Shown here piece after piece: positions 1 to 64,000 of a stretch of DNA of 64,000 nt. The DNA comes from Apostichopus japonicus (lineage: Eukaryota > Echinodermata > Holothuroidea > Aspidochirotida > Stichopodidae), in the NCBI RefSeq assembly GCF_037975245.1, contig NC_092580.1, forward strand, positions 34,131,001 to 34,195,000, given 5' to 3'. Under the pieces are notes generated by a model. That model was not told the DNA's origin. It did no database searches and saw only the letters and a program-made list of their open reading frames with translations. The translations under genes were made by a program, and so were the position numbers. Position 1 is the stretch's first letter. Every line of letters begins with the position of its first letter.

Positions 1-129
1 TAAGTTAAATAGTGAGACAAGTCTTGATTGCATTGTTGATTTCATGAATTGATTAATAGAGCAGTGTAGATGAAAGCGTTTCTTTCGAAACTTTTTGACT
101 CAACGTTTTCTTTTACACTAAGAAAGAAA

Positions 130-400
130 TTTGACGTGACCAACAATGTAACGATCAGGAATACGGATATATTCAGCATTACTGTTCGAGTGGAGTTGTT
201 CTTCATTAGTGCTGTGAACAATGCATTACCTCCCGTAGTAGTAAAACCCTTTATAAAGAAATGTTTCACTGGAAGTGGATGGAAGATATACGCCTCCGTT
301 ACCTATTTGAGTAAACCTGTATACAACCTCAGTGTGAATGCCACAATTCGAGGACCAGATGGAGCTAGTCATGAATTATTGTTGAGCGATATACCTGAAG
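130..400 (+). CDS. CLCA-like C-terminal domain, exon a (5' edge uncertain)
   Basis: The reading frame up to the donor at 401 (GTGAGT) carries the motif NNALPPVVV and then IYASVTYLSKPVYNLSVNAT, followed by RGPDGASHELLLSD. This pattern (N-x-LPP, then a beta-sandwich 'K-P-V-x-N-x-x-V-x-A' stretch) is what I know from the region after the VWA domain of CLCA proteins (calcium-activated chloride channel regulators: secreted or membrane metalloprotease/VWA proteins). The exon ends in phase 1 and joins in frame to the exon at 1215. The metalloprotease and VWA domains would lie left of the window. The acceptor is not clear; AG sites near 158 and 176 are candidates. Confidence 0.6.
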
Positions 401-1214
401 GTGAGTATGATTTTCAGATAAATTGTCTTTTAAAAGTCACTCAACTAGGGAATCTTCAAGAATGAAGTTGAACGGTGTTAAAGGTGTTTAGGATTAATTA
501 GACTGAATTCGCAAAATTGTAACTAGAAAAAGTCACAAGCCAAAATACAAAATATTGTGATAAGTGGACAATAAGGTTCACTGCTAACGGAACAGCCGGA
601 ATACACGTGCCTGCCAGTGGGGAAATATCCTCAAGGAAATTGAAGGCACAATTATGGTATTGATCTGACATTGTCGAACGACATTGAGTAGTATTAAACT
701 CTTAGGGCTACTTACCAAACCTCTGTCAAGTTTCTTTTAAGGGTGAATGAATTTTCAAGACGGCCGCTTCCATAAATTGTACTAGTTCAAGCGAGTTAGT
801 CTTATAAAACAACCGTTTGAAAGCACCTTTGCATGATTACCTACAAAAATCTTTAGCAAGTAAAAGTAAGTAAAAGCAAGTAAGTAAAACATGTTATTTG
901 AGATCACAAGTCTTATGTCCCCCATTTGGGATTTTTTGTTGCATCTGAGGACCTGACGCATTGATCTGTGTCCTAGACTAAAAGTCCAATCGATTAGGTT
1001 GATGAGCCGTAAGTGTTTCAAGGGTCATATCTCTTTGAAGTAAACCAACTTTTCAACTACTGTGATTGCTAACATCTTCCCGTCACCTGTCTAAGACACA
1101 CGTCTAGGATTACTAGGCTTCAACTTTAGGCTTCCTTGCATCACTGCAGAGATGCCACAACTTCCTTCTGTTTTATGTTTAAACCCAAGTGATGTTAAAT
1201 TTGCCTTTGTACAG
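401..1214 (+). other. Intron of the CLCA-HYR gene
   Basis: The donor GTGAGT is at 401 and the acceptor TTTGTACAG ends at 1214. I see no gene or repeat inside apart from a short 'aagtaagtaaa' type run near 860-890. Confidence 0.6.
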
Positions 1215-1367
1215 AGTCTGATGATATGATGGACGGGATATATTCAAATGTCATTGATGTCAACGGAAGCGGATGCTACTCTGTTCAAGTTACGGTTAAA
1301 GGAACAAATAATATTACTTGGAATATGGAAAATCTTCAGCCTAGTGGTGTCGTACCTTCTGAATGCG
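1215..1367 (+). CDS. CLCA-like C-terminal domain, exon b
   Basis: This exon of 153 nt is phase 1 at both ends (acceptor ACAG at 1214, donor GTGAGT at 1368). It reads ESDDMMDGIYSNVIDVNG and then SGCYSVQVTVKG. The 'D-G-x-Y-S ... G-x-Y-S-V-x-V' signature is the second half of the CLCA beta-sandwich, where vertebrate members have 'DDGVYSR...GRYSVKV'. It completes the domain begun in exon a. The last residues before the donor are VPSECG. Confidence 0.7.
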
Positions 1368-2415
1368 GTGAGTACATACCAACCCCCCCCCCCCCTCCGA
1401 CGCCTCAACGACCTTGGTGCAGGCATTCAAGTATCAGACGTAAATTAAGTATGCATTTGTAGGCTCAGTTAACTAGTTCGGGGTTGCCGTTAATCCGTAA
1501 TTGACGGGAACTATCATATTAGCACCAGGTAGTTGCGTCACAAGCTAAATATAGCTGTTATTTTGCGCTCTGCCATCTTTGCGACGTCCCCCCCCCCCAA
1601 CCCCCACCTCGCCCCACACACTATCCAAGGAGATAACACACTACCAGGCTTGTTATATCAAGTGTATGGTTATAAACGTATGCTATCATTATATCGACCG
1701 TCCGAAAGTTAACGTGTCCGACGAATATACAGACTTAAACCGATTAATTTTATAAAACCGATGGACTATGGTGCTGGACAGACAGTTTCGAAGTGGCTGA
1801 ATGAATGAAGCCTAAGTCGGTGAAACTGAGCCTCAGATAAAATAAATTTAAATCATAATTATTGTAAATCATAGACGAAAACCTAACGGCAATTGAAAAT
1901 CATATCGATATAGCATTTTGATGTTTTTAAGATTATTTAAATACTAAATTTGATTCGGCAAGTAACAAATTGTACTGGAAAAGTTAATGATCCAATTATA
2001 AAGAAAAAAATTGGGTTTTTGTAGACAAATTGTGAAAGATGTATTTATGGGATGTAAACAGAATAAGAACAGAACACACAGGATTATTATCTAAGAGTAT
2101 AGTGCCTTTATCTACAATATATCAAATTCATATTTTTAGTTTGACTACCCTTCAACAATTTAGCGGCTGGAACCCAGGAATAAACTGCTCAATTTGGATA
2201 AAGAAACATTCATCATAGTACCGTTAGAAATGGTTTCAACTGTTTTGGAATATTTGCAAAAGTACCTTATATGAATTATATGACCGAACTTGTCTATTGC
2301 GAAACTTCCCCCTACTCGAACTCTTTGCACCCCTCAGCACCCCCCCCCCCCTTGAAAAGTAAAGTTGCGCCACTGCCCACTAAGTTCAGCGTTATTCTTG
2401 TTTTTGTTTCGTCAG
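1368..2415 (+). other. Intron with C-runs
   Basis: This intron lies between exons b and c. It holds long C-runs near 1382-1396 and 1589-1599, and another near 2340-2352. No coding signal is visible. Confidence 0.6.
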
Positions 2416-2502
2416 ACGTACCATTAAATCCTTTAAATGCAGCATTGGAAAATGCCGACTCACTGATGCGGATGCCGAAAGAGTTGAATTTCCATGTGAC
2501 AG
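2416..2502 (+). CDS. Linker exon c between CLCA-like domain and HYR array
   Basis: This exon is 87 nt, 29 codons, phase 1-1. The acceptor TTTCGTCAG ends at 2415 and the donor GTATAG starts at 2503. It begins DVPLNPLNAALENADS and joins in frame at both ends. CLCA proteins have a short 'DVPNAPIPD'-like linker at the same place, which supports the model. No domain of its own is evident. Confidence 0.55.
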
Positions 2503-4102
2503 GTATAGTTTTCAGTGTATTGAGTAGTGTTATGCCAAGCCAGCATTTTCCAGCAAGTCCGTTATGTAGTCCATAACGACCATATGTGTTAAGAATCAAC
2601 GAGGATGGTCATAATATTACGCTACAAGGCCATTAACGTAAGTCGTAACGACCATATGTGTTGTAACGATCAGCGAGTGTAGGTCATAATAATTCGCTGC
2701 AGGTTCGTCAATGTAGTCTATAACGGCCATATGTGTTGTATCAATCAGCGAGTGTAGGTCCTTTAATGTAGTCCATAACGACCATATCTTTTATAAGAAT
2801 CAACGAGGATGGTCATAATAATTCGCTGCAGGTTCGTCAATGTAGTCTATAACGGCCATATATGTTGTAACGATTAGCGAGTATAGGTCCGTTAATGTAG
2901 TCCATAACGACCATATGTTTTGTCTGAAGCAACGAGGATGGTCATAATAATACGTTGCAAGTCCTTAACGTAATCCATAACGACCATATGTGTTGTAACG
3001 ATTAGCGAGCGCAGGTCCGTTAATGTAGTCCATAAACTACCATATGTTTTGTAAGAAGCAACGAGGATGGTCATAATAATACACTGCAGGTCCGTTAATG
3101 TAGTCCATAACGACCATATGTGTTGTAACAATCAGCGATTGTTGGTCCGTTAACGTAGTCCATAACGACCATATCTTTTGTAAGAATCAAAGAGGATGGT
3201 CATAATAATACACTGCCGCTGATGACAGGCAATAATTGCTATCAAAAGTTATGTCCAAACATTTTCATCTTAGTTGAAATCATCTTTGCGCATTATTTGT
3301 ACATTTAAGTAAAGTTACGTTTTTCAAAATGACCTAAATAACAAGCAAGAAACAAAAAACTTTAGTTGTAAAACAAATTGCAAGAACTTAATGCTTCTCT
3401 CAATTGCCCATAACTAATAAAAGAGCTTCTACTTTGTATATTACAGGAACTTGATTTATCCACTTGTAAAAGAAATATAAACTTGTGAAAAAAAAATCCG
3501 TTGCAAACTGAAGCTTCTTCTCTCGTATTTTGTTACCAAAAATGTAATATTTCATGAGAAAGATCAAAAAGTTATTAGGATGGCTTATTAGCAACTTATA
3601 GGCGAGAAAAAGTAGTCTCTTTTAGGGAAAAAAAATCGCAGACCAAAAACCACCTGTTCAACATCCACAATGAAATAAGATTCAAGCACAAAAATGATTC
3701 AAAGTATTGTTATGGGTCTATATGACATTTCTGAATGAGCAAAGCTATACTAATGTCTAAGTTTATTAGCAAAGCTGCTACCTATACCCATCGTGTTTTG
3801 CGTTCTTTGCTGAAAGTTTGAGTGGACATGTGTAAATCAGATTCGAAGATTCTTCCGGGTTAAATAAAAACATCGTTATTAGCAGATTTTGTGATATGCA
3901 GCTGATACCTACATATTGAATTATTGCCAACATGTTTTAGACGACTTACTAGAGCTTTTGTGACCATCAATTTGTAGAATATTGAGCGTTGGACAATGAG
4001 CAGTGTCCCTTCTTATAATCTTTCATTGGTTAAATCTACAATGGAAGCATATCTGAGTACATTTGCTAGAGAATCTTTCTTCTCTGCTTTTATCATTTGA
4101 AG
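2503..4102 (+). other. Intron before the HYR array
   Basis: It contains the minisatellite at 2566-3225. From about 3700 to the acceptor at 4102 the sequence is paralogous to the introns before the HYR relic exons at 48687 and 49525: the same 'tattgccaacatgtttta' and 'ggacaatgagcagtgtccctt' landmarks appear near 48510 and 48585. Confidence 0.6.
2566..3225 (+). repeat. Intronic minisatellite, alternating 55/74-bp monomers
   Basis: The landmark 'taacgaccatatg' or a close variant recurs near 2576, 2646, 2723, 2777, 2852, 2907, 2980, 3034, 3108 and 3166. Spacing mostly alternates between about 54-58 and 70-77 bp, so the real period is a dimer of about 130 bp. Each monomer also contains 'gtccataac' and 'ggtcataataat'. 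Copies differ by substitutions, so the array is not very recent. Confidence 0.8.
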
Positions 4103-4345
4103 ATGTGACTCCTCCAATGGCTAGTTGCCAAGAAAATATAATAACCGATGCAAGTCTGCAGGGAGGAACCACTGCAAGTGTTGATCTTGTGACATCATGT
4201 TCTGACAACATTGACACAGGCATTCAAGCTGCTTGTAATGCAACAAGCCAAAGTGAATTTCCAGTTGGTGTAACAAAAGTGACTTGTTCTTGTGAAGATT
4301 TGTCTCAAAATACTGACGAATGTTCTTTCACCGTCACTGTTAAAG
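4103..4345 (+). CDS. HYR exon 1 (divergent first unit)
   Basis: This is the first hyalin-repeat domain of the array: 81 codons, phase 1-1, reading D-VTPPMASCQENIITDA and ending SQNTDECSFTVTVK. HYR domains are immunoglobulin-like extracellular modules first described in sea urchin hyalin; here six cysteines sit at domain positions 9, 33, 45, 62, 64 and 74. It departs from the array majority at P4, M6, Q10, E11, N12, I14, S18, G21, S26, L29, N46, Q50 and K59. Its N-terminal half instead resembles the relic exons near 48.7 and 49.5 kb. It carries an N-A-T glycosylation sequon at 46. Confidence 0.85.
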
Positions 4346-5077
4346 GTTAGTTTGGGTGAATTTCTTACATATTGCTAAGAAGTTTAAAAACAGATCATCT
4401 GATTGCTTCTGTTTAATTGAGTCATTTCTCGAAAGTTTATTTCCATTATCAACAACGAATGTTTAAAGCCTAATTTATTCGATGGGAAGTTACTGAAAAC
4501 TATCACGGAGAAATTATCTTATCATGCACCAGAAAATGTTTGGCTAGTTTGTAAGAAGCCAAACCCTGTAGATGATCTGCATAGATCTTAGCAACACATG
4601 TGATGTTCTAATTCCGTGACCACAAATCTCTTCTGATGCTCCTTTTCAAACTAAAAAAAATGATACTAAGTATCGGAAGGGTCCTTATGACATTTCAGAC
4701 TGACCAAAGTTATATTTATGTTTAACTTTATTCATGAACACCAAAGCTGTTAACTATACTTATGCCCATGAGGTTTCATTCCTTGAATGAAAAGTTGTGA
4801 AGACAATTGTTAACCAGTTTTAGACATTGCTATGGCTTGAAAAACATCATTTACTGGTATATTTTATGATATGTGGCTGACATTTGCAACTGCATTTATT
4901 GTCCACGTCTTTTAGACGACATAATATAGCATTTGCGACCATCAGTTTGTTGCAAATTTAAAGTTAAACAATGAGCAATTTTATTTCTTAGCACCTCCCA
5001 ACATTTAAATATACAGTACTATCACATCTGAGTACATTTTCTAGTTAACCTTTCTTGTCTGCTTTTATAATTTAAAG

Positions 5078-5320
5078 ATGTGACTCATCCTTATGCGAGC
5101 TGTCCAAATGATATAGATACTGATGCAAGGCTGCAAGAAGGCACCACTGCAAGAGTTGATTTTGTGACATCATGTTCTGACAACATTGACACAGGCATTC
5201 AAGCTGCTTGTGATGCAACCAGCGAAAGTGAATTTCCAGTGGGTGTAACAACAGTGACTTGTTCTTGTGAAGATTTGTCTCAAAATACTGATGAATGTTC
5301 TTTTACCGTAACAGTTAAAG
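5078..5320 (+). CDS. HYR exon 2 (majority form)
   Basis: This exon encodes the commonest version of the domain, with THPYASCPNDIDTDARLQEG at its start and CDATSES at 45-51, so it has no N-A-T sequon. Exons 5, 7, 8, 9, 11, 12, 17 and 20 encode the identical protein. The following intron is the 732-bp type. Confidence 0.85.
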
Positions 5321-6052
5321 GTTAGTTTGAGTGAATTTCTTACATATTGCAAAGAAGTTTAAAAACAGATCATCTGATTGCTTCTGTTTAATTGAGTCAT
5401 TTCTCGAAAGTTTATTTCCATTATCAACAACGAATGTTTAAAGCCTAATTTATTTGATGGGAAGTTACTGAAAACTATCACGGAGAAATTATCTTATCAT
5501 GCACCAGAAAATGTTTGCCTAGTTTGTAAGAAGCTAAACCCTGTGGCTGATCTGCATAGATCTTAGCAACACATGTGATGTTCTAATTCCTTAGCCAAAA
5601 GTCTTTTCTTATCCTGCTTTTCACACCAAAAAATTAATACTGAGTATGGGAATGGGCCTTTATGACATTTCAGACAGACCAAAGCTATATTAATGTTTAA
5701 CTTTATTGATATACAACAAAGATGTTGCCTATACCTACATCCATGATGTATAACTTCCTTGAATGAAAAGTTGTGAAGACAATTGTTAACAAGTTTCAAA
5801 CATTCTTTCTGGCTTGAAAAACATCATTACTGGTATATTTCAGGATATTTGGCTTACACTTGCAATTGCATTTATTGTCAACATCTTTTAGAGGACATAA
5901 TATAGCATTTGTGACCATCAGTTTGTTACAAATATAGAGTTAGAAAATGAGCAATTTTATTTCTTAGCACCTCCCAACATTTAAATATACAGTACTATCA
6001 CATCTGAGTACATTTGCTAGTTAACCTTTCTTGTCTGCTTTATAATTTAAAG

Positions 6053-6295
6053 ATGTGACTCATCCTAATGCGAGCTGTCCAAATGATGTAGATACTGATG
6101 CAAGGCTGCAAGAAGGCACCACTGCAAGAGTTGATTTTGTGACATCATGTTCTGACAACATTGACATAGGCATTCAAGCTGCTTGTAATGCAACCAGCGA
6201 AAGTGAATTTCCAGTGGGTGTAACAACAGTGACTTGTTCTTGTGAAGATTTGTCTCAAAATACTGATGAATGTTCTTTTACCGTAACAGTTAAAG
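6053..6295 (+). CDS. HYR exon 3
   Basis: Compared with the majority form it has N6, V13, I39 and N46, so the N-A-T sequon is present. It is followed by the shortest intron class, 315 bp. Confidence 0.85.
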
Positions 6296-6610
6296 GTTAG
6301 TTTGAGTGAATTTCTTACAATGAAAAGTTGTGAAGGCAATTGTTAACCAGTTTTAGACATTCTTCTGGCTTGAAAAACATCATTTACTGGTATATTTTAT
6401 GATATGTGGCTGACATTTGCAACTGCATTTATTGTCAACGTCTTTTAGACGACATAATATAGCATTTGCGACTTTTAGTTTGTTGCAAATTTAGAGTTAA
6501 ACAATGAGCAATTTTATTTCTTAGCACCTCCCAACATTTAAATATACAATACTATCACATCTGAGTACATTTTCTAGTTAACCTTTCTTGTCTGCTTTTA
6601 TAATTTGAAG

Positions 6611-6853
6611 ATGTGACTCATCCTAATGCGAGCTGTCCAAATGATATAGATACTGATGCAAGGCTGCAAGAAGGCACCACTGCAAGAGTTGATTATGTGA
6701 CATCATGTTCTGACAACATTGACACAGGCATTCAAGCTGCTTGTAATGCAACCAGCGAAAGTGAATTTCCAGTGGGTGTAACAACAGTGACTTGTTCTTG
6801 TGAAGATTTGTCTCAAAATACTGATGAATGTTCTTTTACCGTAACAGTTAAAG
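6611..6853 (+). CDS. HYR exon 4
   Basis: Differences from the majority form are N6, Y29 and N46 (sequon present). The 1,009-bp intron after it is a mosaic of a partial and a full 446-bp intronic module. Confidence 0.85.
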
Positions 6854-7862
6854 GTTAGTTTGAGTGAATTTCTTACAATGAAAAGTTGTGAAGGCAATTG
6901 TTAACCAGTTTTAGACATTCTTCTGGCTTGAAAAACATCATTTACTGGTATATTTTACCACAAATCTCTTCTGATGTTCCTTTTCAAACTAAAAAAAATA
7001 GATACTAAGTATCGTAAGGGTCCTTATGACATTTCAGACTGACCAAAGTTATATTTATGTTTAACTTTATTCATGAACACCAAAGCTGTTAACTATACTT
7101 ATGCCCATGAGGTTTCATTTCTTGAATGAAAAGTTGTGAAGACAATTGATAACCAGTTTTAGACATTTCTATGGCTTGAAAAACATCATTTACTGGTATA
7201 TTTTATGATATGTGGCTAACACTTGCAACTGCATTTATTGTCAATGTTTAAAGCCTAATTTATTCGATGGGAAGTTACTGAAAACTATCACGGAGAAATT
7301 ATCTTATCATGCACCAGAACATGTTTGGCTAGTTTGTAAGAAGCCAAACCCTGTGGCTGATCTGCATAGATCTTAGCAACACATGTGATGTTCTAATTCC
7401 GTGACCGCAAATCTCTTCTGATGCTCCTTTTCAAACTAAAAAAATTGATACTAAGTATCGGAAGGGTCCTTATGACATTTCAGACTGACCAAAGTTATAT
7501 TTATGTTTAACTTTATTCATGAACACCAAAGCTGTTAACTATACTTACGCCCATGAGGTTTCATTTCTTGAATGAAAAGTTGTGAAGACAATTGATAACC
7601 AGTTTTAGACATTTCTATGGCTTGAAAAACATCATTTACTGGTATATTTTATGATATGTGGCTGACATTTGCAACTGCATTTATTGTCAACGTCTTTTAG
7701 ACGACATAATATAGCATTTGCGACTATCAGTTTGTTGCAAGTTTAGAGTTAAACAATGAGCAATTTTATTTCTTAGCACCTCCCAACATTTAAATATACA
7801 GTACTATCACATCTGAGTACATTTTCTAGTTAACCTTTCTTGTCTGCTTTTATAATTTAAAG

Positions 7863-8105
7863 ATGTGACTCATCCTTATGCGAGCTGTCCAAATGATATA
7901 GATACTGATGCAAGGCTGCAAGAAGGCACCACTGCAAGAGTTGATTTTGTGACATCATGTTCTGACAACATTGACACAGGCATTCAAGCTGCTTGTGATG
8001 CAACCAGCGAAAGTGAATTTCCAGTGGGTGTAACAACAGTGACTTGTTCTTGTGAAGATTTGTCTCAAAATACTGATGAATGTTCTTTTACCGTAACAGT
8101 TAAAG
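7863..8105 (+). CDS. HYR exon 5 (majority form)
   Basis: The protein is identical to exon 2 (D46, no sequon). The 761-bp intron that follows has one 446-bp module, starting at 8247. Confidence 0.85.
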
Positions 8106-8866
8106 GTTAGTTTGAGTGAATTTCTTACAATGAAAAGTTGTGAAGGCAATTGTTAACCAGTTTTAGACATTCTTCTGGCTTAAAAAACTTCATTTACTGG
8201 TGTATTGTATGATATGTGGCTAACACTTGCAACTGCATTTATTGTCAATGTTTAAAGCCTAATTTATTTGATGGGAAGTTACTGAAAACTATCACGGAGA
8301 AATTATCTTATCATGCACCAGAAAATGTTTGGCTAGTTTGTAAGAAGCCAAACCCTGTGGCTGATCTGCATAGATCTTAGCAACACATGTGATGTTCTAA
8401 TTCCGTGACCGCAAATCTCTTCTGATGCTCCTTTTCAAACTAAAAAAATTGATACTAAGTATCGGAAGGGTCCTTATGACATTTCAGACTGACCAAAGTT
8501 ATATTTATGTTTAACTTTATTCATGAACACCAAAGCTGTTAACTATACTTACGCCCATGAGGTTTCATTTCTTGAATGAAAAGTTGTGAAGACAATTGAT
8601 AACCAGTGTTAGACATTTCTATGGCTTGAAAAACATCATTTACTGGTATATTTTATGATATGTGGCTGACATTTGCAACTGCATTTATTGTCAACGTCTT
8701 TTAGACGACATAATATAGCATTTGCGACTATCAGTTTGTTGCAAGTTTAGAGTTAAACAATGAGCAATTTTATTTCTTAGCACCTCCCAACATTTAAATA
8801 TACAGTACTATCACATCTGAGTACATTTTCTAGTTAACCTTTCTTGTCTGCTTTTATAATTTAAAG

Positions 8867-9109
8867 ATGTGACTCATCCTTATGCGAGCTGTCCAAATGA
8901 TATAGATACTGATGCAAGGCTGCAAGAAGGCACCACTGCAAGAGTTGATTTTGTGACATCATGTTCTGACAACATTGACACAGGCATTCAAGCTGCTTGT
9001 GATGCAACCAGCGAAAGTGAATTTCCAGTGGGTGTAACAACAGTGACTTGTTCTTGTGAAGATTTGTCTCAAAATACTGATGAATGTTCTTTTACCTTAA
9101 CAGTTAAAG
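8867..9109 (+). CDS. HYR exon 6
   Basis: This is the majority form except L78 in the last beta strand (SFTLTVK). It is followed by a 761-bp intron. Confidence 0.85.
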
Positions 9110-9870
9110 GTTAGTTTGAGTGAATTTCTTACAATGAAAAGTTGTGAAGGCAATTGTTAACCAGTTTTAGACATTCTTCTGGCTTAAAAAACTTCATTTA
9201 CTGGTGTATTGTATGATATGTGGCTAACACTTGCAACTGCATTTATTGTCAATGTTTAAAGCCTAATTTATTTGATGGGAAGTTACTGAAAACTATCACG
9301 GAGAAATTATCTTATCATGCACCAGAAAATGTTTGGCTAGTTTGTAAGAAGCCAAACCCTGTGGCTGATCTGCATAGATCTTAGCAACACATGTGATGTT
9401 CTAATTCCGTGACCGCAAATCTCTTCTGATGCTCCTTTTCAAACTAAAAAAATTGATACTAAGTATCGGAAGGGTCCTTATGACATTTCAGACTGACCAA
9501 AGTTATATTTATGTTTAACTTTATTCATGAACACCAAAGCTGTTAACTATACTTATGCCCATGAGGTTTCATTTCTTGAATGAAAAGTTGTGAAGACAAT
9601 TGTTAACCAGTTTTAGACATTGCTATGGCTTGAAAAACATCATTTACTGGTATATTTTATGATATGTGGCTGACATTTGCAACTGCATTTATTGTCAACG
9701 TCTTTTAGAAGACATAATATAGCATTTGCGACTATCAGTTTGTTGCAAGTTTAGAGTTAAACAATGAGCAATTTTATTTCTTAGCACCTCCCAACATTTA
9801 AATATACAGTACTATCACATCTGAGTACATTTTCTAGTTAACCTTTCTTGTCTGCTTTTATAATTTAAAG

Positions 9871-10113
9871 ATGTGACTCATCCTTATGCGAGCTGTCCAA
9901 ATGATATAGATACTGATGCAAGGCTGCAAGAAGGCACCACTGCAAGAGTTGATTTTGTGACATCATGTTCTGACAACATTGACACAGGCATTCAAGCTGC
10001 TTGTGATGCAACCAGCGAAAGTGAATTTCCAGTGGGTGTAACAACAGTGACTTGTTCTTGTGAAGATTTGTCTCAAAATACTGATGAATGTTCTTTTACC
10101 GTAACAGTTAAAG
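9871..10113 (+). CDS. HYR exon 7 (majority form)
   Basis: The protein is identical to exon 2. The next intron is 1,206 bp with two 446-bp modules (10255 and 10701). Confidence 0.85.
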
Positions 10114-11319
10114 GTTAGTTTGAGTGAATTTCTTACAATGAAAAGTTGTGAAGGCAATTGTTAACCAGTTTTAGACATTCTTCTGGCTTAAAAAACTTCA
10201 TTTAATGGTGTATTGTATGATATGTGGCTAACACTTGCAACTGCATTTATTGTCAATGTTTAAAGCCTAATTTATTTGATGGGAAGTTACTGAAAACTAT
10301 CACGGAGAAATTATCTTATCATGCACCAGAAAATGTTTGGCTAGTTTGTAAGAAGCCAAACCCTGTGGCTGATCTGCATAGATCTTAGCAACACATGTGA
10401 TGTTCTAATTCCGTGACCGCAAATCTCTTCTGATGCTCCTTTTCAAACTAAAAAAATTGATACTAAGTATCGGAAGGGTCCTTATGACATTTCAGACTGA
10501 CCAAAGTTATATTTATGTTTAACTTTATTCATGAACACCAAAGCTGTTAACTATACTTACGCCCATGAGGTTTCATTTCTTGAATGAAAAGTTGTGAAGA
10601 CAATTGATAACCAGTTTTAGACATTTCTATGGCTTGAAAAACATCATTTACTGGTATATTTTATGATATGTGGCTAACACTTGCAACTGCATTTATTGTC
10701 AATGTTTAAAGCCTAATTATTCGATGGGAAGTTACTGAAAACTATCACGGAGAAATTATCTTATCATGCACCAGAAAATGTTTGGCTAGTTTGTAAGAAG
10801 CCAAACCCTGTGGCTGATCTGCATAGATCTTAGCAACACATGTGATGTTCTAATTCCGTGACCGCAAATCTCTTCTGATGCTCCTTTTCAAACTAAAAAA
10901 ATTGATACTAAGTATCGGAAGGGTCCTTATGACATTTCAGACTGACCAAAGTTATATTTATGTTTAACTTTATTCATGAACACCAAAGCTGTTAACTATA
11001 CTTACGCCCATGAGGTTTCATTTCTTGAATGAAAAGTTGTGAAGACAATTGATAACCAGTTTTAGACATTTCTATGGCTTGAAAAACATCATTTACTGGT
11101 ATATTTTATGATATGTGGCTGACATTTGCAACTGCATTTATTGTCAACGTCTTTTAGACGACATAATATAGCATTTGCGACTATCAGTTTGTTGCAAGTT
11201 TAGAGTTAAACAATGAGCAATTTTATTTCTTAGCACCTCCCAACATTTAAATATACAGTACTATCACATCTGAGTACATTTTCTAGTTAACCTTTCTTGT
11301 CTGCTTTTATAATTTAAAG

Positions 11320-11562
11320 ATGTGACTCATCCTTATGCGAGCTGTCCAAATGATATAGATACTGATGCAAGGCTGCAAGAAGGCACCACTGCAAGAGTTG
11401 ATTTTGTGACATCATGTTCTGACAACATTGACACAGGCATTCAAGCTGCTTGTGATGCAACCAGCGAAAGTGAATTTCCAGTGGGTGTAACAACAGTGAC
11501 TTGTTCTTGTGAAGATTTGTCTCAAAATACTGATGAATGTTCTTTTACCGTAACAGTTAAAG
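11320..11562 (+). CDS. HYR exon 8 (majority form)
   Basis: The protein is identical to exon 2. With exon 7 it forms a 1,449-bp tandem unit, repeated at 9871 and 11320. Confidence 0.85.
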
Positions 11563-12768
11563 GTTAGTTTGAGTGAATTTCTTACAATGAAAAGTTGTGA
11601 AGGCAATTGTTAACCAGTTTTAGACATTCTTCTGGCTTAAAAAACTTCATTTAATGGTGTATTGTATGATATGTGGCTAACACTTGCAACTGCATTTATT
11701 GTCAATGTTTAAAGCCTAATTTATTTGATGGGAAGTTACTGAAAACTATCACGGAGAAATTATCTTATCATGCACCAGAAAATGTTTGGCTAGTTTGTAA
11801 GAAGCCAAACCCTGTGGCTGATCTGCATAGATCTTAGCAACACATGTGATGTTCTAATTCCGTGACCGCAAATCTCTTCTGATGCTCCTTTTCAAACTAA
11901 AAAATTGATACTAAGTATCGGAAGGGTCCTTATGACATTTCAGACTGACCAAAGTTATATTTATGTTTAACTTTATTCATGAACACCAAAGCTGTTAACT
12001 ATACTTACGCCCATGAGGTTTCTTTTCTTGAATGAAAAGTTGTGAAGACAATTGATAACCAGTTTTAGACATTTCTATGGCTTGAAAAACATCATTTACT
12101 GGTATATTTTATGATATGTGGCTAACACTTGCAACTGCATTTATTGTCAATGTTTAAAGCCTAATTTATTCGATGGGAAGTTACTGAAAACTATCACGGA
12201 GAAATTATCTTATCATGCACCAGAAAATGTTTGGCTAGTTTGTAAGAAGCCAAACCCTGTGGCTGATCTGCATAGATCTTAGCAACACATGTGATGTTCT
12301 AATTCCGTGACCGCAAATCTCTTCTGATGCTCCTTTTCAAACTAAAAAAATTGATACTAAGTATCGGAAGGGTCCTTATGACATTTCAGACTGACCAAAG
12401 TTATATTTATGTTTAACTTTATTCATGAACACCAAAGCTGTTAACTATAATTATGCCCATGAGGTTTCATTCCTTGAATGAAAAGTTGTGAAGACAATTG
12501 TTAACCAGTTTTAGACATTGCTATGGCTTGAAAAACATCATTTACTGGTATATTTTATGATATGTGGCTGACATTTGCAACTGCATTTATTGTCCACGTC
12601 TTTTAGACGACATAATATAGCATTTGCGACTATCAGTTTGTTGCAAGTTTAGAGTTAAACAATGAGCAATTTTATTTCTTAGCACCTCCCAACATTTAAA
12701 TATACAATACTATCACATCTGAGTACATTTTCTAGTTAACCTTTCTTGTCTGCTTTTATAATTTAAAG

Positions 12769-13011
12769 ATGTGACTCATCCTTATGCGAGCTGTCCAAAT
12801 GATATAGATACTGATGCAAGGCTGCAAGAAGGCACCACTGCAAGAGTTGATTTTGTGACATCATGTTCTGACAACATTGACACAGGCATTCAAGCTGCTT
12901 GTGATGCAACCAGCGAAAGTGAATTTCCAGTGGGTGTAACAACAGTGACTTGTTCTTGTGAAGATTTGTCTCAAAATACTGATGAATGTTCTTTTACCGT
13001 AACAGTTAAAG
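12769..13011 (+). CDS. HYR exon 9 (majority form)
   Basis: The protein is identical to exon 2. Its 732-bp intron is the same type as the intron after exon 2, so exons 9-11 echo the block of exons 2-5 minus one 558-bp unit. Confidence 0.85.
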
Positions 13012-13743
13012 GTTAGTTTGAGTGTATTTCTTACATATTGCAAAGAAGTTTAAAAACAGATCATCTGATTGCTTCTGTTTAATTGAGTCATTTCTCGAAA
13101 GTTTATTTCCATTATCAACAACGAATGTTTAAAGCCTAATTTATTTGATGGGAAGTTACTGAAAACTATCACGGAGAAATTATCTTATCATGCACCAGAA
13201 AATGTTTGCCTAGTTTGTAAGAAGCTAAACCCTGTGGCTGATCTGCATAGATCTTAGCAACACATGTGATGTTCTAATTCCTTAGCCAAAAGTCTTTTCT
13301 TATCCTGCTTTTCACACCAAAAAATTAATACTGAGTATGGGAATGGGCCTTTATGACATTTCAGACAGACCAAAGCTATATTAATGTTTAACTTTATTGA
13401 TATACAACAAAGATGTTGCCTATACCTACATCCATGATGTATAACTTCCTTGAATGAAAAGTTGTGAAGACAATTGTTAACAAGTTTCAAACATTCTTTC
13501 TGGCTTGAAAAACATCATTACTGGTATATTTCAGGATATTTGGCTTACACTTGCAATTGCATTTATTGTCAACATCTTTTAGAGGACATAATATAGCATT
13601 TGTGACCATCAGTTTGTTACAAATATAGAGTTAGAAAATGAGCAATTTTATTTCTTAGCACCTCCCAACATTTAAATATACAGTACTATCACATCTGAGT
13701 ACATTTGCTAGTTAACCTTTCTTGTCTGCTTTATAATTTGAAG

Positions 13744-13986
13744 ATGTGACTCATCCTAATGCGAGCTGTCCAAATGATATAGATACTGATGCAAGGCTGC
13801 AAGAAGGCACCACTGCAAGAGTTGATTTTGTGACATCATGTTCTGACAACATTGACACAGGCATTCAAGCTGCTTGTAATGCAACCAGCGAAAGTGAATT
13901 TCCAGTGGGTGTAACAACAGTGACTTGTTCTTGTGAAGATTTGTCTCAAAATACTGATGAATGTTTTTTTACCGTAACAGTTAAAG
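13744..13986 (+). CDS. HYR exon 10
   Basis: Compared with the majority form it has N6, N46 (sequon) and F75 (DECFFTV). Intron type 1,009 bp, as after exon 4. Confidence 0.85.
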
Positions 13987-14995
13987 GTTAGTTTGAGTGA
14001 ATTTCTTACAATGAAAAGTTGTGAAGGCAATTGTTAACCAGTTTTAGACATTCTTCTGGCTTGAAAAACATCATTTACTGGTATATTTTACCACAAATCT
14101 CTTCTGATGTTCCTTTTCAAACTAAAAAAAATTGATACTAAGTATCGTAAGGGTCCTTATGACATTTCAGACTGACCAAAGTTATATTTATGTTTAACTT
14201 TATTCATGAACACCAAAGCTGTTAACTATACTTATGCCCATGAGGTTTCATTTCTTGAATGAAAAGTTGTGAAGACAATTGATAACCAGTTTTAGACATT
14301 TCTATGGCTTGAAAAACATCATTTACTGGTATATTTTATGATATGTGGCTAACACTTGCAACTGCATTTATTGTCAATGTTTAAAGCCTAATTTATTCGA
14401 TGGGAAGTTACTGAAAACTATCACGGAGAAATTATCTTATCATGCACCAGAAAATGTTTGGCTAGTTTGTAAGAAGCCAAACCCTGTGGCTGATCTGCAT
14501 AGATCTTAGCAACACATGTGATGTTCTAATTCCGTGACCGCAAATCTCTTCTGATGCTCCTTTTCAAACTAAAAAAATTGATACTAAGTATCGGAAGGGT
14601 CCTTATGACATTTCAGACTGACCAAAGTTATATTTATGTTTAACTTTATTCATGAACACCAAAGCTGTTAACTATAATTATGCCCATGAGGTTTCATTCC
14701 TTGAATGAAAAGTTGTGAAGACAATTGTTAACCAGTTTTAGACATTGCTATGGCTTGAAAAACATCATTTACTGGTATATTTTATGATATGTGGCTGACA
14801 TTTGCAACTGCATTTATTGTCAACGTCTTTTAGACGACATAATATAGCATTTGCGACTATCAGTTTGTTGCAAGTTTAGAGTTAAACAATGAGCAATTTT
14901 ATTTCTTAGCACCTCCCAACATTTAAATATACAGTACTATCACATCTGAGTACATTTTCTAGTTAACCTTTCTTGTCTGCTTTTATAATTTAAAG

Positions 14996-15238
14996 ATGTG
15001 ACTCATCCTTATGCGAGCTGTCCAAATGATATAGATACTGATGCAAGGCTGCAAGAAGGCACCACTGCAAGAGTTGATTTTGTGACATCATGTTCTGACA
15101 ACATTGACACAGGCATTCAAGCTGCTTGTGATGCAACCAGCGAAAGTGAATTTCCAGTGGGTGTAACAACAGTGACTTGTTCTTGTGAAGATTTGTCTCA
15201 AAATACTGATGAATGTTCTTTTACCGTAACAGTTAAAG
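14996..15238 (+). CDS. HYR exon 11 (majority form)
   Basis: The protein is identical to exon 2. The 1,207-bp intron has modules starting at 15380 and 15826. Confidence 0.85.
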
Positions 15239-16445
15239 GTTAGTTTGAGTGAATTTCTTACAATGAAAAGTTGTGAAGGCAATTGTTAACCAGTTTTAGA
15301 CATTCTTCTGGCTTAAAAAACTTCATTTAATGGTGTATTGTATGATATGTGGCTAACACTTGCAACTGCATTTATTGTCAATGTTTAAAGCCTAATTTAT
15401 TTGATGGGAAGTTACTGAAAACTATCACGGAGAAATTATCTTATCATGCACCAGAAAATGTTTGGCTAGTTTGTAAGAAGCCAAACCCTGTGGCTGATCT
15501 GCATAGATCTTAGCAACACATGTGATGTTCTAATTCCGTGACCGCAAATCTCTTCTGATGCTCCTTTTCAAACTAAAAAAATTGATACTAAGTATCGGAA
15601 GGGTCCTTATGACATTTCAGACTGACCAAAGTTATATTTATGTTTAACTTTATTCATGAACACCAAAGCTGTTAACTATACTTACGCCCATGAGGTTTCA
15701 TTTCTTGAATGAAAAGTTGTGAAGACAATTGATAACCAGTTTTAGACATTTCTATGGCTTGAAAAACATCATTTACTGGTATATTTTATGATATGTGGCT
15801 AACATTTGCAACTGCATTTATTGTCAATGTTTAAAGCCTAATTTATTCGATGGGAAGTTACTGAAAACTATCACGGAGAAATTATCTTATCATGCACCAG
15901 AAAATGTTTGGCTAGTTTGTAAGAAGCCAAACCCTGTGGCTGATCTGCATAGATCTTAGCAACACATGTGATGTTCTAATTCCGTGACCGCAAATCTCTT
16001 CTGATGCTCCTTTTTAAACTAAAAAAATTGATACTAAGTATCGGAAGGGTCCTTATGACATTTCAGACTGACCAAAGTTATATTTATGTTTAACTTTATT
16101 CATGAACACCAAAGCTGTTAACTATACTTACGCCCATGAGGTTTCATTTCTTGAATGAAAAGTTGTGAAGACAATTGATAACCAGTTTTAGACATTTCTA
16201 TGGCTTGAAAAACATCATTTACTGGTATATTTTATGATATGTGGCTGACATTTGCAACTGCATTTATTGTCAACGTCTTTTAGACGACATAATATAGCAT
16301 TTGCGACTATCAGTTTGTTGCAAGTTTAGAGTTAAACAATGAGCAATTTTATTTCTTAGCACCTCCCAACATTTAAATATACAGTACTATCACATCTGAG
16401 TACATTTTCTAGTTAACCTTTCTTGTCTGCTTTTATAATTTAAAG

Positions 16446-16688
16446 ATGTGACTCATCCTTATGCGAGCTGTCCAAATGATATAGATACTGATGCAAGGCT
16501 GCAAGAAGGCACCACTGCAAGAGTTGATTTTGTGACATCATGTTCTGACAACATTGACACAGGCATTCAAGCTGCTTGTGATGCAACCAGCGAAAGTGAA
16601 TTTCCAGTGGGTGTAACAACAGTGACTTGTTCTTGTGAAGATTTGTCTCAAAATACTGATGAATGTTCTTTTACCGTAACAGTTAAAG
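16446..16688 (+). CDS. HYR exon 12 (majority form)
   Basis: The protein is identical to exon 2. Followed by a 761-bp intron with one module at 16830. Confidence 0.85.
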
Positions 16689-17449
16689 GTTAGTTTGAGT
16701 GAATTTCTTACAATGAAAAGTTGTGAAGGCAATTGTTAACCAGTTTTAGACATTCTTCTGGCTTAAAAAACTTCATTTACTGGTGTATTGTATGATATGT
16801 GGCTAACACTTGCAACTGCATTTATTGTCAATGTTTAAAGCCTAATTTATTTGATGGGAAGTTACTGAAAACTATCACGGAGAAATTATCTTATCATGCA
16901 CCAGAAAATGTTTGGCTAGTTTGTAAGAAGCCAAACCCTGTGGCTGATCTGCATAGATCTTAGCAACACATGTGATGTTCTAATTCCGTGACCGCAAATC
17001 TCTTCTGATGCTCCTTTTCAAACTAAAAAAATTGATACTAAGTATCGGAAGGGTCCTTATGACATTTCAGACTGACCAAAGTTATATTTATGTTTAACTT
17101 TATTCATGAACACCAAAGCTGTTAACTATACTTACGCCCATGAGGTTTCATTTCTTGAATGAAAAGTTGTGAAGACAATTGATAACCAGTTTTAGACATT
17201 TCTATGGCTTGAAAAACATCATTTACTGGTATATTTTATGATATGTGGCTAACATTTGCAACTGCATTTATTGTCAACGTATTTTAGACGACATAATATA
17301 GCATTTGCGACTATCAGTTTGTTGCAAGTTTAGAGTTAAACAATGAGCAATTTTATTTCTTAGCACCTCCCAACATTTAAATATACAATACTATCACATC
17401 TGAGTACATTTTCTAGTTAACCTTTCTTGTCTGCTTTTATAATTTAAAG

Positions 17450-17692
17450 ATGTGACTCATCCTTATGCGAGCTGTCCAAATGATATAGATACTGATGCAA
17501 GGCTGCAAGAAGGCACCACTGCAAGAGTTGATTTTGTGACATCATGTTCTGACAACTTTGACACAGGCATTCAAGCTGCTTGTAATGCAACCAGCGAAAG
17601 TGAATTTCCAGTGGGTGTAACAACAGTGACATGTTCTTGTGAAGATTTGTCTCAAAATACTGATGAATGTTCTTTTACCGTAACAGTTAAAG
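17450..17692 (+). CDS. HYR exon 13
   Basis: It has F37 (DNFDTG) and N46. F37 also marks exons 18, 21 and 22, which share an ancestor with this one. Intron 762 bp. Confidence 0.85.
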
Positions 17693-18454
17693 GTTAGTTT
17701 GAGTGAATTTCTTACAATGAAAAGTTGTGAAGGCAATTGTTAACCAGTTTTAGACATTCTTCTGGCTTAAAAAACTTCATTTACTGGTGTATTGTATGAT
17801 ATGTGGCTAACACTTGCAACTGCATTTATTGTCAATGTTTAAAGCCTAATTTATTTGATGGGAAGTTACTGAAAACTATCACGGAGAAATTATCTTATCA
17901 TGCACCAGAAAATGTTTGGCTAGTTTGTAAGAAGCCAAACCCTGTGGCTGATCTGCATAGATCTTAGCAACACATGTGATGTTCTAATTCCGTGACCGCA
18001 AATCTCTTCTGATGCTCCTTTTCAAACTAAAAAAATTGATACTAAGTATCGGAAGGGTCCTTATGACATTTCAGACTGACCAAAGTTATATTTATGTTTA
18101 ACTTTATTCATGAACACCAAAGCTCTTAACTATACTTACGCCCATGAGGTTTCATTTCTTGCAATGAAAAGTTGTGAAGACAATTGTTAACCAGTTTTAG
18201 ACATTTCTATGGCTTGAAAAACATCATTTACTGGTATATTTTATGATATGTGGCTGACATTTGCAACTGCATTTATTGTCAACGTCTTTTAGAAGACATA
18301 ATATAGCATTTGCGACTATCAGTTTGTTGCAAATTTAGAGTTAAACAATGAGCAATTTTATTTCTTAGCACCTCCCAACAATTAAATATACAGTACTATC
18401 ACATCTGAGTACATTTTCTAGTTAACCTTTCTTGTCTGCTTTTATAATTTAAAG

Positions 18455-18697
18455 ATGTGACTCATCCTAATGCGAGCTGTCCAAATGATATAGATACTGA
18501 TGCAAGGCTGCAAAAAGGCACCACTGCAAGAGTTGATTTTGTGACATCATGTTCTGACAACATTGACATAGGCATTCAAGCTGCTTGTAATGCAACCAGC
18601 CAAAGTGAATTTCCAGTGGGTGTAACAACAGTGACTTGTTCTTGTGAAGATTTGTCTCAAAATACTGATGAATGTTCTTTTACCGTAACAGTTAAAG
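18455..18697 (+). CDS. HYR exon 14
   Basis: It has N6, K21, I39, N46 and Q50, and is followed by a 315-bp intron. It belongs to the exon 14/15/23 subfamily defined by Q50. Confidence 0.85.
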
Positions 18698-19012
18698 GTT
18701 AGTTTGAGTGAATTTCTTACAATGAAAAGTTGTGAAGGCAATTGTTAACCAGTTTTAGACATTCTTCTGGCTTGAAAAACATCATTTACTGGTATATTTT
18801 ATGATATGTGGCTGACATTTGCAACTGCATTTATTGTCAACGTATTTTAGACGACATAATATAGCATTTGCGACTTTCAGTTTGTTGCAAATTTAGAGTT
18901 AAACAATGAGCAATTTTATTTCTTAGCACCTCCCAACATTTAAATATACAGTACTATCACATCTGAGTACATTTTCTAGTTAACCTTTCTTGTCTGCTTT
19001 TATAATTTAAAG

Positions 19013-19255
19013 ATGTGACTCATCCTAATGCGAGCTGTCCAAATGATATAGATACTGATGCAAGGCTGCAAGAAGGCACCACTGCAAGAGTTGATTTTGG
19101 GACATCATGTTCTGACAACATTGACATAGGCATTCAAGCTGCTTGTAATGCAACCAGCCAAAGTGAATTTCCAGTGGGTGTAACAATAGTGACTTGTTCT
19201 TGTGAAGATTTGTCTCAAAATACTGATGAATGTTCTTTTACCGTAACAGTTAAAG
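19013..19255 (+). CDS. HYR exon 15
   Basis: It has N6, G30, I39, N46, Q50 and I59. G30 replaces the V of the VTSC strand and is unique in the array. Followed by a 315-bp intron. Confidence 0.85.
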
Positions 19256-19570
19256 GTTAGTTTGAGTGAATTTCTTACAATGAAAAGTTGTGAAGGCAAT
19301 TGTTAACCAGTTTTAGACATTCTTCTGGCTTGAAAAACATCATTTACTGGTATATTTTATGATATGTGGCTGACATTTGCAACTGCATTTATTGTCAACG
19401 TCTTTTAGACGACATAATATAGCATTTGCGACTTTCAGTTTGTTGCAAATTTAGAGTTAAACAATGAGCAATTTTATTTCTTAGCACCTCCCAACATTTA
19501 AATATACAGTACTATCACATCTGAGTACATTTTCTAGTTAACCTTTCTTGTCTGCTTTTATAATTTAAAG

Positions 19571-19813
19571 ATGTGACTCATCCTAATGCGAGCTGTCCAA
19601 ATGATATAGATACTGATGCAAGGCTGCAAGAAGGCACCACTGCAAGAGTTGATTTTGTGACATCATGTTCTGACAACATTGACATAGGCATTCAAGCTGC
19701 TTGTAATGCAACCAGCGAAAGTGAATTTCCAGTGGGTGTAATAACAGTGACTTGTTCTTGTGAAGATTTGTCTCAAAATGCTGATGAATGTTCTTTTACC
19801 GTAACAGTTAAAG
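19571..19813 (+). CDS. HYR exon 16 (first of the 3,459-bp higher-order repeat)
   Basis: It has N6, I39, N46, I58 and A71 and encodes the same protein as exon 19. It opens the first copy of the three-exon higher-order unit. Confidence 0.85.
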
Positions 19814-21021
19814 GTTAGTTTGAGTGAATTTCTTACAATGAAAAGTTGTGAAGGCAATTGTTAACCAGTTTTAGACATTCTTCTGGCTTAAAAAACTTCA
19901 TTTAATGGTGTATTGTATGATATGTGGCTAACACTTGCAACTGCATTTATTGTCAATGTTTAAAGCCTAATTTATTTGATGGGAAGTTACTGAAAACTAT
20001 CACGGAGAAATTATCTTATCATGCACCAGAAAATGTTTGGCTAGTTTGTAAGAAGCCAAACCCTGTGGCTGATCTGCATAGATCTTAGCAACACATGTGA
20101 TGTTCTAATTCCGTGACCGCAAATCTCTTCTGATGCTCCTTTTCAAACTAAAAAAAATTGATACTAAGTATCGGAAGGGTCCTTATGACATTTCAGACTG
20201 ACCAAAGTTATATTTATGTTTAACTTTATTCATGAACACCAAAGCTGTTAACTATACTTACGCCCATGAGGTTTCATTTCTTAAATGAAAAGTTGTGAAG
20301 ACAATTGATAACCAGTTTTAGACATTTCTATGGCTTGAAAAACATCATTTACTGGTATATTTTATGATATGTGGCTAACATTTGCAACTGCATTTATTGT
20401 CAATGTTTAAAGCCTAATTTATTTGATGGGAAGTTACTGAAAACTATCACGGAGAAATTATCTTATCATGCACCAGAAAATGTTTGGCTAGTTTGTAAGA
20501 AGCCAAACCCTGTGGCTGATCTGCATAGATCTTAGCAACACATGTGATGTTCTAATTCCGTGACCGCAAATCTCTTCTGATGCTCCTTTTCAAACTAAAA
20601 AAATTGATACTAAGTATCGGAAGGGTCCTTATGACATTTCAGACTGACCAAAGTTATATTTATGTTTAACTTTATTCATGAACACCAAAGCTGTTAACTA
20701 TACTTACGCCCATGAGGTTTCATTTCTTGAATGAAAAGTTGTGAAGACAATTGATAACCAGTTTTAGACATTTCTATGGCTTGAAAAACATCATTTACTG
20801 GTATATTTTATGATATGTGGCTGACATTTGCAACTGCATTTATTGTCAACGTCTTTTAGACGACATAATATAGCATTTGCGACTATCAGTTTGTTGCAAG
20901 TTTAGAGTTAAACAATGAGCAATTTTATTTCTTAGCACCTCCCAACATTTAAATATACAGTACTATCACATCTGAGTACATTTTCTAGTTAACCTTTCTT
21001 GTCTGCTTTTATAATTTAAAG

Positions 21022-21264
21022 ATGTGACTCATCCTTATGCGAGCTGTCCAAATGATATAGATACTGATGCAAGGCTGCAAGAAGGCACCACTGCAAGAGT
21101 TGATTTTGTGACATCATGTTCTGACAACATTGACACAGGCATTCAAGCTGCTTGTGATGCAACCAGCGAAAGTGAATTTCCAGTGGGTGTAACAACAGTG
21201 ACTTGTTCTTGTGAAGATTTGTCTCAAAATACTGATGAATGTTCTTTTACCGTAACAGTTAAAG
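21022..21264 (+). CDS. HYR exon 17 (majority form)
   Basis: The protein is identical to exon 2 and to exon 20, its partner in the higher-order repeat. Confidence 0.85.
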
Positions 21265-22025
21265 GTTAGTTTGAGTGAATTTCTTACAATGAAAAGTTGT
21301 GAAGGCAATTGTTAACCAGTTTTAGACATTCTTCTGGCTTAAAAAACTTCATTTACTGGTGTATTGTATGATATGTGGCTAACACTTGCAACTGCATTTA
21401 TTGTCAATGTTTAAAGCCTAATTTATTTGATGGGAAGTTACTGAAAACTATCACGGAGAAATTATCTTATCATGCACCAGAAAATGTTTGGCTAGTTTGT
21501 AAGAAGCCAAACCCTGTGGCTGATCTGCATAGATCTTAGCAACACATGTGATGTTCTAATTCCGTGACCGCAAATCTCTTCTGATGCTCCTTTTCAAACT
21601 AAAAAAATTGATACTAAGTATCGGAAGGGTCCTTATGACATTTCAGACTGACCAAAGTTATATTTATGTTTAACTTTATTCATGAACACCAAAGCTGTTA
21701 ACTATACTTACGCCCATGAGGTTTCATTTCTTGAATGAAAAGTTGTGAAGACAATTGATAACCAGTGTTAGACATTTCTATGGCTTGAAAAACATCATTT
21801 ACTGGTATATTTTATGATATGTGGCTGACATTTGCAACTGCATTTATTGTCAACGTCTTTTAGACGACATAATATAGCATTTGCGACTATCAGTTTGTTG
21901 CAAGTTTAGAGTTAAACAATGAGCAATTTTATTTCTTAGCACCTCCCAACATTTAAATATACAATACTATCACATCTGAGTACATTTTCTAGTTAACCTT
22001 TCTTGTCTGCTTTTATAATTTAAAG

Positions 22026-22268
22026 ATGTGACTCATCCTTATGCGAGCTGTCCAAATGATATAGATACTGATGCAAGGCTGCAAGAAGGCACCACTGCAA
22101 GAGTTGATTTTGTGACATCATGTTCTGACAACTTTGACACAGGCATTCAAGCTGCTTGTGATGCAACCAGCGAAAGTGAATTTCCAGTGGGTGTAACAAC
22201 AGTGACATGTTCTTGTGAAGATTTGTCTCAAAATACTGATGAATGTTCTTTTACCGTAACAGTTAAAG
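22026..22268 (+). CDS. HYR exon 18
   Basis: It has F37 with D46. The protein is identical to exon 21, its partner in the higher-order repeat. Confidence 0.85.
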
Positions 22269-23029
22269 GTTAGTTTGAGTGAATTTCTTACAATGAAAAG
22301 TTGTGAAGGCAATTGTTAACCAGTTTTAGACATTCTTCTGGCTTAAAAAACTTCATTTACTGGTGTATTGTATGATATGTGGCTAACACTTGCAACTGCA
22401 TTTATTGTCAATGTTTAAAGCCTAATTTATTTGATGGGAAGTTACTGAAAACTATCACGGAGAAATTATCTTATCATGCACCAGAAAATGTTTGGCTAGT
22501 TTGTAAGAAGCCAAACCCTGTGGCTGATCTGCATAGATCTTAGCAACACATGTGATGTTCTAATTCCGTGACCGCAAATCTCTTCTGATGCTCCTTTTCA
22601 AACTAAAAAAATTGATACTAAGTATCGGAAGGGTCCTTATGACATTTCAGACTGACCAAAGTTATATTTATGTTTAACTTTATTCATGAACACCAAAGCT
22701 GTTAACTATACTTATGCCCATGAGGTTTCATTTCTTGAATGAAAAGTTGTGAAGACAATTGTTAACCAGTTTTAGACATTGCTATGGCTTGAAAAACATC
22801 ATTTACTGGTATATTTTATGATATGTGGCTGACATTTGCAACTGCATTTATTGTCAACGTCTTTTAGAAGACATAATATAGCATTTGCGACTATCAGTTT
22901 GTTGCAAGTTTAGAGTTAAACAATGAGCAATTTTATTTCTTAGCACCTCCCAACATTTAAATATACAGTACTATCACATCTGAGTACATTTTCTAGTTAA
23001 CCTTTCTTGTCTGCTTTTATAATTTAAAG

Positions 23030-23272
23030 ATGTGACTCATCCTAATGCGAGCTGTCCAAATGATATAGATACTGATGCAAGGCTGCAAGAAGGCACCACT
23101 GCAAGAGTTGATTTTGTGACATCATGTTCTGACAACATTGACATAGGCATTCAAGCTGCTTGTAATGCAACCAGCGAAAGTGAATTTCCAGTGGGTGTAA
23201 TAACAGTGACTTGTTCTTGTGAAGATTTGTCTCAAAATGCTGATGAATGTTCTTTTACCGTAACAGTTAAAG
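23030..23272 (+). CDS. HYR exon 19
   Basis: Same protein as exon 16 (N6, I39, N46, I58, A71). It starts exactly 3,459 bp after exon 16. Confidence 0.85.
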
Positions 23273-24480
23273 GTTAGTTTGAGTGAATTTCTTACAATGA
23301 AAAGTTGTGAAGGCAATTGTTAACCAGTTTTAGACATTCTTCTGGCTTAAAAAACTTCATTTAATGGTGTATTGTATGATATGTGGCTAACACTTGCAAC
23401 TGCATTTATTGTCAATGTTTAAAGCCTAATTTATTTGATGGGAAGTTACTGAAAACTATCACGGAGAAATTATCTTATCATGCACCAGAAAATGTTTGGC
23501 TAGTTTGTAAGAAGCCAAACCCTGTGGCTGATCTGCATAGATCTTAGCAACACATGTGATGTTCTAATTCCGTGACCGCAAATCTCTTCTGATGCTCCTT
23601 TTCAAACTAAAAAAAATTGATACTAAGTATCGGAAGGGTCCTTATGACATTTCAGACTGACCAAAGTTATATTTATGTTTAACTTTATTCATGAACACCA
23701 AAGCTGTTAACTATACTTACGCCCATGAGGTTTCATTTCTTAAATGAAAAGTTGTGAAGACAATTGATAACCAGTTTTAGACATTTCTATGGCTTGAAAA
23801 ACATCATTTACTGGTATATTTTATGATATGTGGCTAACATTTGCAACTGCATTTATTGTCAATGTTTAAAGCCTAATTTATTTGATGGGAAGTTACTGAA
23901 AACTATCACGGAGAAATTATCTTATCATGCACCAGAAAATGTTTGGCTAGTTTGTAAGAAGCCAAACCCTGTGGCTGATCTGCATAGATCTTAGCAACAC
24001 ATGTGATGTTCTAATTCCGTGACCGCAAATCTCTTCTGATGCTCCTTTTCAAACTAAAAAAATTGATACTAAGTATCGGAAGGGTCCTTATGACATTTCA
24101 GACTGACCAAAGTTATATTTATGTTTAACTTTATTCATGAACACCAAAGCTGTTAACTATACTTACGCCCATGAGGTTTCATTTCTTGAATGAAAAGTTG
24201 TGAAGACAATTGATAACCAGTTTTAGACATTTCTATGGCTTGAAAAACATCATTTACTGGTATATTTTATGATATGTGGCTGACATTTGCAACTGCATTT
24301 ATTGTCAACGTCTTTTAGACGACATAATATAGCATTTGCGACTATCAGTTTGTTGCAAGTTTAGAGTTAAACAATGAGCAATTTTATTTCTTAGCACCTC
24401 CCAACATTTAAATATACAGTACTATCACATCTGAGTACATTTTCTAGTTAACCTTTCTTGTCTGCTTTTATAATTTAAAG

Positions 24481-24723
24481 ATGTGACTCATCCTTATGCG
24501 AGCTGTCCAAATGATATAGATACTGATGCAAGGCTGCAAGAAGGCACCACTGCAAGAGTTGATTTTGTGACATCATGTTCTGACAACATTGACACAGGCA
24601 TTCAAGCTGCTTGTGATGCAACCAGCGAAAGTGAATTTCCAGTGGGTGTAACAACAGTGACTTGTTCTTGTGAAGATTTGTCTCAAAATACTGATGAATG
24701 TTCTTTTACCGTAACAGTTAAAG
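24481..24723 (+). CDS. HYR exon 20 (majority form)
   Basis: The protein is identical to exon 2 and lies 3,459 bp after exon 17. Confidence 0.85.
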
Positions 24724-25484
24724 GTTAGTTTGAGTGAATTTCTTACAATGAAAAGTTGTGAAGGCAATTGTTAACCAGTTTTAGACATTCTTCTGGCTTA
24801 AAAAACTTCATTTACTGGTGTATTGTATGATATGTGGCTAACACTTGCAACTGCATTTATTGTCAATGTTTAAAGCCTAATTTATTTGATGGGAAGTTAC
24901 TGAAAACTATCACGGAGAAATTATCTTATCATGCACCAGAAAATGTTTGGCTAGTTTGTAAGAAGCCAAACCCTGTGGCTGATCTGCATAGATCTTAGCA
25001 ACACATGTGATGTTCTAATTCCGTGACCGCAAATCTCTTCTGATGCTCCTTTTCAAACTAAAAAAATTGATACTAAGTATCGGAAGGGTCCTTATGACAT
25101 TTCAGACTGACCAAAGTTATATTTATGTTTAACTTTATTCATGAACACCAAAGCTGTTAACTATACTTACGCCCATGAGGTTTCATTTCTTGAATGAAAA
25201 GTTGTGAAGACAATTGATAACCAGTGTTAGACATTTCTATGGCTTGAAAAACATCATTTACTGGTATATTTTATGATATGTGGCTGACATTTGCAACTGC
25301 ATTTATTGTCAACGTCTTTTAGACGACATAATATAGCATTTGCGACTATCAGTTTGTTGCAAGTTTAGAGTTAAACAATGAGCAATTTTATTTCTTAGCA
25401 CCTCCCAACATTTAAATATACAATACTATCACATCTGAGTACATTTTCTAGTTAACCTTTCTTGTCTGCTTTTATAATTTAAAG

Positions 25485-25727
25485 ATGTGACTCATCCTTA
25501 TGCGAGCTGTCCAAATGATATAGATACTGATGCAAGGCTGCAAGAAGGCACCACTGCAAGAGTTGATTTTGTGACATCATGTTCTGACAACTTTGACACA
25601 GGCATTCAAGCTGCTTGTGATGCAACCAGCGAAAGTGAATTTCCAGTGGGTGTAACAACAGTGACATGTTCTTGTGAAGATTTGTCTCAAAATACTGATG
25701 AATGTTCTTTTACCGTAACAGTTAAAG
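25485..25727 (+). CDS. HYR exon 21
   Basis: It has F37 and D46 and lies 3,459 bp after exon 18. Its 1,207-bp intron has modules at 25869 and 26315, one more than the intron after exon 18. Confidence 0.85.
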
Positions 25728-26934
25728 GTTAGTTTGAGTGAATTTCTTACAATGAAAAGTTGTGAAGGCAATTGTTAACCAGTTTTAGACATTCTTCTGG
25801 CTTAAAAAACTTCATTTACTGGTGTATTGTATGATATGTGGCTAACACTTGCAACTGCATTTATTGTCAATGTTTAAAGCCTAATTTATTTGATGGGAAG
25901 TTACTGAAAACTATCACGGAGAAATTATCTTATCATGCACCAGAAAATGTTTGGCTAGTTTGTAAGAAGCCAAACCCTGTGGCTGATCTGCATAGATCTT
26001 AGCAACACATGTGATGTTCTAATTCCGTGACCGCAAATCTCTTCTGATGCTCCTTTTCAAACTAAAAAAATTGATACTAAGTATCGGAAGGGTCCTTATG
26101 ACATTTCAGACTGACCAAAGTTATATTTATGTTTAATTTTATTCATGAACACCAAAGCTGTTAACTATACTTACGCCCATGAGGTTTCATTTCTTGAATG
26201 AAAAGTTGTGAAGACAATTGATAACCAGTTTTAGACATTTCTATGGCTTGAAAAACATCATTTACTGGTATATTTTATGATATGTGGCTAACACTTGCAA
26301 CTGCATTTATTGTCAATGTTTAAAGCCTAATTTATTCGATGGGAAGTTACTGAAAACTATCACGGAGAAATTATCTTATCATGCACCAGAAAATGTTTGG
26401 CTAGTTTGTAAGAAGCCAAACCCTGTGGCTGATCTGCATAGATCTTAGCAACACATGTGATGTTCTAATTCCGTGACCGCAAATCTCTTCTGATGCTCCT
26501 TTTCAAACTAAAAAAATTGATACTAAGTATCGGAAGGGTCCTTATGACATTTCAGACTGACCAAAGTTATATTTATGTTTAACTTTATTCATGAACACCA
26601 AAGCTGTTAACTATACTTACGCCCATGAGGTTTCATTTCTTGAATGAAAAGTTGTGAAGACAATTGATAACCAGTTTTAGACATTTCTATGGCTTGAAAA
26701 ACATCATTTACTGGTATATTTTATGATATGTGGCTAACATTTGCAACTGCATTTATTGTCAACGTCTTTTAGACGACATAATATAGCATTTGCGACTATC
26801 AGTTTGTTGCAAGTTTAGAGTTAAACAATGAGCAATTTTATTTCTTAGCACCTCCCAACATTTAAATATACAGTACTATCACATCTGAGTACATTTTCTA
26901 GTTAACCTTTCTTGTCTGCTTTTATAATTTAAAG

Positions 26935-27177
26935 ATGTGACTCATCCAAAAGCGAGCTGTCCAAATGATATAGATACTGATGCAAGGCTGCAAAAAGGCA
27001 CCACTGCAAGAGTTGATTTTGTGACATCATGTTCTGACAACTTTCACACAGGCATTCAAGCTGCTTGTGATGCAACCAGCGAAAGTGAATTTCCAGTGGG
27101 TGTAACAACAGTGACTTGTTCTTGTGAAGATTTGTCTCAAAATACTGATGAATGTTCTTTTACCGTAACAGTTAAAG
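26935..27177 (+). CDS. HYR exon 22
   Basis: It has K6, K21, F37 and H38 (DNFHTG). K6 and H38 are unique in the array. Followed by a 762-bp intron. Confidence 0.85.
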
Positions 27178-27939
27178 GTTAGTTTGAGTGAATTTCTTAC
27201 AATGAAAAGTTGTGAAGGCAATTGTTAACCAGTTTTAGACATTCTTCTGGCTTAAAAAACTTCATTAACTGGTGTATTGTATGATATGTGGCTAACACTT
27301 GCAACTGCATTTATTGTCAATGTTTAAAGCCTAATTTATTTGATGGGAAGTTACTGAAAACTATCACGGAGAAATTATCTTATCATGCACCAGAAAATGT
27401 TTGGCTAGTTTGTAAGAAGCCAAACCCTGTGGCTGATCTGCATAGATCTTAGCAACACATGTGATGTTCTAATTCCGTGACCGCAAATCTCTTCTGATGC
27501 TCCTTTTCAAACTAAAAAAATTGATACTAAGTATCGGAAGGGTCCTTATGACATTTCAGACTGACCAAAGTTATATTTATGTTTAACTTTATTCATGAAC
27601 ACCAAAGCTGTTAACTATACTTACGCCCATGAGGTTTCATTTCTTGCAATGAAAAGTTGTGAAGACAATTGTTAACCAGTTTTAGACATTTCTATGGCTT
27701 GAAAAACATCATTTACTGGTATATTTTATGATATGTGGCTGACATTTGCAACTGCATTTATTGTCAACGTCTTTTAGAAGACATAATATAGCATTTGCGA
27801 CTATCAGTTTGTTGCAAATTTAGAGTTAAACAATGAGCAATTTTATTTCTTAGCACCTCCCAACAATTAAATATACAGTACTATCACATCTGAGTACATT
27901 TTCTAGTTAACCTTTCTTGTCTGCTTTTATAATTTAAAG

Positions 27940-28182
27940 ATGTGACTCATCCTAATGCGAGCTGTCCAAATGATATAGATACTGATGCAAGGCTGCAAGA
28001 AGGCACCACTGCAAGAGTTGATTTTGTGACATCATGTTCTGACAACATTGACATAGGCATTCAAGCTGCTTGTAATGCAACCAGCCAAAGTGAATTTCCA
28101 GTGGGTGTAACAACAGTGACTTGTTCTTGTGAAGATTTGTCTCAAAATGCTGATGAATGTTCTTTTACCGTAACAGTTAAAG
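27940..28182 (+). CDS. HYR exon 23
   Basis: It has N6, I39, N46, Q50 and A71, and is followed by a 315-bp intron. It is closest to exon 14. Confidence 0.85.
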
Positions 28183-28497
28183 GTTAGTTTGAGTGAATTT
28201 CTTACAATGAAAAGTTGTGAAGGCAATTGTTAACCAGTTTTAGACATTCTTCTGGCTTGAAAAACATCATTTACTGGTATATTTTATGATATGTGGCTGA
28301 CATTTGCAACTGCATTTATTGTCAACGTCTTTTAGACGACATAATATAGCATTTGCGACTTTCAGTTTGTTGCAAAGTTAGAGTTAAACAATGAGCAATT
28401 TTATTTCTTAGCACCTCCCAACAATTAAATATACAATACTATCACATCTGAGTACATTTTCTAGTTAACCTTTCTTGTCTGCTTTTATAATTTGAAG

Positions 28498-28740
28498 ATG
28501 TGACTCATCCTAATGCGAGCTGTCCAAATGATATAGATACTGATGCAAGGCTGCAAGAAGGCACCACTGCAAGAGTTGATTTTGTGACATCATGTTCTGA
28601 CAACATTGACACAGGCATTCAAGCTGCTTGTAATGCAACCAGCGAAAGTGAATTTCCAGTGGGTGTAACAACAGTGACTTGTTCTTGTGAAGATTTGTCT
28701 CAAAATACTGATGAATGTTCTTTTACCGTAACAGTTAAAG
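28498..28740 (+). CDS. HYR exon 24
   Basis: It has N6 and N46 and is otherwise the majority form. The 721-bp intron after it resembles the intron after exon 1, so the two array edges share an older intron type. Confidence 0.85.
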
Positions 28741-29461
28741 GTTAGTTTGAGTGAATTTCTTACATATTGCTAAGAAGTTTAAAAACAGATCATCTGATTG
28801 CTCCTGTTTAATTGAGTCATTTCTCGAAAGTTTATTTCCATTATCAACAACGAATGTTTAAAGCCTAATTTATTTGATGGGAAGTTACTGAAAACTATCA
28901 CGGAGAAATTATCTTATCATGCACCAGAAAATGTTTGGCTAGTTTGTAAGAAGCCAAACCCTGTGGCTGATCTGCATAGATCTTAGCAACACATGTGATG
29001 TTCTAATTCCGTGACCACAAATCTCTTCTTATGCTCCTTTTCAAACTAAAAAAATTGATACTAAGTATCGGAAGGGTCCTTATGACATTTCAGACTGACC
29101 AAAGTTATATTTATGTTTAACTTTATTCATGAACACCAAAGCTGTTAACTATACTTATGCCCATGAGATTTCATTCCTTGAATGAAAAGTTGTGAAGACA
29201 ATTGTTAACCAGTTTTAGACATTTTTATGGCTTGAAAAACATCATTTACTGGTATATTTTATGATATGTGGCTGACACTTTATTGTAAACGTCTTTTAGA
29301 CGACATAATATAGCATTTGTGACCATCAATTTGTTGCAAATTTAGAGTGAGACAATGATCAATTTTATTTTTTAGCACCTCTTAACAATTAAATATACAG
29401 TGCTATCACATCTGAATACATTTTTTAGTTAACCTTTCTTGTCTGCTTTTATAATTTGTAG

Positions 29462-29704
29462 ATGTTACTCATCCTACGGCGAGCTGTCCAAATGATATAG
29501 ATACTAATGCAAGGCTACAAGAAGGAACCACTGCAAGAGTTGATTTTGTGACATCATGTTCTGACAACATTGACACAGGCATTCAAGCTGATTGTAATGC
29601 AACCAGCGGAAGTGACTTTCCATTTGGTGTAACAATAGTGAATTGTTCTTGTCAAGATATTTCTCAAAATACTGACGAATGTTCTTTCAATGTCATAGTT
29701 AAAG
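29462..29704 (+). CDS. HYR exon 25 (divergent last unit)
   Basis: Acceptor TTTGTAG ends at 29461 and donor GTTAGT starts at 29705; the exon is 243 nt and phase 1-1. It keeps all six cysteines but differs from the majority at T6, N16, D44, N46, G50, D52, F55, I59, N61, Q65, I67, N77 and I79. The second half (GSDFPFGVTIV, SCQDISQNTDEC) matches the relic exon at 49525, which is probably its orthologous position in a duplicated gene. Its second codon is GTT rather than GTG. Confidence 0.85.
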
Positions 29705-30542
29705 GTTAGTTTTGAGAGACTTTCTAATATTTTAATTTTTGTTTTCTTATATGAATACTGGCTGTTAAGATAAGACTTGGTTCAATAGTTTAGTTCCATG
29801 ATAAATAATGAACACTAAAAGCCTAGTTTATTTGATGGGAAGTTACTGAACACTATCACAGATACATGCTTTTATCAATTAAGCACCAGAAATATTTTTT
29901 ACCAGAAGCTAAACGCTCTGGTAGATCCTTACAGATCTTACCAACACATGTGATGTTTTACTTCCTTGACTAAAATTGTCTTCTGACGCTCCCATGCAAT
30001 CATAATAATAATTCGAAGTTTTGGAATGGGTCTGATGGAAATGTCGGACTGACGAGCGCTATCTTAATTTTTAACTTTATGTTATGATCTAACTTAGAAA
30101 CCACGTTAATAGTTCGAATCGTTTTAACAGATGTTAAAAACAAAAAGAAAACAAAAGTAACTTGTCTGAATGAAATATTTGTTAATGCGACTAATCAAAA
30201 TTAGAATAAACCAGTATCTCTTTCTCTTACCATCTCAATTTTCTGATGAGGATTGCCACAACTTCAAATTCCATATTCTTTCAATAGTTGACCATATTTG
30301 GAATAAAACATCCAGGTATTGAAAAGAACATCCAGTATGGCTATAATTCACACTCATCTAAATTGATAGACCAGATAGTACGTATTCTTTTCTCTTTCTA
30401 GTTTATTCCTAACTTCCCTTTAACCCACATATATGACATAATAAAGTATTAATTCGCCCTTCCACCTAGAGATCAATGCAACAGATATTCATGAACTGTT
30501 CATACTAAATTGGCTATTACTGAAAATGTAAAACAAAGAAAG
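29705..30542 (+). other. Intron between HYR array and mucin-like stalk
   Basis: The donor GTTAGT is at 29705. The first 90 bp match the start of the intron after the relic exon at 49768. The acceptor is uncertain: AG ending at 30542 gives the right phase 1 but has a poor pyrimidine tract. No gene is visible inside. Confidence 0.5.
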
Positions 30543-32606
30543 AAACCCCAACTGGTTATGACAATTCTTCAACTGCTGATACTAAATCGATGACTATTAC
30601 TGAAAGCCTTACTGCTAAAGTGGCAGCCCATCAAACTACTGGTAATGACAGTTCGTCAACTGCTGATACTAAATCAGTTATTGATATTAAATTGATGATT
30701 AGTAAACATTTAAATACAGAAGTAGTAACCCCTACTGGCAACGAAAGTTCTTCAACTGCTGATACTAAGTCTATGACAACTGAAAGCCTAACTACAGAAG
30801 TGTCAGGTCATCAAACTACTGGTAATGTCAATTCTTGAAATGCTGAAAACTAAATCAATTATTGATACTAAATTGATGATTACTGGAAGTATATGTACAG
30901 AGGTGTCAGGCCATCAAACTACGGGTATTAAGAGTTCTTCAACTGCTGATACTAAATCAACTGCTGATACTAAATCAACAATTGATGCTAAATCAACAAT
31001 TGATGCTAAATTGATGATTACTGAAAGCTTAACTAAAGTGATGGCAATCCCAACAAACTGCTGGTAATGACAATTCGTCAACTTTTGACACTAAATCGAT
31101 GACTACTGAAAGCATAACTAAAGTGGTGGCAGCCCAACAAACAACTGGTAATGAAAATTCTTCAACTGCTGATACTAAATCAATTATTGCTACTAAATTG
31201 ATGATTTCTAAACATTTTAATACAGAGGCAGTAAACTCTTCTGGTAACGACAGAGTTTCAACTGTTGATACTAAATTGACGACTACTGAAAGCCTAACTA
31301 CAGAAGTGTCAGGTCATCAAACTGCTGGTAATGACAATTCTTCAACTGCTGATACTAAATCAATTATGGATACTAAATTGATGATTACTGGAAGTATAAG
31401 TACACTGGTGGCACCCCAACAAAATGCTGGTAATGACAATTCTTCAACTGCTGATACTGAATCGATGACTACTGAAAGCATAAATACATTGGTGGCAGCC
31501 AAACAAACTACTGGTAATGACAATTCTTCAACTGCTGATACTAAATTAATTATTGATACTAAATTGATGTTAATAGACATTTTATTACATAGGTAGTAAC
31601 CCCTAATGGTAACGAAAGTTCCTTAACTCTTGATACTAAGTCGATGACTACTGAAGGCCTAACTACAGAAGTGTCAGGTCATCAAACTACTGGTAATGAC
31701 AATTCTTCAACTGCTGATACTAAATCAATTATTGATACTAACTTGATGATTACTGGAAGCATAACTTCAGTGGTGGCACCCCAACAAACTGCTGGTAATG
31801 ACAACTCTTAAACTGCTGATACTGAATCTATGACTACTGAAAGCATAACTACAGAAGTGTCAGGTCATCAAACTACTGGTAATGACAATTCTTCAACTGC
31901 TGATACTAAATCAATTATTGATACTAACTTGATGATTACTGGAAGCATAACTACAGTGGTGGCAGCCCAACAAACTACTGGTAATGACAATTCTTCAACC
32001 GCTGATACTAAATCAGTTATTGATACTAAGTTGATGATTAATAAACATTTTATTACAGAGGCAGTAACCCCTACTGGTAACGAAAGTTCTTCAACTCTTG
32101 ACACGAAATCGATGACTACTGAAGGGCTAACTACAGAAGTGTCAGGTCATCAAACTACTGGTAATGCCAATTCTTCAACTGCTGATACTAAATTAATTAT
32201 TGATACTAAGTTGATGATTAATAAACATTTTATTACAGAGGCAGTAACCCCTACTGGTAACGAAAGTTCTTCAACTCTTGACACTAAATCGATGACTACT
32301 GAAGGGCTAACTACAGAAGTGTCAGGTCATCAAACTACTGGTAATGCCAATTCTTCAACTGCTGATACTAAATCAATTATTGATACTCGATTGAGGATTA
32401 CTGAACATTTTAATACAGAGGCAGTAACCCTAACTGGTAATGACAGTTCTTCAACTGCTGATACTAAATCAACTGTAGCTTCTAAAGTGATGATTACTGA
32501 TCACTTTAATACAGAGGCAGAAATCCCTACTGATAAGGACAGTTCTTCAACTGTTAAAACTAAATCAATGATTACTGAAAGCAATATTTATAACCCATTT
32601 TTTTAA
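30543..32606 (+). pseudogene. Thr/Ser-rich mucin-like repeat stalk, interrupted
   Basis: This stretch encodes repeats of 28-35 residues such as SSTADTKSIIDTKLMITGS, TTEVSGHQTTGN and NKHFITEAVTPTGNESS. They are rich in Thr, Ser and N-x-S/T sequons, as in heavily O-glycosylated stalks. Only the last part (from 31812) is open for more than 250 codons. Breaks are a TGA at 30836-30838 with a 1-nt insertion just after, a 1-nt insertion near 31046-31050, a 1-nt deletion near 31570 followed by stops, and a TAA at 31809-31811; the frame closes with TAA at 32604-32606. Sister repeats show the intact form at each break. The cause could be real decay, sequencing error or unusual splicing; I cannot tell which. 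Confidence 0.65.
32011..32370 (+). repeat. 180-bp (60-codon) near-perfect tandem duplication in the stalk
   Basis: The sequence at 32041-32220 is repeated at an offset of exactly 180 bp from 32221, with only a few mismatches (for example g/t near 32105 and 32285). The unit joins one HFITEAVTPTGN-type and one TTEVSGHQTTGN-type repeat and keeps the frame. Confidence 0.85.
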
Positions 32607-33161
32607 AAGTTACCATGTTTATTGCCATTTCAATTTTGGAGATGTACAATAATGTTTCAATTCCATTGGTCGATTAAGGTTCTGAAGATCTCAAATGTTT
32701 GTTTGATCTTTTTATTCATTTTTGACGGACGATTACGTTAGTAACATCCTCGATTAATGGTTTCTTTTAGATTTATTTTCGTTGACGTCATTCTAACTGT
32801 GCCATCGACCGCGTTATTGATGCTATTGTTTCTTATCACCAAATTTTCATTGTAACAATGCTTTGTTTATGTTTTTATTGATACTAAATCATTACTAAAA
32901 ATATTATCACAAAGGCAGCAAACGTATCAATTGTAAAGATTGTCCACGGCTTAGAGTACAACTCCTTGTGCTTGAAACCTCGTAGTTTGTTACTTACTAG
33001 CTAACTGGCATACAAGCATGGCATATATAGGTCTAGATAAGCCTGTTACTCCGCATATGAATAATTCCTGTTAAAATGATTGATATGTTCATTATCAGTT
33101 TCATCTGATCCAGACGTTTCACGATTAACAACTGTTATCATTAATTGTTATCATATCACAG
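32607..33161 (+). other. Probable intron before the transmembrane exon
   Basis: There is no open frame of note. Possible acceptors end at 33098 (TTATCAG) and 33161 (ATATCACAG); both give phase 1 into the same frame. The donor is not identified. Confidence 0.4.
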
Positions 33162-33379
33162 GAGTGCCGAAAGTAACGTTCACTACCGAAGTACCGATCC
33201 TTGCAACCATGAAACTTAAGGAGAATCAAATACCTGTTATCATCATACCTGTTTCCATCGCAATTGCATGTTTTGCTGTCTTGTCAATTCTATTGAGGTA
33301 TATCGAGGTTACTTTCCGACGTTCTGGTAGTAATGAAATCAAAGATCCTGAAAGGGCAAGGCACCTCCAGACAGCCTAA
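33162..33379 (+). CDS. Last exon: transmembrane helix and cytoplasmic tail
   Basis: The exon reads GVPKVTFTTEVPILATM and then a hydrophobic segment IPVIIIPVSIAIACFAVLSI, about 22 residues and enough for one membrane helix. A basic stop-transfer stretch (RYIEVTFRRSG) and a short tail ending RHLQTA follow, with a TAG stop at 33377-33379. Phase 1 entry fits the other exons. The topology implied is type I: CLCA, HYR and stalk outside, about 27 residues inside. The exon may instead begin at 33099 and include 21 more residues. Confidence 0.65.
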
Positions 33380-33740
33380 ATTCACATGGACCGAAGGAAA
33401 CGATGGAACTGCACTGATGGAACTGCACTGATAGATAAATCCAGTTTGTCTCTGTCTACACCTGTGACCTGTCCACCCACAATACAACAGGTCGAATCAA
33501 TTATCCAGTAATAGTGAAATTGATCTGCAATAGTACGAATATTAAAAGATATATGTCTGACTGGCTGGTTACCAGTGACGGTGGTCAGGATTTTCAAGAT
33601 TGTTAACTACATTAAAATTGAACAACGTCCGGTTGATTATCAAGGTCTCTACATAAGCATGCATTTGATGAGACCGAAAGTCGTTTCTACAAGTTGATAA
33701 GTTCGACAAAGCAATAAAACATTAAATACACTGAAATGTT
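33380..33740 (+). other. 3' untranslated region with polyadenylation signal
   Basis: A canonical AATAAA lies at 33713-33718, about 335 nt after the stop codon. The segment 33620-33740 is repeated in diverged form at 35600-35720, where AATAAA is also kept. Confidence 0.5.
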
Positions 33741-34650
33741 CAAAAAAAGAAGAATGTAAAAACATGATTCTTGATTTAGGATCTAAACATGTTTCCTTTC
33801 ATTGGCTCTGGGATTAGATGTTATATTTAACCAGAGCATTACATAAAGCGTGTTTTAATGCAGTTATTTTCGTTTTCCATATTACTGTTTTCATGCGAAA
33901 TGGCACTTATCGGTTACTATTGAATATGTCTAGCTATGAGTTTGCTCCCAAGTTCTAGTATATAACTGAAATATGCTCCCGAAACCTCTTCGCACAGTCT
34001 AGGTAATTGTGGACAAATACATCCACAAATCTTTAGTATTGTGACATCCATGTACAGTTTATTAACAAACTCCTCGATGGAAATCTAAATTAAAGAAGGA
34101 ATTAACTTTCTGTTATGCTGTTGAGAATTGGAAAATGACTTGATCGATGCACCGCTGACAGCAGAATGGTTTGTTGCAAGTAGATCGGCACTATTTCATC
34201 GGGCTAAGGTCGACAGCTCGTTATATCCGAAGAATCTCCCAACGCATGCCACACAATATAAGGTATATGACGACCGTCCACTTTTAACACTTCCTGTAAT
34301 TTATATAAACTTTTATTTTAGATTTTAACGTTATTTTTTCAAGGGTACTGAATATAGAAGTAGACAAAATCTCAAAATCTCGTAAGAAGAGTTCTATTTA
34401 AAAGTTTGTATTAGAAAGGGTGCGTTTGTGAGATATTATATCGGAAAATCCTCAATTATTTCTATGGTTGGCCAAATTCTACATGTTTTCTAAAAATTAA
34501 TTCATGACGTCAGTTAAAGAATGATTTCCAAGGCACTTCTGATTATAATTAAATAGTATAAAGTAAATGGCCTGAATAGTGCCAAATAATTATAGGTACG
34601 TTTATCGCCAAGATTAGTTTGAACTATTTAGTTATAAGACGTAAAATAGT
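33600..34650 (+). repeat. 3'-flank paralogous segment, copy 1
   Basis: Several collinear blocks match 35.6-37.7 kb: 'catgcatttgatga.accgaaagtcgtt' (33658 and 35636), 'tggcacttatcgg' (33901 and 36376), 'gaatggtttgtt.caagtagatcgg' (34163 and 37225), 'gattttaacgttattttttc' (34321 and 37378), and 'tttatcgccaagattagttt' (34602 and 37670). No gene is visible in it; 34650-34786 is also empty. Confidence 0.7.
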
Positions 34651-34802
34651 GTAAGATTTTCAAATAACCTATCGAGTCAAATTATAGTTATCGTTTTTTA
34701 ATACTACTATATAGAACAATAATGTATAACAAGTACAACCGCATGAGTATGATCGTAAAGGGCTCTAAGCGCGAGTAGTAGAAGTAGTAAATTGAGTCTC
34801 GT

Positions 34803-35020
34803 CTATCCGACACGCTCAGTGATTAACCTCCGCCACGTATCACGATCTTGCGCGAGGTTTATTGCTTCCTCGTAATTGTTAATATTAATGTCCTTAAATT
34901 GCGACTTTATTTTTCCAAGCAAGGTAGTCACGGGCCTTCCTACTGGTTTAGCAGTATGTCTCAGTGCTTCTCTTAAAGCAACCTTTGTTGGGCGAGTACG
35001 AGTACCTAATTCTGTACTAG
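34803..35020 (-). pseudogene. LINE (non-LTR retrotransposon) ORF2 C-terminal fragment
   Basis: The minus strand is open for about 70 codons to a TAG at 34803-34805. It includes KPVGRPVTTLLGKIKSQF, then NYEEAINLAQDRDTWRRLIT. The 'GRP..T.L..IK.D(Q).......A..LA.DR..WR.L' pattern is the well-known tail end of the polypeptide of many non-LTR retrotransposons (RTE and relatives). The reverse transcriptase core is absent, so this is a 5'-truncated dead copy. Confidence 0.7.
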
Positions 35021-35590
35021 AGTGTACACTAGAAATATAAAGTACAAAAGTACAAATCTATTAGTGTGAGTATAGGCAACGTTGTAAGAATAAGAGTTTG
35101 AATCCGTATTGAATAACTGTTTACTTTGCTCCATAGTAACTAGTACGTTGGCATTACGATAAAAAATCTATTAGTGTGAGTATAGGCAGTATATTAATTA
35201 GTACGTAGGCTCTTTTTGCGTTAAGTCATACCCGTTAGTGTATCTCCGCGACGAGCTTAAAAGCCTTTTTTTAAGGAAGCTGAGTTTCCACAATTCCATT
35301 AATCACACATTCTCAATAAAACATGTGTTTTTGATGTACATCGAATGAGAATATATTAGCAGAATGTTCCAATCCCTTTTTAAGCTCTGGTGTGTATGTG
35401 GGGGTGGGGTGGGGGGTTGAAGTGTAACGATGAATGCTTTCTTTACCCTCACCCCTCCCCCAGTTCTCCAGCATCGCAGTGTATTCGGAAACCCGTGGGA
35501 CCACAACTGCGTAAAATTACTCTTATACTATCAAAAATGACAGTAAAATTGTACGGTATTTAAATTATTGTTTGGGTTTCAAATACGTAA
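35021..35590. other. Intergenic, with G-rich and C-rich stretch
   Basis: The phrase 'aaatctattagtgtgagtataggca' occurs twice (35054 and 35164). At 35396-35462 a G-rich block (GGGGGTGGGGTGGGGGG) is followed about 40 bp later by a C-rich one (CCCTCACCCCTCCCCC). I see no gene. Confidence 0.5.
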
Positions 35591-37720
35591 AATATGGAAC
35601 ATCTTCCTGTTGATATTCAAAGTCACTACGTGGACATGCATTTGATGATACCGAAAGTCGTTCTTATAAGTTATAAGTTCAACAGTAATAAAACATTTCA
35701 GTATACTGAAATGTAATGAAATGTAATGAAATGTAAGAACTTTAAGTTGTTTGCAGCCCTTTCCTTCATTGGCCCGGGGATTCGATCTTGTATTTCAACA
35801 TAACATTAAATAAAGCCTGATTGTGCTAATGCAGTTATGTAGTTAATGTTGGTTCGTACAATGTGTCCCTAAATAAACTTATACAAACTAATTTTAGTAA
35901 ACCTTAGAAAATTCTAAAAAAAAAATCCCACGTTTTCACCTTCACGTCTCTGTATAAGTAAAACTAACAACGAAATATTTTTTAGATCTATTTTCATATT
36001 TTGTTTTTGTTATATTCATATACTTCTATACAAAATTTTATCACCATCGTTCGTAGAATTTTAATTACAAATGTTAATGAGATATTTCACCGTTTGTTTG
36101 TAAGTAAGATATCTGACACATATTCTTTCAATATTTTTAACGTAAAATGTATCAACTGAGGAAACTATACACGTGACTTTTAATGTAGAAAAATTGTGTC
36201 TGTGATAATTTCTAACGTCTAATTTGGCATTGTTCTTTCCTTTTGTCTTTGATTGTTTCTTTCCTGTATCTTGTTTCCATTCCTTATAAATAAATGTAAG
36301 ATAAAAGAACATATACTGCTGACTACGTAATTAATTGTGACCTATCAACAGGCTGCGTTATTACTTTCGTACGAAGTGGCACTTATCGGATACTTTTGCG
36401 AAATGAATAGTTTGTTCCGAACAGGAAGTTCTAATGTTTTAACTTAGGACGTTCCCGAACCGCTCAAGCAGTTTACGTGACTGCGTGGAAATCGATCAAT
36501 GTTGGGTTGGGTTCCAAAGTCAAACACTGAACTGAGAATGAAGACACCAGACGAGTTGTTCCAGTTAAAAAGATATATTGGTAACTGCTAACTACGATAC
36601 AATAATGAAAGATTAACGGCTACATGGCGAACGACTTTTATATTATACTCAATCTCTCCGGACCCCATCCCACATCCTGGGACCAGCAAAAGTTAGTCCT
36701 GAACTGCAACTCTTAACTTCAATCCAATTCAAACTCTAAATCTTACTGAGACTGAAGCAATTCTCTCTTCCATACACAGGAAACATCCCCAAATATAGGG
36801 AATGCTCTCTACACGCAAGTTCTTATGTTACCAGCCTGTGAATAACATTTATCCAAAAAGATAGACAAATCCTAACGATTATCAAACCACAAGGTTAAAC
36901 AAGGTAATCTTCTGCCAGCTTTAAGTGCTTTTCAGACTGTGAGATTTGACTCTGGCATCGATATTTTCAAAAGGACATGTTAAAGTGGAGTTGATCTGGA
37001 AAATCTACACAAGTAAGAATGATAAGTCCCATCACTACCGACTCTTTAATACTTAACAAACTCGACAAAAAACACAGTAAATGAATTCACAACCCCGCCC
37101 CCCCCCCCCCCCCTCCCCCACAAAAAAAATCATCGTAGCGATTTAAGGGCGTTCTACAAAATATGTATAAGCAATCATGTTGTGGTAAACAAACATACAT
37201 ACGGAATCATGTGACTTGACAGGTGAATGGTTTGTTACAAGTAGATCGGTGCCAATTCATCGGACTGAGGTCGGCAGCTCGCTATATCCGCAGACATTCA
37301 CATTATATGCAACACAATATAATGTATATGACGACCACTTTCAACACTTCCTGTAATTTCTATACAGTTTGTTTTTAGATTTTAACGTTATTTTTTCAAG
37401 GGTACTGAATATAGAAGTAGACCAATTCTCATAATAGACTTTTTGTCAGCACTAACAGTTATCTTACATGTTACGGTATTAGAAAGCTGTGTTTGTGAAA
37501 CATTTAAAGGCGTTTAGGTCTAGTCAATGAGAACATGTAACACTGCAATTGCGGAACGGGTTTAGCGAAACAAAAACAAGCATTGAGGGAAAATGCTGAT
37601 GCTAAATGAAAAAAAAAACAGTAAAAACTAATTAATGGCAATAAAAGGGCTTAATAATGTAAAAGTAACTTTATCGCCAAGATTAGTTTGAACTATTTCG
37701 TTGTAAGACTTACAATAGTG
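35591..37720 (+). repeat. 3'-flank paralogous segment, copy 2 (expanded by insertion)
   Basis: Matches copy 1 (33.6-34.65 kb) in order and orientation but is about twice as long, because unrelated DNA at about 35.85-36.36 and 36.48-37.2 kb lies between the blocks. The second insert contains a C-run at 37087-37102 and could be mobile-element sequence, but I could not classify it. No coding sequence of a second HYR gene remains here. Confidence 0.6.
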
Positions 37721-38258
37721 AAGTATATTTAATTATATTTTTACCTATAGCTAGCCACTGAAAATTTTACCTTTCATTGTTGACGACGAATTCATTTCGC
37801 TGGTTGTGTAGCCAGTGCATATGAGCGAAAGTGCACACAAAAATGAGTAAATCAGGGAAATATTCAATCGCGTTGTCGATCTCTTTATTGTGTGAAATTT
37901 CATGAAAACCAACAATAATAAATGTAATAAAGTATTCGTGCTGCAACATTAACTAAATAAGGCCACAATGTGTATGCAATGTACATGCGTTCTAGTGTTT
38001 AAATACATATACTTGTATTGAGAGGGATCTCTTATTCTTATTCAATCACGAATGTAGTGTTAATTCATAACGGTGCTACCAAGATAAACTTACTATAAGG
38101 CAAACCGTTTTGTTCACGGGAGTCAAAAACGTTGGCCTTTTTTAAAAATATTTTTATGACTATTCCATCAAGAGTCCAAACAATGTACAAATTATAATAA
38201 CATATACATTATGAACAGTAGTCAATATTATCAACAACAACAAATAAATCATTGAACT
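37721..38258. other. Intergenic spacer
   Basis: AT-rich sequence without a convincing reading frame, RNA gene or repeat. Confidence 0.5.
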
Positions 38259-39265
38259 TCAAATAAAGATTCCCAGTTATGCCATCTGATAACAAAAGGA
38301 TGTTGCTTACAATCAGTTTTATACATAAACTTTTCTTTTAGATAAAAATTCTTTAAATCAATTTTACCATATAGCTAAAGGAAGGTTTCGTTGACCTTTT
38401 ATAATACTTACGGTAATATATAATAACATATGAGGACAACCTATGTCTCTCATGTTCATCTTTGTTAGGATAAGAAGTAAATTCCTATCTTTTAGCCGAT
38501 TGGCTCCATGAATGTGCCATATATTACACTAGTAATATAGGTGATATTAACCTCGATAAATGGCTGCTGAGTTCCTTGTTGGCCAATAGCAAATAATCGC
38601 TATTAGCCCTTCGTCAAGAATGACGCTATTATTGGAGAGTGACGTACTAGTAAAGACATACAGATCGCCTACGGTGTAACAATGGCAACTTATTCAGCCA
38701 TCCATAACCTAGTACAGGCCAATAATACTTGTTAAAAAACCTAAAATCTGAATGGGTCGTTTCGTCAGCTGACCGTGCATTAACCTATGGATAATGCTCG
38801 GTAAACTCACCGGCGGATGAATATAAGTTGCAAAACATGGGGGGGGGGGGGGAAGCATCTCGGTGAGCTCAATCCCGATCCTGGCTAGTAATGCAAACGA
38901 ATAACAAAACGTCTGTGACACGAATCAGATCAAGTATGACAACTAGCCACCCTCCCCCCTCCAACCCCGGTGTAAACCTTGACCAAATGATGACCAGAAT
39001 TTCCGTGCAAGCTAGCTTTCAGCCTGAAGTACACTAACTGTAGTGTGCAAACAACAACGATTACCACATTTAGCAATGCTGACGTTAATGTTATTAACAT
39101 TATGGTGTTAGGCAGCCAGCGGAATAAAAATAGGTGTATGGTAGGTAATAGTATCAAAAGTTATTTGAGGCTTCGAAGAAAAGAAAGGCAATGTTCAGAT
39201 GTCCTGAGATCAGCAATACAAGGAATCGAACCAACGAAAGACAATTACCCAAAACATTTGACTAA

Positions 39266-39592
39266 CCAGGGCCGTAGCCCGGGTGGGGGGGGGGGGCATT
39301 TGAGAAGCATCGAGAACATTAATTATCGTCCAAATGTTACATAGTGATGATTTGATGTGCGTAAATACTAGGGCTATTTTGTTTTGTAAACATTACTTGG
39401 TTTGCCATCATGACACTACCAGAACCGTATAAACGATGTTAATTTTGCCAAACATGCCTCCCAGATTGCTGGAAATGGCAACATTTATTTTGAGATCTAA
39501 TGGTTTTGATATTTACATTTCGAAAATGAAAATTTAGAAAAATTGTTTTCGGCAAAATCACTTTAGCGGTTGGGGGGGGGGGGGAGGGAGGG
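39266..39592. mobile_element. hAT-like MITE relic in duplication copy A
   Basis: It begins 'ccagggccgtagcccgggt' followed by a G-run, and contains 'catgcctcccagattgctgg', the reverse complement of the 'ccggcaatctgggaggcat' core found in the elements near 45.9, 47.5, 56.3 and 57.4 kb. It ends at a second G-run near 39570-39590. Short and non-coding. Confidence 0.55.
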
Positions 39593-41014
39593 AAATAGGA
39601 CTTTACTTTATTAGCTCTGCTTTATTCATTGATAAACACGCAGGTAATTGAAGAAATAAAAGCACGCTAGGGAATTCTGGTGGTAGTCGTAGCCCATAAT
39701 TGCTGAGGGGAAGCCATATGGGGATGTTTAGGTGTAAATGAGTTGTTAGATTTGTGGTGTCATTATTTGCTTCACATGTCCAAAAGGGACCTACTTATGG
39801 GGGGGGGGGTAGCTGAGCGGGTGGGCCGTGTAAGGGGCTGAAGGTCGCAGCCCCAGGTTAGTATGTTAAGGCATGCGTTTATTTGCAGTGCTTTAATATT
39901 CATAGTGAAAACATTGGGAAATTGATATTGGGGCTAACAATGGAACTGGTAGGCGTTATAAATATATTTACGAGTCGTACTTTCACATTAGACTGCTTCA
40001 CTGTTCACGCAGGTTCAGGCTCAGAATCTCTCTACATTTATTGTTATTCTAACAAAACTCGTGATACCAAACATATACACGGTCATCACATCTCCATATG
40101 TAATACTTATATAGCGCCTCTCAAAACTCTCGAAGCGCTCTACAATAAAAATATACGTGAAGAGCAGTTAAAATAAACATTATGATCTGTTCGAACGCCG
40201 CCATTCCTATAATACTTGCCTAGAATATTAATCTTGAGGTTTCACACCACAGACTAATGAAAGTCAGATGAAATGATATGAACATTACGTTAAATTTAAG
40301 AGAAAGTGCACATATATACTGTCCAGGCTTTCACATTTATCGTGAGCCTACGTTCAAGAAGTAGGTTGTGATCTCAGGGGGCAGCTGACCCCACCCCCTG
40401 CCCACCCCACACCTGCAGGCGATACGGCCCTGTTAGACAATGTCAGAACTCCGTCGATATTAACACAGCCTGCATTTATCGAGTTTTCATATTTGGTGTT
40501 AATCTGAATTTGCACCAAATAACGCCGGTCTTCTAGAAGCAAAAAGACCGTACAAGTTATATCGCAGTATCGTAAATATTACAGAGCAGGGTCTACATAG
40601 TACGTGGTGTTCACACTGATTGGTTGTTACTGTTATATCCTCGTAATTATCCTCGGGATTATTTTCCTGTGTAGTAGCGCTAAGAAATTTCGCAGTGTTT
40701 CACGTCAAAATTGAATTATTTTGTTTGAATCTACCATTAGACGAAACTGGTAAAGAGTTCTCATGTTTGCAATCAAAGACAAGGAAATAAGGGAATTTGA
40801 TTAAAAAGTTCACAAATCATTTATCTTTATAAATTCAACCACCTTTATGTTCAATTGAAGTTTAGGTATTTCTGTTCCAATGTAATATGTGATGGATCTT
40901 CTCGATGAGGCCTCCAGGCCGGAATTGTAGCTGTGATTTTCAATATTTAATATTATGATCTTTGTACAAACACGAGACAAACAACTTCGTTATACAATCA
41001 CATATGGCCATCCT

Positions 41015-42271
41015 TCAGTTAGCGGTAAAATGCTCTCCTGGTGTATAGCCATACTTTGCTATCCATGCTTTACTGCTGCAACCTTTACAACCTCCAAGCC
41101 AAGAAGACCCGTACAAGTCGAATGTTTCTTTCTTCTCTAGAACGCCATTTTTTAGAAAATCCATCAACAAACAAGCCGACTTGTTATATACAATTCTCCT
41201 ATCACGAAATCCTGTTTGACTGACGGTTCCAAACTTTTTCCATTTAAAGAAGGAGTTATACAAAACAGAGTTATTTGCTACTTTTTGTAAGTAGGAAGCA
41301 AGTTCTTGCATCGATTTAAAGTCATCCACATGGATAAAAGAATTTGGCGGTCCTAACCTTTTGTAGTCCTCTTTCTTTGCCCCAATAACCACAGGGATAC
41401 TCACACCTGTGCTAAGCACTTTCCAAAACTTTTCAGAAATATATTCTTCACAGCAACTATTTTCGAAGGCTAAAATAAACATGTAGTCTCGTTGTAGCCA
41501 TCCACATTCTGAGGAGCCTCGTTTACATTTATCTGTCATGTTACCACATTTTCCGAACCTGTCAATGGGCATGTATTCTGCCAGATCCTTCACAAACTTA
41601 GTGCGATCCCAAGAAATAGTATCACAGTGACTGGACATCCACATGGCAAACTTGTGGTGCAACGTATGATAATCCACGTCGATTTCGTCATCGTTAAAGG
41701 TAGCATAGGGTTGGTAACGGCCATAAGGTACTGAAATATCCGATTTGGAATGGTAAGTGTATGTAACGTTAAATATGTTCCTTCCAATGTTGTACTGTTT
41801 GGGCGGAATGTAGTCCATTGTTGTTAATGGGCTTTCGTCGGTAGTAAAAACCCATATTTGTCGTGGTGTACGCTTCGCTAGCAATCTCTTCCACAAGCTT
41901 TTGTCTTTTAAACCACCGGCGAATATAACCACTTTCGATCTCCTAAATTTAAAGGAATTGATATCTGCTCTCTGAAAATTAACAATTCCATTCTGACAGT
42001 CGTATCTTTCTGGTACCATATTTTGTTTAAGCCAAAATGCTCGCAAACTGAACCACGTCCACAGATGTGTCCGATTCTTATGTTGGATCCGATCTGAAAC
42101 ATTTATTGATCTATTTCCAGTCGATAAATCAGTTTCAGAATGCCGAACGGCAAAGCTTGCAAACGTTCTCGAATTATAACCTCTCATTTTATTGGAAAAT
42201 GTAAGAATGACACAGGCTAAAACTGATATTATAACAAAGAACAGCGATTGCATTACTTTGTAGGACACCAT
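41015..42271 (-). CDS. Alpha-(1,3)-fucosyltransferase, GT10 family, copy 1
   Basis: This gene encodes a 418-residue type II Golgi enzyme that should transfer fucose from GDP-fucose to GlcNAc-containing glycans. A short cytosolic start (MVSYKVMQ) and membrane anchor (SLFFVIISVLACVILTF, residues about 9-25) are followed by a stem with N-R-S and N-R-T sequons. The GT10 catalytic domain follows: WVFTTDESPLTT, then FAMWMSSHCD, then the family motif LAFENSCCEEYISEKFWK with VSIPVVIGA, and FIHVDDFKSM. The C-terminal end is cysteine-rich (GGCKGCSS). I chose the ATG at 42271 because the frame's upstream extension has only GTG. It is intronless, typical of many FUT genes, and uninterrupted. Acceptor specificity cannot be read from the sequence. 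Confidence 0.92.
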   Translation of the reverse strand: MVSYKVMQSLFFVIISVLACVILTFSNKMRGYNSRTFASFAVRHSETDLSTGNRSINVSDRIQHKNRTHLWTWFSLRAFWLKQNMVPERYDCQNGIVNFQRADINSFKFRRSKVVIFAGGLKDKSLWKRLLAKRTPRQIWVFTTDESPLTTMDYIPPKQYNIGRNIFNVTYTYHSKSDISVPYGRYQPYATFNDDEIDVDYHTLHHKFAMWMSSHCDTISWDRTKFVKDLAEYMPIDRFGKCGNMTDKCKRGSSECGWLQRDYMFILAFENSCCEEYISEKFWKVLSTGVSIPVVIGAKKEDYKRLGPPNSFIHVDDFKSMQELASYLQKVANNSVLYNSFFKWKKFGTVSQTGFRDRRIVYNKSACLLMDFLKNGVLEKKETFDLYGSSWLGGCKGCSSKAWIAKYGYTPGEHFTAN

Positions 42272-42386
42272 GATTCCGTTTGTCACATTGAAGATTACCT
42301 ACAAGACTAGAATTAGGCAGACAACCTGCGCTGATAGAGGTGCACGCAAACTGTACGGAATCAATGACTCAAAACCGTGGTCGATA

Positions 42387-43660
42387 CCCACAATGGTAGT
42401 TATTATTGTGCAATTGTATATAATACACCAACTGGAACTATTCAATGCTCACAAAAGTATTAATCGTTTACAATATGGCAATGCAATTGTAGAGGTTTAT
42501 GACTGTGTACTATCACGTTATTCTTTTAAGGCATGTAGGTTGATACTACTGATATAATAGAATTGAACATAGAGAACGCATGTTGGTTGTATGTATGGCT
42601 GTAATCGACTGCACGAATATCACTAGCTGATTGAACATGTTGGTAGTGGCCATACATATAGGCTTACTTATATCGTTAGGCTCGTAATACCTAGGCTCCT
42701 TGCATGCATACGTATAAGAATGTACGTTAGGTTAGACGTGATATATGATAAAGCGTAGCCTATATCATGCATGTCAATCATATATGTTGGTAAATCCCCA
42801 TGAAAAAGGTGGCTGATCTCCTAATTGTGACAATCTGGGCAAAAATGGGCACGATTTACAAAGATATCCGGTTAATGTTAGCGCAGTGTCATCAGGTTAA
42901 TTGAGTGGGGGGGGGGGAGGTTATTGAAGTATATGGAATGTGAAGGATGCCCTTCTGTGGTACGTGCTCACCGTGGTGCACGTAATATGCACTGAATGTA
43001 CTGAACATGCACTGAATATGCACGTATCCATGATTTCAAAGAATTTCTTAGACCTCAGATCTTCACCTTGTTCAGCAGTGACAACTTACGTTACTGTTGC
43101 TGTCTTATTGCTACTTTTCTTGATCAGCCTTGGATTTCCTATATTGTGCACACGCCAGCACTAAAGTAGACAGTTACATTATCCATTTCACTTTGGATTA
43201 CTAAATTAATACATTATTCATATGAATTTGAAAAATCTCACTTAATTTGCTGAAAGTACTCCACATACATTAAAAGCAACCGTGCCTGACTAAATACAAC
43301 TGAAATGGTTGGCCCTGCATACATAATTCGTTAATTATCCCAGACCAAGGCCTATACATGCCAAGCACATATATATATTGCATGTTCATTGTTGATGATG
43401 GAGCCTTACGAGCAACGTTGCCTGCTATTATTAAACTATGCAATACATCGTACTTGGACGGAACAAAAGCACTTGATCACTAATTATGAACGAAGTCGAA
43501 ACAGGGGAATGTATAAATGTTCCCTACATCTAAACTTAATGCTTTATATTACTAGAAATAGAGACTATCGCATCCACAACAATTATACGTTACTCCCGGA
43601 AATGCTAATTTTCACGTGCTATACGAACCTACGACCACGTTCCGTTATCATAAATCTCAA
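42387..43660. other. Intergenic region
   Basis: It holds a G-run at 42907-42917. Short open frames near 42940-43164 and 43389-43673 have no recognisable domain or codon signature; the first has a hydrophobic stretch but only a GTG start. I do not call a gene here. Confidence 0.5.
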
Positions 43661-43667
43661 GAAAATA

Positions 43668-43770
43668 AATTAGCTCGAGATAAAATATTGTCTCAGATTA
43701 AATATGATCTCGAGATAAAATATTATCTCAGATTAAATATGATCTCGAGATAAAATATTATCATGGGATA
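43668..43770. repeat. 43-bp tandem repeat with TATCTCGAGATA palindrome
   Basis: The unit 'ctcgagataaaatatt.tctcagattaaatatgat' occurs about two and a half times. Each unit contains the palindrome ATCTCGAGAT or its part, and TATTATCTCAGATTAAATA is itself close to self-complementary, so the block could fold into hairpins. Confidence 0.75.
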
Positions 43771-44679
43771 ATTAAGCGCAGTAGCAGCCGGGAAGCTATA
43801 GCTGGGTCACGTATGAGATTGTGGGTCATGCGAGGTCAAAGGTGCTTTTGGGAAACTGCAATTGTTTTACCTGTATTACGAAGTACGCTTTTGACATTTT
43901 TTATCATTAATATATGATAGCTCTTGAGATCTGTGAGTTTACTCGATTCGAAGGCATTTCACAAAGATTCAAAACTGTACAGCGCCATCATTTTTGCCCA
44001 GTCTATTTCACCTTCACTGTTATAACAGAGAGATGGGACTTCACAACACATTAGGCCTATATTGACGCTCCATTCATAAAGACACCCTACAACAAACTAA
44101 CATGACAAGATCGTAATAGTGCCTTCTATGGATGTTTTACCTTTCTTTAATTTGGGCGGAGAGGAGTAGGGGAGGGGGTGGGGGCGGATAGAGACAAAGA
44201 AATAGCACACAATGTTCACATAGGTACACATCACAAAAATCCGTTTTACGTGTTTACTGTGCTGTTTATGAAAGACCTACGCCTGAGGCTTGGAGTTAGA
44301 ACGTTTACGACTGACTTACTCAGTAATTCGAATAATTTCCTTATTATTTAAGGAAATATATATTTATTACGCATATATGTTTCATGTAGGCCTATTAGTT
44401 CATTGTTAGCCCATAGGCTTAGCCAATATCAGTCCCCAATTTTTTGAAGTGTTAATTTCTAAAAGATAATATCTCAAAATAAAGAATGTTAAAGATGAAC
44501 GATAGTGATTTTCAGCATTGACGAAAAAATACGATTTTATTCAAGAGTATTTTAGTTGGTTTCCGTTTTACACATGTTAAAATTCAAGTCAATCCGATGT
44601 TGGGAAAGGCTGAAAAAACATTCCTAAACTCGTTGATTTTTTAAACAAAAATTGGGCTTTTCACGAAAAGCGACATGAT
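43771..44679. other. Intergenic region upstream of the THAP exon
   Basis: No gene is visible. A G-rich stretch lies at 44155-44185 (gggaggggg.gggggcgg). Confidence 0.5.
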
Positions 44680-44711
44680 GATCACGTGATCTACAGTGAC
44701 CTGTGACGTCA
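44680..44711 (+). promoter_or_regulatory. Palindromic E-box and CRE upstream of the THAP exon
   Basis: GATCACGTGATC (44680-44691) is a perfect 12-bp palindrome around the E-box CACGTG, a bHLH (USF/MYC-type) site. TGACGTCA (44704-44711) is a perfect cAMP-response element. They stand 120-150 bp before the ATG at 44830, a proximal-promoter position. The CRE octamer also occurs elsewhere in the window (for example 45655), so it alone is weak evidence. Confidence 0.45.
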
Positions 44712-44829
44712 TTATGATGATAACAAAGTGAGCTCGGCGTAGTGTTCTTCATCTGTGTGCACTGAGTGTGAAAGTTAGTTGCAACCTACTTTATATTGGA
44801 CTCGACAAACAACCTAAACCACTAGCAAA

Positions 44830-44944
44830 ATGCCAAGAAATTGCTTTGTAGGGGGATGCAACAGAACGAATGTGGACTCTACAATAAGTTTTTTTTTTTT
44901 CAATTTTCCAAGCGTATGTATGCTCGAGCTAAACAAAACATCGT
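44830..44944 (+). CDS. THAP-type zinc finger, probable first coding exon
   Basis: ATG at 44830 opens MPRNCFVGGCNRTN, and ...ISFFFFNFPSV follows. THAP domains (C2CH DNA-binding fingers of THAP proteins and P-element transposases) begin M-x(2-5)-C-x(2-4)-C and continue to an F-x-F-P motif; both are present. The exon ends at a strong donor, T|GTAAGT at 44945, in phase 1. The remaining C-x2-H half should be on a later exon that I could not find before 46.6 kb, so the gene may be broken or have a long intron. A 12-T run (44889-44900) codes the FFFF and is prone to length error. Confidence 0.5.
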
Positions 44945-45845
44945 GTAAGTATTACTTACGGTAGCGCACACTGTCACTAATGTTTGCACAGTGTGAAAGT
45001 ACCGTTTGCGGACCTACGTGAAGTTGGGCTAGAATATGATTCCTCCTGAAGCCCAAACCACGAGGCATGCATGTGAATAAACGCAATAGGCATTGCATGT
45101 AGTGAGAAAATTGTTAGAGCTAGACTAACAACTCGATTGAGTTCAAATGCGGTTGTATTTCAAGCTCAATGGAACCTTTCTGTTGGATTTAATAACGTAC
45201 GGAACAAGGAACGTTTATGTTTTACAGTAGGCCTAGTGCATACAAGCGATTCTACTTTGTTTAGAACTTTGGATTTTCTTTCGGATGTTATACTAATCTA
45301 CGTTTGAGACTATCATCATCATTATTATTGTGCCAGTTTGACAGGTAAGTGAGCACATTCATACAGCACTCTGTATAAAACCCGCCAACAACGTGATCTT
45401 GTGACTTACGTTACTTTGGGTCAGCTTGCGAGTTACCTCTTCAGATATTGCGAAATCGTTGCGAAATCGTCGCAAATTTCATAAAAAAAACTTGTAAACA
45501 CGTGGTGAAGTAATCAAGAAACACCATGATATTCGTTATCTATTTATGTCTTGAACATTACGCCGGAAAATTCAACTAAAATAACAGTTATGCTGACACG
45601 AAATGCACGCACAGCTCCGTACTGAACAGTGCACAACAGAAAAGATCATCACAGTGACGTCATTCACTGACTTGAGGGCTGTTCAAGGTCGTTGCAGTGT
45701 TTGCAAATTCCTAAATTCGTATCAATTACGGAGACGAAAAAACGATGTTTTAATTCCCTTTTTTATAACTTTCCGGTGTGCTATTTGGAAAATTAAAAAA
45801 ATATGTTGCTTGGTAACATATAACCTACATTATATATGAAAAGGA
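44945..45845. other. Intron or intergenic sequence after the THAP exon
   Basis: I looked for the second half of the THAP domain (a C-x2-H and AVPTIF-like motif) and did not find it. A reading frame at 45603-45839 has cysteines (GRCSVC) but no recognised fold. Confidence 0.4.
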
Positions 45846-45865
45846 GAGATTTTTTTCTGTCAGTG

Positions 45866-46090
45866 CCATTTCCGGCAATCTGGGATGCATATTTGGCAAA
45901 AATGTTCCTGCTACTCGGCTCGCAAACTGACGGTGGCGCCCACCCACTAAACATTTCTTAAAAGAGGCCCTAGTATATAAGCACATCAAAGCATCACTAT
46001 GTAACATTTGGACGAAAATTAATGTTTTTCAATGTTCCTCAACTGCCCCCTGTCCCCTAGGGATTCTACCAAGGCTACGCCCCTGGTGTA
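45866..46090. mobile_element. hAT-like MITE fragment
   Basis: It contains 'gtgccatttccggcaatctggga', the family core, and ends 'ccaaggctacgcccctggtg', whose reverse complement CACCAGGGGCGTAGCC is the familiar 'CAGGGGCGTAGCC' terminus of hAT-type MITEs. The opposite end is missing. Confidence 0.5.
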
Positions 46091-46607
46091 TCTTTATTTC
46101 AAATGGTTTTGTTTCACTTGTCACACGTGACCCCAACGGTTGAAGGCTTTGCGCCAGGGCGCTCGCAGTCACTCTTTCAGTTATAAGTCCGTCCCACCAC
46201 CCACTTTTCAATTGGGATTGATGCCGCTGATCAATAGATCAATTCGATTACTACCTAGAACGGCTCAACGACAGCACTTACACCTACACACGGTACGGAT
46301 GTGTTCGACCACTAACATAATATACCTACATATCTCTACTTGTGGACAACAAACGAACTTCACCGATAAAACTATGCCCATTATAACTGAGCATTGTTAT
46401 CAATTTTGTGTATAGACAATGAACTCATCATGTTGAATTCCAACCAACCAATCAGAGATCGCTTGTAAGCGATACATGTATCATATATGCACTATTGTAT
46501 ATTTATCACTGTATCGTGTTACCTTTGTGAAGGAAAGCGAACGACAGAGTCATGAACCAGGAAACAAACAACGTGTTAGAAATGAACTCCATATAGTATG
46601 TTTGACT
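46091..46607. other. Intergenic spacer
   Basis: No gene, RNA or repeat that I can support. Confidence 0.5.
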
Positions 46608-46615
46608 TTGAGAAC

Positions 46616-47630
46616 CATAGGCGTACGAGGCGGGGGGCAGGGGGGCAGACTGCCCCCCCCCCCCCAATTTCCAGAGGACAAGAAATTCGGGCAAAAGTCC
46701 TGAAAAATTCGGGCAGCCTAAGAAGAGAAAAAAATATATATATAAATATGTAGTAGCTTGCCCGAATCATTCATATTTTTGCCCGAAAATTCCGTGGAGA
46801 GCGTTCTGTGTTATTTGTTTTGTGACATTAATATTAATATAGGCCTAATGAATTTCTTTATTTAGCATCATGATGCCCGAATTTTTCCGTGTAACACCAC
46901 CGTAAGCGCAGCTCATCTGGGCTACCAAGCTTTTTGCACTATCGCCCAAAATTATTAACAGGGAACGCCGCTCACAATCGTGGTGACAAGCATGTTGCAT
47001 GGAGATTAGCAGTCTCTGAAGTGAAAAAACCGCAGTAAACATTTTTTTCTAACTAGTCAACTGTATATCTGGACATCCCAGACATGAGTGTATATAAAAA
47101 ACATTTTCTTTTTCATGGATGGTGGGGGGGGGGGAAGTGCCTACAAGCCTAAAAGTACAGGTTTATCATATTCTTTGTTATTTTTTATACTTTTTTGTGA
47201 GACAAATTGCAGTCTCACCCGACACAGCGACATTTTCCAGCCTACGTGTCGTTGAACAGTGTATCTTTTTCTGGGGGTAGCTGAGTACTGTGTTAAAATA
47301 GTAAATATTGTAACTAAATAGGAGTTAAAAAATAAACTGTACTAGTTTTCCCCGTCAAAGTGATGTTACCATTTTTTCTTCTTCTAATTTACCAACTCTT
47401 TGGGGAAGTGTAAATTTCTAAACGTGAGATTATAAAATAAAGAATGTTTAAATGCAACTTGCAAGGCATCAGAAGTGCCATTTCCGGCAATCTGAGAGGC
47501 ATATTTTGCCAAAAAAATTCTGGACGCTACGCGCCAACCGATGGTGGCGCTCCGCTTAGATAGTGTCACGGGAAATTTCGGGCACAAAATTTTCTGCCCC
47601 CCCAAACCGAAATGGTCCCGTACGCCTATG
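46616..47630. mobile_element. Complete hAT-like MITE, 1,015 bp, with TIRs and 8-bp TSD
   Basis: The left end CATAGGCGTACGAGGC and the right end GTCCCGTACGCCTATG are terminal inverted repeats (CATAGGCGTACG matches perfectly). The element is bounded by identical octamers TTGAGAAC at 46608-46615 and 47631-47638. An 8-bp target duplication is the hallmark of the hAT superfamily. G- and C-runs sit just inside the ends (46633-46665 and 47596-47602). The interior has no transposase; it includes the 'tgccatttccggcaatctga' and 'ggtggcgctccgcttagatag' cores shared with elements elsewhere in the window. Confidence 0.85.
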
Positions 47631-47638
47631 TTGAGAAC

Positions 47639-47844
47639 TAATCTTTACCTCGAAACAAAGGATAAAAAAACTGAGAAATTATCTGTATACTTAACTGGCA
47701 TTTAGTAAAATAAGCTTCACAAGCAAGCAGTCGTACCCTAACATAACCTGTTACTATATAAAAACCACTAAGCATTGCGGTTAAACTTAACCTCATACCA
47801 CAAATAAAGGTTAGCCCAAACTAACAGTAACTTGCCTTCTCCGA
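47639..47844. other. Spacer before the HYR relic cluster
   Basis: No coding signal. The HYR homology begins abruptly near 47845. Confidence 0.5.
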
Positions 47845-47959
47845 CCAGCGGAAGTGACCAGCGGAAGTGACTTTCCAGTTGGAGTAACGATATTGACTTA
47901 TTCTTGTCAAGATTTTTCACAGAACACTGACGAATGTTCTTTCAATGTCACAGTTAAAG
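47845..47959 (+). pseudogene. HYR relic exon i (3' half only)
   Basis: Only the second half of the domain remains, from SGSDFPVGVTILTY to SQNTDECSFNVTVK, followed by the donor-like GTTGGT. One of the paired cysteines (T-C-S-C) has become Tyr. The 5' edge shows a 13-bp stutter, 'gaccagcggaagt' twice in a row, just where homology starts. Confidence 0.75.
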
Positions 47960-48686
47960 GTTGGTTTGAAATACTTTCTTGTATTTTGCTAAGAATTTAA
48001 ATAAGGTTGTCTGAATGCTGGCAGTTAAATTGAGTCTTGTTTTGATAGTTTAATTCCATTATAAATAATGAAAATTAAAAGCATAGTTTATTTGATGGGA
48101 AGTGACTGAACACTTTCAAGGACAAATGCTTTTATCAATTAAGCACCAGAAATATTTTTGGCTAGTTTGGCACGATTCTAAACGCTCTGGCTGATCTGTT
48201 ACAGATCATCTACACATGTGATGTTCTACTTCCTTGACCAAAAATAACTTCTTATGCTCCCATTCAAACACAAAAATTATTCAAAGTATTAAAATGGGTC
48301 TATATGACATTTCAGACTGACCAAAGCTATATTAATGTTGCACTTCATTCAGCAAAGCTGTTACCTATATCCAACGTGTTGTACGTTCTTGACTGAAAGT
48401 TTTAGTGGATATGTGAGAAACAGTTTTGAAGAATCTTCAGGGTTAAATGAAAACATCATTATTAGCAGATTTTGTGATTTTTGGCTGACACCTGCAGATT
48501 GAATTATTGCCAACATGTTTTAGATGACTTTACTATAGCTTTTTTGACCATCAATTTGTATAATATTTAGCGTTGGACAATGAGCAGTGTCCCTTCTGAT
48601 GATCTTTGATAAGTTAAGTCTACAGTGGAAGCATATCTGAGCACATTTGCTAGAGAATCTTTCTTATCTGCTTTCATAATTTGAAG
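47960..48686 (+). other. Paralogous HYR intron
   Basis: The intron is close to the one after exon ii and, in its last 380 bp, to the intron before HYR exon 1 of the large array. Confidence 0.6.
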
Positions 48687-48925
48687 ATGTGACTCCTCCT
48701 ATGGCTAGTTGCCAAGAAATATAATAACTGATGCAAGTCTTCAAGGAGGAACCACTGCAAGGGTTTATTTTGTGGCATCATGTTCTGACAATATTGACAC
48801 AGGACTTCAAGCTGATAATGCAACCAGCGGAAGTGACTTTCAAGTTGGAGTGACGAAAGTGACTTGTTCTTGTCAAGATTTTTCTCAAAACACTGACGAA
48901 TGTTCTTGCAATGTCACAGTTAAAG
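48687..48925 (+). pseudogene. HYR relic exon ii (frameshifted)
   Basis: The exon starts D-VTPPMASCQ like exon 1 of the large array but is 239 nt. One A is missing after 'tgccaagaaa', which brings TAA into frame, and one codon is missing at the third cysteine (QADNATSGS lacks Cys). The donor has changed to GTTGGT. It cannot encode an intact HYR domain. Confidence 0.8.
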
Positions 48926-49524
48926 GTTGGTTTGAAAGACTTTCTGATATTTTGCAAAGAATTTAAATAAGGTTGTATGAATGCTGGCAGTTAAATTGAG
49001 TCTTGTTTTGATAGTTTAATTCCATTATAAATAATGAAAATTAAAAGCCTAGTTTATTTGATGGGAAGTGACTGAACACTTTCAAGGACAAATGCTTTTA
49101 TCAATTAAGCACCAGAAATATTTTTGGCTAGTTTGGCACGATTCTAAACGCTTTGGCTGATCTGTTACAGATCATACCTACACATGTGATGTTCTACTTC
49201 CTTGACCAAAAATAACTTCTTATGCTCCCATTCAAACACAAAAATTATTCAAAGTATTGGAATGGGGCTATATGACATTTCAGACTGACGAAAGCTTTAT
49301 TAATGTTTAACTTTATTGGTGATTAACAAAGCTGTTACCTATACACGTCGTGTTGTACGTTCTTGACTGAAAGTTTGAGATGACATGTGAAAACCAATTT
49401 TCCAATTCTTCCGGGTTAAATGAAAACATCATAAGTCTATAGTGGAAGCATATATGAGTTCATATATAAGCATATTCGAGTAAATTTGCTAGAGAATCTG
49501 TCTTCTCTGTTTTATTATTTGAAG
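48926..49524 (+). other. Paralogous HYR intron
   Basis: Same family as 47960-48686, ending TTATTATTTGAAG. No other feature. Confidence 0.6.
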
Positions 49525-49767
49525 ATGTGACTCCTCTTATGGCTAGTTGCCAAAATAATATAATAACTGATGCAAGTCTGCAAGGAGGAACCACTGCAAG
49601 AGTTGACTTTGTGACATCATGTTCTGACAATATTGACACAAGCATTCAAGCTGATTGTAATGCAACCAGCGGAAGTGACTTTCCATTTGGTGTAACGATA
49701 GTGACTTGTTCCTGTCAAGATATTTCTCAAAACACTGACGAATGTTCTTCCAATGTCATAGTTCAAG
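49525..49767 (+). CDS. HYR relic exon iii (intact, counterpart of exon 25)
   Basis: This is 243 nt, phase 1-1, with all six cysteines and a normal GTTAGT donor. The first half (TPLMASCQNNIITDASLQGG) resembles exon 1 of the array and the second half (GSDFPFGVTIVTCSCQDI) exon 25. The intron after it matches the one after exon 25 for about 80 bp, until duplication copy B begins at 49855. No stalk or transmembrane exon follows, so it is probably no longer part of a working gene. Confidence 0.7.
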
Positions 49768-50870
49768 GTTAGTTTTGAGAGACTTTCTTATATTTTCAAT
49801 TTTTTTTTTAATCTGAATGCTGGCTGTTCAATTGAATCTTGGTTGAATACGTTATCAAATAAAGATTTCCAGTTATGCCATCTGATATCAAAAGGATGTT
49901 GCTTACAATCAGTTTTATACATAAACTTTTCTTTTAGATAAAAATTCTTTAAATCAGTTTTACCATATAGCTAAAGGGAGGTTTCGTTGACCTTTTATAA
50001 TACTTACGGTAATATATAATAACATATGAGGACAACCTATGTCTCTCATGCTTCATCTTTGTTAGGATAAGAAGTAAATTCCTATCTTTTAGCCGATTGG
50101 CTCCATGAATGTGCCATATATTACACTAGTAATATAGGTGATATTAACCCCGATAAATGGCTGCTGAGTTCCTTGTTGGCCAATAGCAAATGGTCGCTAT
50201 TAACCCTTCGTCAAGAATGACGCTATTATTTGAGAGTGACGTACTAGTAAAGACATACAGATCGCCTACGGTGTAACAATGGCAACTTATTCAGCCATCC
50301 ATAACCTAGTACAGGCCAATAATACAATACTTGTTAAAAAAAACCTCAATCTGAATGGGTCGTTTCGTCAGCTGACCTTGCATTAACCTATGGATAATGC
50401 TCGGTAAACTCACCGGCGGATGAATATATGTTGCAAAACATGGGGGAAAAGCATCTCAGTGAGCTCATTCCCGATCCTGGCTAGTAATGCAAAAGAATAA
50501 CAAAACGTCTGTGAAACGAATCAGATCAAGTATGACAACTAGCCATCCCCCCCCCCTCCAACCCCGGTGTAAACCTTGACCAAATGATGACCAGAATTTC
50601 CGTGAAGGCTACCTTTCAGCCTGAAGTACACTAACTGTAGTGTGCAAACAACAACGATTACCACATTTAGCAATGCTGACATTAATGTTATTAACATTAT
50701 GGTGTTAGGCAGCCAGCGGAACAAAAATAGGTGCATGGTAGGTAATAGTATCAAAAGTTATTTGAGGCTTCGAATAAAAAAAGGCAATGTTCAGATGTCC
50801 TGAGAGCAGCAATACAAGGAATCGAACCAACGAAAGACAGTTACCCAAAACAGTTGATTAACCAGGTTAA

Positions 50871-51171
50871 CCAGGCCGTAGCCCGGGTGGGGGGGGGGGG
50901 CATTTGAGAAGCATCGAGAACATTAATTATCGTCCAAATGTTACATAGTGTTACATAGTATATACTAGGTAAACATTACTTGGACTGCCATCATGACGCT
51001 ACAAGAACCGTATAGACGATGTTAATTTTGCCAAACATGCCGCCCAGATTGCTGGTAATGGCAACATTTATTTTGAGATCTGATGGTTTCGATATTTACA
51101 TTTCGAAAATGAAAATTTAGAAAAATTGTTTTCGGCAAAATCCCTTTAGCGGGTGGGGGGGGGGAGGGAAA
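50871..51171. mobile_element. hAT-like MITE relic in duplication copy B
   Basis: Equivalent of 39266-39592: 'ccaggccgtagcccgggt' then a G-run, and 'catgccgcccagattgctgg' in the middle. Because both duplication copies have it, the insertion came first. Confidence 0.55.
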
Positions 51172-52611
51172 TAATGCTTTACTTTATTAGCTCTGCTTTA
51201 TCCATTGATTAACACGCAGGTAATTGAAGAAATAAAAGCACGCTAGGGCATTCTGATGGTAGTCGTAGCCTATAATTGCTGAGGGGAAGCCATATGGGGA
51301 TGTTTAGGTGTAAATGAGTTGTTAGATTTGTGGTGTCACTATTTTCTTTACATGCCCAAAAGGGACCTACTTATTGGGAAGGGGTAGCAGATCGGGTGGG
51401 CCGTGTTAGGGACTGAAGGTCGCTGCCCCAGGTTAGTATGTTAAGAAAAGACCCTGGCATATGCGTATCTATTCGCAGTGAATAAATATTTATAGTGAAA
51501 CATTTGGAAATTGATATTGGGGCTAACAATGGAACTGGTAGGCGTTATAAATATATTTACGAGGCGTACTTTCACACTAGACTGCTTCACTGTTCACGCA
51601 GGTTCAGGTCAGAATCTCTCTACATTTATTGTTATACTAACAAAACTCGTGATACCAAACATATACACGGTCATCACATCTCCATATGTAATACTTATAT
51701 AGCGCCTCCCAAAACTCTCGAAGCGCTCTACAATAAAAAATATACGTGAAGAGCAGTTAAAATAAACATTATGATCTGTTCGAACGCCATTCCTAAAATA
51801 CTTGCCTAGAATCTTGAGGTTTCACACTACAGACTAATGAAAGTCAGATGAAATGATAATAAACATTACGCTAAAATTAACAGAAAGTGCACATATATAC
51901 TGTCCAGGCTTTCACATTTATCGTGAGTCTACGTTCAAGAAGTAGGTTGTGATTTCAGGGGGCAGCTGCCCACCCCACACCTGCAGGCGATACAGCCCTG
52001 TTAGAAAATGTCAGAACTCCGTCGATATTAACACAGCCTGCATTTATCGAGTTTTCATATCTGGTGTAAATCTGAATTTGCAACAAATAACGCCAGTCTT
52101 CTAGAAGCAAAAAGACCGTACAAGTTATATCGCAGTATCGTAAATATTACAGAGCAGGGTCTACATAGTACGTGGTGTTCACACTGATTGGTTGTTACAG
52201 TTATGTCCTCGTATCGAAATATTCCGCTGGGATTATTTTCCTGTGTAGTAGCGCTAAGAAATTTCGCAGTGTTTCACGTCAAAATAGAATTATTTTGTTT
52301 GAATCTACCATTAGACAAAACTGGTAAAGAGTTCTCATGTTTGTAATCAAAGACACGGAAATAATGGAATTTAATTCACAAATAATTTATCTTTATAAAT
52401 TAAACCACCTTTATGTTCCATTAAAGTTTAGGTATTTCAGATCCAATGTAATATGTGATGGATCTTCTCGATGAGGCCTCCAGGCCGGAATTGTAGCTGT
52501 GATTTTCAATATTTAATATTATGATCTTTGTACAAACACGAGACAAGCAACTTCGTAGCATGGTCAGTCACGTGGTTGGGTCTACTTTATTCAATCACAT
52601 ATGGCCATCCT

Positions 52612-53868
52612 TCAGTTAGCGGTAAAATGCTCTCCTGGTGTATAACCATACTTTGCTATCCATGCTTTACTGCTGCAACCTTTACAACCTCCCAGCCAAG
52701 AAGACCCGTATAAGTCGAACGTGTCCTTCTTCTCTGTGACGCCATTTTTTAGAAAATCCATCAACAAACAAGCCGACTTGTTATATACAATTCTCCTATC
52801 AAGATATTCGGTTTGACTGACCGTTCCAAACTTTTTCCATTTAAAGAAGGAGTTATACAAAACAGAGTTATTTGCTACTCTTTGTAAGTAGGTAGCAAGG
52901 TCTTGCATCGAATTAAAGTCATCCACATGGATAAAAGAATTTGGCGGTCCTAACCTCTTGTAGTCCTCTTTCTTTGCCCCAATAACCACAGGGATGCTCA
53001 CACCTGTGCTTAGCACTTTCCAAAACTTTTCAGAAATATATTCTTCACAGCAACTATTTTCGAAGGCTAAATTAAACATGTAGTCTCGTTGTAGCCATCC
53101 ACAGTTTGAGGAACGTCGTTTACATTTAGGTGTCATGTTACCACATTTTCCGAACCTGTCAATGGGCATGTATTCTGCCAGATCCTTCACGAACTTAGTG
53201 CGATCCCAAGAAATAGTATCACAGTGACTGGACATCCACATGGCAAACTTGTGGTGCAACTTATGATAATCCACGTCGATTTCGTCATCGTTAAAGGTAA
53301 CGTAGGGTTTGTAACGGCCATAAGGTACTGAAATGTCCGATTTGGAATGGTAAGTGTATGTAACGTTAAATATGTTCCTTCCAATGTTGTACTGTTTGGG
53401 CGGAATGTAGTCCATTGTTGTTAATGGGCTTTCGTCGGTAGTAAATACCCATATTTGTCGTGGTGTTCGCTTCGCTAGCAATCTCTTCCACAAGCTTTTG
53501 TCTTTAAAACCACCGGCGAATATAACCACTTTCGATCTCCTAAATTTAGAGGAATTTATATCTGCTCTCTGAAAATTAACAATTCCATTCTGACAGTCGT
53601 ATCTTTCTGGTACCATATTTTGGTTAAGCCAAAATGCTCGCAAACTGAACCACGTCCACAGATGTGTCCGATTCTTATGTTGGGTCCGATTTGAAACATT
53701 TATTGATCGATTTCCAAACGATAAATTAGTTTCAGAATTCCGAACGGCAAAGCTTGCAAACGCTCTCGAATTATAACCGCTCATTTTATTGGAAAATGTA
53801 AGAATAACACAGGCTAAGACTGATATTATAACAAAGAACAGTGATTGCATTACTTTGTTGGACACCAT
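52612..53868 (-). CDS. Alpha-(1,3)-fucosyltransferase, GT10 family, copy 2
   Basis: The product is 418 residues and intact, with the same layout as copy 1: MVSNKVMQ start, anchor SLFFVIISVLACVILTF, GT10 motif LAFENSCCEEYISEKFWK and VSIPVVIGA. I count 27 differences from copy 1 (about 93.5% identity). They cluster in the stem (R/S, T/A, H/N, D/N, T/F, D/N, I/T) and in a few surface stretches (GNMTPKCKRRSSNCG against GNMTDKCKRGSSECG, and SQTEYLDRR against SQTGFRDRR), while the donor-binding motif is unchanged. Both copies are therefore likely to be functional, with room for altered acceptor use. Confidence 0.92.
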   Translation of the reverse strand: MVSNKVMQSLFFVIISVLACVILTFSNKMSGYNSRAFASFAVRNSETNLSFGNRSINVSNRTQHKNRTHLWTWFSLRAFWLNQNMVPERYDCQNGIVNFQRADINSSKFRRSKVVIFAGGFKDKSLWKRLLAKRTPRQIWVFTTDESPLTTMDYIPPKQYNIGRNIFNVTYTYHSKSDISVPYGRYKPYVTFNDDEIDVDYHKLHHKFAMWMSSHCDTISWDRTKFVKDLAEYMPIDRFGKCGNMTPKCKRRSSNCGWLQRDYMFNLAFENSCCEEYISEKFWKVLSTGVSIPVVIGAKKEDYKRLGPPNSFIHVDDFNSMQDLATYLQRVANNSVLYNSFFKWKKFGTVSQTEYLDRRIVYNKSACLLMDFLKNGVTEKKDTFDLYGSSWLGGCKGCSSKAWIAKYGYTPGEHFTAN

Positions 53869-53998
53869 GATTCCGTTTGTCACCTTGAAGATTACCTACA
53901 AGGCTAGAATTAGGCAGACAACCTGCGCTGATAGAGGTGAACGCCTAATTGTACGGAATCAATGACTCATAACGGTGGTCGATATCACAGGCACTCGT

Positions 53999-54102
53999 AA
54001 CGTTATGTAGGTGCATAGTATAAAAACACGGAGCGTTATGTAGGTGTATAGTATATAACCACGGAGCGTTATGTAGGTGTATTGTATATAAACACGGAGA
54101 AG
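53999..54102. repeat. Minisatellite, about 42 bp x 2.5
   Basis: The unit 'acggagcgttatgtaggtgtatagtatataa' repeats from 53999 to 54102 with few changes. It lies just outside the end of duplication copy B. Confidence 0.8.
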
Positions 54103-54390
54103 GTAGGACACTCAATTCAAAACAAACGTTGCAAAGTCACCATTTTCACAAAAAGGTACGTTCCAATTTGACCAAAACCAGCGTACTGTAAGTATTAGCT
54201 AGAGTACAAGATGATCACCTGCGGTAAATCTGACTCCAATTAGACCTCTGTAGCACAGATGATTCGTTAATTTGCGGTCAAAATGATGAGTTGTACCGTT
54301 ATCACGACAATCCAATTCTTCTCGCCATTTTGAATGACGTCACTGGTTGGTCACGAACAATCCCATTGGAGGAAAGACGGGTACAGATGA
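54103..54390. other. Spacer
   Basis: A CRE octamer (TGACGTCA) occurs near 54335. Otherwise I see nothing. Confidence 0.4.
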
Positions 54391-54393
54391 CGT

Positions 54394-54640
54394 AATGAAA
54401 AGTTTGAAGTGAGGTAAATAAGAGACAAGAAACCGAAAGTCAGCCTTTTTCGTGGTACGTGTTGTCAAGTATTATGAAAAGTATGAAGTGAAGTAAATAA
54501 AAGACAAGATGCCGAAAGTCAGCCTTTTTTCGTGGTACGTGTTGTCAAGTATTATGAAAAGTATGAAGCGAAGTAAATAAAAGACAAGATGCCGAAAGTC
54601 AGCCTTTTTTCGTGGTAAGTTTTGTCAAGTATTAATGTTC
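54394..54640. repeat. 80-bp tandem repeat, three copies
   Basis: The unit starts 'atgaaaagt.tgaagtgaggtaa', contains 'ccgaaagtcagcctttttt' and ends 'gtggtacgtgttgtcaagta'. Copies two and three are almost identical; the first is more diverged. Confidence 0.85.
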
Positions 54641-55074
54641 ATAATCCAATTCCACTGAATCTAATAACAGGTGATTCGTTGTGTGTGTGCATATATCGCT
54701 TAGGGGCCTAACTATAGTATTATCAGAAAAAAATGCACCAGGAAAGCAAATGAAGCCTGTTGTAATTTATATTTTCTGTACACAGCGTAAAAGCCCATAG
54801 CTGGTGAAAGTTTGGTTTAACTTAAGAGCTCGAGGGAATATGTGGCGTCTGAATGCAATGCTTCAGAATTCCCATCTGACATTTAGATTCAAAAGCTGCT
54901 TCTTCATCATTCCCTTCCAAAAATGAATTGTAATATGAATAAGCCTTAATCCCAATGGTGGAAAAACCTGCGACTTTGCAGTACGTATTGATACAATGAA
55001 GTTTCTCTATAGCACGTGATAAATTTCTCTCGTCGAAAACTTCCTTTGTACTCAATAGTCAAGGTATAGAAGAT
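54641..55074. other. Spacer downstream of the PHD-finger segment
   Basis: A minus-strand frame of 77 codons (54822-55055) has no ATG and no recognised domain; it may be 3' sequence of the PHD-finger gene. Confidence 0.4.
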
Positions 55075-55695
55075 CTATTGTTTGCATGTTGTGCAGTACC
55101 AATAAGTGTCTTTCAGTTCCTGCTCCTCCCCATTAAGGCCCATGCATTGATATTGAAACCACATTGCACATCTATCACAGCAAACACAATCTGTAATACA
55201 TTCCAAGAAGAACAATCCACATGGCCATTTCAGGGTCTTTGGGTTTTTTGCCTTGCCTTTGCATTTTTCTTTCTTAGTAGGCTTCCTCTTATTGGATAAT
55301 TGGTTGGAAGAACTGCTACAGGATGCTGTCATGTCTGGGTTGGTTGATGAATGTAAGCTGGAAAGTGGTGGTAGCTTGGAGATCTTCTTCACATTGTTTC
55401 CTTTTCTGGGCTCTGACATTTTGATCTGCTTGCGGTGGGCTTCTTTCTTCTGAACCTTTGTAGATCTTTTGTATTCCCTCCTGAATTGTGCAGACGACAT
55501 ATTGATATGCTTCTGAAAAAGCTCCTGTCTAAGCTGTCTTGCACAATCATCAAACTCACCGTCTGGAAACAGCTTGTGTCACATGCTTGTCAAAGCTGGA
55601 TCCGACATGATTGTCTTAAAAATAAAATCGTACATTTCATCTCCATGGGCTTTGACGGTTTGCTCTGTTTCAAGTTTCCTGACAGTGGCATCTAG
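55075..55695 (-). pseudogene. PHD-finger segment of a PIF1-helicase-linked gene
   Basis: Reading leftward, the exon would open LDATVRKLETEQ after an acceptor CTGTCAG. It continues through FPDGEFDDCARQLRQELF and a Lys/Ser-rich linker to a C-terminal PHD-type zinc finger, DCVCCDRCAMWFQYQCMG then YWYCTTC, ending at 55075. The C-C ... C-C ... W/Y-x-C-x2-C pattern is that of PHD fingers, which read histone tails. A TGA at 55579-55581 interrupts the frame. The same frame and phase 0 link it to the helicase exon across the insertion at 55698-57580, so I think both are parts of one gene. Confidence 0.55.
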
Positions 55696-55697
55696 CT

Positions 55698-57580
55698 CAG
55701 GCGCGTATCCAGGGGGGCGTTGGGGGCGCGCGCCCTCGGGGTAGAAAAAGAGGAGGGAAAAAAAGAGAAGAAAAGAGGGAAAAAAGAGGGGGGAAAAGAG
55801 GAGGAAGGAGAGGAGGAAGGGAAAAGAAAAAGAAGAAAGAGAGAAAGAGAGAAAAAGGAGAAAAGGAGGGAGTAAAAGAAAAACGCCAAGACACCGAGAA
55901 GAGAACGAGGAACAGTGACATCATCACAGCACTGATCCCTATTATATACACATGGCCGGGTAGCCAGTGACGGATCGAGGATTTCGGAAGGGGCGTGCGC
56001 CTCACCCTATCCTTATACCGACAACTCCATTTTTGACTTTTCCATTTTTCCTCTCTCACTAATGTATCTATATATATATATATACTATATATGGTCTATC
56101 ATAACGCGTGTGTGTGTATGGACGCCTTAAACAATTGTGCTATGAAAACAACTGTGGCAGGTCTCGACCGAGTCGTCGGCCGGGGAACATGACGCATTTC
56201 GGGAAGGGCGACCGCCCCCCTCCCCCTGAGCATATTTTTTTATGATATCGCTAGTAATTTCAAAATAGAAAATGCTTAGATGAAACTTACAAGGCATGGG
56301 AAATGTCATTTCCAGCGATCTGGGAGGCATTTTTGGGCAAAATTTTCTTGTACGCTTCGCGCCAACCCATGGTTCTGGGTAGTGCCATTTCCAGCGACCT
56401 GGGAGGCATTTTCGGCCAAAATTTTCTTGTACGCTTCGCGCCAACTCGTGGTGGCGCTACGCTTAGATAGTTTGCCTACAGGCTTCGCCCCTCCATTGGC
56501 GCGCCTGTTCGAATTTGTAAAGCAAACAGCAGATATCACATCATATGAGTGATCATGAAAATGGCGGTTCCAGGATGAACAGCCTCAAAACGATGTGTGT
56601 AGTCATAGGAACCCAATTTGATTTTGGGGGATGTAACGACTTGCCCGAAAAATATCACCTAAATTTTTGCGCGCATTCAACATGTTAATGTCAATGTCAT
56701 ATAAGCAAGCATCGGTTATTACATCGCATGCCATCGTGTACCGTACGCTCCGTGGAAATTTCGCAGTATACCGCGGGATGCTAATGTAAACAACGAAATG
56801 TCTTATGTAGATGGAGAAAAAGCATGGTGGTCCAATTATGTCAAATTTGCAATTTAATTTTCTTTCAGTAGGAGCCCCCCCCCCCCCATCCCCGCCTCCT
56901 ACGCCTATGTGTGTAGTGTTCGCTCTCGGAAATATCTCGTATTTTTTCATTTCCTTCAACCAAGTTTTATAATAGCCGTTATAACAGGGGTTAATATTTG
57001 TACACCAATAAATTAACTGTGATTGAATTTTCGAAAATTTCCTTACCAACATTCTTCATCATACTTCCCTCTACTCGTTTAATTTTGACCGGTCTGTTAG
57101 GGGTTCAAGGAGGTTTTTCTATATTGGTTGTCCATAGATGAAATTTTGTGCAACATTATGGGTATGTTTTCAAGTGAGTTTATTCACGAGAAATGTGAAT
57201 TTTCAAATTCTGAACAAATAATGAGCTTAAAACCTTGAAAAGTGGGGCTGACGGGTATTGTGGGCCGCGACGTAGAATCACCTACAAAAGCAATGATCCA
57301 CAGGACATGCGATGAGGTCAAACATGACTTGTGACTGGTGACAATCTTCAAAAAGGTTTTGGATGGAAAAAACTATTGGGAAATACTTGGTTCTTAGGCA
57401 AAAGTGTACAATTGGTTGGTCATTTTCAAGCCTGAGAAGTGCCATTTCCGGTGATCTGGGGGTATAAAACCCAGAAATTTTCTTGTACGCTGCGCGCCAA
57501 CTCGTGGTGGCGCTCCGCTTAGATAGTAATTCGCGCCCCCCCCCCTCCCCCCGGGTTAGAAAATCCTGGATACGCCCCTG
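55698..57580. mobile_element. MITE-like insertion of 1,883 bp at an exon edge
   Basis: The left end CAGGCGCGTATCCAGG and the right end CCTGGATACGCCCCTG are inverted repeats of the 'CAGGGGCGTATCC' type, flanked by TAGCT at 55693-55697 and 57581-57585. The interior contains a pure purine tract, an AT microsatellite (56066-56092), a tandem pair of the MITE core (56281-56475), a further core near 57437-57525, and G/C-runs at the ends. No transposase is present. It is probably composite (nested MITEs), since an internal terminus-like 'cggatcgaggatttcgg' occurs near 55972. Confidence 0.6.
55743..55872 (+). repeat. 130-nt uninterrupted polypurine tract
   Basis: Every base from 55743 to 55872 is A or G, mostly as 'gaggaagg', 'gaaaaag' and 'gagaaaga' words. 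Such tracts can form triplex DNA. The apparent open frames on its complement are only low-complexity Phe/Ser/Leu. Confidence 0.9.
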
Positions 57581-57616
57581 TAGCTGACAGAAAAATTGAA
57601 ATGTATCATTACTTAC

Positions 57617-58973
57617 ATGGCAAAGGCTCTCTCTTAGATTATTTTTCCTCTGGATTCTGCAAGTGATGGTTTGTCACATGAAGTTTCATGTATACTTGCA
57701 GCAGTTACTACAAGCATGTCCAGCAGCTCCACTTGTCTGTGTGTGGTGTTTACAAACTCCTTGGCTTTTGGACTGTACATATGCCTCTTCACTGCCTCTC
57801 TCTTCCTGTGCCTCACTGTAGCCACACACCACCCACCAATATACCGCAACTTAGATCTGCCACCATCAAAGGTGTCAAACACCTTCTGTGCTTCCTGTGC
57901 CTCTCTGTCTGCAGCATCCTTCATCTGTTTAGTTGCATTTGTAGTAACAACTTCCCGAACTTTGCAAGCAAGGCCAAATGCCAGCCTAGATTGTATCTTC
58001 TCCAAGGTGGTGGTCAGAAAAAGTTGCTCCACATGGCCAAAGTAGGCTTCAGATCCCAAGTAGTTGTTGAAGGAGGCATAGAAAGTGGAGCAGTTGTGAT
58101 TTTTGGAGTTGCCTAGTGGTACAAGTGTTTCAAAGAGGCTTTTAACTGTGTTGTAGATTTTACTCATAAAAGAGTCGGCGATGCTGATGCGGGATCTCAG
58201 TAAAGTGATTTGGTTGTTAAGGTTTTCCTGCTCCTTTGTTAGGACAATCTTACAGGTCATGGCATCTAGTAAGTCTGTTGTTTGAAAAGGCAATGTGTCA
58301 CCTGCATCCCCTGTTAGTACCTTCTCGTACATATCCATGAAGTTTAGTAATTCTTCATCACTGTCAGGGTCTTTCTCTTCATGACAACTTGACTGAGGGG
58401 TGAAATCTGCTGCCTTTTGTTCAACTTGATGCAAGCTGTCCACATTAACTTGGCAGCAGTGAAGCGTATCCTTCATAGGGGTTGATTCAGAGTCATAGAA
58501 TTCTCTTGGTTGTGGCTTAAGTAGGTTCAGCTTAAAATGTGTGACATGTAGACCATCTTTGGATTGTGCTCTTTCAATTGCAACTCCGATCTGTCCTGGA
58601 AATGTCATATGTCGACAGTCTACTTCTAGTCTCTTAATAGACATTCCCTGGGCCTTGTGGACTGTCATAGCAAAAGCGAGTGCCAGTGGTAGCTGCTTTC
58701 TGCTTGCAACATCCTTTCCTTTGTCTGCAGAAAAGACTGTAAATCTAAAGGGATGAACATTAGTTGTACCATCCAATCCGTTAAACTGCACTGTTACATG
58801 GCTGGTGTGCATATCCTGCACAATCCCTCTTAGTCCATTCACTAGTGTTCGTGTTACGTTTGCTGTCAGGATAACAGGAGCACTTACCTTCAGATGTAAC
58901 ACCGGTAGTGCCACACTTCTTGACAGCGCTCTTATGTTCCCATCGTCAATTCCTTTGTAACTCTTCATAGTGC
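57617..58973 (-). pseudogene. PIF1-like DNA helicase, C-terminal part
   Basis: The exon begins after acceptor TCATTGCAG (58974-58975 on the plus strand) and is open for 444 codons from its ATG at 58968 to a TAA at 57634-57636. It contains VTRTLVNGLRGIV, then LALAFAMTVHKAQGMSI and IGVAIERAQSKDGLHV, which are the late motifs of PIF1-type SF1B helicases (usually 'LVNG.RG', 'A...TVHKAQG' and 'VA.SRA'). The Walker A and B motifs would be on upstream exons that are not in the window. The stop falls six codons before a consensus donor (GTAAGT at 57616-57611); a 1-nt length change in the A5 run at 57642-57646 would explain it. Such helicases occur both as host genes and in large transposons. Confidence 0.65.
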
Positions 58974-59064
58974 CTGCAATGATACAAAAATGAGTATTTA
59001 AAAATGTGCATAATATTTATACCAGCACAAGAGATTAATGGCTTGCAATGTTTACCCCTTCAGG
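58974..59064. other. Short gap between helicase and transposase segments
   Basis: Only about 90 bp separate the two divergent exons. Both begin with an acceptor-like sequence (TCATTGCAG on minus, TTTACCCCTTCAG on plus), so both lack their true 5' ends here and this is not an ordinary bidirectional promoter. Confidence 0.5.
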
Positions 59065-60264
59065 TTGACAGAGGGAATCACAATTGAACCGAATGGTTAT
59101 GTTGCATTCAGGGAGCTTATGAAGGAGAGTAGCCAAAAGTCAAAGAAACAACTGGCCACTGCCTTACAGAAACTATTCCCATTTGCCAAGAAAGGAAGAA
59201 AGCAGATTGGTGGGATATCTGTTTTGGTTTACCATGGCATCTCAATGATTCAGAAGGAAAACGTTATCCCCAATGAAGAACCTACATTGCAACTACAGGA
59301 ACTGACAAATTTATCCAAGCTGATGTCATCTTGGTATCCTGTTCACCAGAGAAACTTGAAGTAAGTGTTAGCTCCTCAATGTTTGTTGATGGTAACATGG
59401 TGATGAAAGACATACAAATATGCGATGGCACTTGGACGCTGAAGGTGAGAGGTCGTTCCATAGACATCGATAAACTTGATCTTGACAGCAGATTTGTTTG
59501 CACTGAAAGAAGCTTCTTGAAAACAATTGACATTGTTCGGAAACTATCGCTTTGCAGAGGATTTCATCTGATTGAGCCTAGGGAAGAATTACGTTACTTT
59601 AGGGTAGAAAAAATTAGATCAGAGATCTCCAGCACAGACGTAACGGTCATACGATCAAGTTACTGCAAACAGGTCCTTTCATGGGCAGCTACTTCAGGTA
59701 TTTGTACCTGCTGTAAGAAACTACCTTCGCTGAACCTAGGGAAAGATGTGATATTAGATGAAGATGATGACAGCGACATATCTAAGATTTTGGAGAGCTG
59801 TTTCCCAAATGCATCACCTGAGATGGAAGTACTTCTGAAGTCACAACATGGTGCCCTTAAAACGAAAAGTCACAAATGGCAGATAGTGGGACAAGGAAAT
59901 CATCAGTCTCTGCCTATCACTTTGGTTGAGGAACCCACAAGCGTACCAGAACTTAAAAGATAGTAATTACTTGGTTCTACCATCTGGACGTCATCTTCGA
60001 AGATACAAGAACATAGTGAAGCAGAGGAGCGGAATACAAGAAGCAGTATTTCATTGGATGTATGAGGCAGATAATGATGCTCACATAGCTCCTGATGGTA
60101 GAGCTGGCTTACTGATCCATGATGAGACCAAAATTCAGGAAGATCTTGTTATAGAAATGGATGATGGCAAACCAAAATTGATTGGTTGGGTAGATAGTGG
60201 TGTTGAGTGCAATAACCTCAGAACATTAAAAAGCATGGCTGTATCTCAGGAACTAGCTACAGAG
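59065..60264 (+). pseudogene. P-element/THAP9-like transposase, N-terminal part
   Basis: Frames run EGITIEPNGYVAFRELMK, then (after a shift near 59277) KFIQADVILVSCSPEKLEVS, a stretch with GICTCCKKLPSLNL, and (after a second shift in AAAA near 59957) NYLVLPSGRHLRRYKNIV, LLIHDETKIQEDLVIE and KLIGWVDSGVECNNL. The 'LPS.R.LR.Y', 'HDE.KI.EDLV' and 'LIG.VD.G' motifs are those of the RNase H-like catalytic region of P-element-type transposases; D and E of 'HDETKIQEDL' sit where the first catalytic acidic residue is expected. Two 1-nt frameshifts show that this copy is dead. No THAP finger is visible upstream. Confidence 0.65.
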
Positions 60265-61435
60265 GTGTTTTTGGATGCAATATTGTCACGAAACTGATGA
60301 AAAACTTGAAAATGACAAGTTATAGTAGCTACATTATGATGAAGTGTTATAGATTGAAAAGATATTTTATCTTTCTTACAATCTTTTAAAAGTTGAACTT
60401 CCGATATTTTGAAATATTTAACGTGTACAATACGGTACAAGTGCTGCTTTTTTTAGTTTATACGAAAATCTTGGCAAGTTTCCAAAAAAAGTTTCTCATT
60501 AGAAAATCTTGGCAAGTTTCCAGAAAAATTTCCTTGACACTAGATCAAAACCCACTATGAATTGGTTGCGTCCTTATAACCCTATAGTTATATGTAGCAC
60601 AGGTGCATCTTCGACTAGACCACTACTGTCATGTGTACAAGTAACAATCAGTGCAAAGGTCAACTTGTGTAAGTTTGCTATGCGCGGGCTTTCGTCGAGA
60701 ACGGCGATTCTTAAAACTTTGCACAGAGAAGTTGTATAGAATATGTGTGATAGCAGAAACGAAGTCGTTCGAACTGAAGTCAAACTCATACGATAGAAGA
60801 CACTTAAACAGTATGCGTTTACGAACGTTACATACAAGAAAAAAAAATAAATGTGGACGACAATAAATGGTTATAAACATTTCCCGTGATGCTGATAATA
60901 AAATTCAGTACAACAGCGATCTTCCCGCGCCGGGCCGTGTGACACACACCTGGTAGTGTGAGAAAGAAGTCGTTGACGTTACCATTGTGAGTAGGTTGGG
61001 ATTTGGGAACGCTCATCATTTACCGCGAATGGCACTTTTACATTCACGAAGCATGTTCACGTGCCCTATAGTTAGGCTAGATGTTTTACATTGACTTCCG
61101 TTTGGTATTAGGCTACACACAATCATGGGATGTCAGTATTGTGGAAGGGGAAATGATATCGAGACCAATTGTACGGCAATAAACCAAGGTGCAATGAATG
61201 CGAACAATAGACCATTGATAAGTTGCGACGGACTGTGCAAGTAAGCTCCTATTCATAAATTTCTGTCACTCTTTCTTGTTGCTAAGAAAGCCTATTGTTA
61301 CGTGTTCGTAGACCCAACCCACGGCTACCTCATTAACTTGCCAAGTGAAGCACTGTGGTCACTAGGCCGTGAAGAATATTCAGTAGCAGCACAATGGGCA
61401 GCAGATTTGCGTGGCACCAGGCGAGGACTAGATTT
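60265..61435. other. About 1.17-kb sequence splitting the transposase
   Basis: The transposase homology stops at LATEV and resumes at LQVYFLGYTGF. The intervening DNA could be an intron or an inserted element; I found no clean splice pair that keeps the frame and no clear TIR. It includes a short direct repeat 'gaaaatcttggcaagtttcc' (60464 and 60502) and a small cysteine-rich frame at 61125-61243. A frame at 61302-61517 overlaps the transposase in another phase. Confidence 0.45.
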
Positions 61436-62359
61436 GGCTATGCTCCCTTACAAGTTTACTTTCTGGGGTATACAGGATTTCGGTGGCCAATCTGTCACTT
61501 TCCAACTTGTGGCGTGAAAGCATCTGAGTTGTATGTGATGCTGTGGGATGTCATTGCAAAGCTACAAGATTGGGGGTTTACAATTGACTGTATTTTGCAG
61601 GATGTTGGAGCAGCAAACAGACAATTTATTACTTTACATTTTAGTAAGGTACGAACAGATAGTAAGTATCTTGCGGCAAACATTGTAAATCCATCAAGAG
61701 TAGTGGCAATGTGCCAGGATTTCTCACATATTGTTAAGAAGATTAGAAATGGCATTATGAAGAGCGGTGATCACCCATCACCCATCAAAACACGTAAACT
61801 TTAACTCAATGGAAATTATATTGTATGGTAGCAATGGATAGACGCTGTTAAGTGGGATCGGAAAGTTAACAGCAGACCTATTCATCAGAAGATTTCCGGT
61901 TCACACTTATTTCCTGATTCTTCTGAGAAGATGAGGAATCACCTGGTCGAGGAAATGCTTGATGCAGATGCTTTAAACCTCCTTAAATATTACAGAGCAA
62001 GCTTGATAAATGGAAATGGTCTCGATAGCACAATTGAATTGCTGGAAATAACCAGTAAAATTATTCAAATCTTCAGAGATAACCGGCCAATTAAGGATGT
62101 ACATGATGACAGAATTGCCACTCTGGGTAAAGCCTGCAAATTTTTTCAAGATTGGAGAAACTTTGCTCTGACAAATGTCCATGTCCCTGACAAAGAGAAA
62201 AGAAAATGCATCCCCTCAACAGAGTGCTGTGATGACATCGAATCTCTCCTGTTGTCATTTCCAGAGATTTGCCGGATTCATCTGGAGGAATATCCAAATG
62301 GATATATTATACCATCACGTTTTAATTCTGATATTATTTGTTATATATTAAGAGTTTAG
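61436..62359 (+). pseudogene. P-element/THAP9-like transposase, C-terminal part
   Basis: It resumes with LQVYFLGYTGFRWPICHF, PTCGVKASELYVMLWDVI, WGFTIDCILQDVGAANRQFI and CQDFSHIVKKIRNGI, the 'FP..YFPT.G......L...' and 'D..H..K..RN' signatures of P-type transposases (the D-x2-H segment precedes the GTP-binding insertion). The same frame continues through GNYIVW and QWIDAVKWDRKVNSR to SSEKMRNHLVEEMLD and ends with TAG at 62357-62359. TAA and TAG stops interrupt it near 61802 and 61829. The element's terminal repeats were not identified. Confidence 0.7.
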
Positions 62360-62642
62360 TAACATGTGCAAGTAAAAGAAGTTCGTGTGCAATATGTAGA
62401 TCGTGTGCACATCACCCTAAGTATTATGAAAGGCCATGCATACCAATGTATTGTATTCTAATAATGTAATGAAAATAAACTACTCAGACACACTCAGGCT
62501 GTTGACCACGAAAGACCGTCTCCGGGTACTCTATAATATGTCTCTCTTGGAACCTTTCGGTTTTGTTTACACCTTTTCCAAGATATAAAATTGGCGACGG
62601 GGATGCTGTTAAATAATATACGCTAAACAAGCCAACGAAATA
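62360..62642 (+). mobile_element. Probable 5' LTR and primer-binding region of a Ty3/gypsy element
   Basis: Just before the gag start lies TTGGCGACGGGGATGC (62591-62606), which resembles the 'TGGCGAC' primer-binding motif of many invertebrate Ty3/gypsy elements. An AATAAA (62474-62479) precedes it as expected in an LTR. The 5' LTR edge cannot be set because the 3' LTR is outside the window. Confidence 0.4.
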
Positions 62643-63299
62643 ATGGCTGTTTTCGGCCATGTCGGAGTTTTCGACGAAAAGCTGGAACTGTTTGCAGATT
62701 ACGCAGATAGATGTGACGCTTTCATCGCAGCGAATGATGTAGCAGAGGAAAAACGTGCTAAGTTTTTCCTTGCTGTGGTGGGTGTAATCTCCTACAGATT
62801 ATTGAAAGATTTATGTAGTCCTAATCTACCGAACACTAAGAGTTACGGAGATTTAAAGAAACTACTACAGGATCACTATTCACCACGTTCAATCGTCATC
62901 GCAGAAAGACATAGATTCTGGACAGCTACCCAAGGGGAGAACGAATCTATATCATGCTTCATAGTCAGACTCAAAAATGTAAGTGCCCATTGCAATTTCG
63001 GGACCTTTTTGGAAGAAGCTTTACGTGACCGTTTGGTTTCTGGATTACATGCCAAAATGTCCAAAACTCAAACGCATCTACTATCCGTGGCTGATCTAAC
63101 TTTTGACAAGGCTAAAAATAAATGCTTAGCTGATGAAATGGCTTATATCGCTACCAAAGATTACCTGCATACAACTAATATAGACGCAACTAATGCCGTG
63201 TATAGTGGACAACCAACCCATCGCTTCAAAGGCAAAGCTCATGGCAGCCGAGGCTCATTTCGTTACAAATGTAAAGGCTGTGGAGGTAAGCACAAGTGA
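62643..63299 (+). pseudogene. Ty3/gypsy retrotransposon gag (interrupted at the zinc knuckle)
   Basis: A 218-codon frame begins at the ATG at 62643 and resembles retrotransposon gag proteins, with the capsid-like segment ERHRFWTATQGENESISCF and the start of a CCHC knuckle near the end (CKGCGGKHK). A TGA at 63297-63299 cuts the protein inside the knuckle region; the same frame stays open beyond it to about 63513. It is a decayed endogenous element. Confidence 0.7.
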
Positions 63300-64000
63300 G
63301 CTGATTGCCCATACAAGGAAGTTACGTGCCATAACTGTAAACGGAAAGGTCACTTACAGCGGGTATGTCGCTCTGGAGGACAACATGGTTCCAGTGAAAG
63401 TACCAACACCAGGAACAGAGGAGGGTTAAGACCAAATAATTTCAAAGCGGGACATGCTAATACCAAGCACGTGGCCGATGGCAATCAAGGAGGTAGAGGA
63501 CAGCGTATATCTTGATGGCGTTCAGGATGAAAGGTACCAGTCTGAAGGTTTTGGACTATACAATGTCACTAGTAATTACAGTGTGTCACCTTACAGGATT
63601 CGTATGTCGGTAGGGAAAGGGAAAGCAGATAATATTTCTATGGAAATTGACACTGGTTACTAGGTCAACGATTTCAGAATCTGCTTACATGTCAGAGTTA
63701 GCCAATATGTAACCTTTAAAGAAGTGTGATTTTGCTTTACGCAGTTATACAGGTGAGCTAATTCCTACATTAGGCTGCGTTAGTGTACCTGTTAAGTTAA
63801 GTCTAGAACTTCCCACCTGGCTGATATCATTGATGTACAAGGTAAATGCCCATCTTTGTTTGGTCGAGATTTATTGCAAAAGATAAACTTAGATTGGAAC
63901 CAAATATTCACTGTGAAATCCGAACCGCAGTTAAGACAAAAAGGTCAAAATCATTTGGGTGACATTGGTGCTTTAAGAAAATCTGAAATTGTGCTTCCTA
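63300..64000 (+). pseudogene. Ty3/gypsy pol start: protease region, decayed
   Basis: After the gag stop the frame shows a second CCHC knuckle (63333-63374), then stops near 63511. A different frame carries the aspartic-protease signature D-T-G at about 63649-63657, followed at once by a stop and another frame change. Later, KCPSLFGRDLLQKINLDW near 63850-63900 is the usual end of the gypsy protease before reverse transcriptase. The rest runs off the window. At least three breaks make the copy inactive. Confidence 0.65.

Follow-up and report, generated by a model that had tools for sequence, protein, structure and literature searches.

The question raised by this locus is whether a run of HYR exons in a 64,000-nucleotide stretch of Apostichopus japonicus DNA (the window, on contig C20) belongs to one functional gene, and what kind of protein that gene would encode. 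The initial annotation had proposed one large surface protein with a CLCA-like, self-cleaving metalloprotease/VWA head, an HYR array, an intact mucin-like stalk and one transmembrane (TM) helix. A single CLCA-headed HYR surface protein is supported by a 37-exon chain, by a CLCA profile match and by a second copy in which this chain recurs, whereas the intact stalk and the protease/VWA head found no support. The reading that we favour, and consider fairly probable, is a type-I membrane glycoprotein carrying a pseudoprotease CLCA head on a rod of 25 HYR domains, which would serve in surface adhesion or recognition and whose rod length would change by unequal crossing-over.

In the window copy (copy A), 37 exons separated by GT-AG introns can be joined in frame from Met to stop on the + strand, giving a product of 2,815 amino acids without internal stops and a gene span of about 59 kb (C20:34105604-34164379). 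The chain would be transcribed as a whole. Eight head exons (E1-E8), unnoticed before, lie upstream, left of the window, and complete the model. Exons E1-E8 were placed by the in-frame GT-AG chain, exons a to c by the in-frame chain (a and b also by the TIGR00868 match of a+b+c), HYR exons 1, 2 and 25 by PF02494 matches and splice sites, and HYR exons 3-24 by open frame and splice sites. Coordinates without contig name are window positions.

C20:34105604-34105813, + strand, exon E1
C20:34106811-34107001, + strand, exon E2
C20:34116079-34116224, + strand, exon E3
C20:34125617-34125864, + strand, exon E4, carries HLWGH
C20:34127786-34128013, + strand, exon E5
C20:34128839-34129003, + strand, exon E6
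C20:34129547-34129750, + strand, exon E7
C20:34130279-34130464, + strand, exon E8
127-400, + strand, exon a, phase 0 to 1, CLCA beta-sheet region
1215-1367, + strand, exon b, phase 1-1, CLCA beta-sheet region
2416-2502, + strand, exon c, phase 1-1, 29-residue linker ahead of the HYR array
4103-4345, + strand, HYR exon 1 (E 3.4e-13)
5078-5320, + strand, HYR exon 2 (E 4.1e-12)
6053-6295, + strand, HYR exon 3
6611-6853, + strand, HYR exon 4
7863-8105, + strand, HYR exon 5
8867-9109, + strand, HYR exon 6
9871-10113, + strand, HYR exon 7
11320-11562, + strand, HYR exon 8
12769-13011, + strand, HYR exon 9
13744-13986, + strand, HYR exon 10
14996-15238, + strand, HYR exon 11
16446-16688, + strand, HYR exon 12
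17450-17692, + strand, HYR exon 13
18455-18697, + strand, HYR exon 14
19013-19255, + strand, HYR exon 15
19571-19813, + strand, HYR exon 16
21022-21264, + strand, HYR exon 17
22026-22268, + strand, HYR exon 18
23030-23272, + strand, HYR exon 19
24481-24723, + strand, HYR exon 20
25485-25727, + strand, HYR exon 21
26935-27177, + strand, HYR exon 22
27940-28182, + strand, HYR exon 23
28498-28740, + strand, HYR exon 24
29462-29704, + strand, HYR exon 25 (E 2.9e-10)
30402-30445, + strand, candidate alternative 3′-terminal exon of low confidence (acceptor rich in pyrimidines, V-Y-S-stop in phase 1; by eye)
30524-32603, + strand, Thr/Ser-rich tandem repeat, initially taken for a mucin-like stalk (stops, frame breaks, flat codon positions)
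33099-33379, + strand, final coding exon (phase 1), with juxtamembrane segment, TM helix, a short tail in the cytoplasm and the stop codon
33236-33292, + strand, predicted TM helix (hydropathy)
33713-33718, + strand, AATAAA (sequence)

The proposed in-frame path from exons a-c through 25 HYR exons to the TM exon holds, exon c joining HYR exon 1 and HYR exon 25 joining the TM exon. Exons b and c are phase 1-1 as had been described, but exon a begins at 127, a little left of the start first given, and runs from phase 0 to 1. The last coding exon has a second in-frame phase-1 acceptor ahead of 33162. The single hydrophobic helix followed by AATAAA was likewise recovered: in the whole product only 33236-33292 exceeds the hydropathy threshold that was applied, and an N-terminal hydrophobic stretch, read by eye as a signal peptide, lies below it. 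From N to C terminus, the predicted protein would thus comprise a signal-peptide-like start, a CLCA N-terminal domain that has lost its zinc-protease site, an unrecognisable region at the place of the VWA domain, the CLCA beta-sheet region and 25 HYR domains; a single TM helix and a short tail would follow, and the protein would be exposed at the cell surface. A sub-threshold Pfam match of the TM exon to LRR_8 (19.7 of 27 bits) is not believed, and Rfam gave no match on the window at the gathering threshold.

That the head is CLCA-like was borne out by profile search of the joined exons including the DNA left of the window. The match covers positions 2-262 of the 266-position Pfam CLCA profile PF08434 and scores 115 bits against a cut-off of 25.6 (E 5.7e-33). 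TIGR00868 gave E 2.8e-39 and 134.6 bits, far below the cut-off of 900.85 of this full-length model, and exons a+b+c matched its positions 585-687 of 863 (E 3.7e-5). No solved structure was matched by the joined head (PDB phmmer), and sub-threshold Pfam matches to DUF4694 and Glyco_hydro_81 were rejected. The HExxH position reads HLWGH in all three readable loci of the C20 cluster (A, B and D); at the same motif, 20 of 22 CLCA loci read elsewhere in the genome have HEW[GA]H. A VWA domain was not detected in the head by Pfam, NCBIfam, PDB phmmer or tblastn from two other CLCA loci, whereas a CLCA gene on C16, used as positive control, matched the VWA domain of CLCA1 with E 2.6e-18 by the same kind of search. 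With Leu in place of the catalytic Glu, and with the VWA searches negative, a self-cleaving metalloprotease/VWA head is unsupported. The region at the VWA place appears no longer recognisable and may be a very diverged VWA domain. The end of E5 reads EDSNT against DTSGS in the C16 CLCA; in this by-eye alignment it may be a remnant.

A Glu-to-Gln exchange at the matching position abolished self-cleavage of CLCA2, and the mutant was still cut by co-expressed wild type, according to an excerpt of PMC10669480. The loss of Glu predicts absence of in-cis self-cleavage near residue 700, and by analogy the head may be cleaved in trans by an active CLCA. We propose that the head would be a non-catalytic binding module and that the precursor would therefore not be self-cut. 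Loss of activity is not novel by itself, because substitutions in the active site have been reported for other CLCAs; an excerpt of PMC3650047 names E-to-L in reprolysins and H-to-R or H-to-K in CLCA_N. Model positions 690-863 have no counterpart here, the window exons ending at 687, whereas the C16 CLCA continues over 730-863. By these profile positions, the HYR array takes the place that the C-terminal part has in ordinary CLCAs. A fibronectin III domain is described for CLCAs (excerpt of PMC10669480); Pfam did not call FN3 in the C16 CLCA exons, and therefore the replaced region is named only C-terminal part. The gene shares the near-full CLCA N-terminal domain and the beta-sheet region with human CLCA1, CLCA2 and CLCA4, and a type-I membrane anchor with CLCA2, but it differs from the family by HLWGH for HExxH, by the lack of a detectable VWA domain and by 25 HYR domains beyond model position ~690. 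CLCA-type genes appear to have lost the zinc-protease site and a recognisable VWA domain and gained a long adhesion rod, and non-catalytic roles are predicted for such heads.

All 25 HYR exons of the window are open, exactly 243 bp long, preceded by AG, followed by GTTAGT and in phase 1-1; the units are nearly identical, and each has six Cys. The three array exons submitted to PF02494 scored 46.7, 50.2 and 40.8 bits (cut-off 21.7). The predicted rod of about 2,025 residues agrees with 25 × 81. A PDB search with one HYR unit gave no matches, and an AlphaFold model of one unit (16 window sequences; pLDDT 38.6) was uninformative. The rod would keep the CLCA head at a distance from the membrane, and its length would change by unequal crossing-over between exon-intron cassettes. 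As these cassettes are symmetric (phase 1-1), such crossing-over would never break the frame.

The genome contains three matches to exon a and three to the TM exon, forming pairs of constant order on one strand; every pair encloses HYR exons, whose number differs (25 in copy A, 27 in B and 12 in C). In copy B, an 11-exon head that is 96.7% identical to that of copy A precedes 27 HYR exons and the TM exon, and the product has 3,015 amino acids. These tandem copies might have arisen by recent duplication and be dead or in decay, with frames open only through recency and an HYR array without present function. Most aligned blocks above 1 kb outside the array are 91-98% alike including introns, as expected from this idea, and the HYR units evolve near neutrality, with pN/pS of 0.69 (A), 1.63 (B) and 0.78 (C) within arrays and 0.66 (A-B), 0.54 (A-C) and 1.15 (B-C) between them. 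Also, the Thr/Ser-rich repeat is broken, frame shifts set the cytoplasmic tails of the three copies apart, and reverse-transcriptase-type open frames, named by eye, lie within the copy C array. However, neither a stop nor an indel event occurs in the 64 HYR exons of the three copies, while their equal-length intron flanks hold 16 (5′) and 25 (3′) distinct indel events, the latter figure partly reflecting different intron types in copy A. Outside the array, a synonymous excess was found for A-B (10 exons; pN/pS 0.39, p 0.004; E4 in frame but spanning a few intron codons) and for A-C (8 exons: E6-E8, a, b, c, last HYR and TM; pN/pS 0.45, p 0.011), and the splice dinucleotides of A and B are intact throughout. 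We therefore regard dead duplicates as unlikely.

Two head-to-tail genes, a CLCA-derived one ending at exon c or an unseen last exon and an HYR-TM gene starting from a first exon of its own, would fit the 1.6-kb intron between c and HYR exon 1, a join predicted from genomic sequence, and the existence of HYR arrays with other heads (on contig C4, see below). Such a split is very unlikely: in copies A and B the phase-1 donor of c fits the phase-1 acceptor of HYR exon 1, the combination of exon a, HYR array and TM exon is present three times, and a signal-peptide exon between c and HYR exon 1 was not noticed, though without a dedicated search.

With one CLCA-HYR gene as the preferred reading, its 3′ end remains uncertain on account of the Thr/Ser-rich repeat and the possible end at 30402. 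The intact mucin-like stalk of the initial annotation (30524-32603) is not supported, as in-frame stops or frame breaks occur in all three copies and codon positions show no bias. Frame 0 is open over 991 codons in B and 644 in C, which suits a genuine mucin-like stalk between HYR exon 25 and the TM helix, encoded by one exon or by several small ones, as do those periods of the repeat (18, 84, 102, 180 and others) that are multiples of 3 and, by eye, phase-1 GGTAATG and TACAG sites able to splice out a stop. Yet these frames contain two stops in B and one in C, several frame breaks rule out an intact exon in the window copy, B-C substitutions are even over codon positions (50/50/47), and no good, pyrimidine-rich phase-1 acceptor was seen by eye ahead of the repeat. 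A real stalk is thus quite improbable, and the repeat is probably untranslated or a decayed exon.

The acceptor at 30402 is aligned unchanged in A, B and C and is followed by AATAAA (30440-30445) in A and B. An end here is possible at low confidence and would yield a form without TM helix. If it were the main one, with HYR exon 25 spliced to V-Y-S-stop, the product would be a secreted matrix or mucus component and not a membrane receptor, as CLCA1 is a secreted mucus protein (excerpt of PMC6851300). But a TM exon with open helix is kept in all three copies and this AATAAA is lost in C, so that a mainly secreted product seems distinctly unlikely; both 3′ ends may be used.

Long tandem HYR rods are a feature of hyalin and other HYR-array proteins. 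The rod described here resembles them, while a CLCA head is not reported for these proteins in the excerpts consulted; bacterial HycP has an HYR rod of 23 repeats (excerpt of PMC3723904). Among echinoderm extracellular multi-HYR proteins, sea urchin EBR1_5 combines seven HYR domains with a transmembrane domain (excerpt of PMC5521101), and a reference title on EBR1 speaks of a novel ADAMTS protein, thereby joining a metalloprotease-family name to HYR (excerpt of PMC8403831). In these excerpts EBR1 has CUB and TSP1 repeats, EBR1_5 has a SEA domain, and a CLCA head is stated for neither; neither CUB nor TSP1 was matched by Pfam in the joined head or the tested HYR and TM exons. EBR1 is the sea urchin egg bindin receptor; for the present gene, a receptor role in gametes would be a conjecture. 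Among the open-licence PMC papers listed, titles and abstract openings do not describe a CLCA-HYR fusion, and no paper of that library pairs an HYR domain with CLCA or with sea cucumber, or a hyalin repeat with a chloride channel regulator. Parts of PMC9763293 mention only the hyalin layer, the main-text portion of PMC12716839 is without HYR, and a 'hyalin-like' gene within an A. japonicus growth QTL (excerpt of PMC8772784) may or may not correspond to the present gene.

The same HYR cassette is found in adhesion-GPCR-like gene(s) on C4, with HYR units of the same subtype (protein identity up to 94%) and cassette introns 80-86% alike. There, the HYR array is followed by Ig_2, GPS and 7tm_2 exons, whereas the present gene ends after one hydrophobic helix; a PF08434 search of C4 gave no match. 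A cassette spread between pseudoprotease CLCA receptors and adhesion GPCRs, forming a fast-evolving recognition system with near-identical rods of copy-specific length and sequence, is a doubtful, tentative idea. Rods differing in module number from one tandem copy to the next would, if this were true, suit gamete or self recognition. The sharing itself is a clear candidate case of exon shuffling in phase 1-1, and of how echinoderm surface proteins evolve in length. Within the window, three further, decayed HYR exons, overlooked previously, lie at 47815-49769.

The window occupies C20:34131001-34195000 in a genome of 35 contigs and 671,581,487 bases. Profile searches of the contigs, which included the DNA left of the window, placed a PF08434 match at C20:34125613, and tblastn, queried with open reading frames taken from two further CLCA loci, gave additional head pieces at 34105724, 34116125 and 34127786 on C20. 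The head was thereby completed by eight exons (E1-E8). Reading of splice sites yielded a gene of 37 exons, hereafter copy A, consisting of E1-E8, the head exons a, b and c, 25 HYR exons and a last coding exon (TM exon). All internal junctions are GT-AG and in phase, and the predicted product of 2,815 aa contains no internal stop, which bears out at the level of the gene model the initial annotation's proposal that CLCA sequence, 25 HYR exons and TM exon join in frame. By eye only, its N-terminus looks like a signal peptide. Copy B has the identical exon chain, but with 27 HYR exons (3,015 aa), and its head is 96.7% identical to that of copy A; copy C was covered from E6 onward. Exon a and the TM exon each occur at three sites on C20, in matched order and on one strand; at the sensitivity of the search used, the TM exon was found across the genome only in these three copies. 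Reverse-transcriptase-type open frames were seen by eye within the copy C array.

The head matches Pfam CLCA over positions 2-262 of 266 (E 5.7e-33) and TIGR00868 with E 2.8e-39, exons a-b corresponding to TIGR00868 positions 585-687. In an ordinary CLCA on C16, exons homologous to a-b are followed by sequence matching TIGR00868 730-863, the match ending near a TM-like helix (by eye), whereas the window gene has exon c, the HYR array and the TM exon in its place. Since human CLCA self-cleavage lies near residue 700 according to the available text of PMC10669480, the array starts about where canonical CLCAs are cut.

The head had been expected to be a self-cleaving metalloprotease/VWA unit, which was not confirmed. 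HLWGH replaces HExxH in all three C20 CLCA loci whose motif was read (A, B and the neighbouring CLCA locus D at C20:33885760), while HEW[GA]H is present in 20 of 22 loci read outside C20 (21 short fetches and the C16 gene); of the other two, L046 reads REWAK and L041 gives no clear motif, there being no HE before WAH in the open frame. These counts cover a subset of CLCA loci, outside which lie copy C, whose motif is unreadable, and two minus-strand C20 loci. Judged from the coding sequence, the catalytic Glu of the window gene has been lost. CLCA_N domains with substituted sites are already described in excerpts of PMC3650047. The window gene yielded no VWA match; the C16 control, by contrast, matched the solved CLCA1 VWA at E 2.6e-18. 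The CLCA expansion is large, with 76 PF08434 exon matches on C1, C6, C14, C16 and C20.

The arrays of A, B and C hold 25, 27 and 12 HYR exons, and all 64, including the 25 annotated initially, are 243 bp long with phase 1-1. The donor is GTTAGT in 63 and GTCAGT in one exon of copy B. In equal-length alignments, indel events numbered 0 in HYR exons, 16 in the 5' flank and 25 in the 3' flank. Unit spacings cluster at 558, 964-1005, 1252 and 1449-1451 bp in copy A and at 976-978 and 1105-1110 bp in copy B, which suggests that the arrays were shaped by repeated unequal exchange. The 25 window units comprise 15 distinct coding sequences, each unit with six cysteines, and carry 22 N-glycosylation sequons in total. 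HYR pN/pS (Nei-Gojobori) was 0.69, 1.63 and 0.78 within A, B and C, and 0.66 (A-B), 0.54 (A-C) and 1.15 (B-C) between arrays; beyond reading frame, unit length and cysteine content, constraint on the units is thus weak. Over the non-array exons together with the last HYR exon, pN/pS was 0.39 for A-B (p 0.004) and 0.45 for A-C (p 0.011), p values that include no transition-bias model and come from non-independent copies.

An intact mucin-like stalk, as previously read from the Thr/Ser-rich repeat at 30524-32603, was not supported. In copy A the reading frame of the repeat is broken, and stops on a recurrent unit variant interrupt it twice in copy B and once in copy C; B-C substitutions are flat across codon positions (50/50/47), and no good phase-1 acceptor was seen by eye ahead of it. 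It is probably untranslated, although copies B and C retain long stretches of open frame, which point to coding in the past.

The HYR subtype of the array also fills minus-strand arrays on C4, with up to 94% protein identity and cassette introns 80-86% alike; several such arrays lie in C4:22604338-22902277 (-). One of them (22798144-22842357, -) has 45 units among the matches listed, counted by hand. Because separately read Ig_2, GPS and 7tm_2 exons follow 3' on the same strand, it very probably belongs to an adhesion GPCR. PF08434 was unmatched on C4 in the profile search. Arrays of different subtypes occur on C2, C3 and C4 among the best 150 of 1,534 candidates (e.g. C3:10386753-10414316, C2:11760320-11802649). 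Among the best 150 of 1,534 and best 150 of 920 HYR candidates, C20 was the sole contig on which matches to PF02494 and PF08434 lay in one cluster; CLCA-HYR fusions on other contigs may exist among the remainder. Up to C20:33913000, locus D showed no HYR of the array subtype except a chance-level match on the opposite strand (E 0.042).

The gene models document the architecture, the catalytic Glu loss and the array copy differences. A CLCA head of this kind would bind without cutting, the HYR rod would keep it at a distance from the membrane, and symmetric exons would leave rod length free to change. The nearest functional analogy is EBR1, the HYR-bearing echinoderm egg receptor, as far as described in the available parts of PMC8403831 and PMC5521101. 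Gametes, immunity and epithelium may be considered as candidate settings.

Further features of the window were as follows.
41018-42298, minus strand: GT10 fucosyltransferase open frame, 427 codons (Pfam E 6e-47)
52615-53895, minus strand: similar GT10 fucosyltransferase open frame, 427 codons (Pfam E 2.6e-46)
55078-55578, minus strand: retrotransposon gag, barely above the Pfam cut-off
57637-59016, minus strand: Pif1 2B-domain, weak Pfam match below cut-off
62613-63296, plus strand: PHD, weak Pfam match below cut-off

About 14 kb beyond the TM exon, at 47815-49769 (+), lie three more HYR exons with Pfam HYR E values from 1.1e-8 to 1.9e-8; they have diverged, are in part truncated, and are by their sequence remains of another array. 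An open frame of 55-56 codons (..CLKPNLFDGKLLKTITEKLSYHAPENVW..) recurs in the window's HYR introns, e.g. at 7209-7373 and 8213-8377; being carried along by the repeat, this frame probably arose by chance. C35 is the mitochondrial genome, open under the echinoderm code, with the order COX1-Arg-ND4L-COX2-Lys typical of echinoderm mitochondria.
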